Positions 1 through 64,000 of a stretch of 64,000 bases of DNA are shown one piece after another. A program made the position numbers and the translations under genes. Below the pieces are notes generated by a model. That model saw only the letters and a list, made by a program, of their open reading frames with translations, was not told the DNA's origin and searched no databases. Each line of letters opens with the position of its first letter. Within the stretch, counting starts at the first letter, position 1. Origin of the DNA: Stagnihabitans tardus (GTDB lineage: Bacteria; Pseudomonadota; Alphaproteobacteria; Rhodobacterales; Rhodobacteraceae); assembly GCF_009925085.1 (NCBI RefSeq), contig NZ_JAABNR010000007.1, positions 124,001-188,000 on the forward strand, written 5' to 3'.

Positions 1-150
1 GAGCCGGTACCAGGTCAAAAGCGCGAAGAGAGCGCCACCGCCGAGCGCCACGACGGCAAAGGTCGCCAGCACGATCGGGTCGGTCGGGATCGCATCCCAG
101 GTCAGCCTTCCGAACAGAAGGCTGGTCTCGATTGGGCCAGTCACAGCCAT
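1..150 (-). CDS. cyoB: Cytochrome o ubiquinol oxidase subunit I, 5' end only
   Basis: Only the first 50 codons are inside the window; the gene runs off its left edge. The peptide begins MAVTGPIETSLLFGRLTW and continues into a hydrophobic first segment rich in Ala, Gly and Leu, the pattern of the CyoB N-terminus before its haem-copper core. CyoB is the membrane subunit that oxidises ubiquinol and reduces oxygen with proton pumping. The start lies 7 bases after the cyoA stop, so the two are co-transcribed. None of the haem or copper ligands are visible here, so the call rests on the N-terminal pattern and on cyoA. Confidence 0.85.
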   Translation of the reverse strand, partial: MAVTGPIETSLLFGRLTWDAIPTDPIVLATFAVVALGGGALFALLTWYRL

Positions 151-157
151 GATTGCC

Positions 158-1279
158 TCACAGGTCGGAAGGAGAAAGGGGAAGCGTCGCCAAGGGGTTG
201 GGCGCGCCGGGCAGGGTCAGGCCGTGGCCCAGCAGGGGCTCGGTCCTTGGGATCGGCGCCCGTTCCGGGAGGCTCGCGGCCAAAAGCTCCTCGACCGTGC
301 AGACCCCGGTGACGAAGCCCGCCTGGGCCAGGGCCGGGTTCCGCCCGGGCAAGCTGGCCAGGGGCGTCGCCACCCCGGTCCCGCCCTTCATGTCCAAGGC
401 CATCATCTCGGCCTGGCACATCTTGCCCTCGATGACGCAAAGGTTGACCGCGCGGGCGAAGAGCCCCTCTTCGACCTGGCCGTAATAAGCGACCGGGTTC
501 TTCTCGGACTTCTCGGCCAGGGCCAGGTAGGTGGCGCTGTCCAGGACCGCGCCCTGCTTGGCCTTGGCGACCCAATCGGCAAAGCCCTTGTCATCCAGCG
601 CATGGACCTTGAACTTCATCCCCGAAAAGCCCGCGCCCGAGTAATGCGAGGCCGTGCCCTGGAAGGTGCCTGCGTGGTCAAAAAGCCCGTTGAGCTCGGT
701 CTGCATGCCGGGCATGGCATAGATCATCCCCGCCATGGCCGGGATGTAAAACGCATTCATCACGCTGTCCGAGGTCAGGTGGAACTCGACCGGGCGACCC
801 ACGGGCACGGCCAGCTCGTTGACCGAGGCCACACCCTCTTCGGGCAGGATGAAGAGCCATTTCCAGTCCAGCGCCACGACCTGGACATTCAGGGGCTCGA
901 CCCCTTCCAGGCTTTGGCCCTTGCCATCCTCGGCGAGCGGCCGGTAGGGGTCGGTCATATGGGTGCCGACCCAGGTCAGGGCGCCGAGAGAGATGATGAT
1001 GAAGAGGGGCGCGGCCCAGATCACCAGTTCCAGCTTGGTGGAGTGGTCCCAGTTGGGCCGGTAGTCGGCTGCCTTGTTGCCCGCCCGGTAGACCCATGCG
1101 AACCAGACCGTCAGCACCATCACCGGGATGATGATGATCAGCATCAGCAGGGTGGAAGAGATCAAGAGGTCCCGCTGCTCGAGGGCAACGGGGCCTGCGG
1201 GATCCAGCACTTCGGACTTGCAGCCCATCAGCACCAGCGTCAGGGCGGATAGCCCCAACCACCTCAATTTGAATGGCAT
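158..1279 (-). CDS. cyoA: Cytochrome o ubiquinol oxidase subunit II, lipoprotein
   Basis: Quinol oxidase subunit II of 373 residues. The start at 1279 gives a lipoprotein signal ending in the lipobox LMGC (Cys20) and has AGGA just upstream; an upstream in-frame ATG at 1393 would bury the signal. Two membrane helices follow (near residues 35-62 and 88-110), then a COX2-type periplasmic domain with the family stretch MNAFYIPAMAGMIYAMPGMQ. The copper ligands of cytochrome c oxidases are absent, as expected for a quinol oxidase. The protein is longer than E. coli CyoA (about 315 residues) because of a C-terminal tail with Cys and Met pairs. First gene of the cyo operon, cyoB directly behind. Confidence 0.95.
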   Translation of the reverse strand: MPFKLRWLGLSALTLVLMGCKSEVLDPAGPVALEQRDLLISSTLLMLIIIIPVMVLTVWFAWVYRAGNKAADYRPNWDHSTKLELVIWAAPLFIIISLGALTWVGTHMTDPYRPLAEDGKGQSLEGVEPLNVQVVALDWKWLFILPEEGVASVNELAVPVGRPVEFHLTSDSVMNAFYIPAMAGMIYAMPGMQTELNGLFDHAGTFQGTASHYSGAGFSGMKFKVHALDDKGFADWVAKAKQGAVLDSATYLALAEKSEKNPVAYYGQVEEGLFARAVNLCVIEGKMCQAEMMALDMKGGTGVATPLASLPGRNPALAQAGFVTGVCTVEELLAASLPERAPIPRTEPLLGHGLTLPGAPNPLATLPLSPSDL

Positions 1280-1349
1280 TTTCGGTTCCTGGTCAGTCGG
1301 TTCGTTCGCGGAGTATGCTAGGACATAGAGGTGAACGCTTTCCCCCGGC

Positions 1350-1368
1350 ATTGGACAATTTGCCCAAT
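1350..1368. promoter_or_regulatory. Near-palindromic operator candidate between cyoA and the MFS gene
   Basis: The 19-base sequence ATTGGACAATTTGCCCAAT matches its own reverse complement at 16 of 19 positions (ATTGG-n-CAA-n-TTG-n-CCAAT). It lies in the 146-base divergent gap, 70 bases upstream of the cyoA start and 58 upstream of the MFS start, where a regulator could control both. The binding protein is unknown; the TTGG/CCAA arms resemble GntR-family sites more than the TTGAT-N4-ATCAA form of FNR. Confidence 0.35.
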
Positions 1369-1425
1369 CCCGCTGCGCTGCGGCAAAGGGCAAAACCGGG
1401 CGGCGAACAGGTGAAGGACGGGAAG

Positions 1426-2715
1426 ATGACCGATATTGCCCCTCATGCGGCCGCCCATGACGTGCGGCCCTCGGATATCGCGGTGGGGGTGATCCTTGGC
1501 CGCTCTTCCGAATTCTTCGACTTTTTCGTCTTTGCCATCGCCTCGGTCATCGTCTTTCCGGGGCTTCTGTTCCCCTATATGACGCCGCTCGACGGCACGC
1601 TGTGGAGTTTCGCGATCTTCGCCCTGGCCTTCGTGGCGCGGCCCTTCGGCACGGTGATCTTCACCGAGATCGACCGCGCCTTCGGCAAGAACGTCAAGCT
1701 GGTCGTCGCGCTCTTCCTCCTGGGGTCCTCCACCGTGGCCATGGGGCTTCTGCCTGGATACCAGGAGATCGGCCACTGGGCGGCGGTGCTTCTGTGCATC
1801 CTGCGGATCGGGCAGGGGATCGCGCTGGGCGGGTCCTGGGACGGGCTGCCCTCGCTCTTGAACATCCATGCGCCCGAGGGTCGCAAGGGCTTTTACGCCA
1901 TGGTGCCGCAGCTCGGCGCTCCGGTGGGGCTGATCGTCGCGGCGCTGCTCTTTGCCTATCTCATCGCGGCCCTGCCTGCGGCGGATTTCCTGGACTGGGG
2001 CTGGCGTTACCCCTTCTTCGTGGCCTTTGCCATCAACGTCGTGGCGCTTTTTGCGCGGCTGCGCATCGTGGTCTCGCCGGAATACCAGGCCATGTATGAA
2101 AGCCGCGACCTGGAGCCGACGCCCGTCGTGGCCACCCTGCGCTCCGAGGGGCGGGGGATCGTGCTGGGCGCCTTCGCGCCGCTCGCAAGCTTTGCGCTGT
2201 TCCACATCGTCACGGTCTTCCCGCTGTCCTGGGTCTTCCTTTACACCAGCGAAAGCCCGGTCCGCTTCCTGATGCTGGAGGCCCTGGGCGCGGTCGTGGG
2301 CCTGGGCGCCATCGTGGCCTCGGCCTGGCTGGCCGACCGCTTCGGGCGCCGCAGCCTGTTGTTCTGGGGCGGGGCGGGGATCGCGGTCTTCTCTCTGCTG
2401 GCGCCGGTGCTGCTGAACGCGGGTGCGGTGGGCGAGACGATCTTCCTCCTTTACGGCTTTGCGCTTTTGGGCCTGAACTTCGGGCAGAGCTCGGGCGCCA
2501 TCGCCTCGCTCTTCGCTCCCGGCCGGCGCTATACGGCCTCGGCCCTGGTCTCGGACCTGGCCTGGCTCTTCGGCGCGGGCTTTGCGCCCCTGGCCGCGCT
2601 GATGCTCTCGGCCGCCTTCGGGCTGTTCGCCTCGGGCTTCTACCTCTTGTCGGGCGCGGTCTGCACCATGCTGGCCCTGCACTTCGCCCGCCTGCTGGAG
2701 GCGCGGCGCGACTGA
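1426..2715 (+). CDS. MFS transporter, metabolite:proton symporter type
   Basis: Twelve-helix major facilitator protein of 429 residues in the inner membrane. The start at 1426 has GAAGGA upstream; the reading frame stays open a further 153 bases upstream, but that stretch overlaps the cyoA start. The N-terminal helix contains SSEFFDFFVFAIASV, where an acidic residue in helix 1 is typical of the metabolite:H+ symporter branch. The loop between helices 2 and 3 carries ARPFGTVIF. Divergent from cyoA. MFS genes beside cyo operons recur in alphaproteobacteria, which suggests a link to respiration or to loss of a fermentation acid, but the substrate cannot be read from sequence. Confidence 0.8.
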   Translation: MTDIAPHAAAHDVRPSDIAVGVILGRSSEFFDFFVFAIASVIVFPGLLFPYMTPLDGTLWSFAIFALAFVARPFGTVIFTEIDRAFGKNVKLVVALFLLGSSTVAMGLLPGYQEIGHWAAVLLCILRIGQGIALGGSWDGLPSLLNIHAPEGRKGFYAMVPQLGAPVGLIVAALLFAYLIAALPAADFLDWGWRYPFFVAFAINVVALFARLRIVVSPEYQAMYESRDLEPTPVVATLRSEGRGIVLGAFAPLASFALFHIVTVFPLSWVFLYTSESPVRFLMLEALGAVVGLGAIVASAWLADRFGRRSLLFWGGAGIAVFSLLAPVLLNAGAVGETIFLLYGFALLGLNFGQSSGAIASLFAPGRRYTASALVSDLAWLFGAGFAPLAALMLSAAFGLFASGFYLLSGAVCTMLALHFARLLEARRD

Positions 2716-2777
2716 CCGCCCCACTCTCCCTGCGGTAATCCAAGTTCGGACTCGATTCGCGCTAAAGGCTAGGCTAG

Positions 2778-2800
2778 ACTTCAAGGGTAAACCTTGAAGT
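2778..2800 (+). promoter_or_regulatory. Hairpin covering the ribosome binding site of the GGDEF-EAL gene
   Basis: A perfect 9-base inverted repeat (arms ACTTCAAGG and CCTTGAAGT, loop GTAAA) ends 6 bases before the ATG at 2807. The only Shine-Dalgarno-like element, GAAG at 2796-2799, sits in the 3' arm, so folding of the mRNA would hide it. The same palindrome could also be a protein-binding operator in DNA. Confidence 0.5.
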
Positions 2801-2806
2801 TTTCAG

Positions 2807-5338
2807 ATGATAAATCGCTGGCCCCCGTCTGCGGATGCAAGGCCCTCCCCGCCCCGCCGGGTCGAGGATGGGACGGTTTGGGTTCTGCATGCGGTCACGG
2901 GGCAAGAGCCTAGCCTGGCCATCGGCTCGGCCGAGGCGCTTCCCTTGCCTGACAGCCTGGACTGGTGGTCGCCGGACGAGCGACCGCAGGCCGAAGCCTG
3001 GTTCCGCGGGCTCTTGCTCCCTCCGCCCGAGCGGGTCCCGGGGCACGATCCCCCCCTGCGGGTCCCCGTCCTGATGCTGCGCGCCGTCCGGGGCCCGCTT
3101 GCGGGGTCCTACCTGCGGTTCGAGGCCGATCCCCCCCTGGGCAAGACGGGTGAGGCCCGTGGCAGTTGCTCGGATTTCATGAGCCATCTTGGGCCTTTGC
3201 GCCGCGCACTTGATTTCATCGACTATTCTCACCTGGGCACCTGGATGCTGGATGTTCCCAGCGGAGCGCTGGATATCGACGCCACCTGGGCCCGGGCCCT
3301 GGGCTACAGCCTGGCAGATCTGTCGCCATTCAACCACAGCGACTGGGCCGCCATGACCCATCCCGACGATGTCGCGGGCTTCGAGGCGCAAGAGATCCGC
3401 GACCGCCTCGCCCGGGGCGAGGTCGTGCATTTCGTCTCGCGCACGCGTCATGCCAAGGGGCATTGGGTCTGGCTCTTGACCTGCTGCCGGGCGGCGCTGT
3501 GGGACGGGCAGGGCGCGGTCCTGCGGGTCATCGGCTATGACATCGACATCACCGAACACCGCAGCCTCCTGGCCAAGGCCGAGGATCAGCGACAGTTGAT
3601 GATGCGAATCCTCGACGTCATCCCCTCCGGTCAGCTGGTGGTCGATGACGAGGGGCTGATCACCTTCTGCAACCCGGTGGCGGCCGAACTGATCGGCACC
3701 GCGCCCGAGCGCGCCGTGGGCCAGGCGCTGACGGCTGTCCTGCCGCTGGAGGAGGGCCCGGACCGCCTGCGCCAGGTGCTGGCAGAGCAGGGCGACCAGC
3801 GCGGCATGACGCTGGTCCTGCGCCCCTCGCCCGAACGCGACCTGGACGAGGCCATCCGCGAGCAGCTTTTCGACAGCGACACCGCCGAGGCCCCCGCCCA
3901 GGCCAGGCGCTATCTCTCGGCCGAATTCACCCGCGTGTCCGAAGTGGGGCGGACCTTCGTCACCCTCTCGGACAACACCGCCCAAGAGGCGCAGCGCCGC
4001 AGCCTGGAACGCGCCGTCGAACAGGCGCGCTTCATCGCCACCCATGACCTGATGACGGGCCTGCCCGACCGTTATGACTTTCTGCATCGCCTGACCGAGA
4101 CCCTGGGCCAGTCCGGCCCCCTGGGGACTCCGGTCGCGGTGATGCTGATCGACCTGGACAACTTCAAGATGGTCAACGACGGGATGGGGCATGAGAAGGG
4201 CGACCAGGTGATCAAGGCCGCCGCCGCCCGGCTGGAGCGCGGCCTTCCCGACCGCGCGCGGCTTGCCCGCTTTGGCGGTGACGAATTCGTGGTGATGATC
4301 CCCGATTGCCCCCCGGCCGAGGCGGCGCTTCTGGCCGAGGACCTGCGCGACCGCTTTGCCGTCCCGCTGACCTTCTCGCTGCGCCATGTCCTGATCTCGT
4401 GTTCGATCGGCATCGGGGTCTTTCCCCAGGATGCCGGGACGGCCGACGAGCTGATCCGCTGCGCCGACCTGGCGATGTACGAGGCCAAGGCGCTGGGGCG
4501 CGGCCAGATCCGCCGCTTTACCCCTGACCTGCGGCGGCGCAACGAAAGGCGCAGCGCCGTGCTTCAGGCCGTCCAGCGCGCCCTGTCGGAAAGCAGCTTC
4601 CACATCGTCCTGCAACCGAAGTTCCGCCTGTCGCGTCTGGGCCAGCCGATCGGGGCCGAGGTCCTCTTGCGGCTGCGCGACACCGAGATCGGGCAGCTCT
4701 CTCCGGCCGAGTTCATCCCCATCGCCGAGGCCCAGGGCCTGATCCCCGCCATCGACCGCGAGGTCGTGCGGCTGGTGGGCGAGTTGCGGGCCCGTGGCTT
4801 CGCGCTGCCCCTGTCGATCAACCTGTCGGCCCTGACCCTGTCGGGGCCCGGTTTCGGTGACCTGCTCGAGGCGCTGCCGGCCCTGGCCCGCAAGGGCGGG
4901 CTGATGGTCGAGGTGACGGAGACCTCTTTCATGGGCCGCCTTGGTGCCGTGCGTGACACGTTGCACATGCTGCGCCGGTCGGGCGTCGGCGTGGCGGTGG
5001 ATGATTTCGGCATCGGCCATTCTTCGCTGGCCTATCTGCAATCCCTGCCCGTGCAAGAGCTCAAGATCGACCGGTCCTTCGTCGCAAGCCTCGGCCACGA
5101 GCCTGGCCCCTCCCATGCCATCGTCCGCGCCATCCTGGCCATGGCCGAGGCGCTGGGCCTGACCACGGTGGCCGAGGGGGTCGAGACGCCCGAACAGGCG
5201 GATTGGCTGATGGCGCACGGCTGCGAGCTCGCCCAGGGCTTCCTTTTGGGCCGCCCCGTCGATCCGCAGGAGTTCCAGCGCTTCTACCTGTCCCCGCAAG
5301 AGGAAAACCTCCCCTCTGACCTCGGAGCGAGCCGATGA
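2807..5338 (+). CDS. PAS-PAS-GGDEF-EAL cyclic-di-GMP turnover protein
   Basis: Soluble sensor of 843 residues joining synthesis and breakdown domains for cyclic di-GMP. After a divergent N-terminal 130 residues there is a PAS fold (about 140-255) and a second PAS-like segment (about 262-310). The diguanylate cyclase domain has an intact GGDEF at residues 490-494. The RxxD inhibitory site is not present at its usual position. The phosphodiesterase domain carries EVL (618-620) in place of EAL, with the family motifs NLS, TET, DDFGIGHSSL and EGVET all present, so catalysis is plausible. No membrane helix or signal peptide. Its stop overlaps the start of the SorC-type regulator by 4 bases, so the two are translationally coupled. 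Confidence 0.92.
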   Translation: MINRWPPSADARPSPPRRVEDGTVWVLHAVTGQEPSLAIGSAEALPLPDSLDWWSPDERPQAEAWFRGLLLPPPERVPGHDPPLRVPVLMLRAVRGPLAGSYLRFEADPPLGKTGEARGSCSDFMSHLGPLRRALDFIDYSHLGTWMLDVPSGALDIDATWARALGYSLADLSPFNHSDWAAMTHPDDVAGFEAQEIRDRLARGEVVHFVSRTRHAKGHWVWLLTCCRAALWDGQGAVLRVIGYDIDITEHRSLLAKAEDQRQLMMRILDVIPSGQLVVDDEGLITFCNPVAAELIGTAPERAVGQALTAVLPLEEGPDRLRQVLAEQGDQRGMTLVLRPSPERDLDEAIREQLFDSDTAEAPAQARRYLSAEFTRVSEVGRTFVTLSDNTAQEAQRRSLERAVEQARFIATHDLMTGLPDRYDFLHRLTETLGQSGPLGTPVAVMLIDLDNFKMVNDGMGHEKGDQVIKAAAARLERGLPDRARLARFGGDEFVVMIPDCPPAEAALLAEDLRDRFAVPLTFSLRHVLISCSIGIGVFPQDAGTADELIRCADLAMYEAKALGRGQIRRFTPDLRRRNERRSAVLQAVQRALSESSFHIVLQPKFRLSRLGQPIGAEVLLRLRDTEIGQLSPAEFIPIAEAQGLIPAIDREVVRLVGELRARGFALPLSINLSALTLSGPGFGDLLEALPALARKGGLMVEVTETSFMGRLGAVRDTLHMLRRSGVGVAVDDFGIGHSSLAYLQSLPVQELKIDRSFVASLGHEPGPSHAIVRAILAMAEALGLTTVAEGVETPEQADWLMAHGCELAQGFLLGRPVDPQEFQRFYLSPQEENLPSDLGASR

Positions 5339-6297
5339 ACCCCCCGACACCGACGCATCACCCCGACAGTCTCGAAGCCCGCGTGATCTGGCTGCACGAT
5401 GTCGGCGGCCTGGCCGCGCGCGAGATCGCCTGGCGCCTCGGCGTGCCCGAAGTGCGGGTCGAAAAGATCCTGGCCGCGCCTCGCATCGGCCTGGCCGCCT
5501 CTGTCGCCCCGGAAAGCGAGACGCGCAACCTGGCCGAGGTCTCGCGCCGCCTGGCCGCGCGCCATGGCCTGGCCGCCGTCCATCTTGGCGCCCGTCTCCT
5601 GCCCTCGGAAAGCGCGATGGAAACCGTGTCGCGCGCCGGGGCCGCCTTCCTGGCCGAAGAGCTGCGCCAGGCCGGGGCAGGGCCCGGGGGGCGCCTGATC
5701 GCGCTCAGCCACGGCCGCACCATCGCGGGCGCCGCCGCCGCCTTGCCGCGGGTGCGGGCCAGCCATGTCCGCTTCGTCTCGCTCTTGGGCGACCTGACCG
5801 CGCGGCGCTCGGCCTATCCGCACGAAGTCATGTATACGCTCGCCCGCCGCCTTGGGGCCGAGGCCTTCATCATGCCTGCCCCCCTTTACCTCTCTTCCCC
5901 CGCCGAATGCCTGGCGCTGGAGCAGATCTCGTTCATCCGCGATATCCTGCGGCTTCAGGCCGAGGCGGATACGCTGATCCTGGGGATCGGTCAGGCCGAT
6001 ACCGAAAGCCAGCTTCTGTCGATGGGCATGATGGAGCGGGTGGCGCTGGAGATGCTGATGGAAGCGGGCGCCGCGGGCGAGATCATGGGGCGCTTCATCG
6101 ACAAGGAGGGGCGCGAGATCCCCTCCGACCTCGCCCGCCGCACCGTCTCTCCCCCGATCGAGTCGTTGCGCGGGCGGCGTGTCGTGGGCATCGCGGGGGG
6201 CATGTCCAAGGTCCGGGCGATCCGGGCCGTGCTGGCCTCGGGCATCCTGGTCGAGCTGATCACCGACCTGGCCACGGCCGAGGCGCTCTTGATTTGA
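5335..6297 (+). CDS. SorC-family sugar-binding transcriptional regulator
   Basis: Regulator of 320 residues with an N-terminal helix-turn-helix (about residues 15-50, GLAAREIAWRLGVPEVRVEK) and a C-terminal effector domain of the sugar-phosphate-binding SorC/DeoR type. The effector domain carries the family patterns LSHGRT and RFVSLLGDL. It is a paralogue of the EryD-like protein at 15983-16936, sharing these motifs in the same order. ATGA overlap with the upstream cyclic-di-GMP gene. A 15-base palindrome lies just after its stop in front of the hydrolase gene, so it probably controls the downstream hydrolase and transporter operon in response to a phosphorylated ligand. That is inference from position. 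Confidence 0.85.
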   Translation: MNPPTPTHHPDSLEARVIWLHDVGGLAAREIAWRLGVPEVRVEKILAAPRIGLAASVAPESETRNLAEVSRRLAARHGLAAVHLGARLLPSESAMETVSRAGAAFLAEELRQAGAGPGGRLIALSHGRTIAGAAAALPRVRASHVRFVSLLGDLTARRSAYPHEVMYTLARRLGAEAFIMPAPLYLSSPAECLALEQISFIRDILRLQAEADTLILGIGQADTESQLLSMGMMERVALEMLMEAGAAGEIMGRFIDKEGREIPSDLARRTVSPPIESLRGRRVVGIAGGMSKVRAIRAVLASGILVELITDLATAEALLI

Positions 6298-6314
6298 GAT
6301 CGGCGCTGTTGCAT

Positions 6315-6329
6315 CCTTGTTCAACAAGG
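6315..6329. promoter_or_regulatory. Palindromic operator candidate before the hydrolase-transporter operon
   Basis: CCTTGTTCAACAAGG is a perfect palindrome around one central base. It begins 17 bases after the SorC-type gene stop, ends 8 bases before the next ATG, and partly overlaps its Shine-Dalgarno AAGGGGG. Both placement and symmetry fit an operator for the adjacent regulator; as RNA it would also mask the ribosome binding site. Confidence 0.45.
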
Positions 6330-6337
6330 GGGCCGCA

Positions 6338-8422
6338 ATGATCGTCGAAGAGCCTGTCTTCATCACCCTGCGGGATGGCACGCTTCTGGCGGCCAAGCTC
6401 TGGCGGCCCGATGGCCCCCCGGTGCCAGCGGTCCTGGAATACCTGCCCTACCGCTTCCGCGACGGCACACGGGGGCGCGATCAGGCGATGCATGGCTGGA
6501 TCGCGGAGCAGGGTTATGCCTGCCTGCGGGTCGATATCCGGGGGATGGGCGAAAGCCAGGGGCTTTTGCACGACGAATATTCGGCGCAAGAGCTGGCCGA
6601 TGGCGTCGAGGTGATAGCCTGGATCGCAGCCCAGGACTGGTGCGATGGCCAGGTGGCGATGATGGGGATTTCCTGGTCGGGCTTCAACGCCTTGCAGATC
6701 GCGGCGCTGCGGCCCCCGGCCTTGAAGACCGTGATCCCGGTGGGTTTCACCGATGACCGCTATGCCACCGATGTGCATTACATCGGCGGCTTGATCTCCA
6801 AGGACAATTTCGACTGGTCGGCCACGATGCTGGCGCAAAACGACCTGCCGCCCGACCCCGCGACCTTCGGCCCGGGCTGGCGGGCGGAATGGCTGAAGCG
6901 CGCCGAGGCCAATGTCCCCTGGGCGCATCACTGGTTCGCCCATCAGCGCCGCGATGCCTATTGGCAGCACGGCTCGGTCTGCCAGGATTACGCTGCCATC
7001 CAGGTCCCGGTCTATGCCGTCTCGGGCTGGGCCGACAATTACGCCGAGGCCGTGCCGCGATTGCTTGCGGGCCTCAAGGTCCCCGCGCGGGGCCTGATCG
7101 GCCCCTGGGCGCATTCCTATCCCCATGACGTGACGGTGGGCCCCGCCATCGGCTGGCTGCAAGAGGTCATCCGCTGGCTGGACCACTGGCTGAAAGGCCG
7201 CGACACCGGGATCATGGAGGAGCCCTTCCTGCGGGTCTGGATGCAAGAGCCCCTGCCGCCCGCGACCTGCTACACCCATCGCCCGGGCCGATGGGTGGGC
7301 GAGGACCACTGGCCCTCCCCGCATATCCGCGACCTGACCTTCGCGCTGGAGGGCGAAAGCCTCCGCCCCCTGCCTGCCGAAGAGACAGCGCCGCCCCTGG
7401 CCGGGGGCGCCGCCGCCCCCCTCTCTCCCCCCGCCGCCCCTGCGAATGCGGGGGCCTCGACCCCCGGCCCGACCGGGTCGGCCCCTTCTTCCCCCTCTGC
7501 AGCCCAACCCCGCTCCATCCTCTCCCCCCTCTGGGTCGGCCTCACCGCCGGAGAGATCGGCCGCTACGGCGAGGATGCCGATTGGCCGCCCGATCAGCGC
7601 ATGGATGACGGAGGCTCGCTGGTCTGGCTCTCGCCGCCGCTGACGGAACGGCTGGAGATCATGGGCGCGCCGAAGGTCACCCTGCACCTCTCCGCCGACA
7701 AGCCCCAGGCCCAGGTCTGCCTCCGGCTCAACGACGTCTCCCCGGATGGCCCAAGGGCGCGGGTGACGGTCGGCCTTCTGAACCTGACCCACCGCAACAG
7801 CCACGAGACCCCCGAACCCCTCACCCCCGGCCAGGTCTACGCGGTGACCGTCGAGCTCGACGACATCGCCCAGGCCTTCCCGGAAGGCCACCGGATCGGC
7901 CTTTCGCTCTCGACCTCTTACTACCCCATCGCCCATCCCGGCCCCGAGCCTGCCCGCGTCACGATCCATGGCGGCACCCTGCACCTGCCAGAGCGCCCCC
8001 CTCGCCCCCAGACCCTGCGCGACTTCGACGCCCCCGTCTCTGCCCCCCGCACCCCCGAGCGCCACGAAGAGGTCCCCACCGTGCCGCGCCGCGTCACCCT
8101 GGACCTGCTCTCGGGCCGCTATGCCGTCGACTTCCCGCGCTGGACCTACCGGCTGGTGATGGAGGATATCGCCACCACCGTCACCTCCGAAGGCCATGTC
8201 CGCCACGAGATCACCGAGGGCGATCCGCTCTCGGCCCTGACCACGACCGAATACCGCGTCACCATCGACCGCCATGGCATCCTGGCGGGCCATCACTCCA
8301 AGGGGCGGCTTTCCTGCGACGCCACCCATTTCCGGCTGGAAACGCAATTGACCGTGACGGAAAACGGGCAGACGATCTTCGAACGCCAATGGGACGAGAG
8401 GTTCGCGCGTGACTTCCAGTAG
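6338..8422 (+). CDS. CocE/NonD-type alpha/beta hydrolase (X-Pro peptidase S15-like)
   Basis: Hydrolase of 694 residues related to cocaine esterase and X-Pro dipeptidyl peptidases, acting on acyl ester or amide bonds. The start at 6338 is chosen for AAGGGGG at good spacing; an ATG 21 bases upstream has none. The nucleophile is Ser112 in GISWSG. A C-terminal jelly-roll domain follows. Between them, about residues 350-400, lies an Ala/Pro/Ser-rich stretch not expected in the family, encoded by a cluster of GC palindromes at 7391-7500. The deacylase start overlaps its end by 14 bases. No signal peptide, so it acts in the cytoplasm on imported material. The substrate is unknown. Confidence 0.85.
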   Translation: MIVEEPVFITLRDGTLLAAKLWRPDGPPVPAVLEYLPYRFRDGTRGRDQAMHGWIAEQGYACLRVDIRGMGESQGLLHDEYSAQELADGVEVIAWIAAQDWCDGQVAMMGISWSGFNALQIAALRPPALKTVIPVGFTDDRYATDVHYIGGLISKDNFDWSATMLAQNDLPPDPATFGPGWRAEWLKRAEANVPWAHHWFAHQRRDAYWQHGSVCQDYAAIQVPVYAVSGWADNYAEAVPRLLAGLKVPARGLIGPWAHSYPHDVTVGPAIGWLQEVIRWLDHWLKGRDTGIMEEPFLRVWMQEPLPPATCYTHRPGRWVGEDHWPSPHIRDLTFALEGESLRPLPAEETAPPLAGGAAAPLSPPAAPANAGASTPGPTGSAPSSPSAAQPRSILSPLWVGLTAGEIGRYGEDADWPPDQRMDDGGSLVWLSPPLTERLEIMGAPKVTLHLSADKPQAQVCLRLNDVSPDGPRARVTVGLLNLTHRNSHETPEPLTPGQVYAVTVELDDIAQAFPEGHRIGLSLSTSYYPIAHPGPEPARVTIHGGTLHLPERPPRPQTLRDFDAPVSAPRTPERHEEVPTVPRRVTLDLLSGRYAVDFPRWTYRLVMEDIATTVTSEGHVRHEITEGDPLSALTTTEYRVTIDRHGILAGHHSKGRLSCDATHFRLETQLTVTENGQTIFERQWDERFARDFQ
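7421..7463. repeat. Palindromic repeat element inserted in frame in the hydrolase gene
   Basis: This stretch matches the intergenic element at 27581-27624. The left flank (7421-7440) is 17 of 20 identical, including CCGCCGCCCC, and the right flank GGGGCCTCGACCC is identical over 13 bases. The variable hairpin tip between them is TGCGAATGCG here. Further GC palindromes surround it (7391-7420, 7464-7490). It encodes only Ala, Pro, Gly and Ser and sits in a linker, so the insertion is tolerated. Confidence 0.6.
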
Positions 8423-9368
8423 CGAGATCATCGAGCTGCCCGCCGACAGTCCCGGGCGTCGCTTGCATGTGATGCTGCACCGCTTCGGCACTGCGAAATC
8501 CCGCCCGAAGGTCTATCTGCAAGCCGGCCTCCATGCCGACGAGATGCCGGGGCCCCTGATCCTGCACCACCTGAAGAGCCTTCTGGAAGATGCGGAGATA
8601 ATTGGCGAAATCCTGATCGTCCCCCTGGCCAACCCCATCGGTTTCGCTGAATGGCTGCACGACAAGCCCCAGGGGCGCCGCCACCTGGCCTCGGGGCAGA
8701 ACTTCAACCGTGGCTTCCCCGATGCCCCAACCGACACACCGGACGAAAACGCCGCCCTGCGCAGCCTGCTGCTGAGCCTTTCGCAGGATGCCGACCATGT
8801 CCTTGACCTGCATTGCGACCATTTCGCCGTGCCGCATCTTTACACGACGCCAAGACACCCCGAGCGGACCGACCTCCTGGCCTCTTGCATGGGCGCGCGG
8901 CTGGCGCTGATCGCCGAGGTCTCGGGCGGCCATGCCTTCGACGAGGCCAATCCCGGCGGCTTTGCGGCAACCTTGGAATATCGCGGGCAGTTCGACGTCA
9001 GCGACGCCCTCGCGCAGGCTGATGCCTTGGGCCTGATGACCTATCTCGGCGCCGTCGGCGCCATCGCCCCGCAGGGCGCCCCCCTGCACGCCCCCGCCCC
9101 CCATCTTCCCCTTGCCGGTGCGCTCGAAGCCCTTGCCCCCCAGGGCGGCATCGTCACCTGGGAGGCCGCTCCGGGCGACGAGGTCCACAAGGGCCAGCCC
9201 ATCGCCCAAGTGACCGATCCCATGACCGGGCTGCGGCTGCCCGTGCCCGCCCCCTGCGACGGGCTCCTCTTCCGGCAAGAGCTGTGGCGCCTGTGCCTGC
9301 GCGGCCAAAGCCTCGCCCATGTCGCGGGGCGCGAGCCTGCCCGCAGCGGCGACCTTCTGTCCGATTGA
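8409..9368 (+). CDS. Succinylglutamate desuccinylase / aspartoacylase family deacylase
   Basis: Zinc-dependent deacylase of 319 residues in the AstE/AspA branch of the M14 fold. The metal site is visible as GLHADE (His and Glu) and LDLHCD (second His), and NFNRGF forms part of the substrate pocket. A lipoyl-like C-terminal beta domain (about 235-305) is also typical. The start is a GTG that overlaps the hydrolase gene by 14 bases, with GAGAGG upstream. Placed between a CocE-like hydrolase and a peptide-type importer, it probably removes an acyl group from an imported N-acyl amino acid or similar compound. The exact substrate cannot be told. Confidence 0.85.
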   Translation: MTSSSEIIELPADSPGRRLHVMLHRFGTAKSRPKVYLQAGLHADEMPGPLILHHLKSLLEDAEIIGEILIVPLANPIGFAEWLHDKPQGRRHLASGQNFNRGFPDAPTDTPDENAALRSLLLSLSQDADHVLDLHCDHFAVPHLYTTPRHPERTDLLASCMGARLALIAEVSGGHAFDEANPGGFAATLEYRGQFDVSDALAQADALGLMTYLGAVGAIAPQGAPLHAPAPHLPLAGALEALAPQGGIVTWEAAPGDEVHKGQPIAQVTDPMTGLRLPVPAPCDGLLFRQELWRLCLRGQSLAHVAGREPARSGDLLSD

Positions 9369-9392
9369 AACCAAAAGACCAGGGAGACCAAG

Positions 9393-10970
9393 ATGCGCCT
9401 TTCGACATGCCTGACCGCCCTCGCGCTGTGCCTTGCCTTGCCCGCCTTTGCCGATGATGTGCTGGACCGGGGCGTGGGGTCGGAATGGTCCTCGCTGGAC
9501 CCGCAGGTCAATTTCGACGCGGCGGCGGGCTGGATCCAGATGGATGCCTATGAGGGGCTGGTGACCTTCGGCACCGATGGCAGCTTGCGGCCGGGCGCGG
9601 CGGAGCGCTGGGATGTCTCGCCCGACGGTCTGACCTATACCTTCCACCTGCGGCCCGGGCTGAAATGGTCGAATGGCGAACCCCTGGTCGCGCAGGACTT
9701 CGTCAACGGGGTCCTCAGGACTCTGAACCCCGAGACCGCCTCGGACAAGGGCTATTACTTCTACTCGGTCGTCAAGGTGAAGGGCGCCGAGGCGCTCGCC
9801 AATGGTGAGACCAAGGATGCCGCGACCCTGGGCGTCACCGCCCCCGATCCGCAGACCGTGGTCTTTCAGCTTTTGACCCCCGCGCCGCATCTCTTGCAGA
9901 TCATGGGCGGCTTCCAGATGGCGCCCTTGTATTCCCCCACCTTCGCCGAGAAGGGCGCGGCCTCTTTCATCGACGCGGGCAACGTGGTCTCGAACGGGGC
10001 CTATACGATCACCGAGATCGTGCCGCAGTCCCATGTTCTCCTGACGAAAAACCCCAATTACTGGGATGCCGCCAATGTCGCCATCCCCCAGGTGAAATAC
10101 CACGTGACCGAGGATTCCTCGACCGAGCTCAAGCGCTACCAGGCGGGCGAGTTGGACATCACCTATGACATCCCGCTCGCCCAGATGGAGACGCTGAAGG
10201 CCGAGATCCCCGACCAGGTGAAAATCGCGCCCTCGACCGAGGTGGTCTATTACTCCTTCAACCTGACCAAGGAGGCGACCGCCAACCCCGACCTGCGCCG
10301 CGCCCTGTCGCTGGCCATCGACCGCGAGACGCTGGAGGGCAAGATCGTGAAGTCCGGCGCCATCCCGGACTATTCCTATGCCGGCGGCTTCGACCCGGCC
10401 TATCAGGGACCCCAGATCGCCGAGGCCGCGATGTCCCAAGCCGAACGCGAGGCGCTGGCGAAAGAGCTTTTCGCCAAGGCGGGCTACGGGCCGGACAAGC
10501 CCCTCAAGCTCACCATCGTCTGCACGGTCGCCGAGGAAAGCAAGAAGCGCGCCCAGGGCGTGGCGCTCATGTGGAAAAAGACGCTGGGCATCGAGGTCGA
10601 GGTCCAGGCCATGGAGCGCAAGGCCTGGCTCGACGCTTTCTACGCCATGGGCTGGGATGTCTTTGCCGACAACCTGGTGGGCGATTTCGCGGGGCCCGAG
10701 ACCTTCCTCGCCTATATGCGCCCCTCGGCCGAGCCCGGCTATCAATGGGTGAAGCCCGAATATGACGCGGCCATGGATGCGGCGGCGGCCCTGGCCGACC
10801 CGGCCCAGCGGTATGAGGCGCTGGCCAAGGCCGAGAAGATCCTGCTCGACGACGCCATCTTCGCCCCCATGGCGATCACGCCGACGCGGATGCTGGTCTC
10901 TCCGGCGGTCAAAGGTTGGGGAGAAAGCCCGGCCGGTTACTGGAACAGCCAGTTCCTGACGCTGGAGTAA
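9393..10970 (+). CDS. Peptide-type ABC transporter substrate-binding protein
   Basis: Periplasmic binding protein of 525 residues (SBP family 5, like OppA/DppA). It starts with a Sec signal peptide cut near ALPAFA-DD and continues with the family pattern DRGVGSEWSSLDPQVNFDAA and SPDGLTYTFHLRPGLKWSNG. AGGGAG precedes the ATG. It delivers ligand to the permease pair encoded next. The neighbouring hydrolases suggest an acylated or peptide-like ligand rather than nickel, but this is inference. Confidence 0.93.
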   Translation: MRLSTCLTALALCLALPAFADDVLDRGVGSEWSSLDPQVNFDAAAGWIQMDAYEGLVTFGTDGSLRPGAAERWDVSPDGLTYTFHLRPGLKWSNGEPLVAQDFVNGVLRTLNPETASDKGYYFYSVVKVKGAEALANGETKDAATLGVTAPDPQTVVFQLLTPAPHLLQIMGGFQMAPLYSPTFAEKGAASFIDAGNVVSNGAYTITEIVPQSHVLLTKNPNYWDAANVAIPQVKYHVTEDSSTELKRYQAGELDITYDIPLAQMETLKAEIPDQVKIAPSTEVVYYSFNLTKEATANPDLRRALSLAIDRETLEGKIVKSGAIPDYSYAGGFDPAYQGPQIAEAAMSQAEREALAKELFAKAGYGPDKPLKLTIVCTVAEESKKRAQGVALMWKKTLGIEVEVQAMERKAWLDAFYAMGWDVFADNLVGDFAGPETFLAYMRPSAEPGYQWVKPEYDAAMDAAAALADPAQRYEALAKAEKILLDDAIFAPMAITPTRMLVSPAVKGWGESPAGYWNSQFLTLE

Positions 10971-11020
10971 GGCCTGGTGGGCAGGGGCAATCAGCGACCC
11001 GCAGCAGGAGAACGGAGGGC

Positions 11021-11941
11021 ATGATCTCCTTCGTGGCCAAAAGGCTCTGGTCGGGGCTCTGGACCCTTGCGGCGCTGATCACGCTGACCTTTTTCGTGAT
11101 GCGGCTGGTGCCGGGAGGGCCGTTTTCGAAGAACCGCAAGATCTCCCCCGAGGTTCAGGCCAATATCGAGGCGGCCTTTCACCTCGATGAGCCCGTCTGG
11201 CGCCAGTTCCTGCGCTACCTGGGGGGGCTCGTGCAGGGCGACCTTGGGCCCTCCTTGCGGTTTCGCGATTACTCGGTGAATGACCTGATCGGCTCGGGCC
11301 TGCCCTATTCGCTGACCTTGGGCTTCTGGGCGATCCTGGTGGCGGCCGCCCTCGGGATCAGCCTCGGCATGGCCGGGGCCCTGCGCCGAAATGGCCCGGT
11401 GGACTGGGCGACCGGGGCCTTCGGCGTCATGGGGATCGCGGTGCCGATCTTTATCCTCGGGCCGCTCGCGCAACTGTATTTCTCCTTGCACCTCGGGCTT
11501 CTCCCGGTCTCGGGCTGGAACGACGGCATCCGGTCGCTGATCCTGCCGGTCCTGATCCTGGCCCTGCCAAACGTCGCCTATATCTCGCGCCTGACGCGGT
11601 CCTCGCTGATCGAATCCCTGCGCGAGCCCCATATCCGCACCGCGCGCGCCAAGGGCATCGGACCATGGCGCGTGTTGCGGGCCCATGCGCTGAACGGAGC
11701 GCTTTTGCCCGTGGTCGCCTATCTCGGCCCGGCCACGGCGGGGCTGATCACCGGGTCGATCCTGATCGAGACGATCTTCGCGCTGCCGGGCGTGGGGCGG
11801 CATTTCGTCGATGCGGCGCTCAACCGCGATTACCCGCTGGTCATGGGCATCACGCTCCTTTACGGCGGTTTCCTCATCCTGTTCAACATCCTGACCGACA
11901 TCACCCGCGCCTGGATGGACCCGAGGCTGCGTCATGGCTAG
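11021..11941 (+). CDS. Peptide-type ABC transporter permease, OppB/DppB-like
   Basis: Inner-membrane permease of 306 residues. The start at 11021 has GGAGGG in front and gives the usual OppB N-terminus with a single helix followed by GGPF. The frame extends 105 bases upstream only into the gap after the binding protein. The cytoplasmic coupling loop EPHIRTARAKGIGPWRVLRAHALNGALLP is the conserved EAA motif region. Its 3' end overlaps the partner permease by 8 bases. Confidence 0.93.
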   Translation: MISFVAKRLWSGLWTLAALITLTFFVMRLVPGGPFSKNRKISPEVQANIEAAFHLDEPVWRQFLRYLGGLVQGDLGPSLRFRDYSVNDLIGSGLPYSLTLGFWAILVAAALGISLGMAGALRRNGPVDWATGAFGVMGIAVPIFILGPLAQLYFSLHLGLLPVSGWNDGIRSLILPVLILALPNVAYISRLTRSSLIESLREPHIRTARAKGIGPWRVLRAHALNGALLPVVAYLGPATAGLITGSILIETIFALPGVGRHFVDAALNRDYPLVMGITLLYGGFLILFNILTDITRAWMDPRLRHG

Positions 11942-12785
11942 GTCCCCCTTCCGCCTCGCCCTCGCGCGCTTCCTGAAGAACCGCATGGCCGTGGCCTGCA
12001 CCCTCCTTCTGGCCCTGATCGTGGCGCTCTGTTTCCTCGGCCCGCTCTTCTTCCCCTTCACCGGAGAGGACAGCGATTTCGACAATATCTCCGCCCCGAT
12101 CGACCTGTTCTCCGCCCACCCTTTCGGCACCGACGACTTCGGCCGCGACCTGCTGGTCCGGGTGATGGAGGGCGGCCAGGTCTCCTTGACCATCGGCTTC
12201 CTCGGCGCGCTGGCCGCAGGCGTCATCGGCACGCTTTACGGCGCGGTGGCGGGCTTTGCGGGCGGCAGGCTTGACCGGCTGATGATGGCCGCGGTCGAGG
12301 TGCTTTACGGCTTTCCTTACGTCATCCTCGTGGTCCTTCTGTCGATGCTCCTCGGCGGCGGCAATATCGCGCTCTTTGCCGCCATCGTCTTCACCCTCTG
12401 GCTCACCCCCGCCACCATCGTCCGCGCCCAGGCGCAATCCCTCGCCCGCCGCGAGTTCATCGAGGCCGCGCGGGCCGGCGGCATGACCAACACCGCCATC
12501 GTCCTGCAACATATCGTCCCCAACACCATGGTTCTGGTCCTGGTCTATGGCTCGCTTCTGGTCCCCGAAGTGATCCTCTCGGAAAGCTTCCTCTCCTTCC
12601 TCGGCATCGGCATCAAGGAGCCCCAGGCCTCCTGGGGCAACCTGATCGAGGCGGGGACCGCGCAGATGGAGACCGACCTGCGCCTCCTTGCCCTGCCGGG
12701 AGGGCTTTTGGCCCTGGTGCTCTTCAGCCTGAACTTCATCGCCGATGGGCTGCGAGATGCCTTCGACCCCAAGGAGCGGCTTTAG
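11934..12785 (+). CDS. Peptide-type ABC transporter permease, OppC/DppC-like
   Basis: Second permease, 283 residues. The N-terminal segment (MARSPFRLALARFLKNRMA) and the motif HPFGTDDFGRDLLVRVMEG are diagnostic of the OppC/DppC half. The EAA loop is visible at REFIEAARAGGMTNTAIVLQ, followed by SFLSFLGIGIKEP. It overlaps oppB by 8 bases and stops directly before the first ATPase start. Confidence 0.93.
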   Translation: MARSPFRLALARFLKNRMAVACTLLLALIVALCFLGPLFFPFTGEDSDFDNISAPIDLFSAHPFGTDDFGRDLLVRVMEGGQVSLTIGFLGALAAGVIGTLYGAVAGFAGGRLDRLMMAAVEVLYGFPYVILVVLLSMLLGGGNIALFAAIVFTLWLTPATIVRAQAQSLARREFIEAARAGGMTNTAIVLQHIVPNTMVLVLVYGSLLVPEVILSESFLSFLGIGIKEPQASWGNLIEAGTAQMETDLRLLALPGGLLALVLFSLNFIADGLRDAFDPKERL

Positions 12786-13718
12786 ATGCTGGAGATCAAG
12801 GGCTTGACGGTCGATTTCCGGGTCGAGGGCCGCATGGTCCGGGCGGTGGATGGGGTCAGCCTGTCTATCGCCAAGGGGCAGGTCATGGGGCTGGTGGGCG
12901 AAAGCGGCTCGGGGAAATCCCAGGTGCTTTACGCGCTGATGGGGCTCTTGGCCGAGAACGGGCGGGCAGGGGGGCAGGCTTTGTTCCAGGGGCAGGACCT
13001 GTTGACGATGGCGCCGCGCGCTTTGGACCTGCTGCGCGGCAAGCGGATCGCGATGATCTTCCAGGACCCGATGACCGCCCTCAACCCCTATCAGCGCGTC
13101 GGCGACCAGTTGGCCGAGGTCCTGTTCCACCTGCCGAAGGCGCAGGCCTGGGAGCGCGCGGTGGCCATGCTTGAGCGGGTGAAAATCCCCGATGCCGCCG
13201 CCCGGGCGCGCCGCTATCCGCATGAATTCTCGGGCGGGATGCGCCAAAGGGTGATGATCGCCATGGCGCTTTTGGCCGAACCCGACCTCCTCCTAGCCGA
13301 TGAGCCCACGACCGCGCTGGATGTCACGATCCAGGCGCAGATCCTTGATCTCCTGGGCGAACTCGCCGCCGAGACCCAGACCGCCATCCTGATCGTCACC
13401 CATGACCTCGGCGTCGTGGCCCGCCTTTGCGACCGCGTCACCGTCCTTTACGGAGGCCGGGTGATGGAGGAAGCCGGGGCCGAGGCGCTCTTCGAAGCCC
13501 CCCGCCATCCCTATTCCCAAGGCCTCCTCGCGGCCACGCCCCGGATGGAGGCCCCCCTCGCCCCCCGCATGACCACGATCCCCGGCACCCCCCGCGCGGG
13601 CGCCGCAAGCCTGCCCGGCTGCCCCTTCGCCCCGCGCTGCGCCCTTGTCACCGACCGCTGCCGCAAGGAAACCCCGCAACTCATCGAGGGCATCGCCTGC
13701 CGCGAGGTGACCCGATGA
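12786..13718 (+). CDS. Peptide-type ABC transporter ATPase, OppD/DppD-like
   Basis: ATP-binding subunit of 310 residues. Walker A reads GESGSGKSQ, the signature motif is [11 protein letters not shown], Walker B is [12 protein letters not shown], and the H-loop is IVTHDLG. The C-terminus has the OppD-type extension with three cysteines ([15 protein letters not shown]). Those residues bind an iron-sulfur cluster in some members. Start codon directly after the permease stop; ATGA overlap with the next ATPase. Confidence 0.94.
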
Positions 13719-14671
13719 TCCTCGAGGCGCGCAACCTCTCCGTGGCCTATCCCCTCCCGCGCGGGTTGATCTCGCGGCCCGCGCCCCTGACCGTGGTGCA
13801 TGACGTCTCCTTCCGGCTGGAACGCGGCAAGACGCTGGGTATCGTCGGCGAAAGTGGTTGCGGGAAATCGACCCTGGGGCGGGCGCTGTTGCACCTTCTC
13901 CCCGCCGCCAAGGGAGAGGTCCTTTGGGCGGGCGAGAACCCGGCGCAGATGGCGCCCGAGACGCTGCGGAAGGCCCGTGCGAAACGGCAGATCATCTTCC
14001 AGGACCCGATCGCGGCCTTGGACCCCCGGATGACGGTGCTGAAAAGCCTGACCCGTCCCCTGGCGACCTTTGAACCGGGCATCACCCGCGCCGAGTCCCG
14101 CGACCGCGCCGCCGAGGTCCTGCAACGCACTGGCCTCTCAGCCGATTACCTGGCCCGCTATCCGCACGAACTCTCCGGCGGCCAGGCGCAACGGGTGGGC
14201 ATCGCCCGGGCGCTCATTGCCAGGCCCGAGGTGATCATCTGCGACGAACCGGTCAGCGCGCTCGATGTCTCGATCCAGGCCCAGGTGGTGAACCTGCTTC
14301 TGGACCTGCAAGAGGACCTGGGCCTGGCGCTGGTCTTCATCAGCCACAACCTCGCCGTGGTGCGGCAGATGGCCGATGAGGTCATGGTCATGTGCCTGGG
14401 CCGCGTCGTCGAACAGGCCCCGGCGGAGGCCTTCCACCTCTCCCCCCAGCACCCCTATTCGCAGGCCCTGCGCCAGGCCGTGCCAGAGCCCGACCCCTTG
14501 GCCGAAAGATCAAGGCGTGGCAAGGCTTTGCAGGGCGAACTTCCCTCGGTCCATGCCCCGCCGCCGGGCTGCGTCTTCGCCAGCCGCTGCGACCGCGCAA
14601 GGCCCGAGTGCCGGACCACCCGTCCGGAACTCGCCCCGCGCGGAGCGGCCCTCGTGGCCTGCCCTTACTAG
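13715..14671 (+). CDS. Peptide-type ABC transporter ATPase, OppF/DppF-like
   Basis: Second ATPase, 318 residues, last gene of the transporter operon. Walker A GESGCGKST, signature LSGGQAQRVGIA, Walker B VIICDEPVSALD and H-loop FISHNLA are intact. The C-terminal OppF extension carries a cysteine cluster (GCVFASRCDRARPEC). The start overlaps the oppD-like stop (ATGA). The stop codon TAG is also the first three bases of a palindromic intergenic element that separates it from convergent eryI. Confidence 0.94.
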   Translation: MILEARNLSVAYPLPRGLISRPAPLTVVHDVSFRLERGKTLGIVGESGCGKSTLGRALLHLLPAAKGEVLWAGENPAQMAPETLRKARAKRQIIFQDPIAALDPRMTVLKSLTRPLATFEPGITRAESRDRAAEVLQRTGLSADYLARYPHELSGGQAQRVGIARALIARPEVIICDEPVSALDVSIQAQVVNLLLDLQEDLGLALVFISHNLAVVRQMADEVMVMCLGRVVEQAPAEAFHLSPQHPYSQALRQAVPEPDPLAERSRRGKALQGELPSVHAPPPGCVFASRCDRARPECRTTRPELAPRGAALVACPY

Positions 14672-14728
14672 AGCTTTTCCCCGCACGTTCTTTGCGCAAA
14701 ACCGGTTCCCCGTTTTGCGCGACCTGCT
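14669..14728. repeat. RIME-like alphaproteobacterial palindromic element
   Basis: The element starts TAGAGC and contains a perfect 9-base stem, GCGCAAAAC (14694-14702) with GTTTTGCGC (14712-14720), around a GGTTCCCC loop. The wording CGCACGTTCTTTGCGCAAAA resembles RIME-type intergenic palindromes known from rhizobia. It fills the whole gap between the convergent oppF-like and eryI genes and supplies the oppF-like stop codon at its left end. It may act as a two-way terminator, though no T-run is present. Confidence 0.6.
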
Positions 14729-15187
14729 TCAGGCCTTGTACTTCGCGTCGATGGCGTTCATCGCCGCGACATTGCCCGCCGACTTGCCCGCCTTGTCGAA
14801 GTTCAGCGTCTCGGCCAGCCAGGCTTCGGCGATGGCTTTGGCGAGTTCCGACCCGATGACCCGCGCCCCCATGGTAATGATCTGCGCGTCGTTGGAAAGC
14901 GCCGCGCGGGTGGCCGAATAAGTGTCATGTGTCAGCGCGGCGCGGATGCCCGGAACCTTGTTGGCGCTGATGCAGACGCCGATCCCCGTGCCGCAAACGA
15001 GGATCGCGCGGTCATAGGTCCCGTCCAGCACGCCCGAGGCCACCCGCTCCGAGAGATTGGCATAGAAGGGATCGGCCTGGCCCTCCTGGCGCGAAATCTC
15101 ATGGACCTCATGCGCGCCCTTCAGGTGATCGGCCAGGAGTTTCGCCAGACCCTCTCCGGCGCTGTCGCCTGCGATGGCAAGTTTCAT
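14729..15187 (-). CDS. eryI: RpiB-type D-erythrose-4-phosphate isomerase
   Basis: Isomerase of 152 residues in the RpiB/LacAB family. The motifs are GDSAGE at the N-terminus and [16 protein letters not shown] around the catalytic Cys. In Brucella the RpiB-like enzyme of the erythritol operon (EryI) converts D-erythrulose 4-phosphate to D-erythrose 4-phosphate. Position as last gene of an ery operon, after the TIM-like gene, gives that assignment here rather than ribose-5-phosphate isomerase. ATGA overlap with eryH. The stop lies at the edge of a RIME-like palindrome. Confidence 0.88.
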
Positions 15188-15945
15188 GGGGTATCCTTTC
15201 CAAGTTGGTCCGAGACGCGGGCCAGGATGTCGAGGTAACCCGCGACATCCCAGGCCGAGCGCCCGATGAAGAGCCCGTCCACATGGGGGCAGGCGATGAG
15301 TTCCGCGCAATTGCCGGGGTTGACCGAGCCGCCATAAAGGCAGGGAATGCGCCGCCCGGTGACCTCATGGGCCACCGCGATGATCTCGGCCTGGCGGGCA
15401 TCGGCGTAACCGGCCGAGGCGGGGATGCCGCCCGCGCCGATGGCCCAGACCGGCTCATAGGCCAGAAGCACCGGGGCCGCGCCCACATCCGCCAGGGCCA
15501 TGCGGGTCTGATGGGCCAGGACCTCCGCCGCCCGGCCCGCCTCGCGCTCCTCCAGCGTCTCGCCGATGCAGATCAGCGGGATCAGCCCGTGACGCACGGC
15601 GGCGGCGGCTTTCAGGCCCACCGCCTCATCCGTCTCGCCGAAATGCGCGCGGCGTTCGGAATGGCCAAGCTCCACGAGGTCGAGCCCGCAATCCTTCAGC
15701 ATCAAAGGGCTGATTTCCCCGGTCCAGGCGCCCTGATCCTCCCAATGCATGTTCTGCGCACCGACCTTGACGGAGGTCGCCGCCAGCATCGCCTTGACCT
15801 CGCGGACGGCGGTAAAGGGCGGGATGACGAAGCGCTGCAGGCGGGGGTCGCGGCTGGCCTCGGTGGCCAGAAGCCCCTCGGCGAAGGCCCGCGCCTCGGC
15901 CAGGGTCTTGTTCATCTTCCAGCTGGTGCCGATCCAGAATGTCAT
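15184..15945 (-). CDS. eryH: TIM-like tetrulose-4-phosphate isomerase
   Basis: Triosephosphate-isomerase-fold protein of 253 residues. The catalytic Lys (SWKMN), His (ELGHSERR), Glu (AYEPVWAIG) and phosphate loop (GGSVNPGN) are present. The Asn of the usual NWKMN motif is Ser, a change I associate with the TpiA2/EryH branch rather than glycolytic TpiA. In Brucella EryH works on D-3-tetrulose 4-phosphate between EryC and EryI. Operon position between eryD and eryI supports this role. Confidence 0.87.
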
Positions 15946-15982
15946 GTTCGTCTTCCAGAGAGTGGGGGTCCTGAGAAACAGG

Positions 15983-16936
15983 TCATGTCGGGGGCGCCAG
16001 AAGGGCGCGGGCCGTGGTCTCGTCGGTGATCAGCCCCATGAGCCGCCCGCTGGAGAGGATCGCCCTCAGCGCCCCCGTCTTGCCGGGGCCGCCGGCGATG
16101 GCGACGATGCGGCTTTGGCGCGGGGCATCGAGCGTGGTGGCGAGCGTGCGCCGGGTAAGGGCCGTGGTCAGCACATGGCCGTGCTCGTCGAAGAAATGGC
16201 CCAGCATCTCGGCCACGCCGCCCTCGGCCCGGATCGCAGCCAGCTCTCCGGCGCCGATCATCCCCGAGGTCACCAGCTGCGCATCGCGTTCCACCGTGCC
16301 CACGCCCACCAGTTTCAGGCTCGCTTCCTCGGTCAGGGCGAAGAGGTCGGCGACCCCGGGTTGGCTCAGGAGGACCGCGCGGTCCTCGACCGAATTGGCA
16401 TAGAAGGGCACGGGCAGGATATGGGCCTGGGCGCCGCAGGTCTCGGCGATCCGGTACATGACGTCATGCGGGTTGGCGGCATAGGACCGCGTGAGCCCGC
16501 CCAGCAGCGAGACGAAGCGCAGCCCCGGCGCCTCGGTGCGCGGCAGTTGGCGGACAGCGGCCAGGAGCGTGCGGCCGTGGGAGAGGCCGATGACCTGGTG
16601 GGCGCCCGATTCGATGGCGCGGCGCAGGTAATCCGCCCCGGCCTGGCCCAAAGCCCGCAGCGGCAGGTCGGTTTCGCCAAGGTCGGGGGCCACTTCGCAG
16701 GTCGTCAGGCCAAAGCGGGCGCAAAGCGCCGCCTCCAGGCTCGCGCAATCCGCAGCCTTGCCGGTGATCGAGACCCGGACCACGCCCTCGGCCACGGCGC
16801 GGGCGATCAGGCGATGGGCCTTGACCGAGGGCACTTGCAGGCGCCTTGCGACCTCGGCCTGGGTCAGGCCGCCGACGTAATGCAGCCAGGCGGCGCGGAT
16901 CGAGAGGTCCTGTTCGGGGTCGGGACGCTGGGCCAT
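15983..16936 (-). CDS. eryD: SorC-family regulator of the erythritol operon
   Basis: Regulator of 317 residues with an N-terminal helix-turn-helix (YVGGLTQAEVARRLQVPSVK, residues about 20-39) and a SorC-type effector domain carrying GLSHGRT and RFVSLLGGL. Brucella EryD is a repressor of the ery operon relieved by a pathway intermediate and belongs to this family. Start and stop overlap with the iron alcohol dehydrogenase gene (TGATG). It lies inside the operon it is expected to control; the operator should lie in the eryA upstream region. Confidence 0.87.
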   Translation of the reverse strand: MAQRPDPEQDLSIRAAWLHYVGGLTQAEVARRLQVPSVKAHRLIARAVAEGVVRVSITGKAADCASLEAALCARFGLTTCEVAPDLGETDLPLRALGQAGADYLRRAIESGAHQVIGLSHGRTLLAAVRQLPRTEAPGLRFVSLLGGLTRSYAANPHDVMYRIAETCGAQAHILPVPFYANSVEDRAVLLSQPGVADLFALTEEASLKLVGVGTVERDAQLVTSGMIGAGELAAIRAEGGVAEMLGHFFDEHGHVLTTALTRRTLATTLDAPRQSRIVAIAGGPGKTGALRAILSSGRLMGLITDETTARALLAPPT

Positions 16937-18039
16937 CAGCGCGCGCCCTCCATCAGGGCAAGCAGGTCCTCACGCGACAGCGCCACGGGGTTGGCCTTCA
17001 TCGAGGAGGAGGTCGCGGCCATCTCCGCCGCCATCTCCCGCATCTCCTCCGTGATGCCAAGCGCATCGAGGCCCCGAAGCCCCTGGGCCCGCGCCCAGGC
17101 ATCCAGCCCGCCGGGGTGGCAGCTTGCGATCATGGCCTTGACCTGCGTCAGCCGGTCGGTCGCGGCCCTTGCGGCGTTCATCGCAAGCCCCGGCACCAGA
17201 AGCGCCCCGCAGATCGCGCCATGCGCCGCGCCCGAGAGGCCCCCAAGTGGCCCCGCCAGCCCATGGACCACCCCCAGCCCGGCATTGGCCAGGGCCAGCC
17301 CGCCACAGAGCGAGACAAAGGCCATCTCGTCGCGGGCCCCAGGGTCCTCGGCCTCCATCAGCCGTCGCAGCGCCAAAAGACCGCGCGGGATGGCGTCACG
17401 GCAAAGCGCATCGGTCAGGGGATTGGCGCGGGTGGAAACGAAGGGCTCGATGACCTGCGTGATCGCATCGAGGCCCGAGGCGAGCGTCACCCCCCTGGGA
17501 CAGCCATCCGTCAAGCCCGGATCCACCACGGCCAGCCGCGGCAGCATCCGCGCATCGCGAAGCGAGACCTTGCGCCGCGCCGAGGCCACCTGGATCACCG
17601 CATTGCGCGTCACCTCCCCCGTGCCCGCCGTGGTGGGGATGGCGGCAAAGGGCAGGGGAGCGGCCTCCAGCGGGCGGCCCTCGCCTACGACCTCCAGGTG
17701 GCGCAGGGCGCCCGAGGGCGCGGGGATCAGGGCAGCCAGCGCTTTTCCAGCATCGATCACCGCCCCGCCACCGATGGCCACCACCGCCTCGATCCCGGCC
17801 TCCCGGGCCCGCGCGACCCAGGCCTCGATCACCGCCAGCTCCGGCTCTTCCGATATGGCGACCGGCAGCGCGGGGCGCAGGGCCTCGATGGCCCGAGCCA
17901 CGCTTCCCCCCCGCGCCAAGGCCCCGGCGCCATGCACGACCATCAGCCGCCCCCAGGAGGCCAGCTCCGGCACGGCGCGCAAAGCCTCGCCCCGGCCAAA
18001 GCGGATCTCGGTGGACGTGGCGAAGGCAAAGGGCATCAT
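16936..18039 (-). CDS. Iron-containing alcohol dehydrogenase inside the ery operon
   Basis: Group III (iron-type) dehydrogenase of 367 residues. The NAD-binding loop is GGGAVIDAGKA and the metal-binding C-terminal part has HGLAGPLGG and AHG. The first metal ligand pair reads DAITQ, where most family members have DALTH, so Gln stands in for a His ligand. The known eryABCD operons lack such an enzyme, so it may open the pathway to another four-carbon alcohol or aldehyde. It overlaps eryC by 4 bases and eryD by 1 base, so it is a full member of the operon. Substrate unknown. Confidence 0.85.
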   Translation of the reverse strand: MMPFAFATSTEIRFGRGEALRAVPELASWGRLMVVHGAGALARGGSVARAIEALRPALPVAISEEPELAVIEAWVARAREAGIEAVVAIGGGAVIDAGKALAALIPAPSGALRHLEVVGEGRPLEAAPLPFAAIPTTAGTGEVTRNAVIQVASARRKVSLRDARMLPRLAVVDPGLTDGCPRGVTLASGLDAITQVIEPFVSTRANPLTDALCRDAIPRGLLALRRLMEAEDPGARDEMAFVSLCGGLALANAGLGVVHGLAGPLGGLSGAAHGAICGALLVPGLAMNAARAATDRLTQVKAMIASCHPGGLDAWARAQGLRGLDALGITEEMREMAAEMAATSSSMKANPVALSREDLLALMEGAR

Positions 18040-18968
18040 ATCTTCAAGTCCCTCGCGCCTGTGTCGATGAAGGGCGCCCAGAAGGCAATGCTTTCGGCGA
18101 TCTGGGGGATGACCTGGCGGTCATTGGGCTCGCGCTCCTTGAACGAGAGCTCGAGGCAGATCTCGTTGTCCTGCGCCCCCCCCTCGGCCAGGGCCTGCAA
18201 CAGAGGCTCGGGCTGCACCCGCCCCTTGGCGTTGAACTCCGCCGTAAAGGGCCGGTGACCGCCCTTGTCCAACAGGCTCTGCTTGATATGGATGATCGGA
18301 GAGACCTTCGGCACCGCCCGCGCCCAGGCATAGGGGTCGAGGTCCTCCGGATTGGGGCTCGTCACATCGCCATGGTCGATATCGGCCATCATCCACATCG
18401 GGATGGCCATATCGGCGGAGGTCAGCCGCGCCTGCAGGGCCAGGGCGGCCGCAATCGTCTCGCCGAACTCACGGCCGATGCTCATCGGCTCCCAGAAGAC
18501 ATGGGTAAGCCCCGCCGCGCGACCATGTTCCGCCACCTCCGCCCAGGCGTCGATGGCGATGCGGACCAGGTCTTCCCGGCGCGCGGCGTCGTCGTAATCG
18601 CGGTAGGTCAGAATCGCGAATTGCGTGCCGACCGAGGTGCCGCCCAACTCGCCGATGATATCGGCAAAGGTCTTGAACCAGTCGATATAATACCGCCGCA
18701 CCTCCGGGTCCGGGTGGCCGAAATGGTTGAGCCGCCCGTAAGGCCCCGTCATCCCGCTTGTCACCCTGACCCCGGTGCGCCCCAGCGCCGCCCCCATCTG
18801 CCGCGTCAGCCGCCGGATCACCGGGGCGGGCCAAGAGGGGTTGATGAACTCATGGGTCAGCTGCAGGTCGCGCAGGCGCAGGTCGCGCGCCACAGTCTCG
18901 ACCAGGTCATCCGGGTCGGCAAAGCGGTTCACCAGGGGATTGGTGTTCAAGGACAGGGTCAGGGCCAT
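18036..18968 (-). CDS. eryC: Tetrulose-4-phosphate racemase
   Basis: TIM-barrel protein of 310 residues in the xylose-isomerase-like superfamily. The start at 18968 overlaps the eryB stop by one base (TGATG). Visible motifs are MTGPYGRLNHFGHPDPEVR, HVFWEPMS (Glu) and MMADIDHGD (metal Asp and His). Brucella EryC, long called a dehydrogenase, is a racemase turning L- into D-3-tetrulose 4-phosphate, and the gene order eryA-eryB-eryC here is the same. The absence of a Rossmann fold agrees with the racemase role. Confidence 0.88.
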   Translation of the reverse strand: MALTLSLNTNPLVNRFADPDDLVETVARDLRLRDLQLTHEFINPSWPAPVIRRLTRQMGAALGRTGVRVTSGMTGPYGRLNHFGHPDPEVRRYYIDWFKTFADIIGELGGTSVGTQFAILTYRDYDDAARREDLVRIAIDAWAEVAEHGRAAGLTHVFWEPMSIGREFGETIAAALALQARLTSADMAIPMWMMADIDHGDVTSPNPEDLDPYAWARAVPKVSPIIHIKQSLLDKGGHRPFTAEFNAKGRVQPEPLLQALAEGGAQDNEICLELSFKEREPNDRQVIPQIAESIAFWAPFIDTGARDLKI

Positions 18969-20443
18969 CAGGCGACCTCTTGGAAGGTTTGGGCGAACCA
19001 GTCCGAGAAAGCGACCTTTTCGGCCTCGGTCAAGTGCAGGTAATGCTTGGTGCGGCGCGTCAGGACATCCTCGGCCGTCATGGCCCATTCGCGGGCCACA
19101 AGGTAGCGCGCCTCGGCCTCGTAGAGCTGGCCGCCGAAGTGACGGCCCAGGGGCGCCCCCAGGATCTCCCGCGTCCTGGTGCCATAGCGCCGCGCCAGGT
19201 GCAGGATCAGCGCGCGGTCGACCTTGGGAAACTCGTCGCGCAAGGTGTTGATGAAGCTCTCGAAATCCGCCCCCGGCATCTCGCCGCCGGGCAGGGGGGC
19301 CCTGGCCGTCCAATCCGGCCCCATCTGGGGAAAGACCCCCTTCAACCGGTGAAGCCCCCGTTCGGCCAGCTCCCGGAAGGTGGTGATCTTGCCGCCGAAG
19401 ACATTCAGCATCGGCACGCCGCCGGTCTCGTCGAGGTCGAAGACATAGTCCCGCGTCACCGCCGAGGGATTGCCCTTGCCGTCGTCGAAGAGCGGCCGGA
19501 CCCCCGAGAAGCTGTGCAGCACATCCGAGGGCCGCAGCTTTTCCTTGAAATAGCGGTTTACCGCCTTCAGCAGGTAATCGACCTCGGTCTCGGCGATGGC
19601 CACGTCCTCGGCCCGGCCCTCCCAGGGGATATCGGTCGTGCCGATCAGGGCCATGTCGCCCTCATAGGGGTTGATGAAGATCACGCGCTTGTCGTGGTTC
19701 TGCACGAGGTAAGCATTCTGCCCCTCCCACCACTTCTTGACGATGATATGCGAGCCCTTGACCAAGCGGACACCCCGCGAGGAGTTCGACCCCGCCACCC
19801 GCCCGATGATATCCGAAACCCAGGGCCCCGCTGCATTGACGATGCATTTGGCGCGGTGGGTCCGCTCGCCATGGGGACCCTTGGTCACGATGGTCCAGGC
19901 GCCATCCTCGCGCCGGGCCGAAGTGACCGCCGACCGGGTCAGCACCTCGGCGCCCTTTTCCGCCGCCCCAAGCGCGTTCAGCACCACGAGCCGGGCGTCA
20001 TCCACCCAGCAGTCGGAGTATTCGAAACCCTTGGTATAGGCGGGCAGCACCGCCGCCCCCTCGGGGGCGCGGCGCAGGTCAAGGGTCCGCGTCCCGGGCA
20101 GCTTCTTGCGGCCGCCCAGGTGGTCATAGAGAAACAGCCCCAGCCGCACGAGCCAGGCCGGCCGGTCCTGCGGCGAATGCGGCAGGACAAAGCGCATGGG
20201 CCAGATGATATGGGGGGCGGCGGCGAGAAGGATTTCCCGCTCGATCAGGGCCTCACGCACCAGCCGGAATTCGTAATATTCCAGGTAGCGCAGCCCGCCA
20301 TGGACCAGCTTCCCCGAACGGGAAGAGGTGCCCTGTGCAAGGTCGTCCTTCTCGGCCAGGGCGACCTTGAGCCCCCGCCCCGCGGCGTCCCGGGCGATCC
20401 CCGCGCCATTGATCCCGCCACCGATGACGAACAGGTCCAGCAT
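18968..20443 (-). CDS. eryB: FAD-dependent erythritol-4-phosphate dehydrogenase (GlpD-like)
   Basis: Oxidase of 491 residues of the glycerol-3-phosphate dehydrogenase (GlpD) type. The FAD-binding motif GGGINGAGIARDAAGRG is at the N-terminus, followed by SGKLVHGGLRYLE, the family fingerprint. FGGKITTFRELAE lies towards the C-terminus. It oxidises L-erythritol 4-phosphate made by EryA and passes electrons to the membrane quinone pool. Only 3 bases separate it from eryA. Ordinary GlpD would fit the sequence, but placement between eryA and eryC makes EryB far more likely. Confidence 0.88.
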   Translation of the reverse strand: MLDLFVIGGGINGAGIARDAAGRGLKVALAEKDDLAQGTSSRSGKLVHGGLRYLEYYEFRLVREALIEREILLAAAPHIIWPMRFVLPHSPQDRPAWLVRLGLFLYDHLGGRKKLPGTRTLDLRRAPEGAAVLPAYTKGFEYSDCWVDDARLVVLNALGAAEKGAEVLTRSAVTSARREDGAWTIVTKGPHGERTHRAKCIVNAAGPWVSDIIGRVAGSNSSRGVRLVKGSHIIVKKWWEGQNAYLVQNHDKRVIFINPYEGDMALIGTTDIPWEGRAEDVAIAETEVDYLLKAVNRYFKEKLRPSDVLHSFSGVRPLFDDGKGNPSAVTRDYVFDLDETGGVPMLNVFGGKITTFRELAERGLHRLKGVFPQMGPDWTARAPLPGGEMPGADFESFINTLRDEFPKVDRALILHLARRYGTRTREILGAPLGRHFGGQLYEAEARYLVAREWAMTAEDVLTRRTKHYLHLTEAEKVAFSDWFAQTFQEVA

Positions 20444-20446
20444 CGC

Positions 20447-21985
20447 TTACTCCCTTGCGCTCAGCGCGTCCCAGGCGGGCACGAGCCCCCGGCGCGCGGC
20501 GCCATAGGCCTTGAAGAGCCCATCATAGGTTGAAATCAGCCCCGCATCCGGCGCCTCGGGCGCGCCCAGAAGCGGCGTCACCCAGTCGGCGATGCAGGCC
20601 TCCATCGAGGGATAGGCCCCGATCGCCACGGCGGCCATCATCGCAGCCCCCGCCGCGCCAGCCTCCTCGCGGGCCGAGACCCGGACCGGCGCATGGGCGC
20701 AGGCCGACAGCACCGCCCGCAAGCCCCGGGACCGTGCCGCGCCGCCTGTCAGGCGCAGCTCGGAAGGCAGGGGGCCCATGGCGGCATAGCAATCGCGCAG
20801 CGCCATCCCCAGCCCCTCGACCACCGCCCGCACCAGGTCGGGGTAGCCGTGGCTCTGCGTCAGTCCCACGAAGCCCGCCCGCGCCTTGGCCGAAACGAAA
20901 GGCCCGCGCTCTCCGGCCTCGGAGATATAGGGCAGGTAAACGATCTGCCCCGGCTCCGTCGCCGCCAGCCACCTCTCGATATGGCCCACGAGGTCACGGT
21001 GGCTGGCGGGATGGCCCATGTCCGTCAGAAGCCCGGCCCCCATGTTCAGAACCCAATCGAGGTTCAGCGTGGCGGCCATGTTCGTCTGGACCTGGGTGAC
21101 GATGCCGGGAATGGGCAGGGCGATGACATAGCCCGTGCCCTCGGCGTTCAGGTGGACATCCTCGGCCCGGACCGCGCGCATATGGACGCCGGTGGACCCC
21201 ACGGTCGAGCAGGCGACATTCTCGCCTCCGCCGTAGACCCCGGCGCCCAAGGCCGTCATCGCCATGTCGACATAGGCCAAGGAGACGGGCGTGCCCGGGC
21301 GCAGGCCCGTGAGGGCGGCGGCCTCGGGCGTCATTGGATGGGTTTCCTGGCTGCCGTCCAGGATCGGCGGCAGGAGGGCGCGGCGATGCGAAAGCCCAAG
21401 CGCCGCGATGACGCCGTCGTCATAGGCCCTGGTGCGGAAATCGGCAAAGGTGAAGCCCGCCTCGGAGGGGTCGGTGGCGCGCACCCCGGTCAGGTTCAGA
21501 TAAAGCCAGTCCTTGCAATGCAAGGCGACCTCGGCCCGGTTCAGGAGGTCGGGGTGAAAGCGGTCCATATGGGCCATCTGCGCGCCCATCTGGCAGGTGT
21601 TGAGCCCGGTGCCCGTGGTCTCGAAGCGCCTGCGGTTCCCCGACAGGCGATCCACCGTCGGCGCGGCGCGGGCGTCGAGCCAGAGCCAGGCCGGGGCCAC
21701 GGGCCCATCGCGGCCCACAAGCCAGGTCCCGTCGCCCTGCGCCGTCACCGACAGGGCGGCCGTGCGGGCGGCGAGCCCCGGAACCTGCGCGCCAAGCGCC
21801 CGCAGCGCCGCGGCGCAATCCTCCCAGGTGCGGACCATGTCCTGCGTGACGGCGCCCCCCGCGCCCACGTCATAGCGGTTGGGAATCGCGGAGACCGCGA
21901 CTTGGTTGCCCGCAAGGTCGAAGGCCACGGCCTTCAGGACCGAGGTCCCGGCGTCGATGCCGATCACCAACTCTGTCTCTGCCAT
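20447..21985 (-). CDS. eryA: Erythritol kinase (FGGY family)
   Basis: Kinase of 512 residues that phosphorylates erythritol to L-erythritol 4-phosphate in the cytoplasm. The start at 21985 has AAGGGGGGAG upstream; the frame is open far upstream but without homologous sequence. The ATP-binding start IGIDAGTSVLKAVAFD, the active-site stretch YLPYISEAGERGPF and the C-terminal LRLTGGAARSRGLR are FGGY motifs. First gene of the minus-strand ery operon. A promoter candidate precedes it in the divergent region. Confidence 0.9.
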   Translation of the reverse strand: MAETELVIGIDAGTSVLKAVAFDLAGNQVAVSAIPNRYDVGAGGAVTQDMVRTWEDCAAALRALGAQVPGLAARTAALSVTAQGDGTWLVGRDGPVAPAWLWLDARAAPTVDRLSGNRRRFETTGTGLNTCQMGAQMAHMDRFHPDLLNRAEVALHCKDWLYLNLTGVRATDPSEAGFTFADFRTRAYDDGVIAALGLSHRRALLPPILDGSQETHPMTPEAAALTGLRPGTPVSLAYVDMAMTALGAGVYGGGENVACSTVGSTGVHMRAVRAEDVHLNAEGTGYVIALPIPGIVTQVQTNMAATLNLDWVLNMGAGLLTDMGHPASHRDLVGHIERWLAATEPGQIVYLPYISEAGERGPFVSAKARAGFVGLTQSHGYPDLVRAVVEGLGMALRDCYAAMGPLPSELRLTGGAARSRGLRAVLSACAHAPVRVSAREEAGAAGAAMMAAVAIGAYPSMEACIADWVTPLLGAPEAPDAGLISTYDGLFKAYGAARRGLVPAWDALSARE

Positions 21986-22061
21986 GGCTCCCCCCTTGGT
22001 CTCGTGCCTTTTATCACCACAAAGATAACATGAGAAATGAAATTCTTTACGGACATCGCGA

Positions 22062-22090
22062 TTTATTTCAGCTAAACTCGACAAGGTCAA
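22062..22090 (-). promoter_or_regulatory. Promoter candidate of the ery operon
   Basis: Read on the minus strand: -35 TTGACC (22085-22090), 17-base spacer, -10 AATAAA (22062-22067). This would start transcription near 22055, giving a leader of about 70 bases before eryA that contains the GATAA motifs. Confidence 0.45.
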
Positions 22091-22341
22091 TCCCGGTGAG
22101 GGGTCTTGCCCCGGCGCGCCGGGGGCTTGCCCCCTTTGGGTCGCGCCTTGCCCGCCTTGGCGGCTCTCGGGCGGAAATCTCAGGTTTTGCAGGTCTTTCT
22201 CGTCGGAATCGCCCGTCTTTCGGGAGTTTTTCCAGCGGCGTCCCGGCTTTTGCTTCGTGCGCGGGGCGGGGGTCCTGGGACGACTCGCCCAGAAGTCTTT
22301 GCGGGGCGTCCACTGGAATCTCGGCGCAAAATATAACTCAC

Positions 22342-22369
22342 TTGACTTTACAGATAACACGAAGATACC
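22342..22369 (+). promoter_or_regulatory. Promoter candidate of the ery transporter operon
   Basis: -35 TTGACT (22342-22347), 16-base spacer and a weak -10 GATACC (22364-22369). The repeated AGATAACACGA motif lies in the spacer, where a bound repressor would block polymerase. Confidence 0.35.
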
Positions 22370-22485
22370 ACTGTCTCGTCCAGACCGGAGGAGGAACCGG
22401 GCGGGCAGGGGGGAATCGGGGAAGCGGGCCTTGGGCCTGACGCCGTCTTCTGCGCGCCAAGGCCTCGTGAATGCGGGAGCCGCCC

Positions 22486-23124
22486 ATGACCACGTCGCCT
22501 CAACCCAAGACCCGTCGCCGCCTTCTCGTGGCAGGCGTCGTCGTGGCGGTGCTGGCGGGGATCGCGCTGGATACGACCGTGGTCGAGACGGGGTCGGAAC
22601 ATGACACCCGCGTCCAGGCATTCAACCCCGACGCTTACGGCACCGAGACCTTCCCCGCGATCCGCGAGGCGATCCTGGCCAAGGCGGTCCCCGCGACCGA
22701 ACTGGCCCCCGCCGTCCTGGCCGATCCCAAGGCGGCGGTGGCGAAATACGGGACCGCTTCGACCACCGGGGCGATCTTTGCGGTTAGCTTCACGGCCACA
22801 GTGGGCAACGGCAAATCCGGCATCTATGGCCTGACGGTGGAGGGCCTGCCCGCCGATATCAAGCTGCGCATCCAGACCGGGCCTGCGATCAACGACACGG
22901 TCCTGCGCGATGCGCCCGGCACCATCGAATTCGGCGCCTTCAAGAACCAGATCGAGTATCAGGACGCGGGCGCCGCCATCAACCGGGCGATGAAGGCCGC
23001 CGTGCTGGACGGGATCGATACGGCCAACCTGACCGGCAAGACCATCGAAGTCACCGGCGCCTTCCGCATGGGCGGCAATCCGAAGAACTGGTTCATCACC
23101 CCCGCCGCCCTGGTGGTGAAATGA
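22486..23124 (+). CDS. DUF2291 protein, membrane-anchored, sugar-transport partner
   Basis: Protein of 212 residues. The start at 22486 has GGGAG at good spacing; an ATG 15 bases upstream has not. One N-terminal membrane helix (RRLLVAGVVVAVLAGIAL, about residues 11-28) anchors an outward domain; there is no lipobox. The C-terminal half shares FKNQIEYQDAGAAINRAM with FRDQIQFAALGRALNDRA of the lipoprotein at 36644-37249. I assign both to DUF2291, which is found beside ribose-type ABC transporters. Function is unknown; a role in binding-protein or permease assembly is inference. ATGA overlap with the ATPase gene. Confidence 0.75.
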   Translation: MTTSPQPKTRRRLLVAGVVVAVLAGIALDTTVVETGSEHDTRVQAFNPDAYGTETFPAIREAILAKAVPATELAPAVLADPKAAVAKYGTASTTGAIFAVSFTATVGNGKSGIYGLTVEGLPADIKLRIQTGPAINDTVLRDAPGTIEFGAFKNQIEYQDAGAAINRAMKAAVLDGIDTANLTGKTIEVTGAFRMGGNPKNWFITPAALVVK

Positions 23125-24623
23125 CCCAAGACGTCGTCCTCGCCGCCCGCAACGTCGCCAAGTCCTATGGCGCGGTCAACGCGCTGAAAGGGGTGAATTT
23201 CGACATTCACCGGGGGCAGGTGACCACGCTCTTCGGCGAGAATGGCGCGGGGAAATCCACGCTGATGAAGATCCTCTCGGGCGTCATCCAGCCGACCTCT
23301 GGCGAGATCATTCTGGACGGCCAAGCCATCACCTTCGACAACGCCAGCCATGCGCGGGCGCGGGGCATCTCGATCATCCACCAGGAGCTGAGCCTCGCCC
23401 CCAATCTCTCCGTCCGCGACAATATCTTCATGGGCCGCGAGATCCGCGGCCCCATGGGCGTCGATTTCGCCGAGGAGACCCGGCAGGCCCAAGCGCTGAT
23501 GGCGGAGCTGGAGCAGGACATCGACCCCGCCACCCCCGTGGGCGCTTTGCGGCTTGGCCAGCAGCAGATCGTGGAGATCGCACGCGCCCTCTCGGTCGAC
23601 AGCCGCATCCTGATCATGGACGAGCCCACCTCTGCGCTTTCGGCCTCGGAGGTCGAGGTTCTCTTCAAGGTGATCCGCGACCTGACGGCCAAAGGCGTCT
23701 CCATCGTCTATATCTCGCATCACCTGGAGGAAGCGCTGCAGATCACCCATCACGCGGTGGTCCTGCGCGATGGCACGATGACGGCCTATGCGCCGCGCGC
23801 CGAGATAGACCTGAACTGGATCGTCCGCAACATGGTGGGCGAGAATTATGACCTCGGGAGCCCGCCGGAGGTGACCTTCGGGGCAGAGGCCCTGACGGTG
23901 GAGGGGCTGACGCTCCCGGGCGCGGGCTTCAACCTGGTCGATAACCTGTCGCTTTCGGTGCGCAAGGGCGAGATCGTCTGCATCTATGGGCTGATGGGGG
24001 CGGGGCGGACGGAACTGCTTGAAACCATCGCCGGGCGGCTTCGCCCCTCGGCGGGGCGGATCCTGCTTGAGGGCGCCGAGATGGGCGCGCTCTCCATTGC
24101 GGAACGCATCGAGACCGGCCTGGCCCTGGTGCCCGAAGACCGTCAGCGCGATGGGCTCGTGCAGACCATGTCGGTGGGGCAGAACCTGTCGCTGGCCTCG
24201 ATCCTGAGCTTCACGCGGGGGCTTTTCACCTCGCGCAGGGCCGAGGCTGCGATCATCGACAGCTCGATCAAGCGGGTGACGGTCAAGACATCGGGCCCGG
24301 CCGCGCCCATCGGGTCGCTGTCGGGCGGCAACCAGCAAAAGGTGGTCATCGGCAAGATGATGGCGACCAACCCCCGAGTGCTGCTGCTGGACGAACCAAG
24401 TCGCGGCATCGACATCGGCGCCAAGGCCGAGGTCTTCCGGCTTCTGGCCGAGGGCGCGCGGCAGGGGCTGGCCGTGGTCTATTCGACCTCCGAGGTCGGG
24501 GAATGCCTCTCCATCGCCCATCGCATCATCGTCATGCGCAAGGGCCGCATCGTGGCCGAGTTCGGCCCCGAGACCACGAAAGAAGAGATCATGGCCGCAT
24601 CTGGCGAAGCCAAGGCCGCGTGA
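23121..24623 (+). CDS. eryE: Sugar ABC transporter ATPase, RbsA-type, erythritol uptake
   Basis: Duplicated ATPase of 500 residues energising sugar uptake. The first half has Walker A GENGAGKST and Walker B LIMDEPTSALSASE. The second half has the degenerate Walker A GLMGAGRTE typical of the RbsA family, with signature LSGGNQQKVVIGK and LLLDEPSRGIDIGAK. Located divergently from eryABC, as the transporter genes eryEFG are linked to ery genes in Rhizobium leguminosarum, so erythritol or a related tetritol is the expected substrate. Confidence 0.85.
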   Translation: MTQDVVLAARNVAKSYGAVNALKGVNFDIHRGQVTTLFGENGAGKSTLMKILSGVIQPTSGEIILDGQAITFDNASHARARGISIIHQELSLAPNLSVRDNIFMGREIRGPMGVDFAEETRQAQALMAELEQDIDPATPVGALRLGQQQIVEIARALSVDSRILIMDEPTSALSASEVEVLFKVIRDLTAKGVSIVYISHHLEEALQITHHAVVLRDGTMTAYAPRAEIDLNWIVRNMVGENYDLGSPPEVTFGAEALTVEGLTLPGAGFNLVDNLSLSVRKGEIVCIYGLMGAGRTELLETIAGRLRPSAGRILLEGAEMGALSIAERIETGLALVPEDRQRDGLVQTMSVGQNLSLASILSFTRGLFTSRRAEAAIIDSSIKRVTVKTSGPAAPIGSLSGGNQQKVVIGKMMATNPRVLLLDEPSRGIDIGAKAEVFRLLAEGARQGLAVVYSTSEVGECLSIAHRIIVMRKGRIVAEFGPETTKEEIMAASGEAKAA

Positions 24624-24631
24624 GGGAAGAC

Positions 24632-25633
24632 ATGTCGCAGAAATCCAATTCCGTCGCCCGGCTGCTTCTGGAGGCCCGCGCCTTCCTCGCGCTGATCGTC
24701 ATCGTGGCGGTGTTTTCCTGGCTCTCGCCCAATTACTTCACCGTCTCGAACTTCCTGGTGATGGCCTCCCATGTGGCGATCTATGGCATCCTCGCCATCG
24801 GGATGCTTCTGGTGATCCTGACCGGCGGGATCGACCTCTCGGTGGGCTCGGTCCTCGCTTTCTGCGGGGTCATGGCGGGGGCCATGATGCAGGGGATCGA
24901 GCTCGGGACCTCGGTCTATTACATGCCGGTCTGGGGCGTCGTGGTCCTGACCTTGGCCATCGGAGGCCTGATCGGCGCGGTCAATGGCGTCTTGGTGGCC
25001 TTCTTCCGGGTGCCGGCCTTCGTGGCCACCCTGGGCGTCATGTATGTGGCGCGGGGCCTGGGGCTCTTGCAGACCAACGGGCTGACCTACAACAACCTGG
25101 CGGGCAAGCCCGAGCTCGGGAACACCGGTTTCGACTGGCTGGGCTTCAACCGGGTCGAGGGCGTGCCGATCTCGGTCGTGGTCCTCGTCGTCCTGGCGGT
25201 GATCTTTGCCGTGACGCTCGCGCGGTCGGCCTTTGGGCGCTGGCTTTATGCGACGGGTGGCAATGCGCGGGCGGCCGACCTTTCGGGCGTGCCGGTGACC
25301 TTCGTGCTGCTGACCGTCTACACGCTCTCGGGCATCCTGGCGGCGGTGGCGGGGCTGGTTCTGTCCAGCCAGCTGACCTCGGCGGGCCCCACGGCGGGGA
25401 ACTCTTATGAACTGACCGCCATCGCGGCGGTGGTCGTCGGCGGCGCGGCCCTTTCGGGCGGGCGCGGCACGGTGCAGGGCACGATGCTCGGCGCCTTCGT
25501 CATCGGCTTTCTGGCCGATGGCTTGGTGATCGTCGGCGTCTCGCCCTATTGGCAGACGGTCTTCACCGGGGCGGTCATCGTCCTGGCCGTCTTGATGAAT
25601 TCGCTGGGCAATGGCTCGGCGCGTGGGCGGTGA
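24632..25633 (+). CDS. eryF: Sugar ABC transporter permease, RbsC-type, erythritol uptake
   Basis: Inner-membrane permease of 333 residues with about ten hydrophobic segments. The diagnostic RbsC motif LTGGIDLSVGSVLAF and the later GGAALSGGRGTVQGTMLG are present. GAGGGAAG precedes the start at 24632; the longer frame upstream overlaps the ATPase gene. It pairs with the ATPase upstream and the binding protein downstream. Confidence 0.86.
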   Translation: MSQKSNSVARLLLEARAFLALIVIVAVFSWLSPNYFTVSNFLVMASHVAIYGILAIGMLLVILTGGIDLSVGSVLAFCGVMAGAMMQGIELGTSVYYMPVWGVVVLTLAIGGLIGAVNGVLVAFFRVPAFVATLGVMYVARGLGLLQTNGLTYNNLAGKPELGNTGFDWLGFNRVEGVPISVVVLVVLAVIFAVTLARSAFGRWLYATGGNARAADLSGVPVTFVLLTVYTLSGILAAVAGLVLSSQLTSAGPTAGNSYELTAIAAVVVGGAALSGGRGTVQGTMLGAFVIGFLADGLVIVGVSPYWQTVFTGAVIVLAVLMNSLGNGSARGR

Positions 25634-25680
25634 TCCCGTCCGAATACCCGAAGAAACTCAACATCCAACGGAGGAATGAC

Positions 25681-26625
25681 ATGTTGAAGACCACCAAGAT
25701 GCTGCTTGCAGCCGCTGCCACGACCGCGCTCATGGCGGGCGCTTCCTGGGCCGAGGGGCTCATCACCATCATCGTGACCGACCCCGCCAACCCCTATTGG
25801 CTGACCGAGGGCAATGTCGCCAAGGCCACCGCCGAGTCCATGGGCTATACCGCCAATCTCTCGGCCCACAAGGGCGATACCAACGTCGAATCCCAGATGA
25901 TCGACACCGCCATCACCAACAAGTCGGTGGCCATCATCCTCGACCCGGCCAATGCGGATGGGTCCATCGGTGCGGTCAAGAAGGCCGTCGATGCGGGCAT
26001 CCCGGTCTTCCTGGTGAATGCCGAAATCAACCAGGAGGGCCTGGCCAAGGCGCAGCTCGTGTCGAACAACGCCCAAGGTGCGGCGCTGGGTGCCGAGGCC
26101 TGGGTGGCGGCGATGGGCGAGAAGGGCTCTTATGTCGAGCTCTTCGGCAACCCGGCCGACAACAATGCCGCGACCCGCTCGAACGGCTATACGACCGTCA
26201 TCGGCCAGTATCCGGACCTGGTCCAGGCCGGCAAGGAAGTCGCGAACTGGGACCGCACCCAGGGCTACCAGAAGATGCAGTCGCTTCTGCAGGCCAACCC
26301 CGATATCACCGGCGTGATCTCGGGCAATGACGAGATGGCCCTGGGCGCCATTGCCGCGCTGAAGGAAGCGGGCAAGCTCGGCAATGTGAAGGTCGGCGGC
26401 TTCGACGGTTCGCCCGATGCGGTGGCCGCGGTTGCCGCGGGCGAGATGGAATACACCGTCCTGCAGCCCGTCGCGGTCTTTGCCGCCGAAGCCGTCAAGC
26501 AGGCCGACAGCTTCATCAAGACCGGCTCGACCGGGGCTGCGAGCGAAAAGCAGCTCTTCGACTGCAAGCTGATCACCAAGGACAACGTGGACAAGTATAC
26601 CGCGCCCTTCACGCTGTCGGAATAA
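25681..26625 (+). CDS. eryG: Periplasmic sugar-binding protein, RbsB-type, erythritol uptake
   Basis: Binding protein of 314 residues with a Sec signal peptide (cut near GASWA-EG) and a type I periplasmic fold. GGAGGAATGAC precedes the start. Family stretches are DPANPYWLTEGNVAKATAES, AIILDPANADGSIGAVKKA and ISGNDEMALGA. It is the most distal gene of the transporter operon, an unusual order since the binding protein is first in the second sugar transporter of this window. Ligand assignment rests on linkage to eryABC. Confidence 0.85.
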   Translation: MLKTTKMLLAAAATTALMAGASWAEGLITIIVTDPANPYWLTEGNVAKATAESMGYTANLSAHKGDTNVESQMIDTAITNKSVAIILDPANADGSIGAVKKAVDAGIPVFLVNAEINQEGLAKAQLVSNNAQGAALGAEAWVAAMGEKGSYVELFGNPADNNAATRSNGYTTVIGQYPDLVQAGKEVANWDRTQGYQKMQSLLQANPDITGVISGNDEMALGAIAALKEAGKLGNVKVGGFDGSPDAVAAVAAGEMEYTVLQPVAVFAAEAVKQADSFIKTGSTGAASEKQLFDCKLITKDNVDKYTAPFTLSE

Positions 26626-26652
26626 GCGGCACCCGTTCGAAAAAGGCTCTGA

Positions 26653-26714
26653 GGGGGCGCGCTCCCCGCCCCCCCTTGCCAATCCTGTTCCCCGGGCCAT
26701 CATGGTCCGGGGAA
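26653..26714 (+). terminator. Two GC hairpins between the binding protein and the DeoR gene
   Basis: The first stem is GGGGGCG (26653-26659) with CGCCCCC (26667-26673). The second is a 12-base stem with one G-T pair, TTCCCCGG...CCAT (26688-26700) with its complement ending 26714. No T-run follows either, so they are weak intrinsic terminators or mRNA-end stabilisers. The DeoR ribosome binding site lies after the second. Confidence 0.4.
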
Positions 26715-26727
26715 GAGTGAGGAAACC

Positions 26728-27555
26728 ATGAACGACATAAGATCCGAAGAGGACCTGCCCTCGGACAGCCGATCCGCCCGCCAGCAGGCGCGCCGCCAGC
26801 TGATGGCCGAGGCGGTGATGGCCGAAGGCGCCATGCGGATCGAGGACCTGGTCGAACGTTTCGGGATTTCCCTGATGACCGCGCATCGCGACCTGGACGA
26901 GCTGGTCTCGCGCGGGGTTCTGCGCAAGACGCGGGGGATCGTCTCGGCCGCGCCGACCTCGCTGATCGAGGCCTCCGACGTCTACCGATCCACCCGCCAG
27001 GCGGCGGAGAAGCGCGCGATTGCGGCCCATGCCGCGCAATATGTCGAACCGGGGCAGGCGGTGTTTTTCGACGACAGCACGACCGTGTTGCAGATGGTGC
27101 CCTGGTTGCCCGCAAGGGTGCCTTTGACCGCGATCACCAACAGTTTGATCCTGATGGGAGAGCTGAAGTCGGTGACCGATGTGACGATCCTGGGGCTTGG
27201 CGGGCAGTTCCACAATTGGTGCAACGCTTTCATGGGGCCTATGACCACGGCCGAGATCCGGCGTCTGCGCGCCGACAGGGTCTTCCTGTCGATGTCGGCG
27301 ATTGCCGATGACATGGTCTTTCACCAAAGCCCCGAGATGGCCGAGACGAAAAGGGCGATGTTCGACAGCGCGTCGATGCGGATCCTTTTGGCCGACCATT
27401 CGAAATTCGACCGCAGGGCTTTGTATTCCATGGGCCATCTGCGCGAATTCGACCTGGTCATCGTGGATGACGCGCTGCCTGCCTCCCGCGTCGAGGACAT
27501 GCGCGCGCGCGGCATCAAGGTCGAGGTCGCCCGGAGCCCGAAAACCAGCCCGTGA
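26728..27555 (+). CDS. DeoR-family transcriptional regulator
   Basis: Regulator of 275 residues. The N-terminal winged helix (about residues 25-80, MRIEDLVERFGISLMTAHRD) is followed by the DeoR sugar-phosphate sensing domain with DDSTTVLQMVPW and ILLADHSKFDRRALYSMG. It precedes a kinase and a GlpD-like oxidase in the same direction and may control them, the upstream transporter, or both. The strong GTGAGG sits before the ATG. Confidence 0.85.
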   Translation: MNDIRSEEDLPSDSRSARQQARRQLMAEAVMAEGAMRIEDLVERFGISLMTAHRDLDELVSRGVLRKTRGIVSAAPTSLIEASDVYRSTRQAAEKRAIAAHAAQYVEPGQAVFFDDSTTVLQMVPWLPARVPLTAITNSLILMGELKSVTDVTILGLGGQFHNWCNAFMGPMTTAEIRRLRADRVFLSMSAIADDMVFHQSPEMAETKRAMFDSASMRILLADHSKFDRRALYSMGHLREFDLVIVDDALPASRVEDMRARGIKVEVARSPKTSP

Positions 27556-27580
27556 CCCGGGTTTCGCAGAGCCAGGGTCC

Positions 27581-27624
27581 CTCCTTCTCCCCGCCGCCCC
27601 GGGCTTGACCCGGGGCCTCGACCC
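27581..27624. repeat. Palindromic intergenic element, copy 2
   Basis: Contains the perfect stem GCCCCGGG (27596-27603) with CCCGGGGC (27609-27616) around CTTGA. Its flanks match the element inside the CocE-like gene at 7421-7463. It lies in the 90-base gap between the DeoR gene and the kinase and ends 21 bases before the kinase start. Confidence 0.6.
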
Positions 27625-27645
27625 GAAAATGCCACGGAAGCCAGA

Positions 27646-29109
27646 ATGCCCCTGATCATCGGTATCGACTGCGGATTGACCGTCACCAAGGCGGTGGTCT
27701 TCGACGAGCGCGGTCGGGTGCTGGCCACGGCGCGGCGCCCCTCGCAGCAGTTGAAACCCCAGGCGCGGCATGTCGAACGCGACATGGACCAGCTTTGGCA
27801 GGCCTGTGCGGGGGTAATCTCCGAGTCCTTGGCGGCCTCTGGCCACCCGGCCTCGGAGGTGGCTGCGGTCGCAGCCACGGCGCATGGCGACGGGGTCTAT
27901 CTTTTGGACCGCGCGGGGCGGCCCAATGGCCCGGGGATCCTCTCGCTGGACAGCCGCGCGGTGGAGGTGGTCGAGGGATGGGAGGCGGATGGGACGTCGG
28001 AAGCCGCGCTGCATCTGACCGGTCAAAAGCCCCATGCCTCCGCCCCCTCGGCGCTTCTGGCCTGGATGGCGCGCCACCAGCCGGAGCGGCTCGCGGCGAC
28101 GGGCCATGTCCTGACCTGCAAGGACTGGCTGACTTTTTGCCTGACGGGCCGGATCGGCACCGACCGGACCGAGGCCTCGACCTCTTTCACCGATGTGAAG
28201 ACCCAGGGCTATAACCCCGATATCCAAAGGCTTTTCGGCCTGGACCTGGACTTGCCCGAGATCGCCCCCTGCGAGGCGGTGGTGGGCGATGTCACGCCTC
28301 AGGCCGCGCGGATGACGGGGCTTTTGCCCGGCACCCCGGTCGTGGCGGGGCTGCATGACGTGACGGCCAGCGCCCTGGGGATCGGCGGCCATGCCCAGGG
28401 CGTGATTGCCGTCGTCGCGGGCACCTATTCGATCAACGAGACGGTCACCTCCACCCCGCGCACCGATGCCCGCTGGTTCTGCCGCAACGCGATCCGGCCC
28501 GGAGAATGGCATCCCATGGCGATCTCCCCGGCCTCGGCGGCCAATTACGACTGGTTCCTCGACCATTTCACCCTGCGCGGCCCCGATATCCATGCCACGC
28601 TCGCCCCCGAAATCGCGGCGGCCCTTGCCCGGCCGTCCTCCGCCTTCTTCCACCCCTATCTCTTCGGCTCGCCCCATGGCGGCCGGGCCTCGGCCGGGTT
28701 CTTCGGGCTCCACGGCTGGCACGACCGGGGCGACATGTTGCGTGCCGTGCTGGAGGGCATCGCCTTCAACCACCGGCTTCATGTCGAGGCGCTGCAAGAG
28801 GCCTTTCCCTCGCGCGAGATCCGCCTGACCGGGGGGATTTCCCGCAACCCCAGGATCGCCCAGCTCTTCGCCGATGCCCTGGGGCTCCCCGTGACGGTGA
28901 CCGAGACCGAGGAGGCCGCCGCCTGGGGGGCCGCCCTTTGCGCGGGGGCGGGGGCTGGCCTCTGGCCCACGCCTTTCGACGACCCGCGCGACCTGGGCGG
29001 CAAGACCTACCGCCCGGAGCAGGACCTGACCCGTCGCTATCGCCTGCACGCGGACCTCGTGCAGGCCCTGGCGCCCCTCTGGCCGCGATTGGAGGCCGAG
29101 GATGTCTGA
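27646..29109 (+). CDS. FGGY-family carbohydrate kinase
   Basis: Kinase of 487 residues for a sugar or polyol. The N-terminal ATPase motif IGIDCGLTVTKAVVFDERG and the C-terminal LTGGISRNPRIAQLF are present. It resembles EryA in general design but is clearly a different paralogue (HASAPSALLAWMARHQPERL in the middle). It overlaps the GlpD-like gene by 8 bases, so the phosphorylated product is probably the substrate of that oxidase, as with EryA and EryB. The polyol is unknown. Confidence 0.82.
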   Translation: MPLIIGIDCGLTVTKAVVFDERGRVLATARRPSQQLKPQARHVERDMDQLWQACAGVISESLAASGHPASEVAAVAATAHGDGVYLLDRAGRPNGPGILSLDSRAVEVVEGWEADGTSEAALHLTGQKPHASAPSALLAWMARHQPERLAATGHVLTCKDWLTFCLTGRIGTDRTEASTSFTDVKTQGYNPDIQRLFGLDLDLPEIAPCEAVVGDVTPQAARMTGLLPGTPVVAGLHDVTASALGIGGHAQGVIAVVAGTYSINETVTSTPRTDARWFCRNAIRPGEWHPMAISPASAANYDWFLDHFTLRGPDIHATLAPEIAAALARPSSAFFHPYLFGSPHGGRASAGFFGLHGWHDRGDMLRAVLEGIAFNHRLHVEALQEAFPSREIRLTGGISRNPRIAQLFADALGLPVTVTETEEAAAWGAALCAGAGAGLWPTPFDDPRDLGGKTYRPEQDLTRRYRLHADLVQALAPLWPRLEAEDV

Positions 29110-30715
29110 CCATTTCGACGTCATCATCATCGGGGCGGGCGTCAACGGCGCGGGGCTTTTCCGCGACCTCTGCGAGCAGGGGGTGAAATGCCTGATCCTG
29201 GACAAGGGGGACTGGGGTTCGGGGACCTCTGCGGCGCCCTCAAGGCTGATCCATGGCGGGATCAAATACCTCGAGACCGGCGAATTCCGCCTCGTCGCCC
29301 AATCGACGCTGGAGCGGAACCTGCTTCTGAAGAACGCCCCCCATGCGGTGCTGCCCCTGCCCACCGTCATCCCGATCTTCAGCTGGCTCAAGGGGATAGG
29401 GGCCGCCCTGCGCACGCTGATGGGGTCCACCACGGCGCCGCGCCAAAGGGGCGCCGTGCTGATGAAGATTGGCCTCTGGCTCTATGACTTTTACGGCGCG
29501 CGCGAGCGCATCATGCCGCGCCACCAGATGTGGAGCCGCGCCCGGGCCCTGCGCGAGCTGCCCCTGACCCCGCGCATCAAGGCGGCGGGGCTCTACTATG
29601 ACGCCCGCATCGCCATGCCCGAGCGGCTGGTCTGGGAGCTGGTCGCCGACGGTTTGCGCGCCAATCCGACCTCGCGGGCGCTGTCCCATGCCAGTTTCCG
29701 GCGCGAGGGGCCGGGCCTGCGGGTCTGGAACGAGGAGACGAACCAGGATGTGGCCTCTTGCCTGATGGTCAATGCGGCCGGGCCCTGGATCGACCAGGTG
29801 AACCGCGCGCTTGGCATCGAGGGGCGGCTCATTGGCGGCACCAAGGGGGCGCATCTTCTGTTGGATCATCCCGCTCTGGTCAAGGCGCTGGCGGGCCGCA
29901 TGGTCTATTTCGAGGCCGATGACGGACGGATTTGCCTGGTTTATGAACATCTTGGCCGGGTCATGTTGGGCTCGACCGATATCCGCGCCGATGACCCCGA
30001 TGCGCTGACGGTCTCGGATGCCGAGGCCGATTACCTCCTGGGCGCCGTGGCCAGCCTTTTCCCGGACCTCGGCCCGGGCCGCGTGGTCCATGCCTATTCC
30101 GGCCTGCGCCCCTTGCCCTATTCCGAGGGCACCCAGGCCGGGCTGATCTCGCGCGATCATTCCGCGCCGGTGGCCGAACCGCAAGGCGACCGCGCCTTTC
30201 CGGTGATCTCGCTCGTGGGCGGCAAATGGACGACCTTCCGCGGCTTTGCCGAGGAGGTGGCGGACCTGGTCCTGAAGCGGCTGGGGATGAACCGGCGGAT
30301 CTCGACGCGGGCCATGGCGATTGGAGGCGGGCGGGACTTTCCGGCGGATGCGGGGGCTTGGGCCGCGGCCCAGCCCGTGGCGCGGGAGCGGGCGCTGGAG
30401 CTTTTGGCGCGCTATGGCGCGACCGGCGCCCAGGTGGCCGAGGCCGAGGCCAGGGGCGCGCGGGGGATCGTCGATGCGCCGGACTTCACCGATGCAGAGA
30501 TCGCCTGGATCACGGCGCATGAACGCGTCCTGCGGCTGGAGGATATCGTCCTGCGCCGCACGCCCCTGGCCATCACGGGCCGGGTGACCGAGGCCATGCT
30601 GGCAGACCTCGCGCGCGTTGCGGGCGGGGTCAGGTTCTGGTCCCCGGAGCGGCAGGCCGAAGAGGTCGCGGCGGTGAAGGAGACCCTCACCCGCCGCCAC
30701 CGCTGGAGCTTCTAG
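29102..30715 (+). CDS. FAD-dependent glycerol-3-phosphate dehydrogenase-like oxidase
   Basis: Protein of 537 residues of the GlpD family. FAD motif IIGAGVNGAGLFRDLCEQG, then PSRLIHGGIKYLETGEFRLV, and VGGKWTTFRGFAEEV towards the end. It is a paralogue of eryB in this window but diverged and 46 residues longer. Overlaps the kinase upstream by 8 bases. Its stop TAG overlaps the stop of the convergent kinase gene within the shared palindrome CTAG. It could be true GlpD; the adjacent non-GlpK kinase argues for another phospho-polyol. Confidence 0.82.
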   Translation: MSDHFDVIIIGAGVNGAGLFRDLCEQGVKCLILDKGDWGSGTSAAPSRLIHGGIKYLETGEFRLVAQSTLERNLLLKNAPHAVLPLPTVIPIFSWLKGIGAALRTLMGSTTAPRQRGAVLMKIGLWLYDFYGARERIMPRHQMWSRARALRELPLTPRIKAAGLYYDARIAMPERLVWELVADGLRANPTSRALSHASFRREGPGLRVWNEETNQDVASCLMVNAAGPWIDQVNRALGIEGRLIGGTKGAHLLLDHPALVKALAGRMVYFEADDGRICLVYEHLGRVMLGSTDIRADDPDALTVSDAEADYLLGAVASLFPDLGPGRVVHAYSGLRPLPYSEGTQAGLISRDHSAPVAEPQGDRAFPVISLVGGKWTTFRGFAEEVADLVLKRLGMNRRISTRAMAIGGGRDFPADAGAWAAAQPVARERALELLARYGATGAQVAEAEARGARGIVDAPDFTDAEIAWITAHERVLRLEDIVLRRTPLAITGRVTEAMLADLARVAGGVRFWSPERQAEEVAAVKETLTRRHRWSF

Positions 30716-32118
30716 GCGCGGGCCTTGCGCAGGGCGCCTGCCCAAAGCGCGCGGTCCGGGCCTGGGTCTCGCGCGGGGGAGAAGGTCTGGCCCTCTCCGC
30801 CCAGGGGGAGCGTCACGCCAAAATGGGTAAAGGCCATGGCGGCGGCGCCCAGGGCACCCACCTCCTCCACCGCGCTTTGCGTGACGGGGCGGGCGAGGAA
30901 ATCGGCCTGCCTTTGCATGAGGAACCCATTCCCCGAGGCGCCGCCATCGGCACGGAGGCCTTCGAGCCTGCCGCCATCGGCCTCCATCGCGGCGAAGACA
31001 TCGGCGATCTGATGGGCCACGGCCTCGATCGCCGCGCGGGCCAAGTGGGCGCGGGTCGTGCCATGGGTCATCCCCGTGATGGTGCCCCGCGCCTGATCAT
31101 CCCAATGCGGCGCGCCAAGCCCCGCAAGCGCCGGGACAAAGACCACGCCGCCGGTATCGGGCACGGTCTCGGCCAGGGTGGAGACTTCGGCCGCCGAGCC
31201 CAGGCCCAGGATGCCGCCCATGAAGGAGACCGCCTGGGCCGAGACGGTGATATTGCCCTCCAAGGCATGGGCGGTGCCGTGCCGACCCGTCCAGGCAATG
31301 GTGCCGGAAAGCCCATGGGAGGAGGCCACACGCCCTGGCGTCAGGGTCATCAGCGAAGACCCCGTGCCATAGGTCGCCTTCACGGTCCCCGGCGCCCGGA
31401 CCCCATGGCCGTAAAGTGCTGCATGGCTGTCGCCCATCATGGCCAGCACGGGGATCCCCTCGGGCGTCTGGCCAAAGCGGCTGTCCGAGGGGCGGGGCTC
31501 GGGCAGGCAGGCAGTGGAGGCGCCGAAGAGGGCGGCGAGGTCGTCGGAGAAGGTCAGGCTGCGCGTGTCGAAAAGCTGCGTGCGCGAGGCGTTGGAATGG
31601 TCGGTCGCAAAGGCTCCGGTCAGGTTGAAGAGGAGCCAGGCGTCGACCGTCCCCGCGCAAAGGCGGCCCTGGGAGAGGAGGGGCTTCGCCTCGGGGATGT
31701 TCTCCAGCACCCAGGCGAGTTTTCCGGCGGGGAAGAGCGGGTTGATGCCAAGGCCGGTGGCCGCGATGACCTTTGCGTCATGGCCATCGGCGATCAGCCA
31801 TGCCGAGGCCTCGGCCGTGCGGCGGCATTGCCAGATGGGCGCGGGGCAGAGGGGGGTGCCGGTCTTGCGGTCCCAGACCACCAGGGTCTCGCGCTGGTTG
31901 GCGATGGCGATGCCATCTGGGCGGCCATGGGGGGCGAGGTCGGCGATGACCTTTTGCACCGAGGCCCAGATGGCTTGGGCCGATTGCTCGGCCCAACCGG
32001 GATGCGGGTATTCGGTCGTCAGGGGGGCGGAGGCGCGGGCGAGGATCGCCCCCGTCTCATCCACCAGGATGGCCTTGGTGTTGGTCGTGCCCTGGTCGAT
32101 GGCGAGGATGCGGGTCAT
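30712..32118 (-). CDS. Glycerol-kinase-like FGGY kinase, candidate ketose kinase
   Basis: Kinase of 468 residues close to GlpK in its N-terminal half (IDQGTTNTKAILVDETG, YPHPGWAEQ, IANQRETLVVWDR) and with GLGAPHWDDQARG. It is shorter than GlpK (about 500). Last gene of a minus-strand operon after a two-part transketolase (ATGA overlap with its second subunit) and downstream of an isomerase-like gene. This order suggests it phosphorylates the ketose made by the isomerase before the transketolase splits it, as proposed for D-apulose. Glycerol is the alternative substrate. Confidence 0.8.
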   Translation of the reverse strand: MTRILAIDQGTTNTKAILVDETGAILARASAPLTTEYPHPGWAEQSAQAIWASVQKVIADLAPHGRPDGIAIANQRETLVVWDRKTGTPLCPAPIWQCRRTAEASAWLIADGHDAKVIAATGLGINPLFPAGKLAWVLENIPEAKPLLSQGRLCAGTVDAWLLFNLTGAFATDHSNASRTQLFDTRSLTFSDDLAALFGASTACLPEPRPSDSRFGQTPEGIPVLAMMGDSHAALYGHGVRAPGTVKATYGTGSSLMTLTPGRVASSHGLSGTIAWTGRHGTAHALEGNITVSAQAVSFMGGILGLGSAAEVSTLAETVPDTGGVVFVPALAGLGAPHWDDQARGTITGMTHGTTRAHLARAAIEAVAHQIADVFAAMEADGGRLEGLRADGGASGNGFLMQRQADFLARPVTQSAVEEVGALGAAAMAFTHFGVTLPLGGEGQTFSPARDPGPDRALWAGALRKARA

Positions 32119-33065
32119 TTCCGCGCCACCGCACGGCGGGCCGCCGCCTTGATGCCCGCGACCGTCAGGCCGGAACGCGCGAACAGATGCGCCAGGTCGC
32201 CCGTGGGTTGGAAGCCGTCGAAGCCCAGGCGCTCGACCGGGACGGGTTTGTGAGAGGCGGTGAACTCCGCCACCGCACCGCCAAGACCACCGCGCAGATG
32301 CGCCTCTTCGACGGTGACGATGGCCCCGGTTTTCGAGGCTTCGTGCAGCGCCGCCTCATCAAGCGGGTTGATCGTGTGCATGTTCAGGACCCTTGCCGAG
32401 AGGCCCTCGGAGGCAAGCTCCTCCGCCGCCGTCATGGCCAGGTGAACCACCGTGCCGCAGGCGATGAGCGTGACGTCGCTGCCCTGCCGGGCGAGGGTCG
32501 CGCGGCCGGGGGTGAAGACGCGGCCAGGGATCTCCAGCGCGGGAACCGGCATGCGGGAGAGGCGGATATAGACGGGCCCCTCATGGGCGGCGGCCCAGCG
32601 GATGGCCTGTTCGACCTCCCAAGGATCGGCGGGGACGATGAGGGTGATGTTCTTCAAGGGCCGGAGCCAAGCGAAGTCCTCGATGGAATGGTGGGTCGGC
32701 CCAAGCTCGGCATAGGCCACGCCGGAGCTTTGGCCCACCAGCTTGACGTTGAACCCCGCGTAAGAGACATCGGCCTTGACCTGCTCCAGCGCGCGCCCCG
32801 TCAGGAAACACGAGGCCGCCGAGACGAAGGGGACCTGGCCTCCGTTTGCCAGGCCCGCGCCGACGCCGACCATGACCTGTTCGGCGATGCCGACATTGAT
32901 CAGCCTTTCGGGATAGGCCTTCTGGAAAGCGCCGAGTTTTGACGACCCCACCGAGTCATTCACCACGGCGCAGATGCGGGGGTCTTGGGCCGCGAGGTCG
33001 CAAAGCGTCTTCACCCAGGCATCGCGGCAGTCGTAAAGGCCCGCTTTTTCAACAGCATGCGACAT
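32115..33065 (-). CDS. Transketolase C-terminal subunit (split type)
   Basis: Protein of 316 residues corresponding to the pyrimidine-binding and C-terminal domains of transketolase. Motifs are RLINVGIAEQVMVGVGAGLANGG (with the Glu that activates thiamine diphosphate), GPTHHSIEDFAWLRPLKN and VTVEEAHLRGGLGGAV. Its partner is encoded next upstream with a 1-base overlap. Split transketolases are often tied to dedicated sugar pathways rather than to the central pentose pathway. Confidence 0.92.
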   Translation of the reverse strand: MSHAVEKAGLYDCRDAWVKTLCDLAAQDPRICAVVNDSVGSSKLGAFQKAYPERLINVGIAEQVMVGVGAGLANGGQVPFVSAASCFLTGRALEQVKADVSYAGFNVKLVGQSSGVAYAELGPTHHSIEDFAWLRPLKNITLIVPADPWEVEQAIRWAAAHEGPVYIRLSRMPVPALEIPGRVFTPGRATLARQGSDVTLIACGTVVHLAMTAAEELASEGLSARVLNMHTINPLDEAALHEASKTGAIVTVEEAHLRGGLGGAVAEFTASHKPVPVERLGFDGFQPTGDLAHLFARSGLTVAGIKAAARRAVARK

Positions 33066-33877
33066 CAGACCAACTCCGCCATGGCTTGCGCAAATTCCGC
33101 GTCATTCGGCACGCCATGGTGCCATTTCGCGACATTCTCCATGAAGGAGACGCCCTTGCCCTTGACCGTATTGGCGATGATGCAGCGGGGGCGGTCCCCC
33201 TTCGCGGTCAGCGCGCCCAGAAGCGCCGAGACGTCATGGCCATCGACCATCTGGACCTCAAACCCAAAGGCCTCATACTTCTTGTCCAAGGGGTCCAGCC
33301 CCGAGGTCTCCTCCGTCCCCGCGCCCTGCTGAAGCCGGTTGCGGTCGATGATCAGCGTCAGGTTGGCCAGCCGCCGGTGGCCCGCCACCATCGCGGCCTC
33401 CCAGTTGGAGCCCTCTTGCTGCTCGCCATCGCCGGTCAGGACATAGGTGCGGTAGTCGCGGCCCGTGATCTGGCCCGCAATGGCGATCCCCAAAGCCACG
33501 GGGAAGCCGTGACCCAGGGGCCCGGTGTTGGTCTCGACCCCCGGGACATAGTTGCGGTTGGGGTGGCCGTTCAGCGGGCTGCCGTTTTGCATATAGCTGG
33601 GCAGCCAATCCTCGGGGAAGTAGCCCGCCGCACACAGCGCGGTATAGATCGCCCCCGTCGCATGGCCCTTGGACATGATGAAACGGTCGCGATCCTCCCA
33701 AGCTGGCCGCGCGGGATCATGGCGCATCACGCCGAAGTACAGCGTCGCCAGGATGTCGGTGGCCGAGAAATCGCCGCCCGGATGGCCCAGTTGGGCGCGG
33801 TGGACCATGGTGAAGGCGGTGCGCCGCATCCAGAGCGCGCGCGCCCGGATCAGCGGGATGGGGTCGTTTTGCATCAT
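33065..33877 (-). CDS. Transketolase N-terminal subunit (split type)
   Basis: Protein of 270 residues with the diphosphate-binding half of transketolase. HRAQLGHPGGDFSATDIL, SKGHATGAIYTALCAAG, GPLGHGFPVALGIAIAG and TGDGEQQEGSNWEAAM (the thiamine diphosphate GDG motif) are all present. Two ATGs in tandem begin the frame; AAGGAAG serves either. A GC hairpin lies in the 54-base gap to the isomerase gene. With the second subunit it would form an alpha2beta2 enzyme that moves a two-carbon unit from a ketose phosphate to an aldose phosphate. Confidence 0.92.
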   Translation of the reverse strand: MMQNDPIPLIRARALWMRRTAFTMVHRAQLGHPGGDFSATDILATLYFGVMRHDPARPAWEDRDRFIMSKGHATGAIYTALCAAGYFPEDWLPSYMQNGSPLNGHPNRNYVPGVETNTGPLGHGFPVALGIAIAGQITGRDYRTYVLTGDGEQQEGSNWEAAMVAGHRRLANLTLIIDRNRLQQGAGTEETSGLDPLDKKYEAFGFEVQMVDGHDVSALLGALTAKGDRPRCIIANTVKGKGVSFMENVAKWHHGVPNDAEFAQAMAELV

Positions 33878-33899
33878 GACTTCCTTTGGCGACGTTGCG

Positions 33900-33923
33900 C
33901 CGGGGGGGCCTTTGGCCCCCCGG
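33900..33923 (-). terminator. GC hairpin between the isomerase and transketolase genes
   Basis: GGGGGGCC and GGCCCCCC pair around TTT, with partial extension at the base. It lies inside the operon, without a T-run, so it is more likely an mRNA processing or stabilising hairpin or partial attenuator than a full terminator. Confidence 0.35.
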
Positions 33924-33931
33924 TTCCGGGA

Positions 33932-35389
33932 TCAAAGGCGGAAAAGCTGGGGTTCCGGCTCGCCGCCATGGTGATAGATCGGCCAGCCGAGATAGCGGAT
34001 CACCGCCTCTTCGACGACCTGGGCATGCTGGCCGCGCACCATGGCGACATGGTGCTCGAAGCCGTTTTGCGTCACGAACTTCATCAGCTTGCGCAGGCCA
34101 GCGACCCGCGTTGTGGCAATGCCGCCATCCATGGGGAAGGGGTGGTCGGTGAACTCTCCCTCGCCGAGGTAGCATTTCAGCGTGCCCTTGGAATCATCCG
34201 AGGACAGGCGGAAATAGGTCATCTCGCCGGGCTTCACCTTGCCCTTGACCGCGCCGAAGCATTTCGACCGCCCGATGGTTTCGCCCAGAACATCGAGCTC
34301 GCCAATCTCGGGCGTGTCGCCGATGAAGGACTTGGGGAAGTTGCCGCAATGGGTGGCGACGCAGAGGTCCTTTTCATAGGCGTAGTTGTTGTTCCAATCG
34401 AGAAGCGCAGGCGGCGCGCCCGAGGCGAGCGCCAGGGCATACATCGAGACCGCGCCCATGATGTCGACCTCGCAGGCCGAGGGCGAAAGCTCTTCGCCCA
34501 GCATCGACATGGTGACGCAGGTGGCGCAGCCGAAATTGTCCTGCAGGCTCCGCCAGCACTGGATGGCCGAGGCGTCGCAGCCGTTCTCCTCGATCCAGCG
34601 GTTGACGGCGAGTGTCCACTTGGCCTGGGTCGCAATCTGTTTTTCGGTGATATGGGCGGGAATCGCGCCATAGGCCCGGATCCGCGCCATCTTGGCCAGA
34701 AGTGCGGGCTCGTCGTCGCGGATCGCCCCCGCCGCCCCCATCATCTCGGAGAGGTCGACCGTCACCACCGTCATCCCCGAGGCCTGGAGGAGCTTCTCGC
34801 TGTAGCGCATGGTCTGGAAAGCCCCGGTCCTGGCCCCGATCGAGCCCAGCCTTGCGGTGCGCAAGCCCTTGACCGTGCGGCAGATCCGGCCAAAGCGGTC
34901 GAGATCGGCGCGGAACTCCTCCCCCCAGACATCGGAGGTATGCGAGGTCGTCTCGGTGAAGGGCACGCCATATTGGTAGAAGTTGTTCGACACCGAAATC
35001 TTGCCGCAAAAGGCATCGCGGCGGGATTTCACATCCACCCGCGTCGGGCTGTCGTTCGAGGCCTGCAAGAGGATCGGCACGTTCAGCTTCGCGCGGTTGA
35101 CCAGTTCGACCACCGCGATCTCGTCGCCGAAATTGGGCAGGCAGATGACCAGGCCGTCGATCTCGTCGGCGTGACGGCGGAAGAGGGCGGCATATTGCTC
35201 GGCATCGGCGAGGCTTTGCACCGCGCCATTGGCGGTCGCCTCATAGGGCAGGATCACCGATTTGATCCCCAGCCCCTCCAGCTGGGCCAGCACCTGGATG
35301 CGCGCATCCTTGCAGGGCGTGGGGCTGAAAAAAGCCCGGCTGCCGATCACCACGCCCAAGGTCGTCGGGCGGAACATCCGACCTGTCAT
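33932..35389 (-). CDS. L-fucose/L-arabinose isomerase-fold protein
   Basis: Protein of 485 residues with the layout of L-fucose and L-arabinose isomerases: an N-terminal Rossmann-like part (TTLGVVIGSRAFFSPTPCKDARIQ, IDGLVICLPNFGDE) and a C-terminal catalytic part with ENGCDASAIQCWRSLQDNFGCATC and HCGNFP. The start at 35389 has GGAGGAGG; the frame continues upstream into the promoter. It heads an operon with split transketolase and a kinase, so it probably converts an aldose to the ketose that enters the pathway. D-apiose is one candidate; other sugars are possible. Promoter and palindromic operator precede it. Confidence 0.75.
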   Translation of the reverse strand: MTGRMFRPTTLGVVIGSRAFFSPTPCKDARIQVLAQLEGLGIKSVILPYEATANGAVQSLADAEQYAALFRRHADEIDGLVICLPNFGDEIAVVELVNRAKLNVPILLQASNDSPTRVDVKSRRDAFCGKISVSNNFYQYGVPFTETTSHTSDVWGEEFRADLDRFGRICRTVKGLRTARLGSIGARTGAFQTMRYSEKLLQASGMTVVTVDLSEMMGAAGAIRDDEPALLAKMARIRAYGAIPAHITEKQIATQAKWTLAVNRWIEENGCDASAIQCWRSLQDNFGCATCVTMSMLGEELSPSACEVDIMGAVSMYALALASGAPPALLDWNNNYAYEKDLCVATHCGNFPKSFIGDTPEIGELDVLGETIGRSKCFGAVKGKVKPGEMTYFRLSSDDSKGTLKCYLGEGEFTDHPFPMDGGIATTRVAGLRKLMKFVTQNGFEHHVAMVRGQHAQVVEEAVIRYLGWPIYHHGGEPEPQLFRL

Positions 35390-35404
35390 TCTGGTCCTCC
35401 TCCT

Positions 35405-35420
35405 TACGAAAGCTTTCGTA
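35405..35420. promoter_or_regulatory. Perfect palindromic operator before the isomerase gene
   Basis: TACGAAAGCTTTCGTA is a perfect 16-base palindrome, followed by a third half-site GCTTTCGAT (35422-35430). It lies just downstream of the -10 of the isomerase promoter, where a repressor would block transcription. CGAAA/TTTCG half-sites recur on the transporter side of the gap (35582-35632), pointing to one regulator for both operons, most likely the DeoR protein at 39868. Confidence 0.6.
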
Positions 35421-35438
35421 TGCTTTCGATTGGCTGCG

Positions 35439-35467
35439 ATTGTAGGCATCCATCTGCCGCATTGCAA
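35439..35467 (-). promoter_or_regulatory. Promoter of the isomerase-transketolase operon
   Basis: Minus strand: -35 TTGCAA (35462-35467), exactly 17 bases, -10 TACAAT (35439-35444; 5 of 6 consensus). Predicted start near 35432 with the palindrome at about +12 to +27. Confidence 0.6.
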
Positions 35468-35577
35468 GCCATCTTGCGCGGCGCTTCCCCCGGGGTCTTA
35501 CCCTGTCTTTCTTAATCTTTTCTTCTTGGCGGCCCTGGGCAAGCGCTTTTCGCAGCCTTCCGTCAAATCGGAATCAT

Positions 35578-36592
<1,015 letters not shown>

Positions 36593-36643
36593 CAACGGCA
36601 CGGCCCGGGGGAGACCCTGGGCCGGACCCAAGGGGGGGCAAGC

Positions 36644-37249
36644 ATGAAACATCTGTCACGGGGCCTGGCCTGCGGGCTGGCCCTTTTGGCGCTTGGCGGC
36701 TGCAAGATCGTCAAGACGGAAAAGGCCACGGGCATCGACCCGGATGTGGCCTTGATCGCGGGCATCGTGGAGGAGAGCTTCGGCTCCAAGCTGGTGCCCC
36801 TGGTCTCGGAACAGGCGGTCGAGGCCAAGGGCGTCTTGCCGCTGGGGGACCTGGGCGCCACGGGGGCCAAGAAGGGCGCGGGCGAGGGGGGCTCCTGGAC
36901 CTTGGCCATCAAGGGCGCGGGGGTCGTGGTGTCCGAGGACCGCAAGTCGCGGGCGGGCAAGGTGAACCTGGACGTGACGGGCGATGGGGTGGCGGATCTG
37001 ACGCTGCAGCTGGGGCCCGTGGTCAAAGGCACGGCGTTGCGCGACATCGCGCCGTTTTATGACTTCACCGCCTTCCGCGACCAGATCCAGTTTGCGGCGC
37101 TCGGCCGGGCCTTGAACGACCGCGCGGTGGGGGCTCTGACCCTGCCCGAGGTTCTGGTGGGCAAGACCCTGGCCTTCGAGGGCGTCTTCCAGGTGCAAAA
37201 GCCCAAGGACCCGGTGCTGGTCGTCCCCCTGAAGGCGGAGGTCCAATGA
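36644..37249 (+). CDS. DUF2291 lipoprotein, sugar-transport partner
   Basis: Lipoprotein of 201 residues with signal peptide and lipobox LGGC (Cys20 near the N-terminus). It resembles the membrane-anchored protein at 22486-23124 in the second half (FRDQIQFAALGRALNDRA, GKTLAFEGVFQV). It sits between the binding protein and the ATPase (ATGA overlap with the latter), so it is a built-in member of the transporter operon. Function unknown. Confidence 0.75.
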   Translation: MKHLSRGLACGLALLALGGCKIVKTEKATGIDPDVALIAGIVEESFGSKLVPLVSEQAVEAKGVLPLGDLGATGAKKGAGEGGSWTLAIKGAGVVVSEDRKSRAGKVNLDVTGDGVADLTLQLGPVVKGTALRDIAPFYDFTAFRDQIQFAALGRALNDRAVGALTLPEVLVGKTLAFEGVFQVQKPKDPVLVVPLKAEVQ

Positions 37250-38745
37250 TCGGTCTTTCCATCCGCGGCGGGGTCAAGGTCTATCCCGGCACCCGCGCCT
37301 TGAAGGGCGTCGATTTCGACTTGCATATGGGCGCGGTCAATGTCCTGGTCGGCGAAAACGGCGCCGGGAAATCCACGCTGATGAAGGTCATCGCGGGGGT
37401 CGAAAGCCTCACCGAGGGCCGGATCGAGATGGGCGGAAAGCCCGTCGTCTTCCGCTCGAAAGAGGACGCGGTCAAGGCGGGCATCGGCATCGTCTTCCAG
37501 GAGCTGAACCTCTTTCCCAACCTGACGGTCGCCGAGAATATCTTCATCGGCCGCGAACCGAGGCGGCTTGGTCTCGACATCGACGCGGGCGCCCAGATTG
37601 CCGCCACCCGTGCCCTGATGGCGCGGCTCGAGCAAAAGATCGACCCCGAGACGCCCTTGGAAAACCTCAAGGTCGGCCAGCAGCAGATCGTCGAGATCGC
37701 CAAGGCGCTCGCCCAGGACGCCAGGATCCTCATCCTGGACGAGCCGACCTCGGCCCTGTCGGGCGCCGAGGTCGAGGTGCTCTTCCGCCTCATCGACGAC
37801 CTGAAGGCGCAAGGGGTGGGCATCGTCTATATCTCGCATAGGCTGGACGAGCTGATCCGGGTGGGCGATTACATCACCGTCCTGCGCGACGGAGAGATCA
37901 CCGGGGCGCGGGGCATGGAGGGGGTGGATATCCCCTGGATCGTGCGCGCCATGATCGGCGACAAGACCCGCGAATTCCCCCGCACCTCCAAGGCCGCCTT
38001 TGGCCCGGAGGTCTTTCGCGCCGAATCCATCCGCATGGCGCGGGCGGGCGGCTTTGCGGTGGACGGGGTCTCCTTCAGCCTGAAAAAGGGCGAGATCCTG
38101 GGGCTTTACGGGCTGATGGGGGCAGGGCGGACAGAGCTTGTCGAGTGCATCATGGCCCAGCACCCCCACACGGGCCGCTTCTTCATCGAGGGCCAGCCCC
38201 TGACCGGCGATGTCGCCACCCGCATCGCCAAGGGCGTCGCCCTGATCCCCGAGGACCGCAAGCGCGACGGCCTCGTCCAGATCATGGCCATCCGCGAGAA
38301 CCTGACGCTCTCCGCCCTGAAAAGCTTCGCGCGCGGCTTTCACCTCAGCCTGCGGGCCGAGGCCGCAAAGGCGGCCGACTTCATCAAGCGCCTGACCGTC
38401 AAGGTGGCGAGCCCCGAGAACCCCGTCTCCTCCCTGTCGGGCGGCAACCAGCAAAAGGTCGTCATCGGCAAGGCCCTGATGACCGGGCCCAAGGTGCTGT
38501 TGATGGACGAACCCTCGCGCGGGATCGACATCGGCGCCAAGGCCGAGGTCTTCCGCACCATGCGCGACCTCGCCGCCCAGGGCCTCGCCATCCTTTTCGT
38601 CACCTCCGACCTCGACGAGGTCATGGCGCTGTCGGACCGCATCCTGGTGATGACCGAGGGCCGCATCGCCGGGGAGTTCCCCGGCACCGCCCCGGCAGCC
38701 CGGATCATCGCCGCAGCCAGCCCCAAACATCCGGAGATATCATGA
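37246..38745 (+). CDS. Sugar ABC transporter ATPase, RbsA-type (second system)
   Basis: Duplicated ATPase of 499 residues. First half GENGAGKST and LILDEPTSALSGAE; second half degenerate GLMGAGRTE with SLSGGNQQKVVIGKALM and LLMDEPSRGIDIGAK. Parallel to the ATPase at 23121 but not a recent duplicate (many differences between motifs). ATGA overlaps on both sides mark tight operon coupling. Confidence 0.92.
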   Translation: MIGLSIRGGVKVYPGTRALKGVDFDLHMGAVNVLVGENGAGKSTLMKVIAGVESLTEGRIEMGGKPVVFRSKEDAVKAGIGIVFQELNLFPNLTVAENIFIGREPRRLGLDIDAGAQIAATRALMARLEQKIDPETPLENLKVGQQQIVEIAKALAQDARILILDEPTSALSGAEVEVLFRLIDDLKAQGVGIVYISHRLDELIRVGDYITVLRDGEITGARGMEGVDIPWIVRAMIGDKTREFPRTSKAAFGPEVFRAESIRMARAGGFAVDGVSFSLKKGEILGLYGLMGAGRTELVECIMAQHPHTGRFFIEGQPLTGDVATRIAKGVALIPEDRKRDGLVQIMAIRENLTLSALKSFARGFHLSLRAEAAKAADFIKRLTVKVASPENPVSSLSGGNQQKVVIGKALMTGPKVLLMDEPSRGIDIGAKAEVFRTMRDLAAQGLAILFVTSDLDEVMALSDRILVMTEGRIAGEFPGTAPAARIIAAASPKHPEIS

Positions 38746-39812
38746 GCCTCGCCATGACCCGCCCCAATGGCGGCCAGACCGCCCTTCTGACCCTCTTGCG
38801 CGCAAGGACCTTCGTCGCGCTGATCCTGGTCTTCGGCTTTTTCGCGGTGCAGGCGCCGAATTTCCTGACGCCCGAGAACATGGTCATCATCACCAAACAC
38901 GTCGCGCTGAACGCATTCCTCGCCATCGGCATGACCTTCGTCATCATCACCGGGGGGATCGACCTCTCGGTGGGCTCGACCGTGGGGCTTTCGGCCATGG
39001 TGGCGGGGGGGCTGGTGCTTTACGGCATCGACCCCGGCTTCGGCCTGATGGATTTGGGTTGGTCGATCCAGTTCAACACACTGGAGATCGCGGGGCTTAC
39101 CTGCCTCGTGGGCATCTTCATCGGCGCGGTCAATGGCTGGCTGATCACCCGGGCGGGCGTCGCGCCCTTCATCGCCACGCTCGGCACCATGTATATCGCA
39201 AGGGGAGCGGCGCTTTTGTCCTCGGAGGGGCGAACCTTTCCGAACCTTTCCGGCAATGTGGACTATGGCTCGCAGAGCTTCGCCTGGATCGGCTCGGGCG
39301 CGATCCTGGGGGTGCCCTTTCCGATCTGGGCGCTGGCCGTGGTGGCGGCTCTGGCGGCCTATGCCTCGCGCCGCACGACGCTGGGGCGCTATATCTATGC
39401 GGTGGGCGGCAATGAGCGGGGGGCGGCGCTCTCGGGCGTCAGGGTCAACCGGGTCAAGATGGCGGTCTATGTCTTTTCGGGCCTTTGCGCCTCGATCGTC
39501 GGGCTGATCATCGCGAGCCAGCTTCAGGCCTCTCACCCCGCGACCGGGGAGAGCTTCGAGATGAACGCCATCGCCGCGGCGGTCCTGGGCGGGACCTCGA
39601 TGTCGGGCGGGCGGGGCAGGGTGGGCGGCACGCTGATCGGCGCCTTCGTCATCGGCATCCTGTCGGATGGGCTGATCATGATGGGCGTCTCGGCCTTTTG
39701 GCAGACCGTGATCAAGGGCGTGGTCATCATCGCCGCCGTGGTGGTCGACCAGGCGCAAAGCCGTCTTCAGGCGCGGGTGGCGCTGGCGCAAGAGGCGCAA
39801 GCCGGGCGGTAA
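38742..39812 (+). CDS. Sugar ABC transporter permease, RbsC-type (second system)
   Basis: Permease of 356 residues; the start at 38742 lies in an ATGA overlap with the ATPase. IITGGIDLSVGSTVGLSAM and LGGTSMSGGRGRVGGTLIG are the family hallmarks. About 55 bases separate it from the DeoR gene, which is probably read from the same transcript. Confidence 0.92.
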   Translation: MSLAMTRPNGGQTALLTLLRARTFVALILVFGFFAVQAPNFLTPENMVIITKHVALNAFLAIGMTFVIITGGIDLSVGSTVGLSAMVAGGLVLYGIDPGFGLMDLGWSIQFNTLEIAGLTCLVGIFIGAVNGWLITRAGVAPFIATLGTMYIARGAALLSSEGRTFPNLSGNVDYGSQSFAWIGSGAILGVPFPIWALAVVAALAAYASRRTTLGRYIYAVGGNERGAALSGVRVNRVKMAVYVFSGLCASIVGLIIASQLQASHPATGESFEMNAIAAAVLGGTSMSGGRGRVGGTLIGAFVIGILSDGLIMMGVSAFWQTVIKGVVIIAAVVVDQAQSRLQARVALAQEAQAGR

Positions 39813-39867
39813 GGCTGGACGGCGCAGGCCAATCGCCCTAGACAGAAGGCAACGAAAGGAGGGCATG

Positions 39868-40668
39868 ATGGCGATGGAACGTGGCGAGACATCCTTCGTG
39901 GGCCTCCTCTCCGAGCCCCGGCGGCGGCGCATCCTGGATTGGATCCAGGAAGAGGGCGCGGCGCGGGTGCGCGACCTCGCCCAGGCCTTTCAAGTGTCCG
40001 AGGCGACGATCCGCCAGGACCTGGAGCGGCTGGAGGCGGAAGGCCATATCACCCGCGAACACGGCGGGGCCTTTTTGAACTCGGTGCCCGCGCAGGTCCA
40101 TGCCATGGCCCTGCAACATCAAGAGAACATGGAGAAAAAGCGCAAGATCGGGGCTTTGGCGGCTTCGCTGGTCGCCGATGGCGAGACCTTGATCCTGGAC
40201 GCAGGGTCGACCACGACCGAGATCGGGACAAGGCTGACGACCAAGCGCGACCTGACCGTGATCACCAATGCGCTGAACATCGCGCTGACCTTGGGCGCCG
40301 TGCCGGGCTTTGCCGTCCATATGCCGGGCGGCCAGTTCAAGGCGCCGACCCTGTCGCTGTCCGGTGACAAGGCGGTCGAATATTTCCGCAACATCTTCGC
40401 GGGCAAGCTTTTCCTGGCCACCGCTGGCGTGGCTTTGGATGCCGGGCTCACCTATCCCTCTTTCGCGGACCTTCAGCTGAAAGAGGCGATGATCAAGGCC
40501 GCTGCCCATGTGATCCTGGTGGCCGACAGCTCCAAGATCAACAAATCCAGCTTCACGCGGCTCGGCGCCCTGGAGGTCATCCAGACCTTCATCACCGACG
40601 ACGGAATCTCCGACACCGACGCCCAAGCCTTCGAACGGCGCGGCGTCAAGCTCTTGGTCGCCGTCTGA
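39868..40668 (+). CDS. DeoR-family regulator of the second sugar module
   Basis: Regulator of 266 residues. Winged helix at about residues 20-70 (RVRDLAQAFQVSEATIRQDLERLEAEG) and the DeoR effector domain with LDAGSTTTEIG and LVADSSKINKSSFTRLG. Three in-frame ATGs lie close together (39865, 39868, 39874); AGGAGG at 39857-39862 suits 39868 best. Last gene of the transporter operon and the likely reader of the CGAAAG palindromes between the transporter and isomerase operons; a sugar phosphate would be the inducer. Confidence 0.87.
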   Translation: MAMERGETSFVGLLSEPRRRRILDWIQEEGAARVRDLAQAFQVSEATIRQDLERLEAEGHITREHGGAFLNSVPAQVHAMALQHQENMEKKRKIGALAASLVADGETLILDAGSTTTEIGTRLTTKRDLTVITNALNIALTLGAVPGFAVHMPGGQFKAPTLSLSGDKAVEYFRNIFAGKLFLATAGVALDAGLTYPSFADLQLKEAMIKAAAHVILVADSSKINKSSFTRLGALEVIQTFITDDGISDTDAQAFERRGVKLLVAV

Positions 40669-40705
40669 GCGCGGCGCGCTTGTGAGTCTTGGCCGCCACA
40701 GTCCC

Positions 40706-40721
40706 CCACTATATTTAGTAG
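40706..40721. promoter_or_regulatory. NrdR-box-like site upstream of nrdR
   Basis: CCACTATATTTAGTAG matches the NrdR box consensus (acaCwAtATaTwGtgt) at about 12 of 16 positions and contains ACTA/TAGT arms. It lies 106 bases upstream of nrdR and overlaps a possible -10 (TATATT, 40710-40715). A second tandem box, usual for NrdR sites, was not found. Confidence 0.45.
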
Positions 40722-40827
40722 GCACGCGCCGCAGTCTTCCCCAGGGCCGTGGCTTGCCCCTATGATTGGCGGCAACGACGGGGGCGAACCCCGCGACTTG
40801 AGGCAGGTTACATATAAGGGGAAGGCC

Positions 40828-41295
40828 ATGCGCTGCCCGTTCTGCGGCAATATCGACACGCAAGTGAAGGACTCCCGTCCGGCCGAGGATCACGTCTCGA
40901 TCCGGCGGAGGCGCTTCTGCCAGGCCTGCGGGGGCCGCTTCACCACCTATGAACGCGTGCAACTGCGCGACCTGGTGGTGATCAAATCCTCCGGCAAGCG
41001 CGAGGATTTCGACCGGACCAAGCTGGAGCGGTCCATCCGCATCGCCATGCAGAAACGCCCGATCGAGCCCGAACGCATCGACCAGATGATCAGCGGCATC
41101 GTGCGGCGGCTGGAGTCCCTGGGCGATACCGATATCCCCTCCAAGCAGATCGGTGAGATCGTCATGGAGAGCCTGGCGCGGATCGACACGGTGGCCTATG
41201 TGCGCTTCGCCAGCGTTTACAAGAACTTCCAGGCGGCGGACGACTTCGACCGCTTCGTCAGCGAGCTGCGCCCGCCGCAGGCGCCGGAAGAGTAA
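40828..41295 (+). CDS. nrdR: Transcriptional repressor NrdR
   Basis: Repressor of ribonucleotide reductase genes, 155 residues. The start MRCPFCG at 40828, with AAGGGGAAGG upstream, gives the standard length. Zinc ribbon cysteines are CPFC and CQAC (residues 3, 6, 31 and 34); the ATP-cone domain follows ([20 protein letters not shown]). It senses ATP and dATP. Upstream is a NrdR-box-like site, suggesting autoregulation; downstream a run of GC hairpins ends the unit. In relatives it is often followed by rib genes, which are absent here. Confidence 0.96.
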
Positions 41296-41373
41296 ACGGG
41301 GGGACTGCCGTCCCCCCGTGCCCCCCCAGCCCGGAGGGGCCCTCGGGCCCCTCCGGACCTCCCCGTGACGGGG
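41296..41373 (+). terminator. Run of three GC hairpins after nrdR
   Basis: ACGGGGGGAC with GTCCCCCCGT (41296-41319) starts on the base after the stop codon. Then come CCGGAGGGGCCC with GGGCCCCTCCGG (41331-41356) and CCCCG with CGGGG (41361-41373). Stable stems without T-runs; probable transcript end of nrdR. Confidence 0.45.
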
Positions 41374-41477
41374 CAGGACCGGGGGCTGCGCGTCAGCCGC
41401 GCTTGCCGCCTGCGCCACCATGGGCCCCTTTCCTCCCCCGATCGGCTCTGCCATTCTCCCCCCAAAGGGAGACCCAT

Positions 41478-42383
41478 ATGAAAATCCTCATCCTTGGCGC
41501 GGCGGGCATGATCGGCCGCCGCTTGGCCCAGGCCCTCTCGGCCCATGACCTGACGCTGGTCGACATGATCCAGCCCGACCAGCCCGGCGCCATCTGCATG
41601 GCCCGCGACCTGACCGCCGATCCCGCGCCTCTGCTGGCGGGCCGCCCCGAGGCGATCATCCACCTGGCCGCCGTGGTCTCGGGCGAGGCCGAGGCCGATT
41701 TCGCCAAGGGCTATGCGATCAACCTCGACGCCTCCCGCGCGCTCCTGGAGGCGATCCGGGCGATCCCGGGATACAGGCCGAAGCTCCTCTTCGCCTCCTC
41801 CATCGCGGTCTTCGGCACGCCTTTCCCCGACCAGATCCCCGACGATTTCCACCTGACGCCCCGCACCTCCTATGGCACGCAAAAGGCCATGACCGAGCTT
41901 TTGATCAGCGACTACACCAGGCGCGGCTTCATCGACGGGCTGTCGCTGCGGCTGCCCACGATCTGCATAAGACCCGGAGCGCCCAACAAGGCCGCTTCGG
42001 GCTTCTTCTCCAACATCCTGCGCGAGCCCTTGGTGGGCCTGCCCGCCGTCCTGCCGGTGGAGGACAGCACGCGCCACTGGTTCGCCTCCCCCGCCTCGGC
42101 GGTGGGCTTCTTCACCCATGCTCTGGGGCTGGACCTGGGCCAGTTCGGCGCGGCCAGGGCGCTGAACATGCCCGGGCTCTCGGCCACGGTGGCCGAAGAG
42201 ATCGAGGCTTTGCGCCGGGTGGCGGGCCAAAAGGCCGTCGACCTGATCGAGGTCAAGCGCGACGAAACCATCGCCGCCATCGTCGCGGGCTGGCCCTGCG
42301 ACTTCACCGCGACACGGGCAAGGGCGGCGGGTTTCGTGGCAGAGACCTCCTTCGACCAGATCATCGCGGCGCATCTGACATGA
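41478..42383 (+). CDS. denD: D-erythronate dehydrogenase-like SDR (DenD type)
   Basis: Extended short-chain dehydrogenase of 301 residues. NAD motif GAAGMIGRRL near residue 8, active-site YGTQK (Tyr132, Lys136), and the DenD-like stretch RLPTICIRPGAPNKAASGFF. DenD oxidises D-erythronate at C2 in four-carbon acid sugar breakdown. No kinase, isomerase or aldolase partner (DtnK, OtnI, OtnC) is adjacent, but an erythritol operon lies 20 kb away. The frame extends upstream; 41478 is chosen for AAAGGGAG. ATGA overlap with the next SDR. Confidence 0.72.
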   Translation: MKILILGAAGMIGRRLAQALSAHDLTLVDMIQPDQPGAICMARDLTADPAPLLAGRPEAIIHLAAVVSGEAEADFAKGYAINLDASRALLEAIRAIPGYRPKLLFASSIAVFGTPFPDQIPDDFHLTPRTSYGTQKAMTELLISDYTRRGFIDGLSLRLPTICIRPGAPNKAASGFFSNILREPLVGLPAVLPVEDSTRHWFASPASAVGFFTHALGLDLGQFGAARALNMPGLSATVAEEIEALRRVAGQKAVDLIEVKRDETIAAIVAGWPCDFTATRARAAGFVAETSFDQIIAAHLT

Positions 42384-43048
42384 GGCCGCTGCATCCGACG
42401 GCCCTGGTGACCGGCGGCAATCGGGGCCTGGGACGCGCCATCGCCAAGGGCCTGATCGAGCGGGGCGTGCGCGTGACCATCGGCGCGCGGGAGGCAGCCC
42501 TTGGCGCCGAGGCCGCCCGGGCGCTTGGCTGCGACCATGTCCATCTCGATCTCACCGAGGCCGATACCTGGTTCGAGGCCTTTGCCCGGAAGGGCGGCTG
42601 GGACATCCTGGTGAACAACGCGGGGCTTTACCGCCAGGGCTCGCTTCTGGAGCCGGGATCGGATTTCACCGAGGCCATGGAGGTCATGGTGGCAGCGCCC
42701 CTCGACCTGATCCGAATGAACATGGGCCATTGGCGGCAGAGGGGCTGGGGGCGGATCGTCAATGTCTCCTCGGGCCTGGGGTCCTTTGCGCGGGGATTGG
42801 GCGGACCCGGCGCCTATTCCATCGCCAAGGCCAGCCTGAACGCCCTGACCCGCGTCCTGCCGCGCGATCTTCCGGATGGCGTCAAGGTCAATGCCTGTGA
42901 CCCGGGGTGGTTGCGCACCCGGATGGGGGGAGATGGGGCTCCTCTCTCGGCCGAAGAAGGGGCAGATACCCCGGTATGGCTGGCGCTTCTGCCCGAGGAT
43001 GGGCCGACGGGCGGCTTCTTTCGGGGCAGGCAGCCGGCGGAGTGGTAG
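42380..43048 (+). CDS. Short-chain dehydrogenase/reductase
   Basis: Classical SDR of 222 residues. TGGNRGLG is the cofactor motif, NNAG the structural motif, and Ser of VNVSSGLGS with YSIAK the catalytic set. The C-terminus is short (QPAEW). Translationally coupled to the DenD-like gene by ATGA, so the two probably act on the same or successive compounds. The substrate is not evident. Confidence 0.82.
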   Translation: MRPLHPTALVTGGNRGLGRAIAKGLIERGVRVTIGAREAALGAEAARALGCDHVHLDLTEADTWFEAFARKGGWDILVNNAGLYRQGSLLEPGSDFTEAMEVMVAAPLDLIRMNMGHWRQRGWGRIVNVSSGLGSFARGLGGPGAYSIAKASLNALTRVLPRDLPDGVKVNACDPGWLRTRMGGDGAPLSAEEGADTPVWLALLPEDGPTGGFFRGRQPAEW

Positions 43049-43068
43049 GGCAGTCGTTGGCCTGGGGC

Positions 43069-43270
43069 TCGACCGACTGGAAGGGCGGTCTTTGGCTTTG
43101 GCCTGGGGCTCTGCCGACTGCGGGCGGGGCTCTGCCGACTGGACCCTTGCCCTGCACCTTCTCCCCAAGTCCCGCCGACTGGGCCTTCAGTGTCCGTGGC
43201 CACCCGCCCCGTCCCCACAGTCGGCAGGGCCAGTGTCCCCGTTGCAGGACCCGGCGTCAGTCGGCGGAGC
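43069..43270. repeat. CCGACTG intergenic element, copy A
   Basis: Gap of 225 bases between the convergent SDR and lysophospholipase genes. It carries CCGACTG forward at 43073, 43114, 43135 and 43175, and CAGTCGG inverted at 43218 and 43258. GCTCTGCCGACTG on the left can pair with CAGTCGGCAGGGC on the right. The order of blocks (GCTCTGCCGACTGCG, then CAGTCGGCAGGGCC, TTGCAGGA, CAGTCGGC) recurs at 62770-62950. Confidence 0.6.
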
Positions 43271-43273
43271 CCC

Positions 43274-44188
43274 CTAGCCGCCGAAATGCCCCAGGACCCG
43301 GGCGAGGAAGGCCGCCCGCAGCTCGGGGCGCTCCATCAAGATCTCGTGCCGCCCGCCCTCGGCCACATGCAAGACCCCGCCCGGCCAGCGTGCCATCCGC
43401 GCGGGGATCGGGCGGGGATCGACCACGCGCTCATCCGTTCCCATCCCGGTCAGGCAGGGCACCGGGGGAGAGGGCAGGGTCTCCAGCGCCGCGCACTCCC
43501 GCAAGGCCGCGCCCGCAAAGGCGATCGATGGCCCGCCCAGGGCGAACTCGGGGCGCGAGCGGGCCTGACCCACCATCCGCGCCCACTCCGATGGGTCACT
43601 GGTCAGGCGGTTGGCTTTGAACACCCCCTGGGCCACGACATTCTGCCGCGCCGTTCCCGGCGCCAGCCAGTCCGCGATCCCAAGCCGCCCCGCGACCTTG
43701 GGCAGGACCATGGCCAGCGGCCTTTGCCAGGCCGCCACCGGCACGCCCCACATCGGCGAGGAAAAGGCCACCCGCGCAAAGGGCAGACCCCGCACCAGCG
43801 CCCTGAGCCCGATGCAGCCGCCCATGGAATGGGCGAGGAGATATCTCGGCCCCGGGATATCCGAGGCCAGCTCCATCACCGCATCGAGATCGCGCTGATA
43901 CTCGTCGAAATCCCCCACATGCGACCGCATCGGATCGGAGAGCGCCCGGTCTGACAGGCCCTGACCGCGCCAATCCACCGAGACCACCGAAAACCCCGCC
44001 GCGACAAGGTCGCCGGCCAGGACCCCGTATTTCTCGACATATTCCGTCCAGCCCGGCAGGACCACGACCAGCCCCCGCGCGCCCCCGCGCCACAAAGCCG
44101 CGCGGATCCGCACCCCGTCGCGCGTCCGCAGCCAGTGGCCCGAAGCCGGGGGCCCGCCCGCCAGGGCCTGGTCGTAAGGCGCGCTCAA
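43274..44188 (-). CDS. Alpha/beta hydrolase, lysophospholipase-like
   Basis: Hydrolase of 304 residues in the PldB/monoglyceride-lipase branch. The oxyanion region is VVVLPGWTEYVEKYG, the nucleophile elbow AHSMGG, and the terminal catalytic His lies in GGRHEILME. No signal peptide. It probably cleaves lysophospholipids or monoacylglycerols. It overlaps the SCP2 gene upstream by 4 bases, an arrangement that suggests lipid handling. Confidence 0.82.
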   Translation of the reverse strand: MSAPYDQALAGGPPASGHWLRTRDGVRIRAALWRGGARGLVVVLPGWTEYVEKYGVLAGDLVAAGFSVVSVDWRGQGLSDRALSDPMRSHVGDFDEYQRDLDAVMELASDIPGPRYLLAHSMGGCIGLRALVRGLPFARVAFSSPMWGVPVAAWQRPLAMVLPKVAGRLGIADWLAPGTARQNVVAQGVFKANRLTSDPSEWARMVGQARSRPEFALGGPSIAFAGAALRECAALETLPSPPVPCLTGMGTDERVVDPRPIPARMARWPGGVLHVAEGGRHEILMERPELRAAFLARVLGHFGG

Positions 44189-44463
44189 CTCAGCGCCGCT
44201 CCAAGCTTCATCGCCAGCCCCATCGAGCCATCGACCTTCAGCTTGCCCGTCATGAAGGCCACCGTCGCCGAGGTATTGCCCGAGAGAAGCCCCTCGAAGA
44301 CCTCCGTGCTGGCGGTCAGCGTCACATCGGCCGGCTCATCGCCTGCGCGCGGGCCGTTTTCGTCCAGCATCAAGGCGCCCTCGCCGATGAAGACGAACTT
44401 CGCCACCGCGTCGAAACTCTTGCCTGCCAGCGCCGTCACCGCCGCGTCGATCACCTTGCTCAT
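44185..44463 (-). CDS. SCP2 sterol-binding domain protein
   Basis: Small single-domain protein of 92 residues with the SCP2 fold pattern (VFIGEGALMLDENG, FMTGKLKVDGSMGLAMKLG). Two tandem ATGs occur; the second (44463) is better spaced from AAAGGAG. Such proteins bind acyl chains or lipids. ATGA overlap with the lysophospholipase gene supports a joint role in lipid turnover. Confidence 0.85.
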   Translation of the reverse strand: MSKVIDAAVTALAGKSFDAVAKFVFIGEGALMLDENGPRAGDEPADVTLTASTEVFEGLLSGNTSATVAFMTGKLKVDGSMGLAMKLGAALS

Positions 44464-44525
44464 CATGTCTCCTTTGTGAGCCCAGCCCCTCTGGCGTTTT
44501 CGGCCCCATGCGTTACCTTGACCTT

Positions 44526-45092
44526 ATGAAAGCCCGAGCCGCCCTTGCCAATGGTTTCGTTGCGTCGCTTTTCGCCCTTTGGGCGTGCGGCGTCCTTGCC
44601 GATGCGCCGGGCGATTCGCCAAGGCTGGACGATCTCTTCCAGCAATTGCAGACCGCCACCGACCAGGAGGCCGAGGGGATCACCGAAAGCATCTGGCTCG
44701 AATGGTCGAAATCGGGCTCTGCCGCCATGGACCTGCTTTTGCGGCGCGGCGAAGAGGCCATGGCCATGGGTGACCCGATGACGGCGGTCGATCATGCCTC
44801 GGCGCTGATCGACCATGCGCCCGATTTTGCCGAAGCCTATAACCTGCGCGCCACGGCCTATTTCCAGATGGGAGAGCTTGGCCTCTCCCTGGGCGATATC
44901 GGCAGGGTGCTTGCCTTGAACCCCCGGCATTTCGGCGCCATGGCCGGGCTTGGCGCGATCTTCGAAGAGCTGAACGAGCCTGCCAAGGCGCTGGAGGTCT
45001 ACCAGGAAGCGCTGAAGATCAATCCGCATATGCAGGATGTGAAAGACGCCATCGCCCGGATCGACACGCAGATCGGCGGTCAGGAACTGTAG
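44526..45092 (+). CDS. TPR-repeat periplasmic protein
   Basis: Protein of 188 residues with a signal-like N-terminus (ending ACGVLADA) and three tetratricopeptide repeats (AMDLLLRRGEEAMAMGD, FAEAYNLRATAYFQMGE, FGAMAGLGAIFEELNEPAKALEVYQEALKINP). An ATG at 44508 could also start it; neither has a strong ribosome binding site. TPR genes of this type precede the SUV3-like helicase here by 1 base. Probably a protein-interaction adaptor in the periplasm. Confidence 0.8.
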   Translation: MKARAALANGFVASLFALWACGVLADAPGDSPRLDDLFQQLQTATDQEAEGITESIWLEWSKSGSAAMDLLLRRGEEAMAMGDPMTAVDHASALIDHAPDFAEAYNLRATAYFQMGELGLSLGDIGRVLALNPRHFGAMAGLGAIFEELNEPAKALEVYQEALKINPHMQDVKDAIARIDTQIGGQEL

Positions 45093-45093
45093 G

Positions 45094-48063
45094 ATGGCGG
45101 AAAAACCCACGGTGATGGCGGTGCTTGGGCCGACCAACACCGGCAAGACGCATTACGCCATCGAAAGGATGCTGGCCCATCGGACCGGCGTCTTCGGCCT
45201 GCCTTTGCGGCTCTTGGCGCGCGAGGTCTATGACCGCATCGTCAAGGCGCGGGGGCCCTCCTGCGTGGCCCTGGTCACCGGGGAGGAACGCATCATCCCC
45301 GACCGCCCGCAATATTGGGTCGCCACGACCGAGGCCATGCCCTTGGAGATCGGCGCCGATTTCGTGGCGGTGGACGAGATCCAGCTCTGCGCCGACCCCG
45401 AGCGCGGGCATATCTTCACCGAGCGGCTCTTGCACGCGCGGGGGCTCCTGGAGACGGTCTTCCTGGGCTCTGACACGATGCGGGGCGCGATTGCGGGGCT
45501 GGTGCCCGGCGTGCAGTTCTTCAAGAAGGACCGGATGTCGACCCTGACCTTTGCCGGGTCCAAGAAGATCGGGCGGATGCCGGAGCGGTCGGCCATCGTG
45601 GGCTTTTCGGTCGAAAACGTCTATGCCATGGCCGAGCTTCTGCGCCGCACCAAGGGGGGTGCTGCGGTCGTCATGGGCGCGCTCAGCCCCCGGACGCGGA
45701 ACGCCCAGGTGGCGATGTATCAGAACGGCGATGTGGATTACCTGGTGGCCACCGATGCGATAGGCATGGGGTTGAACCTGGACATCAAGCACGTCGCCTT
45801 CTCCTCCACCGCCAAGTTCGACGGGCGGCGGATGCGGGCGCTGAACACGCAAGAGATCGGCCAGATCGCAGGCCGGGCAGGGCGGCATACCGAAAACGGG
45901 ACCTTTGGCATCACGGGCGAGGCCCGCCCCTTCGACGAGGACGAGATCGACGCCATCGAGAACCACCGCTTCGCCCCGGTCAAGAAGCTGATGTGGCGGA
46001 ACTCCGACCTCGATTTCGGCAGCGCCGACCGCCTGATCCGGTCCTTGGAAGCACCCACCCATGACCCCTGGCTCTCGCGTGCGCGGGATGCCGACGACGT
46101 CCTGGCGCTCAAGGCCCTGTCCAATGACCCCGATGTCAAGGAGAAGCTGACCGGGCCGCAGCGCGTCAAGCTCCTCTGGGATGTCTGCCGCGTGCCCGAC
46201 TTCCGCGGCACCTCGGAAAGCGAACACTACGCGCTCTTGACCCGGCTTTTCGAGTTTCTGACCGGCAAGGGCCTGGCCCAGACCCGCATCCCCCAGGATT
46301 GGCTGGCCAAGGCGGTCGAACGCATCGACAAGCCGGGGGGTGACATTGACACGATCAGCAAAAGGCTGGCCTATATCCGCACCTGGACCTATGTGGCTCA
46401 GCGTCGCAACTGGGTCGAAGACGAAACCCATTGGCGGCAAGAGACGCGTGCAGTAGAAGACCGATTGTCGGATGCGTTGCATCTGGCTTTGACACAACGA
46501 TTTGTCGACCGGCGCACCAGCGTTCTGCTGCGGCGGTTGAAGCAAAAGGAGACCCTCGTGGCCGAGGTGAATGACAAGGGTGAAGTGACGGTCGAAGGCG
46601 AGTTCGTCGGCCGTCTGGAAGGCTTCCGCTTCCAGCAGGATGCCAGCGCCTCGCCGGAGGCAGCGGCAACTTTGCGGACGGCGGCCCTTGCGGCGCTGCG
46701 TCCCGAGTTCCACCTGCGGGCGGACCGGTTCTACAACGCGCCCGATCCCGAGATGGATTACACGACGCAGGGCGGGCTCATGTGGGGCTCGACCGCGATT
46801 GGCAAGCTCGTGAAGGGCGCCGATCCGATGCGTCCCTCGGTCGAGGTCTTTGTCGATGAAGAGGCCGGTCCCGATGTGGCCGACAAGGTCCGCCGCAGGG
46901 CTCAGCATTTCATCGACCGCAAGGTGGCGGCGCTGTTCGAGCCGCTGACGACCATCGCCAAGGACGAGACCCTGACGGGCCTCGCCAAGGGCGTGGCCTT
47001 CCGCCTGGTCGAGCAGATGGGTGTCATCCAGCGCGAGGATATCGCCAATGACATCAAGTCGCTGGACCAGGAACAGCGCGGCGTCTTGCGCAAGCATGGC
47101 GTCCGCTTCGGCCAGTTCACGATCTTCCTGCCGGTTCTCTTGAAGCCCGCTCCGACCCGTCTGCGCCTGGTGCTGCATTCGCTCTGGGCCGGTCTGTCGG
47201 AATTCCCCGAGGCGCCGCCTCCGGGCCTGGTGACCATCCCCAATATCGCCGAGCTTCCCCGCAGCCATTACACGCTCTCGGGCTATCACCCCGCCGGCGC
47301 CCGCGCGATCCGCATCGACATGCTGGAGCGCCTGGCCGATATCCTGCGCACCAAGGACTCGCGCCTGGGCTTCGAGGCCACCCCGGACATGCTCTCGATC
47401 ACCGGCATGACGCTGGAGCAGTTCTCGGGCCTGATGGAGGGCCTGGGCTACAAGGGCGAGAAGGCCGAGCGTCCCAAGACCAAGGCTGCTCCGGCCCCCG
47501 TGCCGGAGCCTCTGGCCGAGGCCTCGGATGCGCCGGTGAACCCGATCCCGGAAGAGGTCTCGCTCCTCGCCCCCGCGCCGGAGCCCGAACCCGTGGCGGC
47601 CGAACCCGCCGAGGCCGCGCCCGAGGCCCCTGCGGTCGAGATGGAGACCTATTTCACCTTCACCTGGGCGCCCAAGCCCCGGCCCCGTCCCGAACGAGCG
47701 CCCCGTCCGCAAGGCGAACGTCCGCAAGGCGATCGGCCCCAGGGTGATCGTCCCCGCCGCGAAGGCGATCGTCCCAAGGGCGACCGCCCGCAGGGTGGCC
47801 GTCCGCCCCGCGACCAGAACCGTGGGCCCAAGCCCGAGGGTGAGGCCGCTCCGGTCGCCGCCGAAGGCGCCGAGGCTCCGCGCCCGCCGCGTGGCGACAA
47901 GCGTCCCGACCGCAAGGACTTCAAGGGCGACCGTGGGGATCGCAGCAACGATCGCAAGGGGGGCGGCGAGAAGCCCAAGTTCGAGGCCCGTCCGCCGCGC
48001 GCCGAAAAGCCGGTGGACCCCGACAATCCCTTCGCCGTCCTCGCCAGCCTGAAACTGAAATAA
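45094..48063 (+). CDS. SUV3-like superfamily 2 RNA helicase with disordered tail
   Basis: Helicase of 989 residues. Walker A GPTNTGKT (12-19), DEIQ (94-97) in place of DEAD, and the QIAGRAGRH motif VI mark the SUV3 branch found in mitochondria and alphaproteobacteria. A SUV3 C-terminal region follows. From about residue 790 the protein is low-complexity: Pro/Ala/Glu-rich, then repeats of GDRP and PQG with many Arg and Lys. Such tails bind RNA or degradosome partners. It starts a row with an S4-domain gene and ferredoxin. Confidence 0.92.
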   Translation: MAEKPTVMAVLGPTNTGKTHYAIERMLAHRTGVFGLPLRLLAREVYDRIVKARGPSCVALVTGEERIIPDRPQYWVATTEAMPLEIGADFVAVDEIQLCADPERGHIFTERLLHARGLLETVFLGSDTMRGAIAGLVPGVQFFKKDRMSTLTFAGSKKIGRMPERSAIVGFSVENVYAMAELLRRTKGGAAVVMGALSPRTRNAQVAMYQNGDVDYLVATDAIGMGLNLDIKHVAFSSTAKFDGRRMRALNTQEIGQIAGRAGRHTENGTFGITGEARPFDEDEIDAIENHRFAPVKKLMWRNSDLDFGSADRLIRSLEAPTHDPWLSRARDADDVLALKALSNDPDVKEKLTGPQRVKLLWDVCRVPDFRGTSESEHYALLTRLFEFLTGKGLAQTRIPQDWLAKAVERIDKPGGDIDTISKRLAYIRTWTYVAQRRNWVEDETHWRQETRAVEDRLSDALHLALTQRFVDRRTSVLLRRLKQKETLVAEVNDKGEVTVEGEFVGRLEGFRFQQDASASPEAAATLRTAALAALRPEFHLRADRFYNAPDPEMDYTTQGGLMWGSTAIGKLVKGADPMRPSVEVFVDEEAGPDVADKVRRRAQHFIDRKVAALFEPLTTIAKDETLTGLAKGVAFRLVEQMGVIQREDIANDIKSLDQEQRGVLRKHGVRFGQFTIFLPVLLKPAPTRLRLVLHSLWAGLSEFPEAPPPGLVTIPNIAELPRSHYTLSGYHPAGARAIRIDMLERLADILRTKDSRLGFEATPDMLSITGMTLEQFSGLMEGLGYKGEKAERPKTKAAPAPVPEPLAEASDAPVNPIPEEVSLLAPAPEPEPVAAEPAEAAPEAPAVEMETYFTFTWAPKPRPRPERAPRPQGERPQGDRPQGDRPRREGDRPKGDRPQGGRPPRDQNRGPKPEGEAAPVAAEGAEAPRPPRGDKRPDRKDFKGDRGDRSNDRKGGGEKPKFEARPPRAEKPVDPDNPFAVLASLKLK

Positions 48064-48384
48064 GTGGCGGGTCCGGGTGGAAAATCCGGACCCCTTCAAG
48101 CGCGCCTGCGGCTGGACAAATGGCTCTGGCAGGCGCGCTTCTTCAAGACGCGCGACCTCGCGGCCGAAGTGGTCTGCGAGGGTCACCTGCGGCTGAACGG
48201 CCAGCACTGTCTGAAGCCCGGCCATGGTGTCGGCCCCGGCGATGTCCTGACCTTTGCGCAGGGCGCCCGCATCCGTGTGATCCGCGTTCAGGCCCTCGGC
48301 GCCCGTCGCGGGCCTGCTTCCGAGGCACAGGGGCTCTATCTTGACCTCGATCCGCCCCCTGACGCCGCTTCGCATCTTGAATGA
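48064..48384 (+). CDS. S4-domain RNA-binding protein, Hsp15/HslR-like
   Basis: Protein of 106 residues with an S4 fold (LRLDKWLWQARFFKTRDLAAE, GHLRLNG). HslR recycles free 50S subunits carrying nascent chains and binds RNA. The GTG start directly follows the helicase stop codon, so translation is probably by re-initiation, since no good ribosome binding site is visible. Confidence 0.86.
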   Translation: MAGPGGKSGPLQARLRLDKWLWQARFFKTRDLAAEVVCEGHLRLNGQHCLKPGHGVGPGDVLTFAQGARIRVIRVQALGARRGPASEAQGLYLDLDPPPDAASHLE

Positions 48385-48432
48385 TCCGTCCGCATTGGGT
48401 AGCAAGACGCCGCGCAAGAAGGATGACCTGAT

Positions 48433-48771
48433 ATGACCTATGTCGTGACCGACAATTGCATCGCCTGCAAATACACCGATTGCGTCGAGGTTTGCCCCGT
48501 GGATTGCTTCTACGAGGGCGAGAACATGCTGGTCATCCATCCCGATGAATGCATCGACTGCGGCGTCTGCGAGCCGGAATGCCCCGCCGATGCGATCCGG
48601 CCCGATACCGAGCCGGACCTGGACCATTGGGTCACCTTCAACCGCAAATATGCCGAGCTGTGGCCGGTCATCGTGACCAAGAAGGATCAGCTTCCCGAAG
48701 CGGCCGAACGCGATGGCGAAACCGACAAGCTCAAGAAGTATTTTTCCGAAGTCGCAGGCCCCGGCGGCTGA
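48433..48771 (+). CDS. fdxA: Seven-iron ferredoxin
   Basis: Ferredoxin of 112 residues with one [3Fe-4S] and one [4Fe-4S] cluster. The cysteines are [17 protein letters not shown] and [12 protein letters not shown]. The extended C-terminus is typical of the FdxA / Azotobacter FdI type. AAGGATGA precedes the ATG. A GC hairpin (48830-48846) lies after it. Confidence 0.95.
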
Positions 48772-48829
48772 GATCGCGGAACGATTCGCTCCCGATTGGG
48801 GCCGATGCATGACGGGAATGCGGGGAATG

Positions 48830-48846
48830 CAGGGGCTTTGCCCCTG
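48830..48846 (+). terminator. Hairpin after fdxA
   Basis: CAGGGGC and GCCCCTG pair perfectly around TTT, 58 bases after the stop, followed by ATTCTT rather than a clean T-run. Confidence 0.4.
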
Positions 48847-48885
48847 ATTCTTGGTTCATGGCGGGCCTCTTGCCGCAGGGCAGGC

Positions 48886-48914
48886 TTGGAAAAACGCAAA
48901 TTTTGTGTTATACG
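48886..48914 (+). promoter_or_regulatory. Promoter candidate of carD
   Basis: -35 TTGGAA (48886-48891), 17-base spacer, -10 TATACG (48909-48914). This would give carD a 5' leader of about 150 bases. The rest of the 301-base gap between fdxA and carD shows no gene. Confidence 0.5.
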
Positions 48915-49072
48915 ATAGTCACAATCCAAGACGGATGCTTGTGATCGTTTGCGGCCCTGCTCGCCCGGAACGAGACCTGCTGAAGAATGGAAGGCCCTGT
49001 CGGCGTGGCTTTTGGCTGCGTTCGATGAATTTTCGTCTCGTGTATCTGGACGTCTGAAGGACAAGACCCTCA

Positions 49073-49582
49073 ATGACCAAATCGAAGAAGCCCGACTTCC
49101 GCCCCGATGATTTCGTGGTCTACCCCGCCCATGGCGTGGGCAAGATCATGTCCATCGAAGAGCAGGAGATCGCGGGCATCCGCCTGGAACTGTTCGTGAT
49201 CTCTTTCGAGAAGGACAAGATGACGCTGCGGGTTCCGACCCACAAGGCGACCGAGATCGGCATGCGCCAGCTCTCCTCTCCCGATGTGGTGACGCGGGCG
49301 CTCGACACGCTGAAGGGCAAGGCCAAGACCAAGCGCGCCATGTGGTCGCGCCGGGCGCAGGAATATGAACAGAAGATCAACTCGGGCGACCTGATGGCGA
49401 TTGCCGAGGTGGTGCGCGACCTGCACCGCTCGGACGACCAGCGCGAGCAGTCCTATTCCGAACGCCAGCTCTACGAGGCGGCGCTGGAGCGTCTGACCCG
49501 TGAAGTCGCCGCCGTGGCCGGCGTCGACGAGGCGGGCGCGCAGAAGAAGGTCGACGAGGTCCTCCTGGGCCGCGCGGCCTGA
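49073..49582 (+). CDS. carD: CarD-family transcriptional regulator
   Basis: Protein of 169 residues that binds RNA polymerase beta and stabilises open complexes. The N-terminal CarD/TRCF interaction fold is DFVVYPAHGVGKIMSIEEQEIAGIRLE, and the helical C-terminal DNA-binding part follows (MWSRRAQEYEQKINSGDLMAIAEVVRDL). Long leader and clear terminator indicate its own transcription unit. The neighbourhood with fdxA is common in Rhodobacterales. Confidence 0.94.
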   Translation: MTKSKKPDFRPDDFVVYPAHGVGKIMSIEEQEIAGIRLELFVISFEKDKMTLRVPTHKATEIGMRQLSSPDVVTRALDTLKGKAKTKRAMWSRRAQEYEQKINSGDLMAIAEVVRDLHRSDDQREQSYSERQLYEAALERLTREVAAVAGVDEAGAQKKVDEVLLGRAA

Positions 49583-49584
49583 GA

Positions 49585-49607
49585 GCGGTGGGTTTCACCC
49601 ACCCTAC
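49585..49607. repeat. REP-like palindrome after carD
   Basis: Stem GGTGGGT / ACCCACC with loop TTC (49587-49603) followed by CTAC, which reads GTAG before the stem on the other strand. It begins 3 bases after the carD stop. Confidence 0.6.
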
Positions 49608-49616
49608 GACATCGAC

Positions 49617-49643
49617 AAAGGCGGTCCTTCGGGGCCGCCTTTT
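49617..49643 (+). terminator. Intrinsic terminator of carD
   Basis: AAAGGCGG pairs with CCGCCTTT, closed by CC/GG and a TTCG tetraloop, and followed by T. The best classical terminator of the window. Confidence 0.8.
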
Positions 49644-49657
49644 GCTTTGGGTGGGGC

Positions 49658-49679
49658 GGTGCGCTGAAGCGCACCCTAC
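49658..49679. repeat. REP-like palindrome, second copy near carD
   Basis: Stem GGTGCGC / GCGCACC with loop TGAA and CTAC after it, identical to the copy at 56781-56802. Confidence 0.65.
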
Positions 49680-49793
49680 GCGCAGCCTGCGCGCAGGCCT
49701 CGATGTCGGGATTGCCGCCCGAAGCGTCCATCCGGCTCTGGCATCCGGCCGCCCGATTTTGTAGGGCAGGGGGACAGCACAAGGATGCCCGCC

Positions 49794-50789
49794 ATGACGC
49801 TTGATGACTTCCGCGCCCTGATCGCCGACCTGCCCTCCGCCGATGGGGCCGCCATGGCCGGGGCCCTGTCCCGCAATGGGCAACTGACCAAGCCCCCGGG
49901 CTCGCTTGGGCGGCTCGAGGGCGTGGCGATCTGGCTGGCGGGCTGGCAGGGCTCCGAGAAGCCCCGGGTCCTCGCCCCCCAGGTCGCGATCTTCGCGGGC
50001 AATCATGGGGTCGTGGCCCAGGGGGTCAGCGCCTTCCCGGCCGAGGTGACCGTGCAGATGGTGGCCAATTTCCAGCACGGCGGAGCGGCGGTGAACCAGC
50101 TCGCCCGGGTGGCGGGCGCCGCGATGACCGTAACCGCGCTGGAGCTGGACCGTCCGACCGCCGATTTCACGGCTGGCGATGCCATGACCGCTGATGAAAC
50201 CGCCGCCGCGCTGCAAGCGGGCTGGGACGCGGTCCTGGACAGCGCCGACCTCCTCGTCCCGGGCGAGATGGGGATCGGCAACACGACCTCGGCCGCGGCC
50301 ATTGCCCATGCGCTCTACGGCGGCACGCCCGAGGATTGGGTGGGCCGGGGCACCGGCGTCGATGATCAGGGCCTCGCCCGCAAGGCCAGCGCCGTGGCCC
50401 GCGGCGTGGGCCGCCTCGGCACCCGCGACCCGCTGGGTGTCCTGGCCGGTGTCGGAGGCCGCGAGATCGCCGCCATGGCCGGTGCCATCCTGCGCGCCCG
50501 CCACCTGCGCATCCCGGTTCTCTTGGACGGCTTCATCGCCTGCTCGGCCGCCGCCGTGCTGCAAGCCGCCAATCCCCAGGCGCTCGACCATTGCATGGCC
50601 GCCCATGTCAGCGCCGAGGCCGCCCATGGCCGCCTTCTGACCGCGCTGCGCAAGGAGCCGCTGTTGAACCTCGGCCTGCGCCTCGGCGAAGGCTCCGGCG
50701 CGGCGCTGGCCATCAACATCGTCCGCGCGGCGGCGGAGTGTCACTCCGGCATGGCGACCTTTGCCGAAGCCGGCGTGGCTGGCGGCTGA
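49794..50789 (+). CDS. cobT: Nicotinate-nucleotide dimethylbenzimidazole phosphoribosyltransferase
   Basis: Cobalamin lower-ligand enzyme of 331 residues. It transfers the phosphoribosyl group of nicotinate mononucleotide to 5,6-dimethylbenzimidazole. [13 protein letters not shown] near the N-terminus, [13 protein letters not shown] in the middle and [11 protein letters not shown] with the catalytic Glu near the C-terminus are family motifs. The start at 49794 is chosen because AAGGA (49781-49785) abuts the ATG at 49785. No cobalamin riboswitch was seen upstream. It stands alone; other cob genes are elsewhere. A REP palindrome begins on the base after the stop. Confidence 0.94.
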
Positions 50790-50811
50790 CCCGGGGTATA
50801 CCCCGGGCTAC
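50790..50811. repeat. REP-like palindrome after cobT
   Basis: Stem CCCGGGG / CCCCGGG, loop TATA, then CTAC. The same 22 bases recur after the LysE gene at 59556-59577; both copies start within 2 bases of a stop codon. Confidence 0.65.
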
Positions 50812-50907
50812 GCGGCGGAGCGAGAGCCCCGAACTGCCAAAGCTCCCGAAGGCGCAACCCCCCGGCCTTCGGCCTCCCAGCGCGCCCGAACCACAAGCGC
50901 CCCTTTC

Positions 50908-51050
50908 CCTTTCACCTTGGCACAAATATCCCACGGGAGGGTCCGGGAGGGTGTGAAACCCTCCCGGGGGTTCCGCAAGAGACCGGCGAGGCTGTGAAAC
51001 CCTCCCGAGCTATCCACCAAGAAACGGGAAAGGCCGTGACCCGATCCCGG
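50908..51050. repeat. Dispersed motif and tandem repeats between cobT and the Kef gene
   Basis: The 24-base segment 50908-50931, containing CTTGGCACAAATATCC, recurs at 63679-63702 with 22 of 24 bases identical. It is followed by three imperfect tandem units of about 41 bases starting at 50952, 50993 and 51036, each opening with (T)GTGAAACCCTCCCG or a variant. No gene is in this gap. Confidence 0.55.
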
Positions 51051-51066
51051 GCTTCTCACAGGCCCC

Positions 51067-52971
51067 TCACGCCTCCTTCTCCGGCTCCATCGGCCGCAGG
51101 TCATAGATCTCCTCGATCAGCGCGGTCTCCAGGTCGCGGTCCAGCTGCTTGGCGCGCTCGACATAGGCCGCGTTCTGATCGACCGGCTGGCCCGGCACCC
51201 AAAGCTCGGCCAGGTCGCGCATCGCGGCCCGGTCGGTGCGGAAATAGGCCTTGGACAGGGCCGCCGCCTCGTAATCGGAATAGCCCATATTCTCAAGCAC
51301 ATAGCGCCCGGCCCTGAGACTCGAGTCGAAGGTCTCGCGCACGATGTCATTGGCGCCGGCCTGGTAGAGCTCATAGACATGGACCCGATCCCGCGCCCGG
51401 GCCACGATATGCAGGTCATGACGCTTGGACCGCGCAAAGCGCACGATCTGCACCGCCTTTGCGGGGTCGTCCACCGCCACGACCAGGACCTGGGCCGCAC
51501 CGAGGCCCGCCGCCTCCAGGAGTTCCGGCCGCGAGGGGTCGCCGTAATAGCCCTTCACGCCAAAGCGCCGCATGGTCTCGATCATGCCCGGATCGGCGTC
51601 CAGAACCACCGTGGGCACGCCCGAATGCCGCACCATCCGGTTCACCACCTGGCCAAAGCGCCCGATCCCCGCGATGATCACCGTGCCCTTCTCGTCGATC
51701 TCGTCGGCCGGACGCTCGGTCGTCCGCGCCGCCAGCCGCAGGGCCACCCGGTCGAAGATCAGGAACAGCAAGGGCGTCAGCAGCATGGACAGCGAGATCA
51801 CCAATTGCGCCATCTGCCCCGCGACGATGGGCAGCGCCCCCTCGGTCCGCGCCACCGAGACGACGAGGAAGCCGAACTCGCCGCCCTGCGCCAGGCCCAG
51901 GGTAAACAGCATCCTCCCCCTTGGTCGCAGCCGGAAGACCAGGGCGATGACAAAAAGGATCGCTGCCTTGATCGCGATCAGGCCAAAGGTCCAGGCCGCG
52001 ATGGTCAAGGGCTCGCGCAGCATCAGGGCGAAGTTGACCCCCATCCCCACGGTCATGAAGAACAGCCCCATCAAGAGCCCCTTGAAGGGCTGCAGATCGG
52101 CCTCGAGCTGGTGGCGGAACTCCGAGTTGGCCAGGACCACCCCGGCCACGAAGGTCCCCAGGGCGGGCGAGAGGCCCACCAGCATCATCAGGAAGGCGAT
52201 GCCCAGCACCAACAGAAGCGAGACGAAGGTCGACATCTCGGGCAGGCGGGCGGCATGGACGAAGCGGAAGATCGGGCGGCTGACGTAATGGCCGACCAGC
52301 ACGATGGCCACCACGACCGACAGGGTCAGCGTCGTCATGGCCCAGGCGGGCAGGGTCTGGACGAAATGCACGAGCGGCTCGGCCATGCCCGCATCATGCG
52401 CCACCACGGTCTCGGGATTGGTCACGCCAAAGGTCTCGGCCGTGAGGCCCGACACTTCGGGCAGGACCAGGAGCGGCATGACCGAGAGGATCGGCACCAC
52501 GGCCAGGTCCTGGGCCAGAAGCACGGAGAACACCGCCCGCCCGCCGCCGGTTCCCATCAGGTTCTTCTCGGCCAGGGTCTGCAAGACGATGGCGGTCGAG
52601 GACATGGCGGCGATCATCCCCAGGACCAGGGCCACCTGCCATTGCTCTCCGGCAAACCACAAAGCTCCGGCGATGGCCGCGATGGTCAGGCTGATCTGCA
52701 GCCCCCCCATGCCGAAAAGCCGCTTTCTCATGTCCCAAAGCTGGGCAGGTTCCAGCTCCAGCCCGATGAGGAACAGCATCAGCACGACGCCGAATTCCGC
52801 GAAATGCTGCAAATCGGCCGTCCCCGCCCCGGCAAGCCCCATGACCGGTCCCATCAGGATCCCCGCCGTCAGATAGCCCAGGACCGAACCCAGCCCCAGG
52901 CGAATGGACAGCGGCACCACCAGAACGGCGGCGGCCAGATAGATCGAAGCTTGCAGCAGGAAACTCTCCAT
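51067..52971 (-). CDS. Kef-type potassium/proton antiporter (CPA2)
   Basis: Membrane protein of 634 residues with about 12 helices (residues 1-400) and a cytoplasmic RCK domain from about 430 (VIIAGIGRFGQVVNRMVRHSG), the NAD(H)-binding part that gates KefB/KefC. LFLIGLELEP and LSPALGTFVAG are CPA2 motifs. It exports K+ in exchange for H+ and in relatives is opened by glutathione adducts; no ancillary KefF/KefG gene is adjacent. AAGGACGGC precedes the start. Confidence 0.9.
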   Translation of the reverse strand: MESFLLQASIYLAAAVLVVPLSIRLGLGSVLGYLTAGILMGPVMGLAGAGTADLQHFAEFGVVLMLFLIGLELEPAQLWDMRKRLFGMGGLQISLTIAAIAGALWFAGEQWQVALVLGMIAAMSSTAIVLQTLAEKNLMGTGGGRAVFSVLLAQDLAVVPILSVMPLLVLPEVSGLTAETFGVTNPETVVAHDAGMAEPLVHFVQTLPAWAMTTLTLSVVVAIVLVGHYVSRPIFRFVHAARLPEMSTFVSLLLVLGIAFLMMLVGLSPALGTFVAGVVLANSEFRHQLEADLQPFKGLLMGLFFMTVGMGVNFALMLREPLTIAAWTFGLIAIKAAILFVIALVFRLRPRGRMLFTLGLAQGGEFGFLVVSVARTEGALPIVAGQMAQLVISLSMLLTPLLFLIFDRVALRLAARTTERPADEIDEKGTVIIAGIGRFGQVVNRMVRHSGVPTVVLDADPGMIETMRRFGVKGYYGDPSRPELLEAAGLGAAQVLVVAVDDPAKAVQIVRFARSKRHDLHIVARARDRVHVYELYQAGANDIVRETFDSSLRAGRYVLENMGYSDYEAAALSKAYFRTDRAAMRDLAELWVPGQPVDQNAAYVERAKQLDRDLETALIEEIYDLRPMEPEKEA

Positions 52972-52997
52972 GCCGTCCTTTCAATAGATTGGGGAAG

Positions 52998-53015
52998 CCC
53001 CGGAGAGGTCCGGGG
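52998..53015 (-). terminator. Hairpin between the Kef gene and the PilM/GspC-like gene
   Basis: CCCCGGA and TCCGGGG pair around GAGG. It can end the upstream minus-strand transcript or lie in the Kef leader; no T-run. Confidence 0.35.
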
Positions 53016-53091
53016 TTTCGACAGGTATTCCATCCCTCCAGCCCTGTGAAAAGACCCGAGGCGGCAAAAACACTGGAAAGGTCCGAAAAAG

Positions 53092-55890
53092 TCAGCCCGT
53101 GGGCAGGGCGAGGGTCACCATCCGGCCGCCCTTTTGATACTGCACCGAATTGGCCGTGATGGCAGCGATCGAGCCACCGTCGAGCCGGTCGCCCACACGC
53201 ACCTTCTTCACCGCGCCATTGGGCTGGCGCACCATGGCAAAGCGGTTCGAGGGCGTGCCGAAAACCGCCAAAAGCGCCAGCTTGTTGGTGTTCAAGGCGT
53301 CTTTCGTCGTGGCCTGCTTGGCCACCGAGGCATTGGTGGGCAGGTCGGGCGCGCGGTTGTCAGGCTCGGGCTCGTCCTGGACCACCTCTTGCGCCGGGGC
53401 CTCGGGCTGGTCCAGCGCGGCCGTGACGGCCTCGTCCACCGCGCGGTTCAGGTCGGTCGGCCGGACCGGCGGGCGCGGGGCGCGGGTGACGGGCGCGGTC
53501 AGAAGCGGCGCGCCAGAGGCCACGAGCGAGGCATTGTTGGCGGCAGGCGCGGGCTCTTCGACGGCAGGCGCCTCGGGCAGTGTCAGGCCATCGGGCCGCG
53601 CGGCAGGGCGCAGGGCGGCAAGGCGCAGCTCTTCGGCCGTGGGCGCGGGGGCAAGGGCGCCCTGCTGGTCATCCACGGCAGGTGCCGCCTCGGGGGAGAT
53701 CTTGGGGGTCGTCTCGGGGGCAACAAGGCCAGCGGGCCGGGCCGCGGGGCGCTTGCCCGCCAGTGCGGGGTCGGCAATCGGGGCGGGGTCCTGGGGTTCC
53801 ACCGCTGCGGCGGTGGTCAGGGTGGAGGCCCCGGCCCCCGGCGTCGCGGTTTCAGTCGGCGGGGCGACGGGGTCGGGAGCAGCGACCACGGGCAAGTCGG
53901 CAGTCAACTCGGCCGGTCTCTGCGGCGGAACCCGCGCCGGTTTGCCCGCAACAAGCAGAACGCCCTCGGGAGACATGATTCCCTCGGGCGTTGGTATGAT
54001 CAGGCCGTTTGCGTCGAATTTGTAGACCGTCCCGAAGGGCGGCGGCGCAGGCGGCGCGGCGGGCTGACTGTCCACCCCCGCCGCAAGGGGGCCAAGCGCT
54101 TGCGGCGCGCTGACGCCGGGGGGCGTGTCGGCGGCCGAGAGCCGGATTGCGTCGCCCTGCGGCGCGGCCCCGGCGCGCGGCGCGCTCAGGGTCGAAAGCG
54201 TGGTATCGGGCGCCGCTGCCGCAACCTCGGTCGCGGGGGCAGCGGCTGGCGCCTCGGGCGAAGCCGCCGCCGTCTCGGTCGCAGGCGCGGCGGCCGGGGC
54301 GGATTCGACCGCCGTTTCCTGCGCGGGAGCCGCAGCCGTCTCCGTTGCAGCCGGAGCCGCAGCCGTCTCGGTCGCGCCTTGGGTCTCTGCCGGGGCGCTC
54401 AGGCTTGCGGCATTGCTGTCGAGCGGCGTGCCCGAAGAGGGCTCGGTCACTTCGCCCGTTCCCATGAAGAACGAGGACCAGACCGCGACCCCGGCCAGCA
54501 AGAGCAAGAGCGCCACGGTCAGGATCACGCCCAGGTAACGCGGCTTGCCGCCGATCGGCGTGCGGCCCTTGATGACGGTCTGTGGCCGCGCGGGCTTGGG
54601 CGCGGCCTCGGCGCCTTCGGCCGTGGCAGGGGTGGGCAGGGTGACGACGTTCTTTTCGCGGCGCGGGATGCCCGGGATCGTCGTGGCTGTCACGCCGGCG
54701 GACTTGCCCTTGACCGGCTTGCCGCCCTTGGACGGGAAGGCCAGGGTCTCGGCCTTGGCCGGGGGTTTGGCCATGGCGGGCCGCGCGACGCCCGGACGGC
54801 TGACGCCACCGATGTTGCGCGGCTCGGCCTCGGTCTTGGGAGGCTCGACCGGCTCGGACCCCGCCTTGCGCCCGGCCAGGGCCGCTGCGATGGCCGGAGC
54901 CACGGGCGGGGGCAGGTCGTCTTCGACCGCAGGATCCGCCATGACATCCAGCGCCATCGGCGCCTCGTCGGCCAGGGCCTGGGGCGATTCGTCCCGTGGC
55001 TTGGGCTCGGCAGGCTGGGAAGCGGGGGGGTGGGAAGCGGAGGGTTGGGAAGCAGAGGGCTTGGGATCGGCAGAGCGGGCAGGCGCCTCGGCCGCAACCT
55101 TGGACATTGCCGCAATCAGGTCAGGCGCTGCAACTGGAGCGGGCTCCGCAACAGGAGCGGCCGCAGCCGGTTCAGCCGCCTGGCCGAAGAGGTCGCCGGT
55201 TGCCGGAACCTCCCCCGCGGCCTCGGGCTCTGTCACCGGGGATTCAACGGCCTCGGCCTCGGCTTCCAGGTCGCGGGCATCGACCACCGGGGGTGCAAGG
55301 TCCGCCTCGGTGATCGCGGGCCCCGGCTCGGGCTTCGGCGCCTCGCGCAGGATCACCTGCACCGGCTCGCTGTCGCGCTCGACCTTGTCGGCCTCGCCCA
55401 GGACCTGCGGCGCCAGCGCCGTCGGCCCGAAGAAGGGCTCGCCGTCGAAGGTCCCCGCCTCGGGCACCGAGACGAAGGAGACCGGGTTGAAGCGGTGCTG
55501 GGCGGCGAAGCCCTCGGCCTCGGCCAGGGTCTCCTTGGCGATGACCGCGACCTTGACCGTCGGACCCTCGCCCGACCAGTCCCAGGCCAGGTCATCGACC
55601 GCATAGGGGGTGCGACCCTCGAGTGCCAACCGGATCAGCCTGCGGCGGCGCGAGCCATCCGAGGCGCCGACATCGACATCCGTGTAAAGGATCTGCTCGT
55701 TGGGCAGGATCAGCTTGGTCGTGATGCCCCGGGGCGAGAGCCCCATGGCGGTCGAGCGCAGATAGGCCAGCGTCTCGTCAAAATCGGGGGCGCCAAAGGC
55801 GGCGGAGCCCACAAGGCTCCAGCCGCGGGAGGTGCGGTGCAGGAGTGTGACCTGGCCGTCACGGAAGTCGAGGGCGAAGGTAGGTTTCAT
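53092..55890 (-). CDS. One-pass bridge protein: PilM/GspL-like N-terminus, GspC/PilP-like C-terminus
   Basis: Large protein of 932 residues. Residues 1-155 (FALDFRDGQVTLLHR, TTKLILPNEQILYTDVDVG) look like the cytoplasmic actin-like PilM/GspL domain. A Pro/Ala/Glu-rich linker leads to a single membrane helix (453-475, GVILTVALLLLLAGVAVW), then a long Ala/Thr/Pro-rich outer linker with repeats of ATETAAAPA. Residues 870-932 (VRVGDRLDGGSIAAITANSVQYQKGG) resemble the GspC HR or PilP domain. No secretin, ATPase or pilin gene lies nearby. It may bridge the envelope; automatic annotation often mislabels such proteins as initiation factor 2. Confidence 0.6.
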   Translation of the reverse strand: MKPTFALDFRDGQVTLLHRTSRGWSLVGSAAFGAPDFDETLAYLRSTAMGLSPRGITTKLILPNEQILYTDVDVGASDGSRRRRLIRLALEGRTPYAVDDLAWDWSGEGPTVKVAVIAKETLAEAEGFAAQHRFNPVSFVSVPEAGTFDGEPFFGPTALAPQVLGEADKVERDSEPVQVILREAPKPEPGPAITEADLAPPVVDARDLEAEAEAVESPVTEPEAAGEVPATGDLFGQAAEPAAAAPVAEPAPVAAPDLIAAMSKVAAEAPARSADPKPSASQPSASHPPASQPAEPKPRDESPQALADEAPMALDVMADPAVEDDLPPPVAPAIAAALAGRKAGSEPVEPPKTEAEPRNIGGVSRPGVARPAMAKPPAKAETLAFPSKGGKPVKGKSAGVTATTIPGIPRREKNVVTLPTPATAEGAEAAPKPARPQTVIKGRTPIGGKPRYLGVILTVALLLLLAGVAVWSSFFMGTGEVTEPSSGTPLDSNAASLSAPAETQGATETAAAPAATETAAAPAQETAVESAPAAAPATETAAASPEAPAAAPATEVAAAAPDTTLSTLSAPRAGAAPQGDAIRLSAADTPPGVSAPQALGPLAAGVDSQPAAPPAPPPFGTVYKFDANGLIIPTPEGIMSPEGVLLVAGKPARVPPQRPAELTADLPVVAAPDPVAPPTETATPGAGASTLTTAAAVEPQDPAPIADPALAGKRPAARPAGLVAPETTPKISPEAAPAVDDQQGALAPAPTAEELRLAALRPAARPDGLTLPEAPAVEEPAPAANNASLVASGAPLLTAPVTRAPRPPVRPTDLNRAVDEAVTAALDQPEAPAQEVVQDEPEPDNRAPDLPTNASVAKQATTKDALNTNKLALLAVFGTPSNRFAMVRQPNGAVKKVRVGDRLDGGSIAAITANSVQYQKGGRMVTLALPTG

Positions 55891-56094
55891 GGGACGCGTC
55901 TAGCACAGGCCTTTCGCCCCGGAAACAAGGCCCGGGGGCTATTGGGTCTTCCTATAGCAGGAATTCGCCGAAGAAAAGGAATTCGCCTTGGGCTTGCGGC
56001 TCTTCGGCACGATTGTCATCTGGTAGAGGGCGCCAAGGCGCGGAAACCGGCTGGACCGGGGCCTGGGCTGTTGGCGCTGCAACTGGAGGTTCCT

Positions 56095-56778
56095 ATGCGC
56101 ATTCTTCTTCCCGCCGTGCTGATGGCCGGCCTGATGGCTCCCCTGGCGGCCCTGGCCGATGCGGGCACGATCTCGGTCACGGGTCATGGCACGGTGGCCG
56201 TGGTCCCCGACATGGCGACCCTGAACATCGGCGTCACGAGCTCGGGCGATACGGCGGCGGCGGCGCTCGCGGCCAATAACGAGGCCCTGGGGGCGGTGAT
56301 CGGGCGGCTGATCGCGGCCAAGATCTCGGACCGCGACATGCAAAGCTCGAACCTGTCCTTGAACCCGAACTGGGTGATGACGGCGGATGGGCTGGGACAA
56401 GAGATCAAGGGCTATGTGGCCTCGAACCAGCTGACGGTGCGCATCCGCGACCTGGCCTCGGTGGGGGCGGTCCTGGATGCGGCGGTGGCGGATAGGGCCA
56501 ACACGCTGAACGGGCTGAGCTTCGGCCTGGCCGATGATGCCGAGGAGCAGGACGCGGCGAAAAAGGCCGCGGTGGCCGATGCCATGGCGCGGGCCAAGCT
56601 TTTGGCCGAGGCGGCGGGGGCAAAGCTCGGGCCCATCGTCTCGATCACGGAAGGGGGCGGTTACATGCCGCCGATGCCGATGGCGACGTTCAAGGCCGAT
56701 GCGGCCGCCGTGCCGGTCCTGGCGGGCGAGATCGGGGTGATGTCGGATGTGACCATCACCTGGGAACTGGCGCAATAA
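56095..56778 (+). CDS. SIMPL-domain periplasmic protein (DUF541)
   Basis: Exported protein of 227 residues: signal peptide cut near AALA-DA, then the SIMPL pattern ISVTGHGTVAVVPDMATLNIGV and KAAVADAMARAKLLAEAAGAKLG. GGAGG precedes the ATG at good spacing; the open frame far upstream is antisense to the neighbouring gene. Homologues (BP26 of Brucella, YggE) are linked to oxidative stress resistance, but their activity is unknown. Confidence 0.9.
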   Translation: MRILLPAVLMAGLMAPLAALADAGTISVTGHGTVAVVPDMATLNIGVTSSGDTAAAALAANNEALGAVIGRLIAAKISDRDMQSSNLSLNPNWVMTADGLGQEIKGYVASNQLTVRIRDLASVGAVLDAAVADRANTLNGLSFGLADDAEEQDAAKKAAVADAMARAKLLAEAAGAKLGPIVSITEGGGYMPPMPMATFKADAAAVPVLAGEIGVMSDVTITWELAQ

Positions 56779-56780
56779 GC

Positions 56781-56866
56781 GGTGCGCTGAAGCGCACCCT
56801 ACCCAAGCGGAGTAGGGTGCGGGCAGGTATCGCGTGAGGGGCAGGGTGCGTGGGTCCACGCACCCT
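56781..56866. repeat. Inverted REP pair and shared terminator hairpin
   Basis: First unit: stem GGTGCGC / GCGCACC with TGAA loop and CTAC (56781-56802), starting 2 bases after the SIMPL stop. An inverted unit begins GTAG at 56812. A third stem, AGGGTGCGTGG with CCACGCACCCT (56843-56866), ends in TTCTT and lies 3 bases before the convergent metY stop, so it probably terminates both genes. Confidence 0.6.
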
Positions 56867-56869
56867 TTC

Positions 56870-58153
56870 TTATGCGGTGGCCTTGGTCAGCGCCTGGTCG
56901 AGGTCGGCGATGATGTCGCGGGCATCCTCGATCCCGATGGAGACGCGCACCACGTTGGGCGCCGCCCCCGCCGCGACGCGTTGTTCGTCGCTGAGCTGGC
57001 GGTGGGTGGTCGAGGCCGAGTGGATGATCAGGCTGCGCGTATCCCCAAGGTTCGCCACATGGGAGAAGAGCTTGAGGCTGTCCACCAGCTTGACGCAGGC
57101 CTCGTAGCCACCCTTGACCGCGAAGGTGAAAAGCGCGCCGGGACCCTTGGGCGTGATCTTCTGACCCAGGTGATGATAGGGCGAGGACTTCAGCCCCGGA
57201 TAGGTGACGTAATCGACGCGGGGGTCTTGCTCCAGCCACTCCGCCACGATCTGGGCGTTCTCGACATGGCGCTGCATCCGCAGGGGCAGGGTCTCGATCC
57301 CCATCAGCGTGTAATGGGCGCCTTGGGGGTTCATCGTCATGCCGAGGTCACGCAGGCCGACCGCGATGGAGTGGAAGGTGAAGGCCATGCCTCCCAGCGC
57401 CGCATGGAAGTTCAGCCCGTGATAGGCGGGCTCGGGCGCGGCGAGGGAGGGGTATTTGCCCGAGGCCGACCAGTCGAACTTGCCCGAATCGACCACGATG
57501 CCGCCGGTGACGGTCCCGTTGCCGGTCAGGTATTTCGTGGCCGAATGGACGACCAGGGTCGCACCATGCTCGATCGGGCGGCAGAGATAGGGCGAGGCGG
57601 TGGTGTTGTCGACGATCAGGGGCAGCCCGTGCTGATCCGCCACCCGCGAGATCATGTCGAGGTCAGAGATCGCCCCGCCCGGGTTGCAGATCGTCTCGCA
57701 GAAGAGCGCGCGGGTGTTGTCGTCGATGGCCGCCGCAATCGCCTTGGGGTCGTCGAAATCGACGAGCTTGGCCGACCAGCCGAACTTGCGGATCGTGTTG
57801 TTGAACTGCTGGATCGTGCCGCCGTAAAGCTTCGAGGAGGCCACGACATTGGTCCCAGGGCTCATCAGCGGGAAAAGCGCCATGATCTGCGCCGCATGAC
57901 CCGAAGAGCAGCAGACCGCGCCGACCCCGCCCTCCAGCGCTGCGACGCGCGAGGCCAGGGCCGAGACGGTCGGGTTGGTCAGGCGGGAATAGATATAGCC
58001 CACTTCCTGCAGATTGAAGAGCTTGGCCGCGTGGTCGGCGTCGCGGAAGACATAGGCCGTGGTCTGATAGATCGGGACCTGGCGGGCGCCGGTGGCGGGG
58101 TCGGGCTCGGCTCCTGCATGGATGGCAAGCGTGTTGAAACCGTAATTGGACAT
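56870..58153 (-). CDS. metY: O-acetylhomoserine sulfhydrylase
   Basis: PLP enzyme of 427 residues in the Cys/Met metabolism family. It makes homocysteine from O-acetylhomoserine and sulfide. The PLP lysine lies in SATKYLTGNG, the tyrosine in YSRLTNPT, and ETICNPGG binds cofactor. The length and QTTAYVFRDADHAAKLFN favour MetY over MetB or MetC. Standard GAGGAGG ribosome binding site. The SAM-II riboswitch common before such genes in alphaproteobacteria was not seen; a palindrome lies 63 bases upstream instead. Confidence 0.92.
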   Translation of the reverse strand: MSNYGFNTLAIHAGAEPDPATGARQVPIYQTTAYVFRDADHAAKLFNLQEVGYIYSRLTNPTVSALASRVAALEGGVGAVCCSSGHAAQIMALFPLMSPGTNVVASSKLYGGTIQQFNNTIRKFGWSAKLVDFDDPKAIAAAIDDNTRALFCETICNPGGAISDLDMISRVADQHGLPLIVDNTTASPYLCRPIEHGATLVVHSATKYLTGNGTVTGGIVVDSGKFDWSASGKYPSLAAPEPAYHGLNFHAALGGMAFTFHSIAVGLRDLGMTMNPQGAHYTLMGIETLPLRMQRHVENAQIVAEWLEQDPRVDYVTYPGLKSSPYHHLGQKITPKGPGALFTFAVKGGYEACVKLVDSLKLFSHVANLGDTRSLIIHSASTTHRQLSDEQRVAAGAAPNVVRVSIGIEDARDIIADLDQALTKATA

Positions 58154-58215
58154 CGGGGGCTCCTCCTCTGGGATGGGGAGAGGTTACGGGGCTTGGCTGT
58201 GCGGTTCAATGGGAA

Positions 58216-58238
58216 TTGCACGCGTGCAAAGGTGTGCA
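58216..58238. promoter_or_regulatory. Palindromic operator candidate upstream of metY
   Basis: TTGCACGCGTGCAA (58216-58229) is a perfect 14-base palindrome, with a third half-site GTGCAA at 58233-58238. Its position fits control of metY. The regulator is unknown. The rest of the 280-base gap is GC-rich and holds a direct repeat, GGGCCACGGAACC, at 58350 and 58398. Confidence 0.45.
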
Positions 58239-58433
58239 AGTATTTGAAGATAAACGATTTGGAAGATTGCGTTAGGGTTTCGTTCATCTTTGGAACGCGG
58301 GTTTCGGGGAAGCCGGGCGCGGGGCAGGACCCGGTGCAAAGGGGGGGCTGGGCCACGGAACCGGGCAAGGGGGGCCGGTTGGGTGATGGGGGGACCCGGG
58401 CCACGGAACCCTTTGGCGTGACGGCGGGCGGGC

Positions 58434-58886
58434 TCAGGCGCGGTCGTCCTTGGGCGAGCCCATGACGACGAAGGTCGTGATCGCCTGGACCTGGGGCAGG
58501 ACGCCCAGGACCTCGGTGTGCCAATGCTTGTAGCCCGCGAGATCGGCGGTCTCGACCCGCAGCAGGTATTCGACCGTCCCCGTCACGTTGTGGCATTCGC
58601 GCACCGCTTCGGCCCGGGAGATGGCGCGTTCGAAGGCTTCTTGCGCGGATTTGGTGTGGCTGTTCAGCCCGACCGTCACATAGGCGATGAAGCCGATCCC
58701 GGCCTTCGTCGGGTCGATCACCGCGCGGTAGCCGGTGATCAGGCCCGAGCGCTCCATCTCTTGCACGCGCCTCAGGCAGGCCGAGGGCGAAAGGCCGACC
58801 CGGGCGGCGAGGTCGAGATTGGGCAGGCGTCCCTCGCGGGAGAGGATGCGCAATATATGGCGGTTTATGTCGTCGATCTTGGTCAT
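58434..58886 (-). CDS. Lrp/AsnC-family regulator
   Basis: Regulator of 150 residues. Helix-turn-helix LPNLDLAARVGLSPSACLRRVQEME near residue 22, then the RAM ligand domain with CHNVTGTVEYLLRVE. The start at 58886 follows the family; the frame is open upstream but overlaps the divergent gene. Divergent from a LysE-type exporter, the classical pair for amino-acid-controlled export (as LysG/LysE or Lrp/RhtB types). Confidence 0.9.
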   Translation of the reverse strand: MTKIDDINRHILRILSREGRLPNLDLAARVGLSPSACLRRVQEMERSGLITGYRAVIDPTKAGIGFIAYVTVGLNSHTKSAQEAFERAISRAEAVRECHNVTGTVEYLLRVETADLAGYKHWHTEVLGVLPQVQAITTFVVMGSPKDDRA

Positions 58887-58891
58887 GAATT

Positions 58892-58955
58892 GCAAGGATT
58901 GCCGCGAATGGGCGCAGTTTGCAACCCATTCTGGCCATGTTTGCGCAAGGATTGC
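58892..58955. promoter_or_regulatory. Paired GCAA-N3-TTGC sites in the Lrp-LysE gap
   Basis: GCAAGGATTGC occurs twice, at 58892-58902 and 58945-58955, 53 bases apart centre to centre (five helical turns). Between them GAATGGG (58906-58912) and CCCATTC (58925-58931) form an inverted pair. Good candidates for Lrp-type octamer wrapping. Confidence 0.5.
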
Positions 58956-58971
58956 GTGAAAGGAGACTGCA

Positions 58972-59553
58972 ATGACCCTGGATATCCTGCTTGCGCTGAC
59001 CTCTTTCGCCTTCGTGACCTCGGTGACGCCGGGGCCGAACAACCTGATGCTGATGGCTTCGGGGATGAACTTCGGCTGGCGGGCGACGGTGCCGCATGCG
59101 CTTGGCGTGGCGCTGGGCTTTGCGGCCATGGCGATGGTGACGGGCTTCGGGCTTGGCGCGGTGCTTTTGGCCGTGCCGGGGCTGATGGGGGTCATGAAGG
59201 CCGCCGCCGTCGCCTATATGCTGTGGCTGGCCTGGAAGATCGCGCGGGCGGGGGCTCCGGGAGAGGGCAGGGTCGGGCGGCCCATGGGCTTCGTTGCGGC
59301 GGCGGGGTTCCAATGGGTCAACCCCAAGGCCTGGGCCATGGCGCTGGGGGCCAATGCCTCTTATGCGACGGGCGGGGGCTGGGCGGTGGTCTGGGTCGGG
59401 CTGATCTTCGCGGCGATCAACCTGCCCTCGGTCTGGCTTTGGGTCCTGGCAGGGGAGAAGCTGCGCGGCGTCCTTTCGGGGCCCTGGGCGCGGGCGGTGA
59501 ACATCGGGCTGGCCTTGGCTTTGGTGGCCTCGATGGTGCCGGTGGTGATGTGA
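58972..59553 (+). CDS. LysE/RhtB-family amino acid exporter
   Basis: Inner-membrane exporter of 193 residues with about six helices. The family motif SVTPGPNNLMLMASGMNFG lies in helix 1; FQWVNPKAWAMALG lies near the middle. AAAGGAG precedes the start. Controlled most likely by the divergent Lrp protein. The exported amino acid cannot be told. A REP palindrome starts 2 bases after the stop. Confidence 0.9.
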   Translation: MTLDILLALTSFAFVTSVTPGPNNLMLMASGMNFGWRATVPHALGVALGFAAMAMVTGFGLGAVLLAVPGLMGVMKAAAVAYMLWLAWKIARAGAPGEGRVGRPMGFVAAAGFQWVNPKAWAMALGANASYATGGGWAVVWVGLIFAAINLPSVWLWVLAGEKLRGVLSGPWARAVNIGLALALVASMVPVVM

Positions 59554-59555
59554 GA

Positions 59556-59577
59556 CCCGGGGTATACCCCGGGCTAC
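59556..59577. repeat. REP-like palindrome after the LysE gene
   Basis: Stem CCCGGGG / CCCCGGG, loop TATA, CTAC; same as the copy after cobT. Confidence 0.65.
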
Positions 59578-59613
59578 GCAGAGCTGCGGGAGTGCCGGAA
59601 TTCGACGGTGGGC

Positions 59614-59678
59614 GGGGGCGTGGTGCGTGAGATCACGCCCCCTACAGGGCGGCCGTAGGCTGCGTGCTTGCACGCACC
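59614..59678. repeat. Inverted REP pair before the glycosyltransferase stop
   Basis: Stem GGGGGCGTG / CACGCCCCC ending in CTAC (59614-59645), then in the other orientation GTAG (59655-59658) with TGCGTGC / GCACGCA (59661-59676). It separates convergent transcripts and ends 2 bases from the next stop codon. Confidence 0.55.
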
Positions 59679-59679
59679 A

Positions 59680-60651
59680 TTACCTCAGCCAATACCCCTC
59701 GCGTTTCAGCGTGTTGCGGATCACCTGTTCGCGGGCGGGCAGGTCGTTTTGATCAAACAGCGCCCGGGCCTTGCGGCCGTGGCGTTGCAGCACGAGCCGC
59801 CGATAGGGTTCGTATTCCTTGACCAGTTGTCGCAGGGCCTTGTCCTCGAAGAGGCTCTCCAGCACCTCCACCGCCCGGTCGCTTTCCTTGGCGTAGAGGA
59901 GCGGGATGGCGCGGTAATGGCAGGTGGCGGTGGTGTCCATGGCGGCAAGCTCGGGGCCAGGGCGGCCGCCACCGAAGGAATGGATCACCAGGGGCAGGGT
60001 GACCTGGTCAAGCCAGGGGTCGAGCTCTTGCAGGATCAGGGGCTCGGGCGGCTGGGCCTTGATCGCCTGGGCCCAGGTGAGGAAGCGTTCGCCAAAGGCC
60101 CGGGGGCTTTGGTGGAAGAACCAGCCGGCGTTGAAATAGAGATGGCGCTGCCAGTAGTCCTGCGGTTGGCTCAGGTCCAGGGTCGGTGCCATGTCGAGGC
60201 CGAAGCGGTCGTAAAGCGAGCCCCAGATCTCGGCATAACTGGGCCCGTAGAGCTCGATCTTGGGCCAGGTCCCCTCGCGCTTCATCGAGGCCGAGGGCCG
60301 CGCGAAGTCGAAGGGGATCTGCGAGAGGGGGGAGAGGACCAGGGTATCGGTGTCAAGGAAGAGGAAGGGCTCGTCGGGCAGGGCCGCCAGGGCCTCGATC
60401 TTGTTGCCATAGGGGTAGCTCTGGCCGAAGACCTTGTTTTCAAAGGGCAGGATCTCGGCCCCCATGGCTTGCAGCGCCTTGGCCTGGGGTTCGGGGACCT
60501 TCGTCTCGGCCTGCCAGCGCGCGCCGGTGGGTTCGGCGATGAAGACGCGGCCCTGAAAGCCCGGGTCGTTCTGGCGCAGCGAGGCCACCAGCAGGAGCGC
60601 CTCATGCGCGAGGCGGCCGTTTTGTCCGATGGCCAGGAGGTTGAAGCTCAT
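59680..60651 (-). CDS. Glycosyltransferase-like protein
   Basis: Protein of 323 residues with a GT-A style N-terminal part: LAIGQNGRLAHEALLLVASL, then the DTD metal motif in FLFLDTDTLVLSPLSQIP near residue 100. No membrane helix or signal. It overlaps the dimethylarginine hydrolase gene by 4 bases. The acceptor and sugar donor are unknown, and the family is not one I can name with certainty. Confidence 0.65.
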   Translation of the reverse strand: MSFNLLAIGQNGRLAHEALLLVASLRQNDPGFQGRVFIAEPTGARWQAETKVPEPQAKALQAMGAEILPFENKVFGQSYPYGNKIEALAALPDEPFLFLDTDTLVLSPLSQIPFDFARPSASMKREGTWPKIELYGPSYAEIWGSLYDRFGLDMAPTLDLSQPQDYWQRHLYFNAGWFFHQSPRAFGERFLTWAQAIKAQPPEPLILQELDPWLDQVTLPLVIHSFGGGRPGPELAAMDTTATCHYRAIPLLYAKESDRAVEVLESLFEDKALRQLVKEYEPYRRLVLQRHGRKARALFDQNDLPAREQVIRNTLKREGYWLR

Positions 60652-61436
60652 GACGGCGAGAAGCGCAAGGACAGGCAGGACATGCCGCCGTCGAGTTTCG
60701 CGCATTCGGTGTTGCCGATCTCGACCACCTTGTAGCCCTGGGCCAAAAGCGTGTCGCGGGTGCGCGGGAAGCCCTGGGGCATGATCACCGCATCGTTGAA
60801 GCGGATCGTGTTGGCGCAGGGCTCCTCGCCCTCGGCCACAGGGATCACCCGGTAGCCCTCGAAGCAGCCCGAGGCGGCGAGGCGGGTGGTGGAGAGGATC
60901 GTCTCGGCATCCAGAAGCGAGCAGTCGGTCTTGAAGTGCAACACGCCCGGCGGGGTGAAGACCTCGCGCACCTTGTAGTCCCAGAGCGCGACGCGGGCCG
61001 CGAGTTCGGCAATCCCGGTGGCATTGGTGCGGGCCGAGCGGCCCACGAGGATCTCGGTCTCGGTCGTCAGGATATCGCCGCCCTCGATGAAGCTCTCGGG
61101 GTTCTCGATATGCAGGACATGTTTGTAAAGCGCTTGCAGGTGGGGGGCCATGCGGGCGGCCTCGCCCAGCCGCGAGGGCGCGCCGGGGCGCATCACCACG
61201 GCGCCTTCGGGCAGGCAAAGGGCCGTGTCCTCGACGAAAACGCTGTCGGGGAAGTCTTCCAGCGCCTCGAGCTCCACCACCGTGGCCCCGGTGGCCTTCA
61301 GCGCCGCGATGTAATCGGCATGGTGCTGGGTCATCAGCGCCAGCGAGGGCGTGCCGGTGTCGACGGCGCGCAGGCCCGCGACGATGGAGGCCGAGGGTTT
61401 GCGGGTGATGGCATGGGTGAAGGTGAAGGAACGCAT
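60648..61436 (-). CDS. ddaH: Dimethylarginine dimethylaminohydrolase
   Basis: Amidinotransferase-fold hydrolase of 262 residues converting methylated arginine to citrulline and methylamine. The catalytic set is visible: FPDSVFVED, EGGDIL, the active His in GVLHFKTD and the nucleophile Cys in GGMSCLSLRF at the C-terminus. Length fits Pseudomonas DDAH (about 254). Coupled by ATGA to the glycosyltransferase-like gene. Confidence 0.9.
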   Translation of the reverse strand: MRSFTFTHAITRKPSASIVAGLRAVDTGTPSLALMTQHHADYIAALKATGATVVELEALEDFPDSVFVEDTALCLPEGAVVMRPGAPSRLGEAARMAPHLQALYKHVLHIENPESFIEGGDILTTETEILVGRSARTNATGIAELAARVALWDYKVREVFTPPGVLHFKTDCSLLDAETILSTTRLAASGCFEGYRVIPVAEGEEPCANTIRFNDAVIMPQGFPRTRDTLLAQGYKVVEIGNTECAKLDGGMSCLSLRFSPS

Positions 61437-61572
61437 CTTGGGCCTTTGACATCTGGCCCGGGAGCGGTCCCGGGCTTTGGGCGGCCCGCCTGGGGCCTTT
61501 GGCTCTCCATATCAGCGGGGCGCGGTTTGGGGAACACCCCAGAGGGGGGCAAGGGCAGGGCAGAAACGACCG

Positions 61573-61594
61573 CGGGCCCCCCGAAGGGAGCCCG
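61573..61594 (-). terminator. Hairpin behind tRNA-Tyr
   Basis: On the minus strand CGGGCTCCC pairs with GGGGGCCCG (one G-T pair) around TTCG, 24 bases after the tRNA 3' end. A further stem, GCCCGGGA / TCCCGGGC, lies at 61459-61478. Confidence 0.5.
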
Positions 61595-61617
61595 AAAGGT
61601 CAGTCATATCAGGAAGA

Positions 61618-61701
61618 TGGTGGGCGACCCTGGAATCGAACCAGGCATGAGTCGCCTCGGGAGAGTTACAGTCTCCTGCCGCACCTTGCAGCTCGTCGCC
61701 C
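61618..61701 (-). tRNA. tRNA-Tyr (GTA), unusual D-arm
   Basis: 84 bases with encoded CCA. Acceptor GGGCGAC pairs with GTCGCCC, discriminator A. Anticodon stem GGAGA/TCTCC holds the loop CTGTAAC, anticodon GTA. The variable arm is long (14 bases, stem GAG/CTC with GCGA loop), as in class II tyrosine tRNAs. T-arm CCTGG-TTCGATT-CCAGG. The D-arm is odd: position 8 is G, not U, and the arm folds as GCTGC/GCGGC around a five-base loop with GG. Confidence 0.8.
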
Positions 61702-61903
61702 ACTGGGAGGGGGGAATACTGGGGCCTGCGGGGGGCGTCAAGGGGGGGGCGGCAGGGTTTTTCGCTTTGTCCGCGCGGCCGGGGGCGGGTGGGGTCTGGG
61801 CCTCTCCCCGCCAAGATCGGCGCGGATGGGCGCAGGCCTTGGGTTTTTTCATCTTGCCTGAAGGTGCGGGGCGGTTCAGATGGGGGGAAAGATGAGGGTG
61901 ATG

Positions 61904-62683
61904 ATGAAGACCAAGCCGGATTGGGTGATCGACAAGGAAAAGGCGCGGCGGAACGAGGCGCGCGAGACGGTGTGGCTCTTCGGCATCCATGCGGTGCGCG
62001 ATGCGCTGATGAACCCCAGGCGCGAGAAGCTGCGGCTGGTCCTGACCAAGAACGCCTTCGACCGGCTGGAAGAGGCGGTGACGGCTTCGGGGCTGACGCC
62101 CGAGGTGGTGGAGCCGCGCAAGTTCCAGGTGCCGATCGCCGAGGATTCGGTCCACCAGGGGGCGGCGCTCGAGGTGCGGCCCCTGAACTGGGGCAAGCTC
62201 GACGACCTTGCGATCTCGGGCGAGGGGGATCCCTTGGTGGTCTGCCTCGACCGGGTGACCGATCCGCATAACGTGGGGGCGGTGCTGCGTTCGGCCGAGG
62301 TTTTCGGCGCAAGGGCAGTGATCGCGCCGCGCCACCATTCTGCGCCCGAGACCGGGGCGCTCGCCAAGACCGCCTCGGGCGCGCTGGAGCGGCAGCCCTA
62401 CCTGCGGGTGGCGAACCTCTCCGAGGCGATGGTCTCGTTGCGGGACGCGGGCTATGTGCTGATCGGGCTGGATGGCGACGGGACGGTGACGCTCTCCGAG
62501 GCCCTGGCCACGGCGGGCAAGCGCCCCGTGGCGCTGGTGCTCGGGGCCGAGGGTCCGGGCCTCCGCGACAAGACGCGCGAGACCTGCGACGTGATCGCGC
62601 GGATCCCCTTTGCGGGGGGCTTTGGGTCCTTGAACGTGTCGAACGCGGCGGCGGTGGGGCTTTACGCGGCCAGCCAGCGCTGA
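61904..62683 (+). CDS. rlmB: 23S rRNA 2'-O-methyltransferase, RlmB/TrmH family
   Basis: SPOUT methyltransferase of 259 residues. N-terminal substrate-binding part (LFGIHAVRDALMNPRREKLRL) and C-terminal knot with LDRVTDPHNVGAVLRSAEVFGA, LVLGAEGPGLRDKTRETCD and SLNVSNAAAVGLY. It methylates G2251 of 23S rRNA in E. coli. Four in-frame ATGs occur in 25 bases; 61904 has GAGGG at good spacing, and 61892 is the alternative. Divergent from tRNA-Tyr. Confidence 0.9.
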   Translation: MKTKPDWVIDKEKARRNEARETVWLFGIHAVRDALMNPRREKLRLVLTKNAFDRLEEAVTASGLTPEVVEPRKFQVPIAEDSVHQGAALEVRPLNWGKLDDLAISGEGDPLVVCLDRVTDPHNVGAVLRSAEVFGARAVIAPRHHSAPETGALAKTASGALERQPYLRVANLSEAMVSLRDAGYVLIGLDGDGTVTLSEALATAGKRPVALVLGAEGPGLRDKTRETCDVIARIPFAGGFGSLNVSNAAAVGLYAASQR

Positions 62684-62769
62684 GGCCCCGCGTTTTCTGC
62701 GAGAATTGGGGGGCGGGACCGGCGCGGCTTTCCGCTGGGGACCGCTTCATCCATCGGAGGGGCGGCCTT

Positions 62770-62950
62770 CGGTTGGGCCTGCTCTGCCGACTGCGCGGCT
62801 CCGCCTGTCCGGCTGGACCTGCCCCGCCGACTGGAGGATGGACCCTCTCCGACGGCCTCCGGTGGGGCCGCGGGCGCCCATGTCCCAGGTCTGGCAGTCG
62901 GCAGGGCCCGGGGTCGGGATTTGCAGGAGGGGCGCAGTCGGCAGCCCCCC
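62770..62950. repeat. CCGACTG intergenic element, copy B
   Basis: Forward GCCGACTG at 62786-62793 and 62826-62833, inverted CAGTCGGC at 62895-62902 and 62935-62942. The block GCTCTGCCGACTGCG (62781-62795) and the block CAGTCGGCAGGGCC (62895-62908) are identical to copy A, and TTGCAGGA lies between the two inverted motifs in both. Confidence 0.6.
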
Positions 62951-63107
62951 TTGGCCGCAGGCCACAGACTTGTGATCGCCTCCCGCCGGTAACGCATCTT
63001 TAACGAGTGTTGCGCGATCATATCTCTTGCACGAAGGCCGGCCCGGAACGCCCCCTTCGGTTCACTGTCCCTCGTTCCGCACCTTGGCGCCCGGGCCCTC
63101 CTTGGGC

Positions 63108-63161
63108 GCCTTTTCTTTGCCCCCCGCCTTTTCTTTGACCCCCGCCTTTTCTTTGCCCCTC
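63108..63161. repeat. Three 18-base tandem repeats
   Basis: Units at 63108-63125, 63126-63143 and 63144-63161, each GCCTTTTCTTTG followed by a C-rich end. Units differ at 1 or 2 positions. They end 38 bases before the CoA-binding protein gene. Confidence 0.75.
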
Positions 63162-63199
63162 GCCCGTGCTGTTCTGCCCCAAAGCCACGGAGGTGCCGC

Positions 63200-63610
63200 A
63201 TGGATGAGCTGATCACCAGGATCCTGACCGAAACCAGGGTCATCGCCCTCGTGGGCTGGTCTCCCAAGCCCGACCGCCCCAGCCACCGCGTCGCGGCCTT
63301 CCTCTCCAGCCGCTACCGGGTGATTCCCGTCAATCCCGGGGCGGCAGGCCAGGTAACCTCCTGGGGCGAGACCGTCCGCGCGCGGCTTTCCGACATCGAA
63401 GTCCCGGTCGACATGGTCGATATCTTCCGCAACTCCGAGGACGCCGGCCAAGTGGTGGACGAGGCCCTGTCCCATCTCACCGGCCGCCGCGCCATCTGGA
63501 TGCAGCTGGGCGTGGTCAACGAACCCGCCGCCGCAAGGGCCGGGGCGGCAGGGCTCGAGGTCGTCATGGACCGCTGCCCGGCCATCGAAATCCCTCGGCT
63601 GGGGCTCTAG
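63200..63610 (+). CDS. CoA-binding domain protein
   Basis: Small Rossmann-fold protein of 136 residues of the YccU type (IALVGWSPKPDRPSHRVAAFL, YRVIPVNPG, VDMVDIFRNSEDAGQVVDEAL, MQLGVVNEPAA). It binds CoA; the biological role of the family is unclear. Ribosome binding site GGAGGTGCCGC. Next gene is purQ in the same direction, 249 bases away across stacked hairpins. Confidence 0.9.
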   Translation: MDELITRILTETRVIALVGWSPKPDRPSHRVAAFLSSRYRVIPVNPGAAGQVTSWGETVRARLSDIEVPVDMVDIFRNSEDAGQVVDEALSHLTGRRAIWMQLGVVNEPAAARAGAAGLEVVMDRCPAIEIPRLGL

Positions 63611-63614
63611 CCAT

Positions 63615-63767
63615 CGGGGGGCTGCAAGCCCCCCGAACCCCCCGCCCGGGGAAGGCCAAGGCCTCCCCCGGACCCCCTCCTTTCAACTTGGCGCAAATAT
63701 CCAGGGGGATTTTCAAGGGGAGCCTGCTCCCCTTGAAGCGGGGGGTTCGGGGGGCGGCAGCCCCCCG
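63615..63767. repeat. Stacked GC hairpins with an 18-base inverted repeat before purQ
   Basis: Local stems: CGGGGGGCT / AGCCCCCCG (63615-63635), TTCAAGGGGAGC / GCTCCCCTTGAA (63712-63737), CGGGGGGC / GCCCCCCG (63748-63767). A perfect 18-base inverted repeat links 63628-63645 with 63738-63755, so the outer arms can pair locally or with each other. The dispersed motif 63679-63702 sits in the middle. Confidence 0.6.
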
Positions 63768-63859
63768 ATCGGGCCCCGTCTCCCTCTGGCCAAGCCCGCC
63801 CATTTGCGTTATCCCCCCGCCATCCCAGCCCCGCCTTCCCTGTCTCGAGGAGCCCCTGC

Positions 63860-64000
63860 ATGAAAGCCGCCGTCGTCACCTTCCCCGGGTCCAACTGCGA
63901 CCGCGACCTTGCCACGGCCTTCGAAAAGATGGGCTTCCAGGTCACGCGCGTCTGGCACAAGGACAGCGCCTTGCCGGAGGGGACCGATGTCGTGGGCCTG
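63860..64000 (+). CDS. purQ: Phosphoribosylformylglycinamidine synthase subunit PurQ, 5' end only
   Basis: The first 47 codons are in the window; the gene runs off the right edge. MKAAVVTFPGSNCDRDL is the PurQ N-terminus, a class I glutamine amidotransferase that supplies ammonia to PurL in purine synthesis. GAGGAG precedes the ATG. The catalytic Cys is outside the window. Confidence 0.93.
   Translation, partial: MKAAVVTFPGSNCDRDLATAFEKMGFQVTRVWHKDSALPEGTDVVGL

Follow-up and report, generated by a model that had tools for sequence, protein, structure and literature searches.

The window, a 64,000-nucleotide stretch of Stagnihabitans tardus contig NZ_JAABNR010000007.1, carries a run of sugar genes at positions 14729-43048, and the question raised by this locus is whether they belong to one system or to several. 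A first-pass annotation had described a single island for several related polyols or aldoses, the products of which meet at erythrose 4-phosphate and transketolase chemistry. Our preferred reading, to which we give a probability of roughly 70%, is that the stretch holds two independent catabolic modules placed end to end: one for the sugar alcohol erythritol, which includes the pair kin2-glpD2 (most likely for threitol), and one for the plant sugar D-apiose by a transketolase route. All substrates and reactions named for S. tardus are predictions from sequence comparison. The modules were compared with 394 genomes of the family (the window's own and 393 others) and with 80 named kin2 loci, the best 80 of 329 matches, a choice that gives too little weight to distant relatives of kin2 in other contexts.

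Pfam and NCBIfam profiles recovered every gene class of the first-pass annotation in its place, with reading frames open across the whole length, and its counts of three FGGY kinases, two GlpD-like oxidases and two DUF2291 genes were right (Table 1). The minus strand at 14729-21985 encodes EryI, EryH, EryD, an iron-containing alcohol dehydrogenase, EryC, EryB and EryA. It is followed on the plus strand (22471-30715) by DUF2291-RbsA-RbsC-RbsB, a DeoR regulator, an FGGY kinase and a GlpD-like oxidase. A GlpK-like FGGY kinase, the transketolase C and N halves and a Fucose_iso_C isomerase occupy the minus strand at 30712-35377, and RbsB-DUF2291-RbsA-RbsC-DeoR the plus strand at 35654-40668; DenD and the SDR (41478-43048) lie past nrdR.

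Table 1. Features of the sugar gene region, with window coordinates and profile or identity support.
Feature	Position	Strand	Support
eryI, RpiB type, putative D-erythrulose-4-phosphate isomerase	14729..15187	-	NF051858 235.5 bits, narrowly below cut-off 240; PF02502
eryH, triose-phosphate-isomerase type	15184..15945	-	PF00121 246.5 bits
eryD, SorC-type regulator	15983..16936	-	PF04198 225.2 bits; 57-68% identity in eryEFG-type ery loci
Iron-containing alcohol dehydrogenase within ery operon	16936..18039	-	PF00465, PF25137
eryC, tetrulose-phosphate racemase type	18036..18968	-	PF01261
eryB, GlpD type, putative erythritol-phosphate dehydrogenase	18968..20443	-	PF01266, PF16901; 71-80% in eryEFG-type family loci
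eryA, FGGY putative erythritol kinase	20447..21985	-	PF00370/PF02782
DUF2291 protein, EryEFG-type transporter operon	22471..23124	+	PF10054 135.7 bits
RbsA-type ATPase, EryEFG-type transporter	23121..24623	+	PF00005
RbsC-type permease, EryEFG-type transporter	24632..25633	+	PF02653
RbsB-type binding protein, EryEFG-type transporter	25681..26625	+	PF13407
deoR1, DeoR-family regulator of kin2-glpD2 unit	26728..27555	+	PF00455, PF08220; homologue of at least 45% in 68/80 loci
kin2, second FGGY kinase	27646..29109	+	PF00370/PF02782; own clade apart from EryA and GlpK
glpD2, second GlpD-like FAD oxidoreductase	29102..30715	+	PF01266, PF16901
apK, GlpK-like FGGY kinase, putative D-apulose kinase	30712..32118	-	TIGR01311 443.4 bits, below cut-off 590.35
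Transketolase C half, AptB-like	32115..33065	-	PF02779, PF02780; 41% to E. coli apiose-cluster C half
Transketolase N half, AptA-like	33065..33877	-	PF00456; 46% to E. coli apiose-cluster N half
apI, L-fucose-isomerase-like aldose isomerase, putative D-apiose isomerase	33932..35377	-	PF02952 98 bits
rbsB2, RbsB-type binding protein, apiose-type module	35654..36592	+	NF007936 173.4 bits, below cut-off 337; 80-90% in nine family loci
DUF2291 protein, apiose-type transporter	36644..37249	+	PF10054 133 bits
RbsA-type ATPase, apiose-type transporter	37246..38745	+	PF00005
RbsC-type permease, apiose-type transporter	38742..39812	+	PF02653
deoR2, DeoR-family regulator	39865..40668	+	PF00455, PF08220; 76-85% in relatives' apiose blocks
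nrdR, housekeeping regulator	40828..41295	+	TIGR00244 163.1 bits, cut-off 124.65
denD-like, putative D-erythronate dehydrogenase	41478..42383	+	NF043036 342.8 bits, cut-off 325
Short-chain dehydrogenase (SDR)	42380..43048	+	PF00106 106.6 bits; start overlaps denD end

Three kinds of sign for a genomic island were looked for, and none appeared. No integrase or transposase domain was found by Pfam in 30 chosen ORFs at 11934-43954, a part of the window's ORFs; the G+C content is flat along the window (0.62-0.72 in 2-kb steps), with no composition shift; and no tRNA borders the sugar genes, the sole tRNA of the window lying at 61618. The word island therefore describes clustering only. The nrdR gene, absent from the first-pass gene list, sits between the sugar genes and denD/SDR. 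The latter two had been counted as cluster members, but they lie beyond nrdR, and their sole tie to the rest of the stretch among our tests is the same order in Rhodobacter sp. KR11. Both nrdR and denD-SDR are neighbours of the sugar modules, not members.

The region 14729-30715 reads as an erythritol locus, comprising eryABC, the iron-type alcohol dehydrogenase, eryDHI, an EryEFG-type transporter and kin2-glpD2. Homologues of EryA, EryB, EryC, EryD, EryH and EryI all occur together, and the DUF2291-RbsA-RbsC-RbsB transporter adjoins eryA, as in EryEFG-type loci. Homologues of eryA (E up to 1e-90) were found in 34 of the 394 family genomes, own genome counted. EryC is 79-86% identical in 17 of 18 eryEFG-type family loci and 73% in the remaining one; for the transporter's RbsA the values are 74-82% in such loci and 75-93% in 75 named loci. 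EryH passes the NCBIfam model for triose-phosphate isomerase (416.2 bits, cut-off 293) and is named accordingly, so its identity rests on adjacency to eryI here and in relatives. EryB likewise passes the glycerol-3-phosphate dehydrogenase model (823.7 bits, cut-off 352), and its identity therefore rests on synteny; these NCBIfam models thus cannot separate ery enzymes from their housekeeping relatives. The iron-containing alcohol dehydrogenase adjoins eryC in KR11 and in some other ery loci, and has homologues in 93 of 394 genomes (20/34 with eryA, 73/360 without). Erythritol would be imported by the EryEFG-type ABC transporter, phosphorylated by EryA and oxidised by EryB, after which EryC would racemise and EryH and EryI isomerise the product to erythrose 4-phosphate. 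E. coli with plasmid-borne eryA, B, C, H and I is reported to have grown on erythritol (PMC10190533).

The second kinase-oxidase pair, previously taken as a separate module, proved to belong regularly to erythritol loci of the EryEFG type. Among the best 80 of 329 matches, kin2-glpD2 follows a DUF2291-RbsACB block with eryA adjoining in 75 loci; of the other five, four genomes were checked and all carry eryA elsewhere, and the fifth locus ends with its contig. GlpD2 is encoded downstream of kin2 in 80/80 loci, with a gap of at least 500 bases in 21. The pair is widely conserved, standing after the erythritol transporter in loci of Rhizobium, Mesorhizobium, Labrys, Paracoccus and Rhodobacter. 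Kin2 occurs at 49% identity or more in 13 other family genomes, all 13 with eryA (33 carriers among 393; 1.09 expected, p 8e-16), and in 12 of them both genes share a contig within about 12 kb. It is present in 14/19 genomes with an EryEFG-type locus versus 0/15 with another type (p 1e-5), some of those 15 being cut by contig ends. Paralogues of 36-41% identity lie mostly in loci without eryA. In the samples examined, kin2 depends one-way on the ery genes, and this dependence leads to a specific prediction, a second tetritol entry.

Literature searches found no assigned function for a kinase-oxidase pair after the erythritol transporter, and kin2-glpD2 is the least explained part of the stretch. 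Our best guess is that it lets in another tetritol, for instance threitol, whose breakdown would merge with the erythritol route at EryC/EryH/EryI. Kin2 would phosphorylate a second polyol brought in by the EryEFG-type transporter, most likely D- or L-threitol, and GlpD2 would then carry out an oxidation yielding a tetrulose phosphate for EryC or EryH to take up. Within this explanation the choice of threitol is the least secure step; bacterial threitol use is described in Mycolicibacterium smegmatis, by a different route (PMC12780249).

The region 30712-40668 is a second conserved block, which corresponds to known apiose-type clusters in E. coli, Klebsiella and Listeria. Its split transketolase and kinase are homologous to E. 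coli aptA, aptB and aplK (46, 41 and 46% identity, same gene set), and its enzymes and transporter type recur in Klebsiella, Sodalis and Rahnella. ApI is 45% identical to the Klebsiella and Sodalis isomerases and is homologous to that of the Rahnella cluster too. ApK scores below the GlpK cut-off, whereas the genome's GlpK reaches 665 bits, to which apK is 40% identical; the kinase tree does not separate apK from GlpK, and in it the GlpK of this genome sits beside the kinase of the Listeria cluster. Isomerase homologues were found in 16 of 394 family genomes. The full block (isomerase-TK-TK-kinase plus RbsB-DUF2291-RbsA-RbsC-DeoR) is present in 8/15 relatives with the isomerase, and five have the isomerase without an adjoining apiose block. 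The sugar would enter by the module's own transporter, the isomerase would convert apiose to apulose, the GlpK-like kinase would make apulose 4-phosphate, and the split transketolase would transfer a two-carbon unit to glyceraldehyde 3-phosphate, with DHAP and xylulose 5-phosphate as products. The apiose transketolase route yields these two products and is not known to make erythrose 4-phosphate. The proposed meeting of products holds in part: the ery part would follow the five-step route of the literature to erythrose 4-phosphate and the split-transketolase part would use transketolase chemistry, but the apiose products would lie elsewhere.

Both modules are conserved, each as a stable block by itself in relatives, and the erythritol and apiose pathway kinds are usually inherited apart. 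Their fusion was found only in the window genome and in KR11, which lacks the apiose transporter and keeps the window's gene order through denD/SDR. The first-pass annotation had proposed comparing neighbourhoods across relatives and had named modules that never co-occur as the result against it; in the 394 family genomes the modules rarely co-occur. Together, eryA and the isomerase are found in 4/393 other genomes (1.26 expected, p 0.03), on different contigs in all four, including one of the same genus; in another of the four, the eryA homologue is just 49% identical. Of the 76 kin2 loci reaching at least 2 kb past glpD2 (from the best 80 of 329 matches), one adjoins an apiose block. The apiose promoter region is rich in CGAAA words, a bias that is missing from the gap between eryA and its transporter but recurs ahead of deoR1; this pattern does no more than suggest that the two modules are controlled separately.

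Three other explanations bear on these observations. It is quite improbable that the stretch co-evolved as a single island serving several C4 and branched sugars, whose products would be destined to converge on erythrose 4-phosphate and transketolase. In favour of this, both species that carry the fusion preserve it even to the 4 bp by which the stop codons of glpD2 and apK overlap on opposite strands, co-occurrence is in weak excess, and transketolase takes as co-substrates both xylulose 5-phosphate, which apiose would give, and erythrose 4-phosphate, which erythritol would give. Against this stand the separate contigs and the single adjoining locus given above, the different regulator genes of the modules and nrdR inside the stretch. 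What survives of the earlier claim is that more than one sugar or polyol is handled; a single functional or evolutionary unit is not borne out. An equally doubtful extension has three parts: EryEFG-type loci would each serve two tetritols, with threitol passing through kin2-glpD2 into an EryC-EryH-EryI trunk; the apiose transketolase of the fused locus would use as acceptor the erythrose 4-phosphate of the neighbouring module, so that apulose 4-phosphate + erythrose 4-phosphate would become DHAP + fructose 6-phosphate; and apiose would enter KR11 via the erythritol transporter.

For kin2-glpD2, a role in glycerol or pentitol use (e.g., ribitol or arabitol) instead of tetritol use is a possibility, though not our favoured one. 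An FGGY kinase with a GlpD-like oxidase follows glycerol logic, and the Sinorhizobium meliloti ery locus is reported to handle adonitol and L-arabitol as well, EryA being usable for both (PMC3599248). However, Kin2 scores far below the GlpK cut-off (139.4 vs 590.35 bits, TIGR01311), the genome has a GlpK of its own besides, together with another GlpD-type gene (720 bits, labelled GlpD by elimination), and kin2 is associated with eryEFG-type ery loci. In the kinase tree Kin2 falls outside the EryA clade, in a separate clade joined first by a paralogue from another contig of the genome and then by EryA. That the split-transketolase block is meant for some sugar besides apiose, such as sulfoquinovose by the sulfo-transketolase route or some pentose, is unlikely. 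The L-fucose-isomerase-like family acts on varied aldoses, and the sole NCBIfam match of the isomerase is sulfoquinovose isomerase SftI (90.2 bits, cut-off 700). The sulfo-transketolase route, though, is not known to include a sugar kinase, which the block has, and the gene content is common to the E. coli, Klebsiella, Sodalis, Rahnella and Listeria clusters. Moreover, the Listeria homologues lie two genes away from an apiosidase-family gene (PF13204, 313 bits), and one family relative carries such a gene some 5 kb away from its isomerase. Against the apiose reading, genes of the apiosidase family turned up in 2/33 genomes, one of which has no isomerase.

The predicted two-module arrangement can be set against known systems. 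The ery loci of Rhizobium leguminosarum and Brucella/Ochrobactrum share with the window the EryABCDHI enzymes, the SorC-type regulator and a DUF2291-RbsACB transporter divergent from eryA. That of R. leguminosarum likewise has deoR-kin2-glpD2 past the transporter, whereas the ten genes listed for Ochrobactrum do not include kin2-glpD2 (PMC10190533). The window differs from these loci by the iron-type alcohol dehydrogenase between eryC and eryD and by the apiose block at the end.

D-apiose transketolase clusters were reportedly described by Carter in 2018. E. coli carriers of an aplK-aptA-aptB cluster are reported to have grown on D-apiose (PMC13001218), and this cluster and Pectobacterium apsI clusters share with the window the split transketolase, GlpK-like kinase and RbsB-DUF2291-RbsA-RbsC transporter. 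The window differs from the E. coli cluster by a DeoR regulator in place of one labelled 'sugar-binding' (eryD-like); with DUF2291 set aside, identities to the E. coli proteins are 41-57%, a range that covers the kinase, both halves of the transketolase, and the binding protein, ATPase and permease of the transporter. The E. coli cluster has two SDR genes and no isomerase; the window's isomerase is as in the Klebsiella, Sodalis and Rahnella clusters. A Listeria cluster shares the four enzymes in the order isomerase, TK N, TK C, kinase, but has PTS import, a LacI regulator and the PF13204 gene, and its isomerase is 27-28% identical. Rhodobacteraceae strain LCG007, of the same family, is reported to use D-apiose by an oxidative route of dehydrogenase, lactonase, oxidoisomerase, kinase and decarboxylase (PMC11747546), whereas the window encodes a putative isomerase, kinase and transketolase; the block would be a transketolase-type apiose system in a family for which an oxidative route has been described.

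The open reading frames, together with Pfam and NCBIfam scans, bore out the gene list of the first-pass annotation, with one addition: nrdR, a housekeeping gene, was missing from that list and sits inside the stretch that had been called an island. The coordinates are summarized in the table. The genes glpD2 and apK are convergent, and both stop codons lie within one common CTAG (30712-30715). DenD scored over its NCBIfam cut-off; none of the tests made linked denD or the adjacent SDR gene to either of the modules described below. The genome (G000) comprises 4.59 Mb in 114 contigs.

Gene blocks of the Stagnihabitans tardus stretch (window positions, in gene order)
Genes	Position	Strand	Basis or remark
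Opp-type transporter genes	11934-14671		directly upstream of eryI
eryA, eryB, eryC, iron-containing alcohol dehydrogenase, eryD, eryH, eryI	21985 to 14729	minus	ORF/Pfam/NCBIfam
Iron-containing alcohol dehydrogenase (within the preceding block of ery genes)	16936-18039	minus	
DUF2291, RbsA, RbsC, RbsB, DeoR, kin2 (FGGY kinase), glpD2 (GlpD-like oxidase)	22471 to 30715	plus	
apI (Fucose_iso_C isomerase), transketolase N half, transketolase C half, apK (GlpK-like kinase)	35377 to 30712	minus	
RbsB, DUF2291, RbsA, RbsC, DeoR (apiose-type)	35654 to 40668	plus	
nrdR	40828-41295		
denD and SDR	41478-43048		after nrdR

The annotation had further proposed that the whole stretch is a single island for four-carbon and branched sugars. 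A mobile island was rejected, as no island marks were found in the Pfam domains of chosen ORFs, tRNA genes, or composition. Among 394 Rhodobacteraceae genomes, the isomerase (E ≤ 1e-40) was found in 16, a count that takes in one fragment at the end of a contig (G111) and one copy of 43% identity that contains an internal stop codon (G343). For eryA (E ≤ 1e-90) the count was 34. Both occurred together in five genomes: our own, G077 of the same genus, G014 (with an eryA just 49% identical), G065, and G247. Without our own genome, four were observed versus 1.26 expected (p = 0.03), which indicates at most a weak tendency of the modules to co-occur. The two genes lie on separate contigs in all four, with no adjacency seen, and the claim of one unit is not supported.

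The nearest named relative found, Rhodobacter sp. KR11 (protein identity 86% for kin2 and 99% for nrdR), keeps the fusion of the modules, including the 4-bp stop overlap, nrdR, denD, and SDR. Its iron-type dehydrogenase also lies between eryC and eryD. An eryD-like gene (36%) adjoins eryI in KR11, where the window has the Opp-type genes. At about 17800-17970 of its locus, KR11 is without a counterpart of window 35447-39873, that is, of the entire apiose transporter, while the apiose enzymes and the DeoR regulator are retained. A search of the KR11 genome with the binding protein of this transporter (E ≤ 1e-60) returned the ery RbsB as the sole match (51%). We read the absence as a loss, as relatives more often have the block with its transporter than without it.

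In the erythritol module, the eryABCDHI proteins share 57-94% identity with their counterparts in other eryEFG-type loci. The NCBIfam models fail to tell EryB from glycerol-3-phosphate dehydrogenase and EryH from triose-phosphate isomerase, and the names EryB and EryH therefore rest on synteny. The iron-type dehydrogenase adjoins eryC in several ery loci. Its homologues (E ≤ 1e-70) occur in 93 of the 394 family genomes, in 20 of 34 with eryA versus 73 of 360 without (p = 4e-6), and most copies lie outside the ery loci seen. Since homologues are so widespread, including the 73 genomes without eryA, the gene cannot be called specific to ery, although it is found more often in genomes with eryA.

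The kinase-oxidase pair kin2-glpD2 is a regular member of EryEFG-type loci. A kin2 alignment scanned against 84,980 species, with one genome each, gave 329 matches, and among the best 80 of these glpD2 follows kin2 in every locus; in 21 of the 80 the gap is at least 500 bases, often holding a second DeoR-type gene. DUF2291-RbsACB lies upstream of kin2 with eryA adjoining in 75 of the same 80 loci, counting one with eryA split into two pieces (L178). As to the five exceptions, one is cut by a contig end (L121) and the other four genomes have eryA elsewhere (75-79%). Within the family, kin2 matches (E ≤ 1e-70) fell into 14 genomes, including our own, with at least 49% identity and 19 with at most 41%. 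All 14 of the former carry eryA; in 12 of the 13 other than our own it shares a contig with kin2 and lies no more than about 12 kb away. Furthermore, the pair was present in 14 of 19 genomes with an EryEFG-type ery locus but in 0 of 15 whose locus is of a different type (p = 1e-5); some of these 15 loci are cut by contig ends. In G183, kin2 comes directly after eryI and shares the strand of eryABCD; likewise, a kin2 piece comes after eryI in G065, at the end of the stretch examined.

In these samples, kin2-glpD2 thus depends on ery, not the reverse, and tracks the transporter type. In the excerpts covered by a literature search, a function for the pair was not found. According to PMC10190533, eryA, B, C, H, and I carried on a plasmid enabled E. 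coli to grow on erythritol; the pair should therefore be dispensable for erythritol itself. This pattern is most simply read as kin2-glpD2 handling a second substrate imported by the ery transporter, one whose oxidised, phosphorylated form would be an existing intermediate of the ery trunk. On stereochemical reasoning, threitol fits: phosphorylation and then oxidation next to the phosphate would yield D- or L-3-tetrulose 4-phosphate, the very pair that EryC interconverts. Glycerol or pentitols are possible substrates as well. As the glycerol pathway of the genome, the pair was rejected: the genome has a separate GlpK (665 bits against a cut-off of 590), and a gene on contig C27 exceeds the GlpD cut-off in addition to EryB.

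Each of the three units has its own regulator, of the SorC type for the ery operon and of the DeoR type for both kin2-glpD2 and the apiose block. The word CGAAA was counted 45 times in 10 isomerase/RbsB intergenic regions versus 17.0 expected (sd 4.0, maximum 29 of 300) from sequences simulated on first-order (dinucleotide) frequencies, an enrichment that is partly circular because the word was chosen by counting in nearly the same sequences. In 12 eryA/transporter regions, 19 were found versus 20.4 expected, and in five regions between rbsB1 and deoR1, ahead of kin2, 8 versus 2.4 (maximum 7). These counts suggest separate control of the apiose and ery promoters, and a similar DeoR-type site may lie ahead of the kin2 unit.

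Related genes were seen elsewhere. A second cluster lies on contig C22 of our own genome (about 18500-36900). Its kinase is kin2-like (36%) and its oxidase GlpD2-like (42%), and it also contains genes resembling EryC (61%) and EryH (64%), transketolase, ABC transporter ATPases, E2/E3-type dehydrogenase genes, and a gene with a transaldolase domain. The stretch yielded no match to eryA or eryB strong enough for an orthologue, and it is possibly another tetritol route. That such a pair always stands alongside EryC/EryH homologues failed as a rule: among the C22-type loci examined, both lie within reach only in our own genome. GlpD2-like and kin2-like genes (36-46% identity) recur in further family genomes (L267-L278, L280-L282), mostly with an eryD-like regulator and an Rbs-type transporter. 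In the locus of Shinella kummerowiae (L170, 14397-19698), the ery kin2-glpD2 is closely followed by a transporter whose RbsB shares 77-79% identity with the apiose-type one, and then by a Gfo/Idh/MocA oxidoreductase. This genome has no isomerase match at E ≤ 1e-20, and the stretch may be an oxidative apiose system.

The putative apiose block is complete (isomerase, both transketolase halves, kinase, and the divergent RbsB-DUF2291-RbsA-RbsC-DeoR) in 8 of 15 isomerase-bearing relatives (L063-L068, L073, L074). L069 has no transporter next to its enzymes and DeoR, and L076 is cut within the isomerase by a contig end. In L062, L070, L071, L072, and L075 the rest of the block does not adjoin the isomerase; some 7 kb separate the isomerase of L071 from a diverged transketolase pair and kinase, and the isomerase orthologues of L062 and L070 (77-83% identical) have no other apiose genes beside them. 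A genome-wide search found a transketolase N half of 50-55% identity in G285, G329, G314, and G014, and in the genomes of L062 and L070 it is located elsewhere. Residues E303, D327, H343, H442, and H443 are invariant across 11 aligned isomerases, and we take them to correspond to the metal ligands of L-arabinose and L-fucose isomerases; no solved structure matched the isomerase by sequence at E ≤ 0.01. The kinase tree leaves apulose kinase and GlpK unseparated. Sulfoquinovose was rejected as a substrate. The PF13204 apiosidase family is a weak genome-wide marker, being found in 1 of 17 genomes with the isomerase and 1 of 16 without; G324 has a weaker match (57 bits), which belongs to an ABC-transporter operon some 5 kb away from the isomerase, and a Listeria cluster includes a PF13204 gene (313 bits).

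Overall, two pathways of known type lie side by side here in an ordinary way, together with one conserved kinase-oxidase pair, and it is this pair that yields a clear, testable hypothesis. For the apiose type, plasmid records of Klebsiella, Sodalis, and Rahnella show the same enzymes and transporter type clustered together. Of 5426 E. coli genomes, 629 have a match to the Klebsiella transketolase pair, with a DNA identity of 73.6-73.9% in the five matches shown, and in the one record opened the cluster adjoins entD and fepA. Our proteins are 46% (kinase), 46% (transketolase N), 41% (transketolase C), and 57% (permease) identical to those of the E. coli cluster, which in gene set, order, and place agrees with the D-apiose cluster of the D-apiose-growing strains described in PMC13001218.
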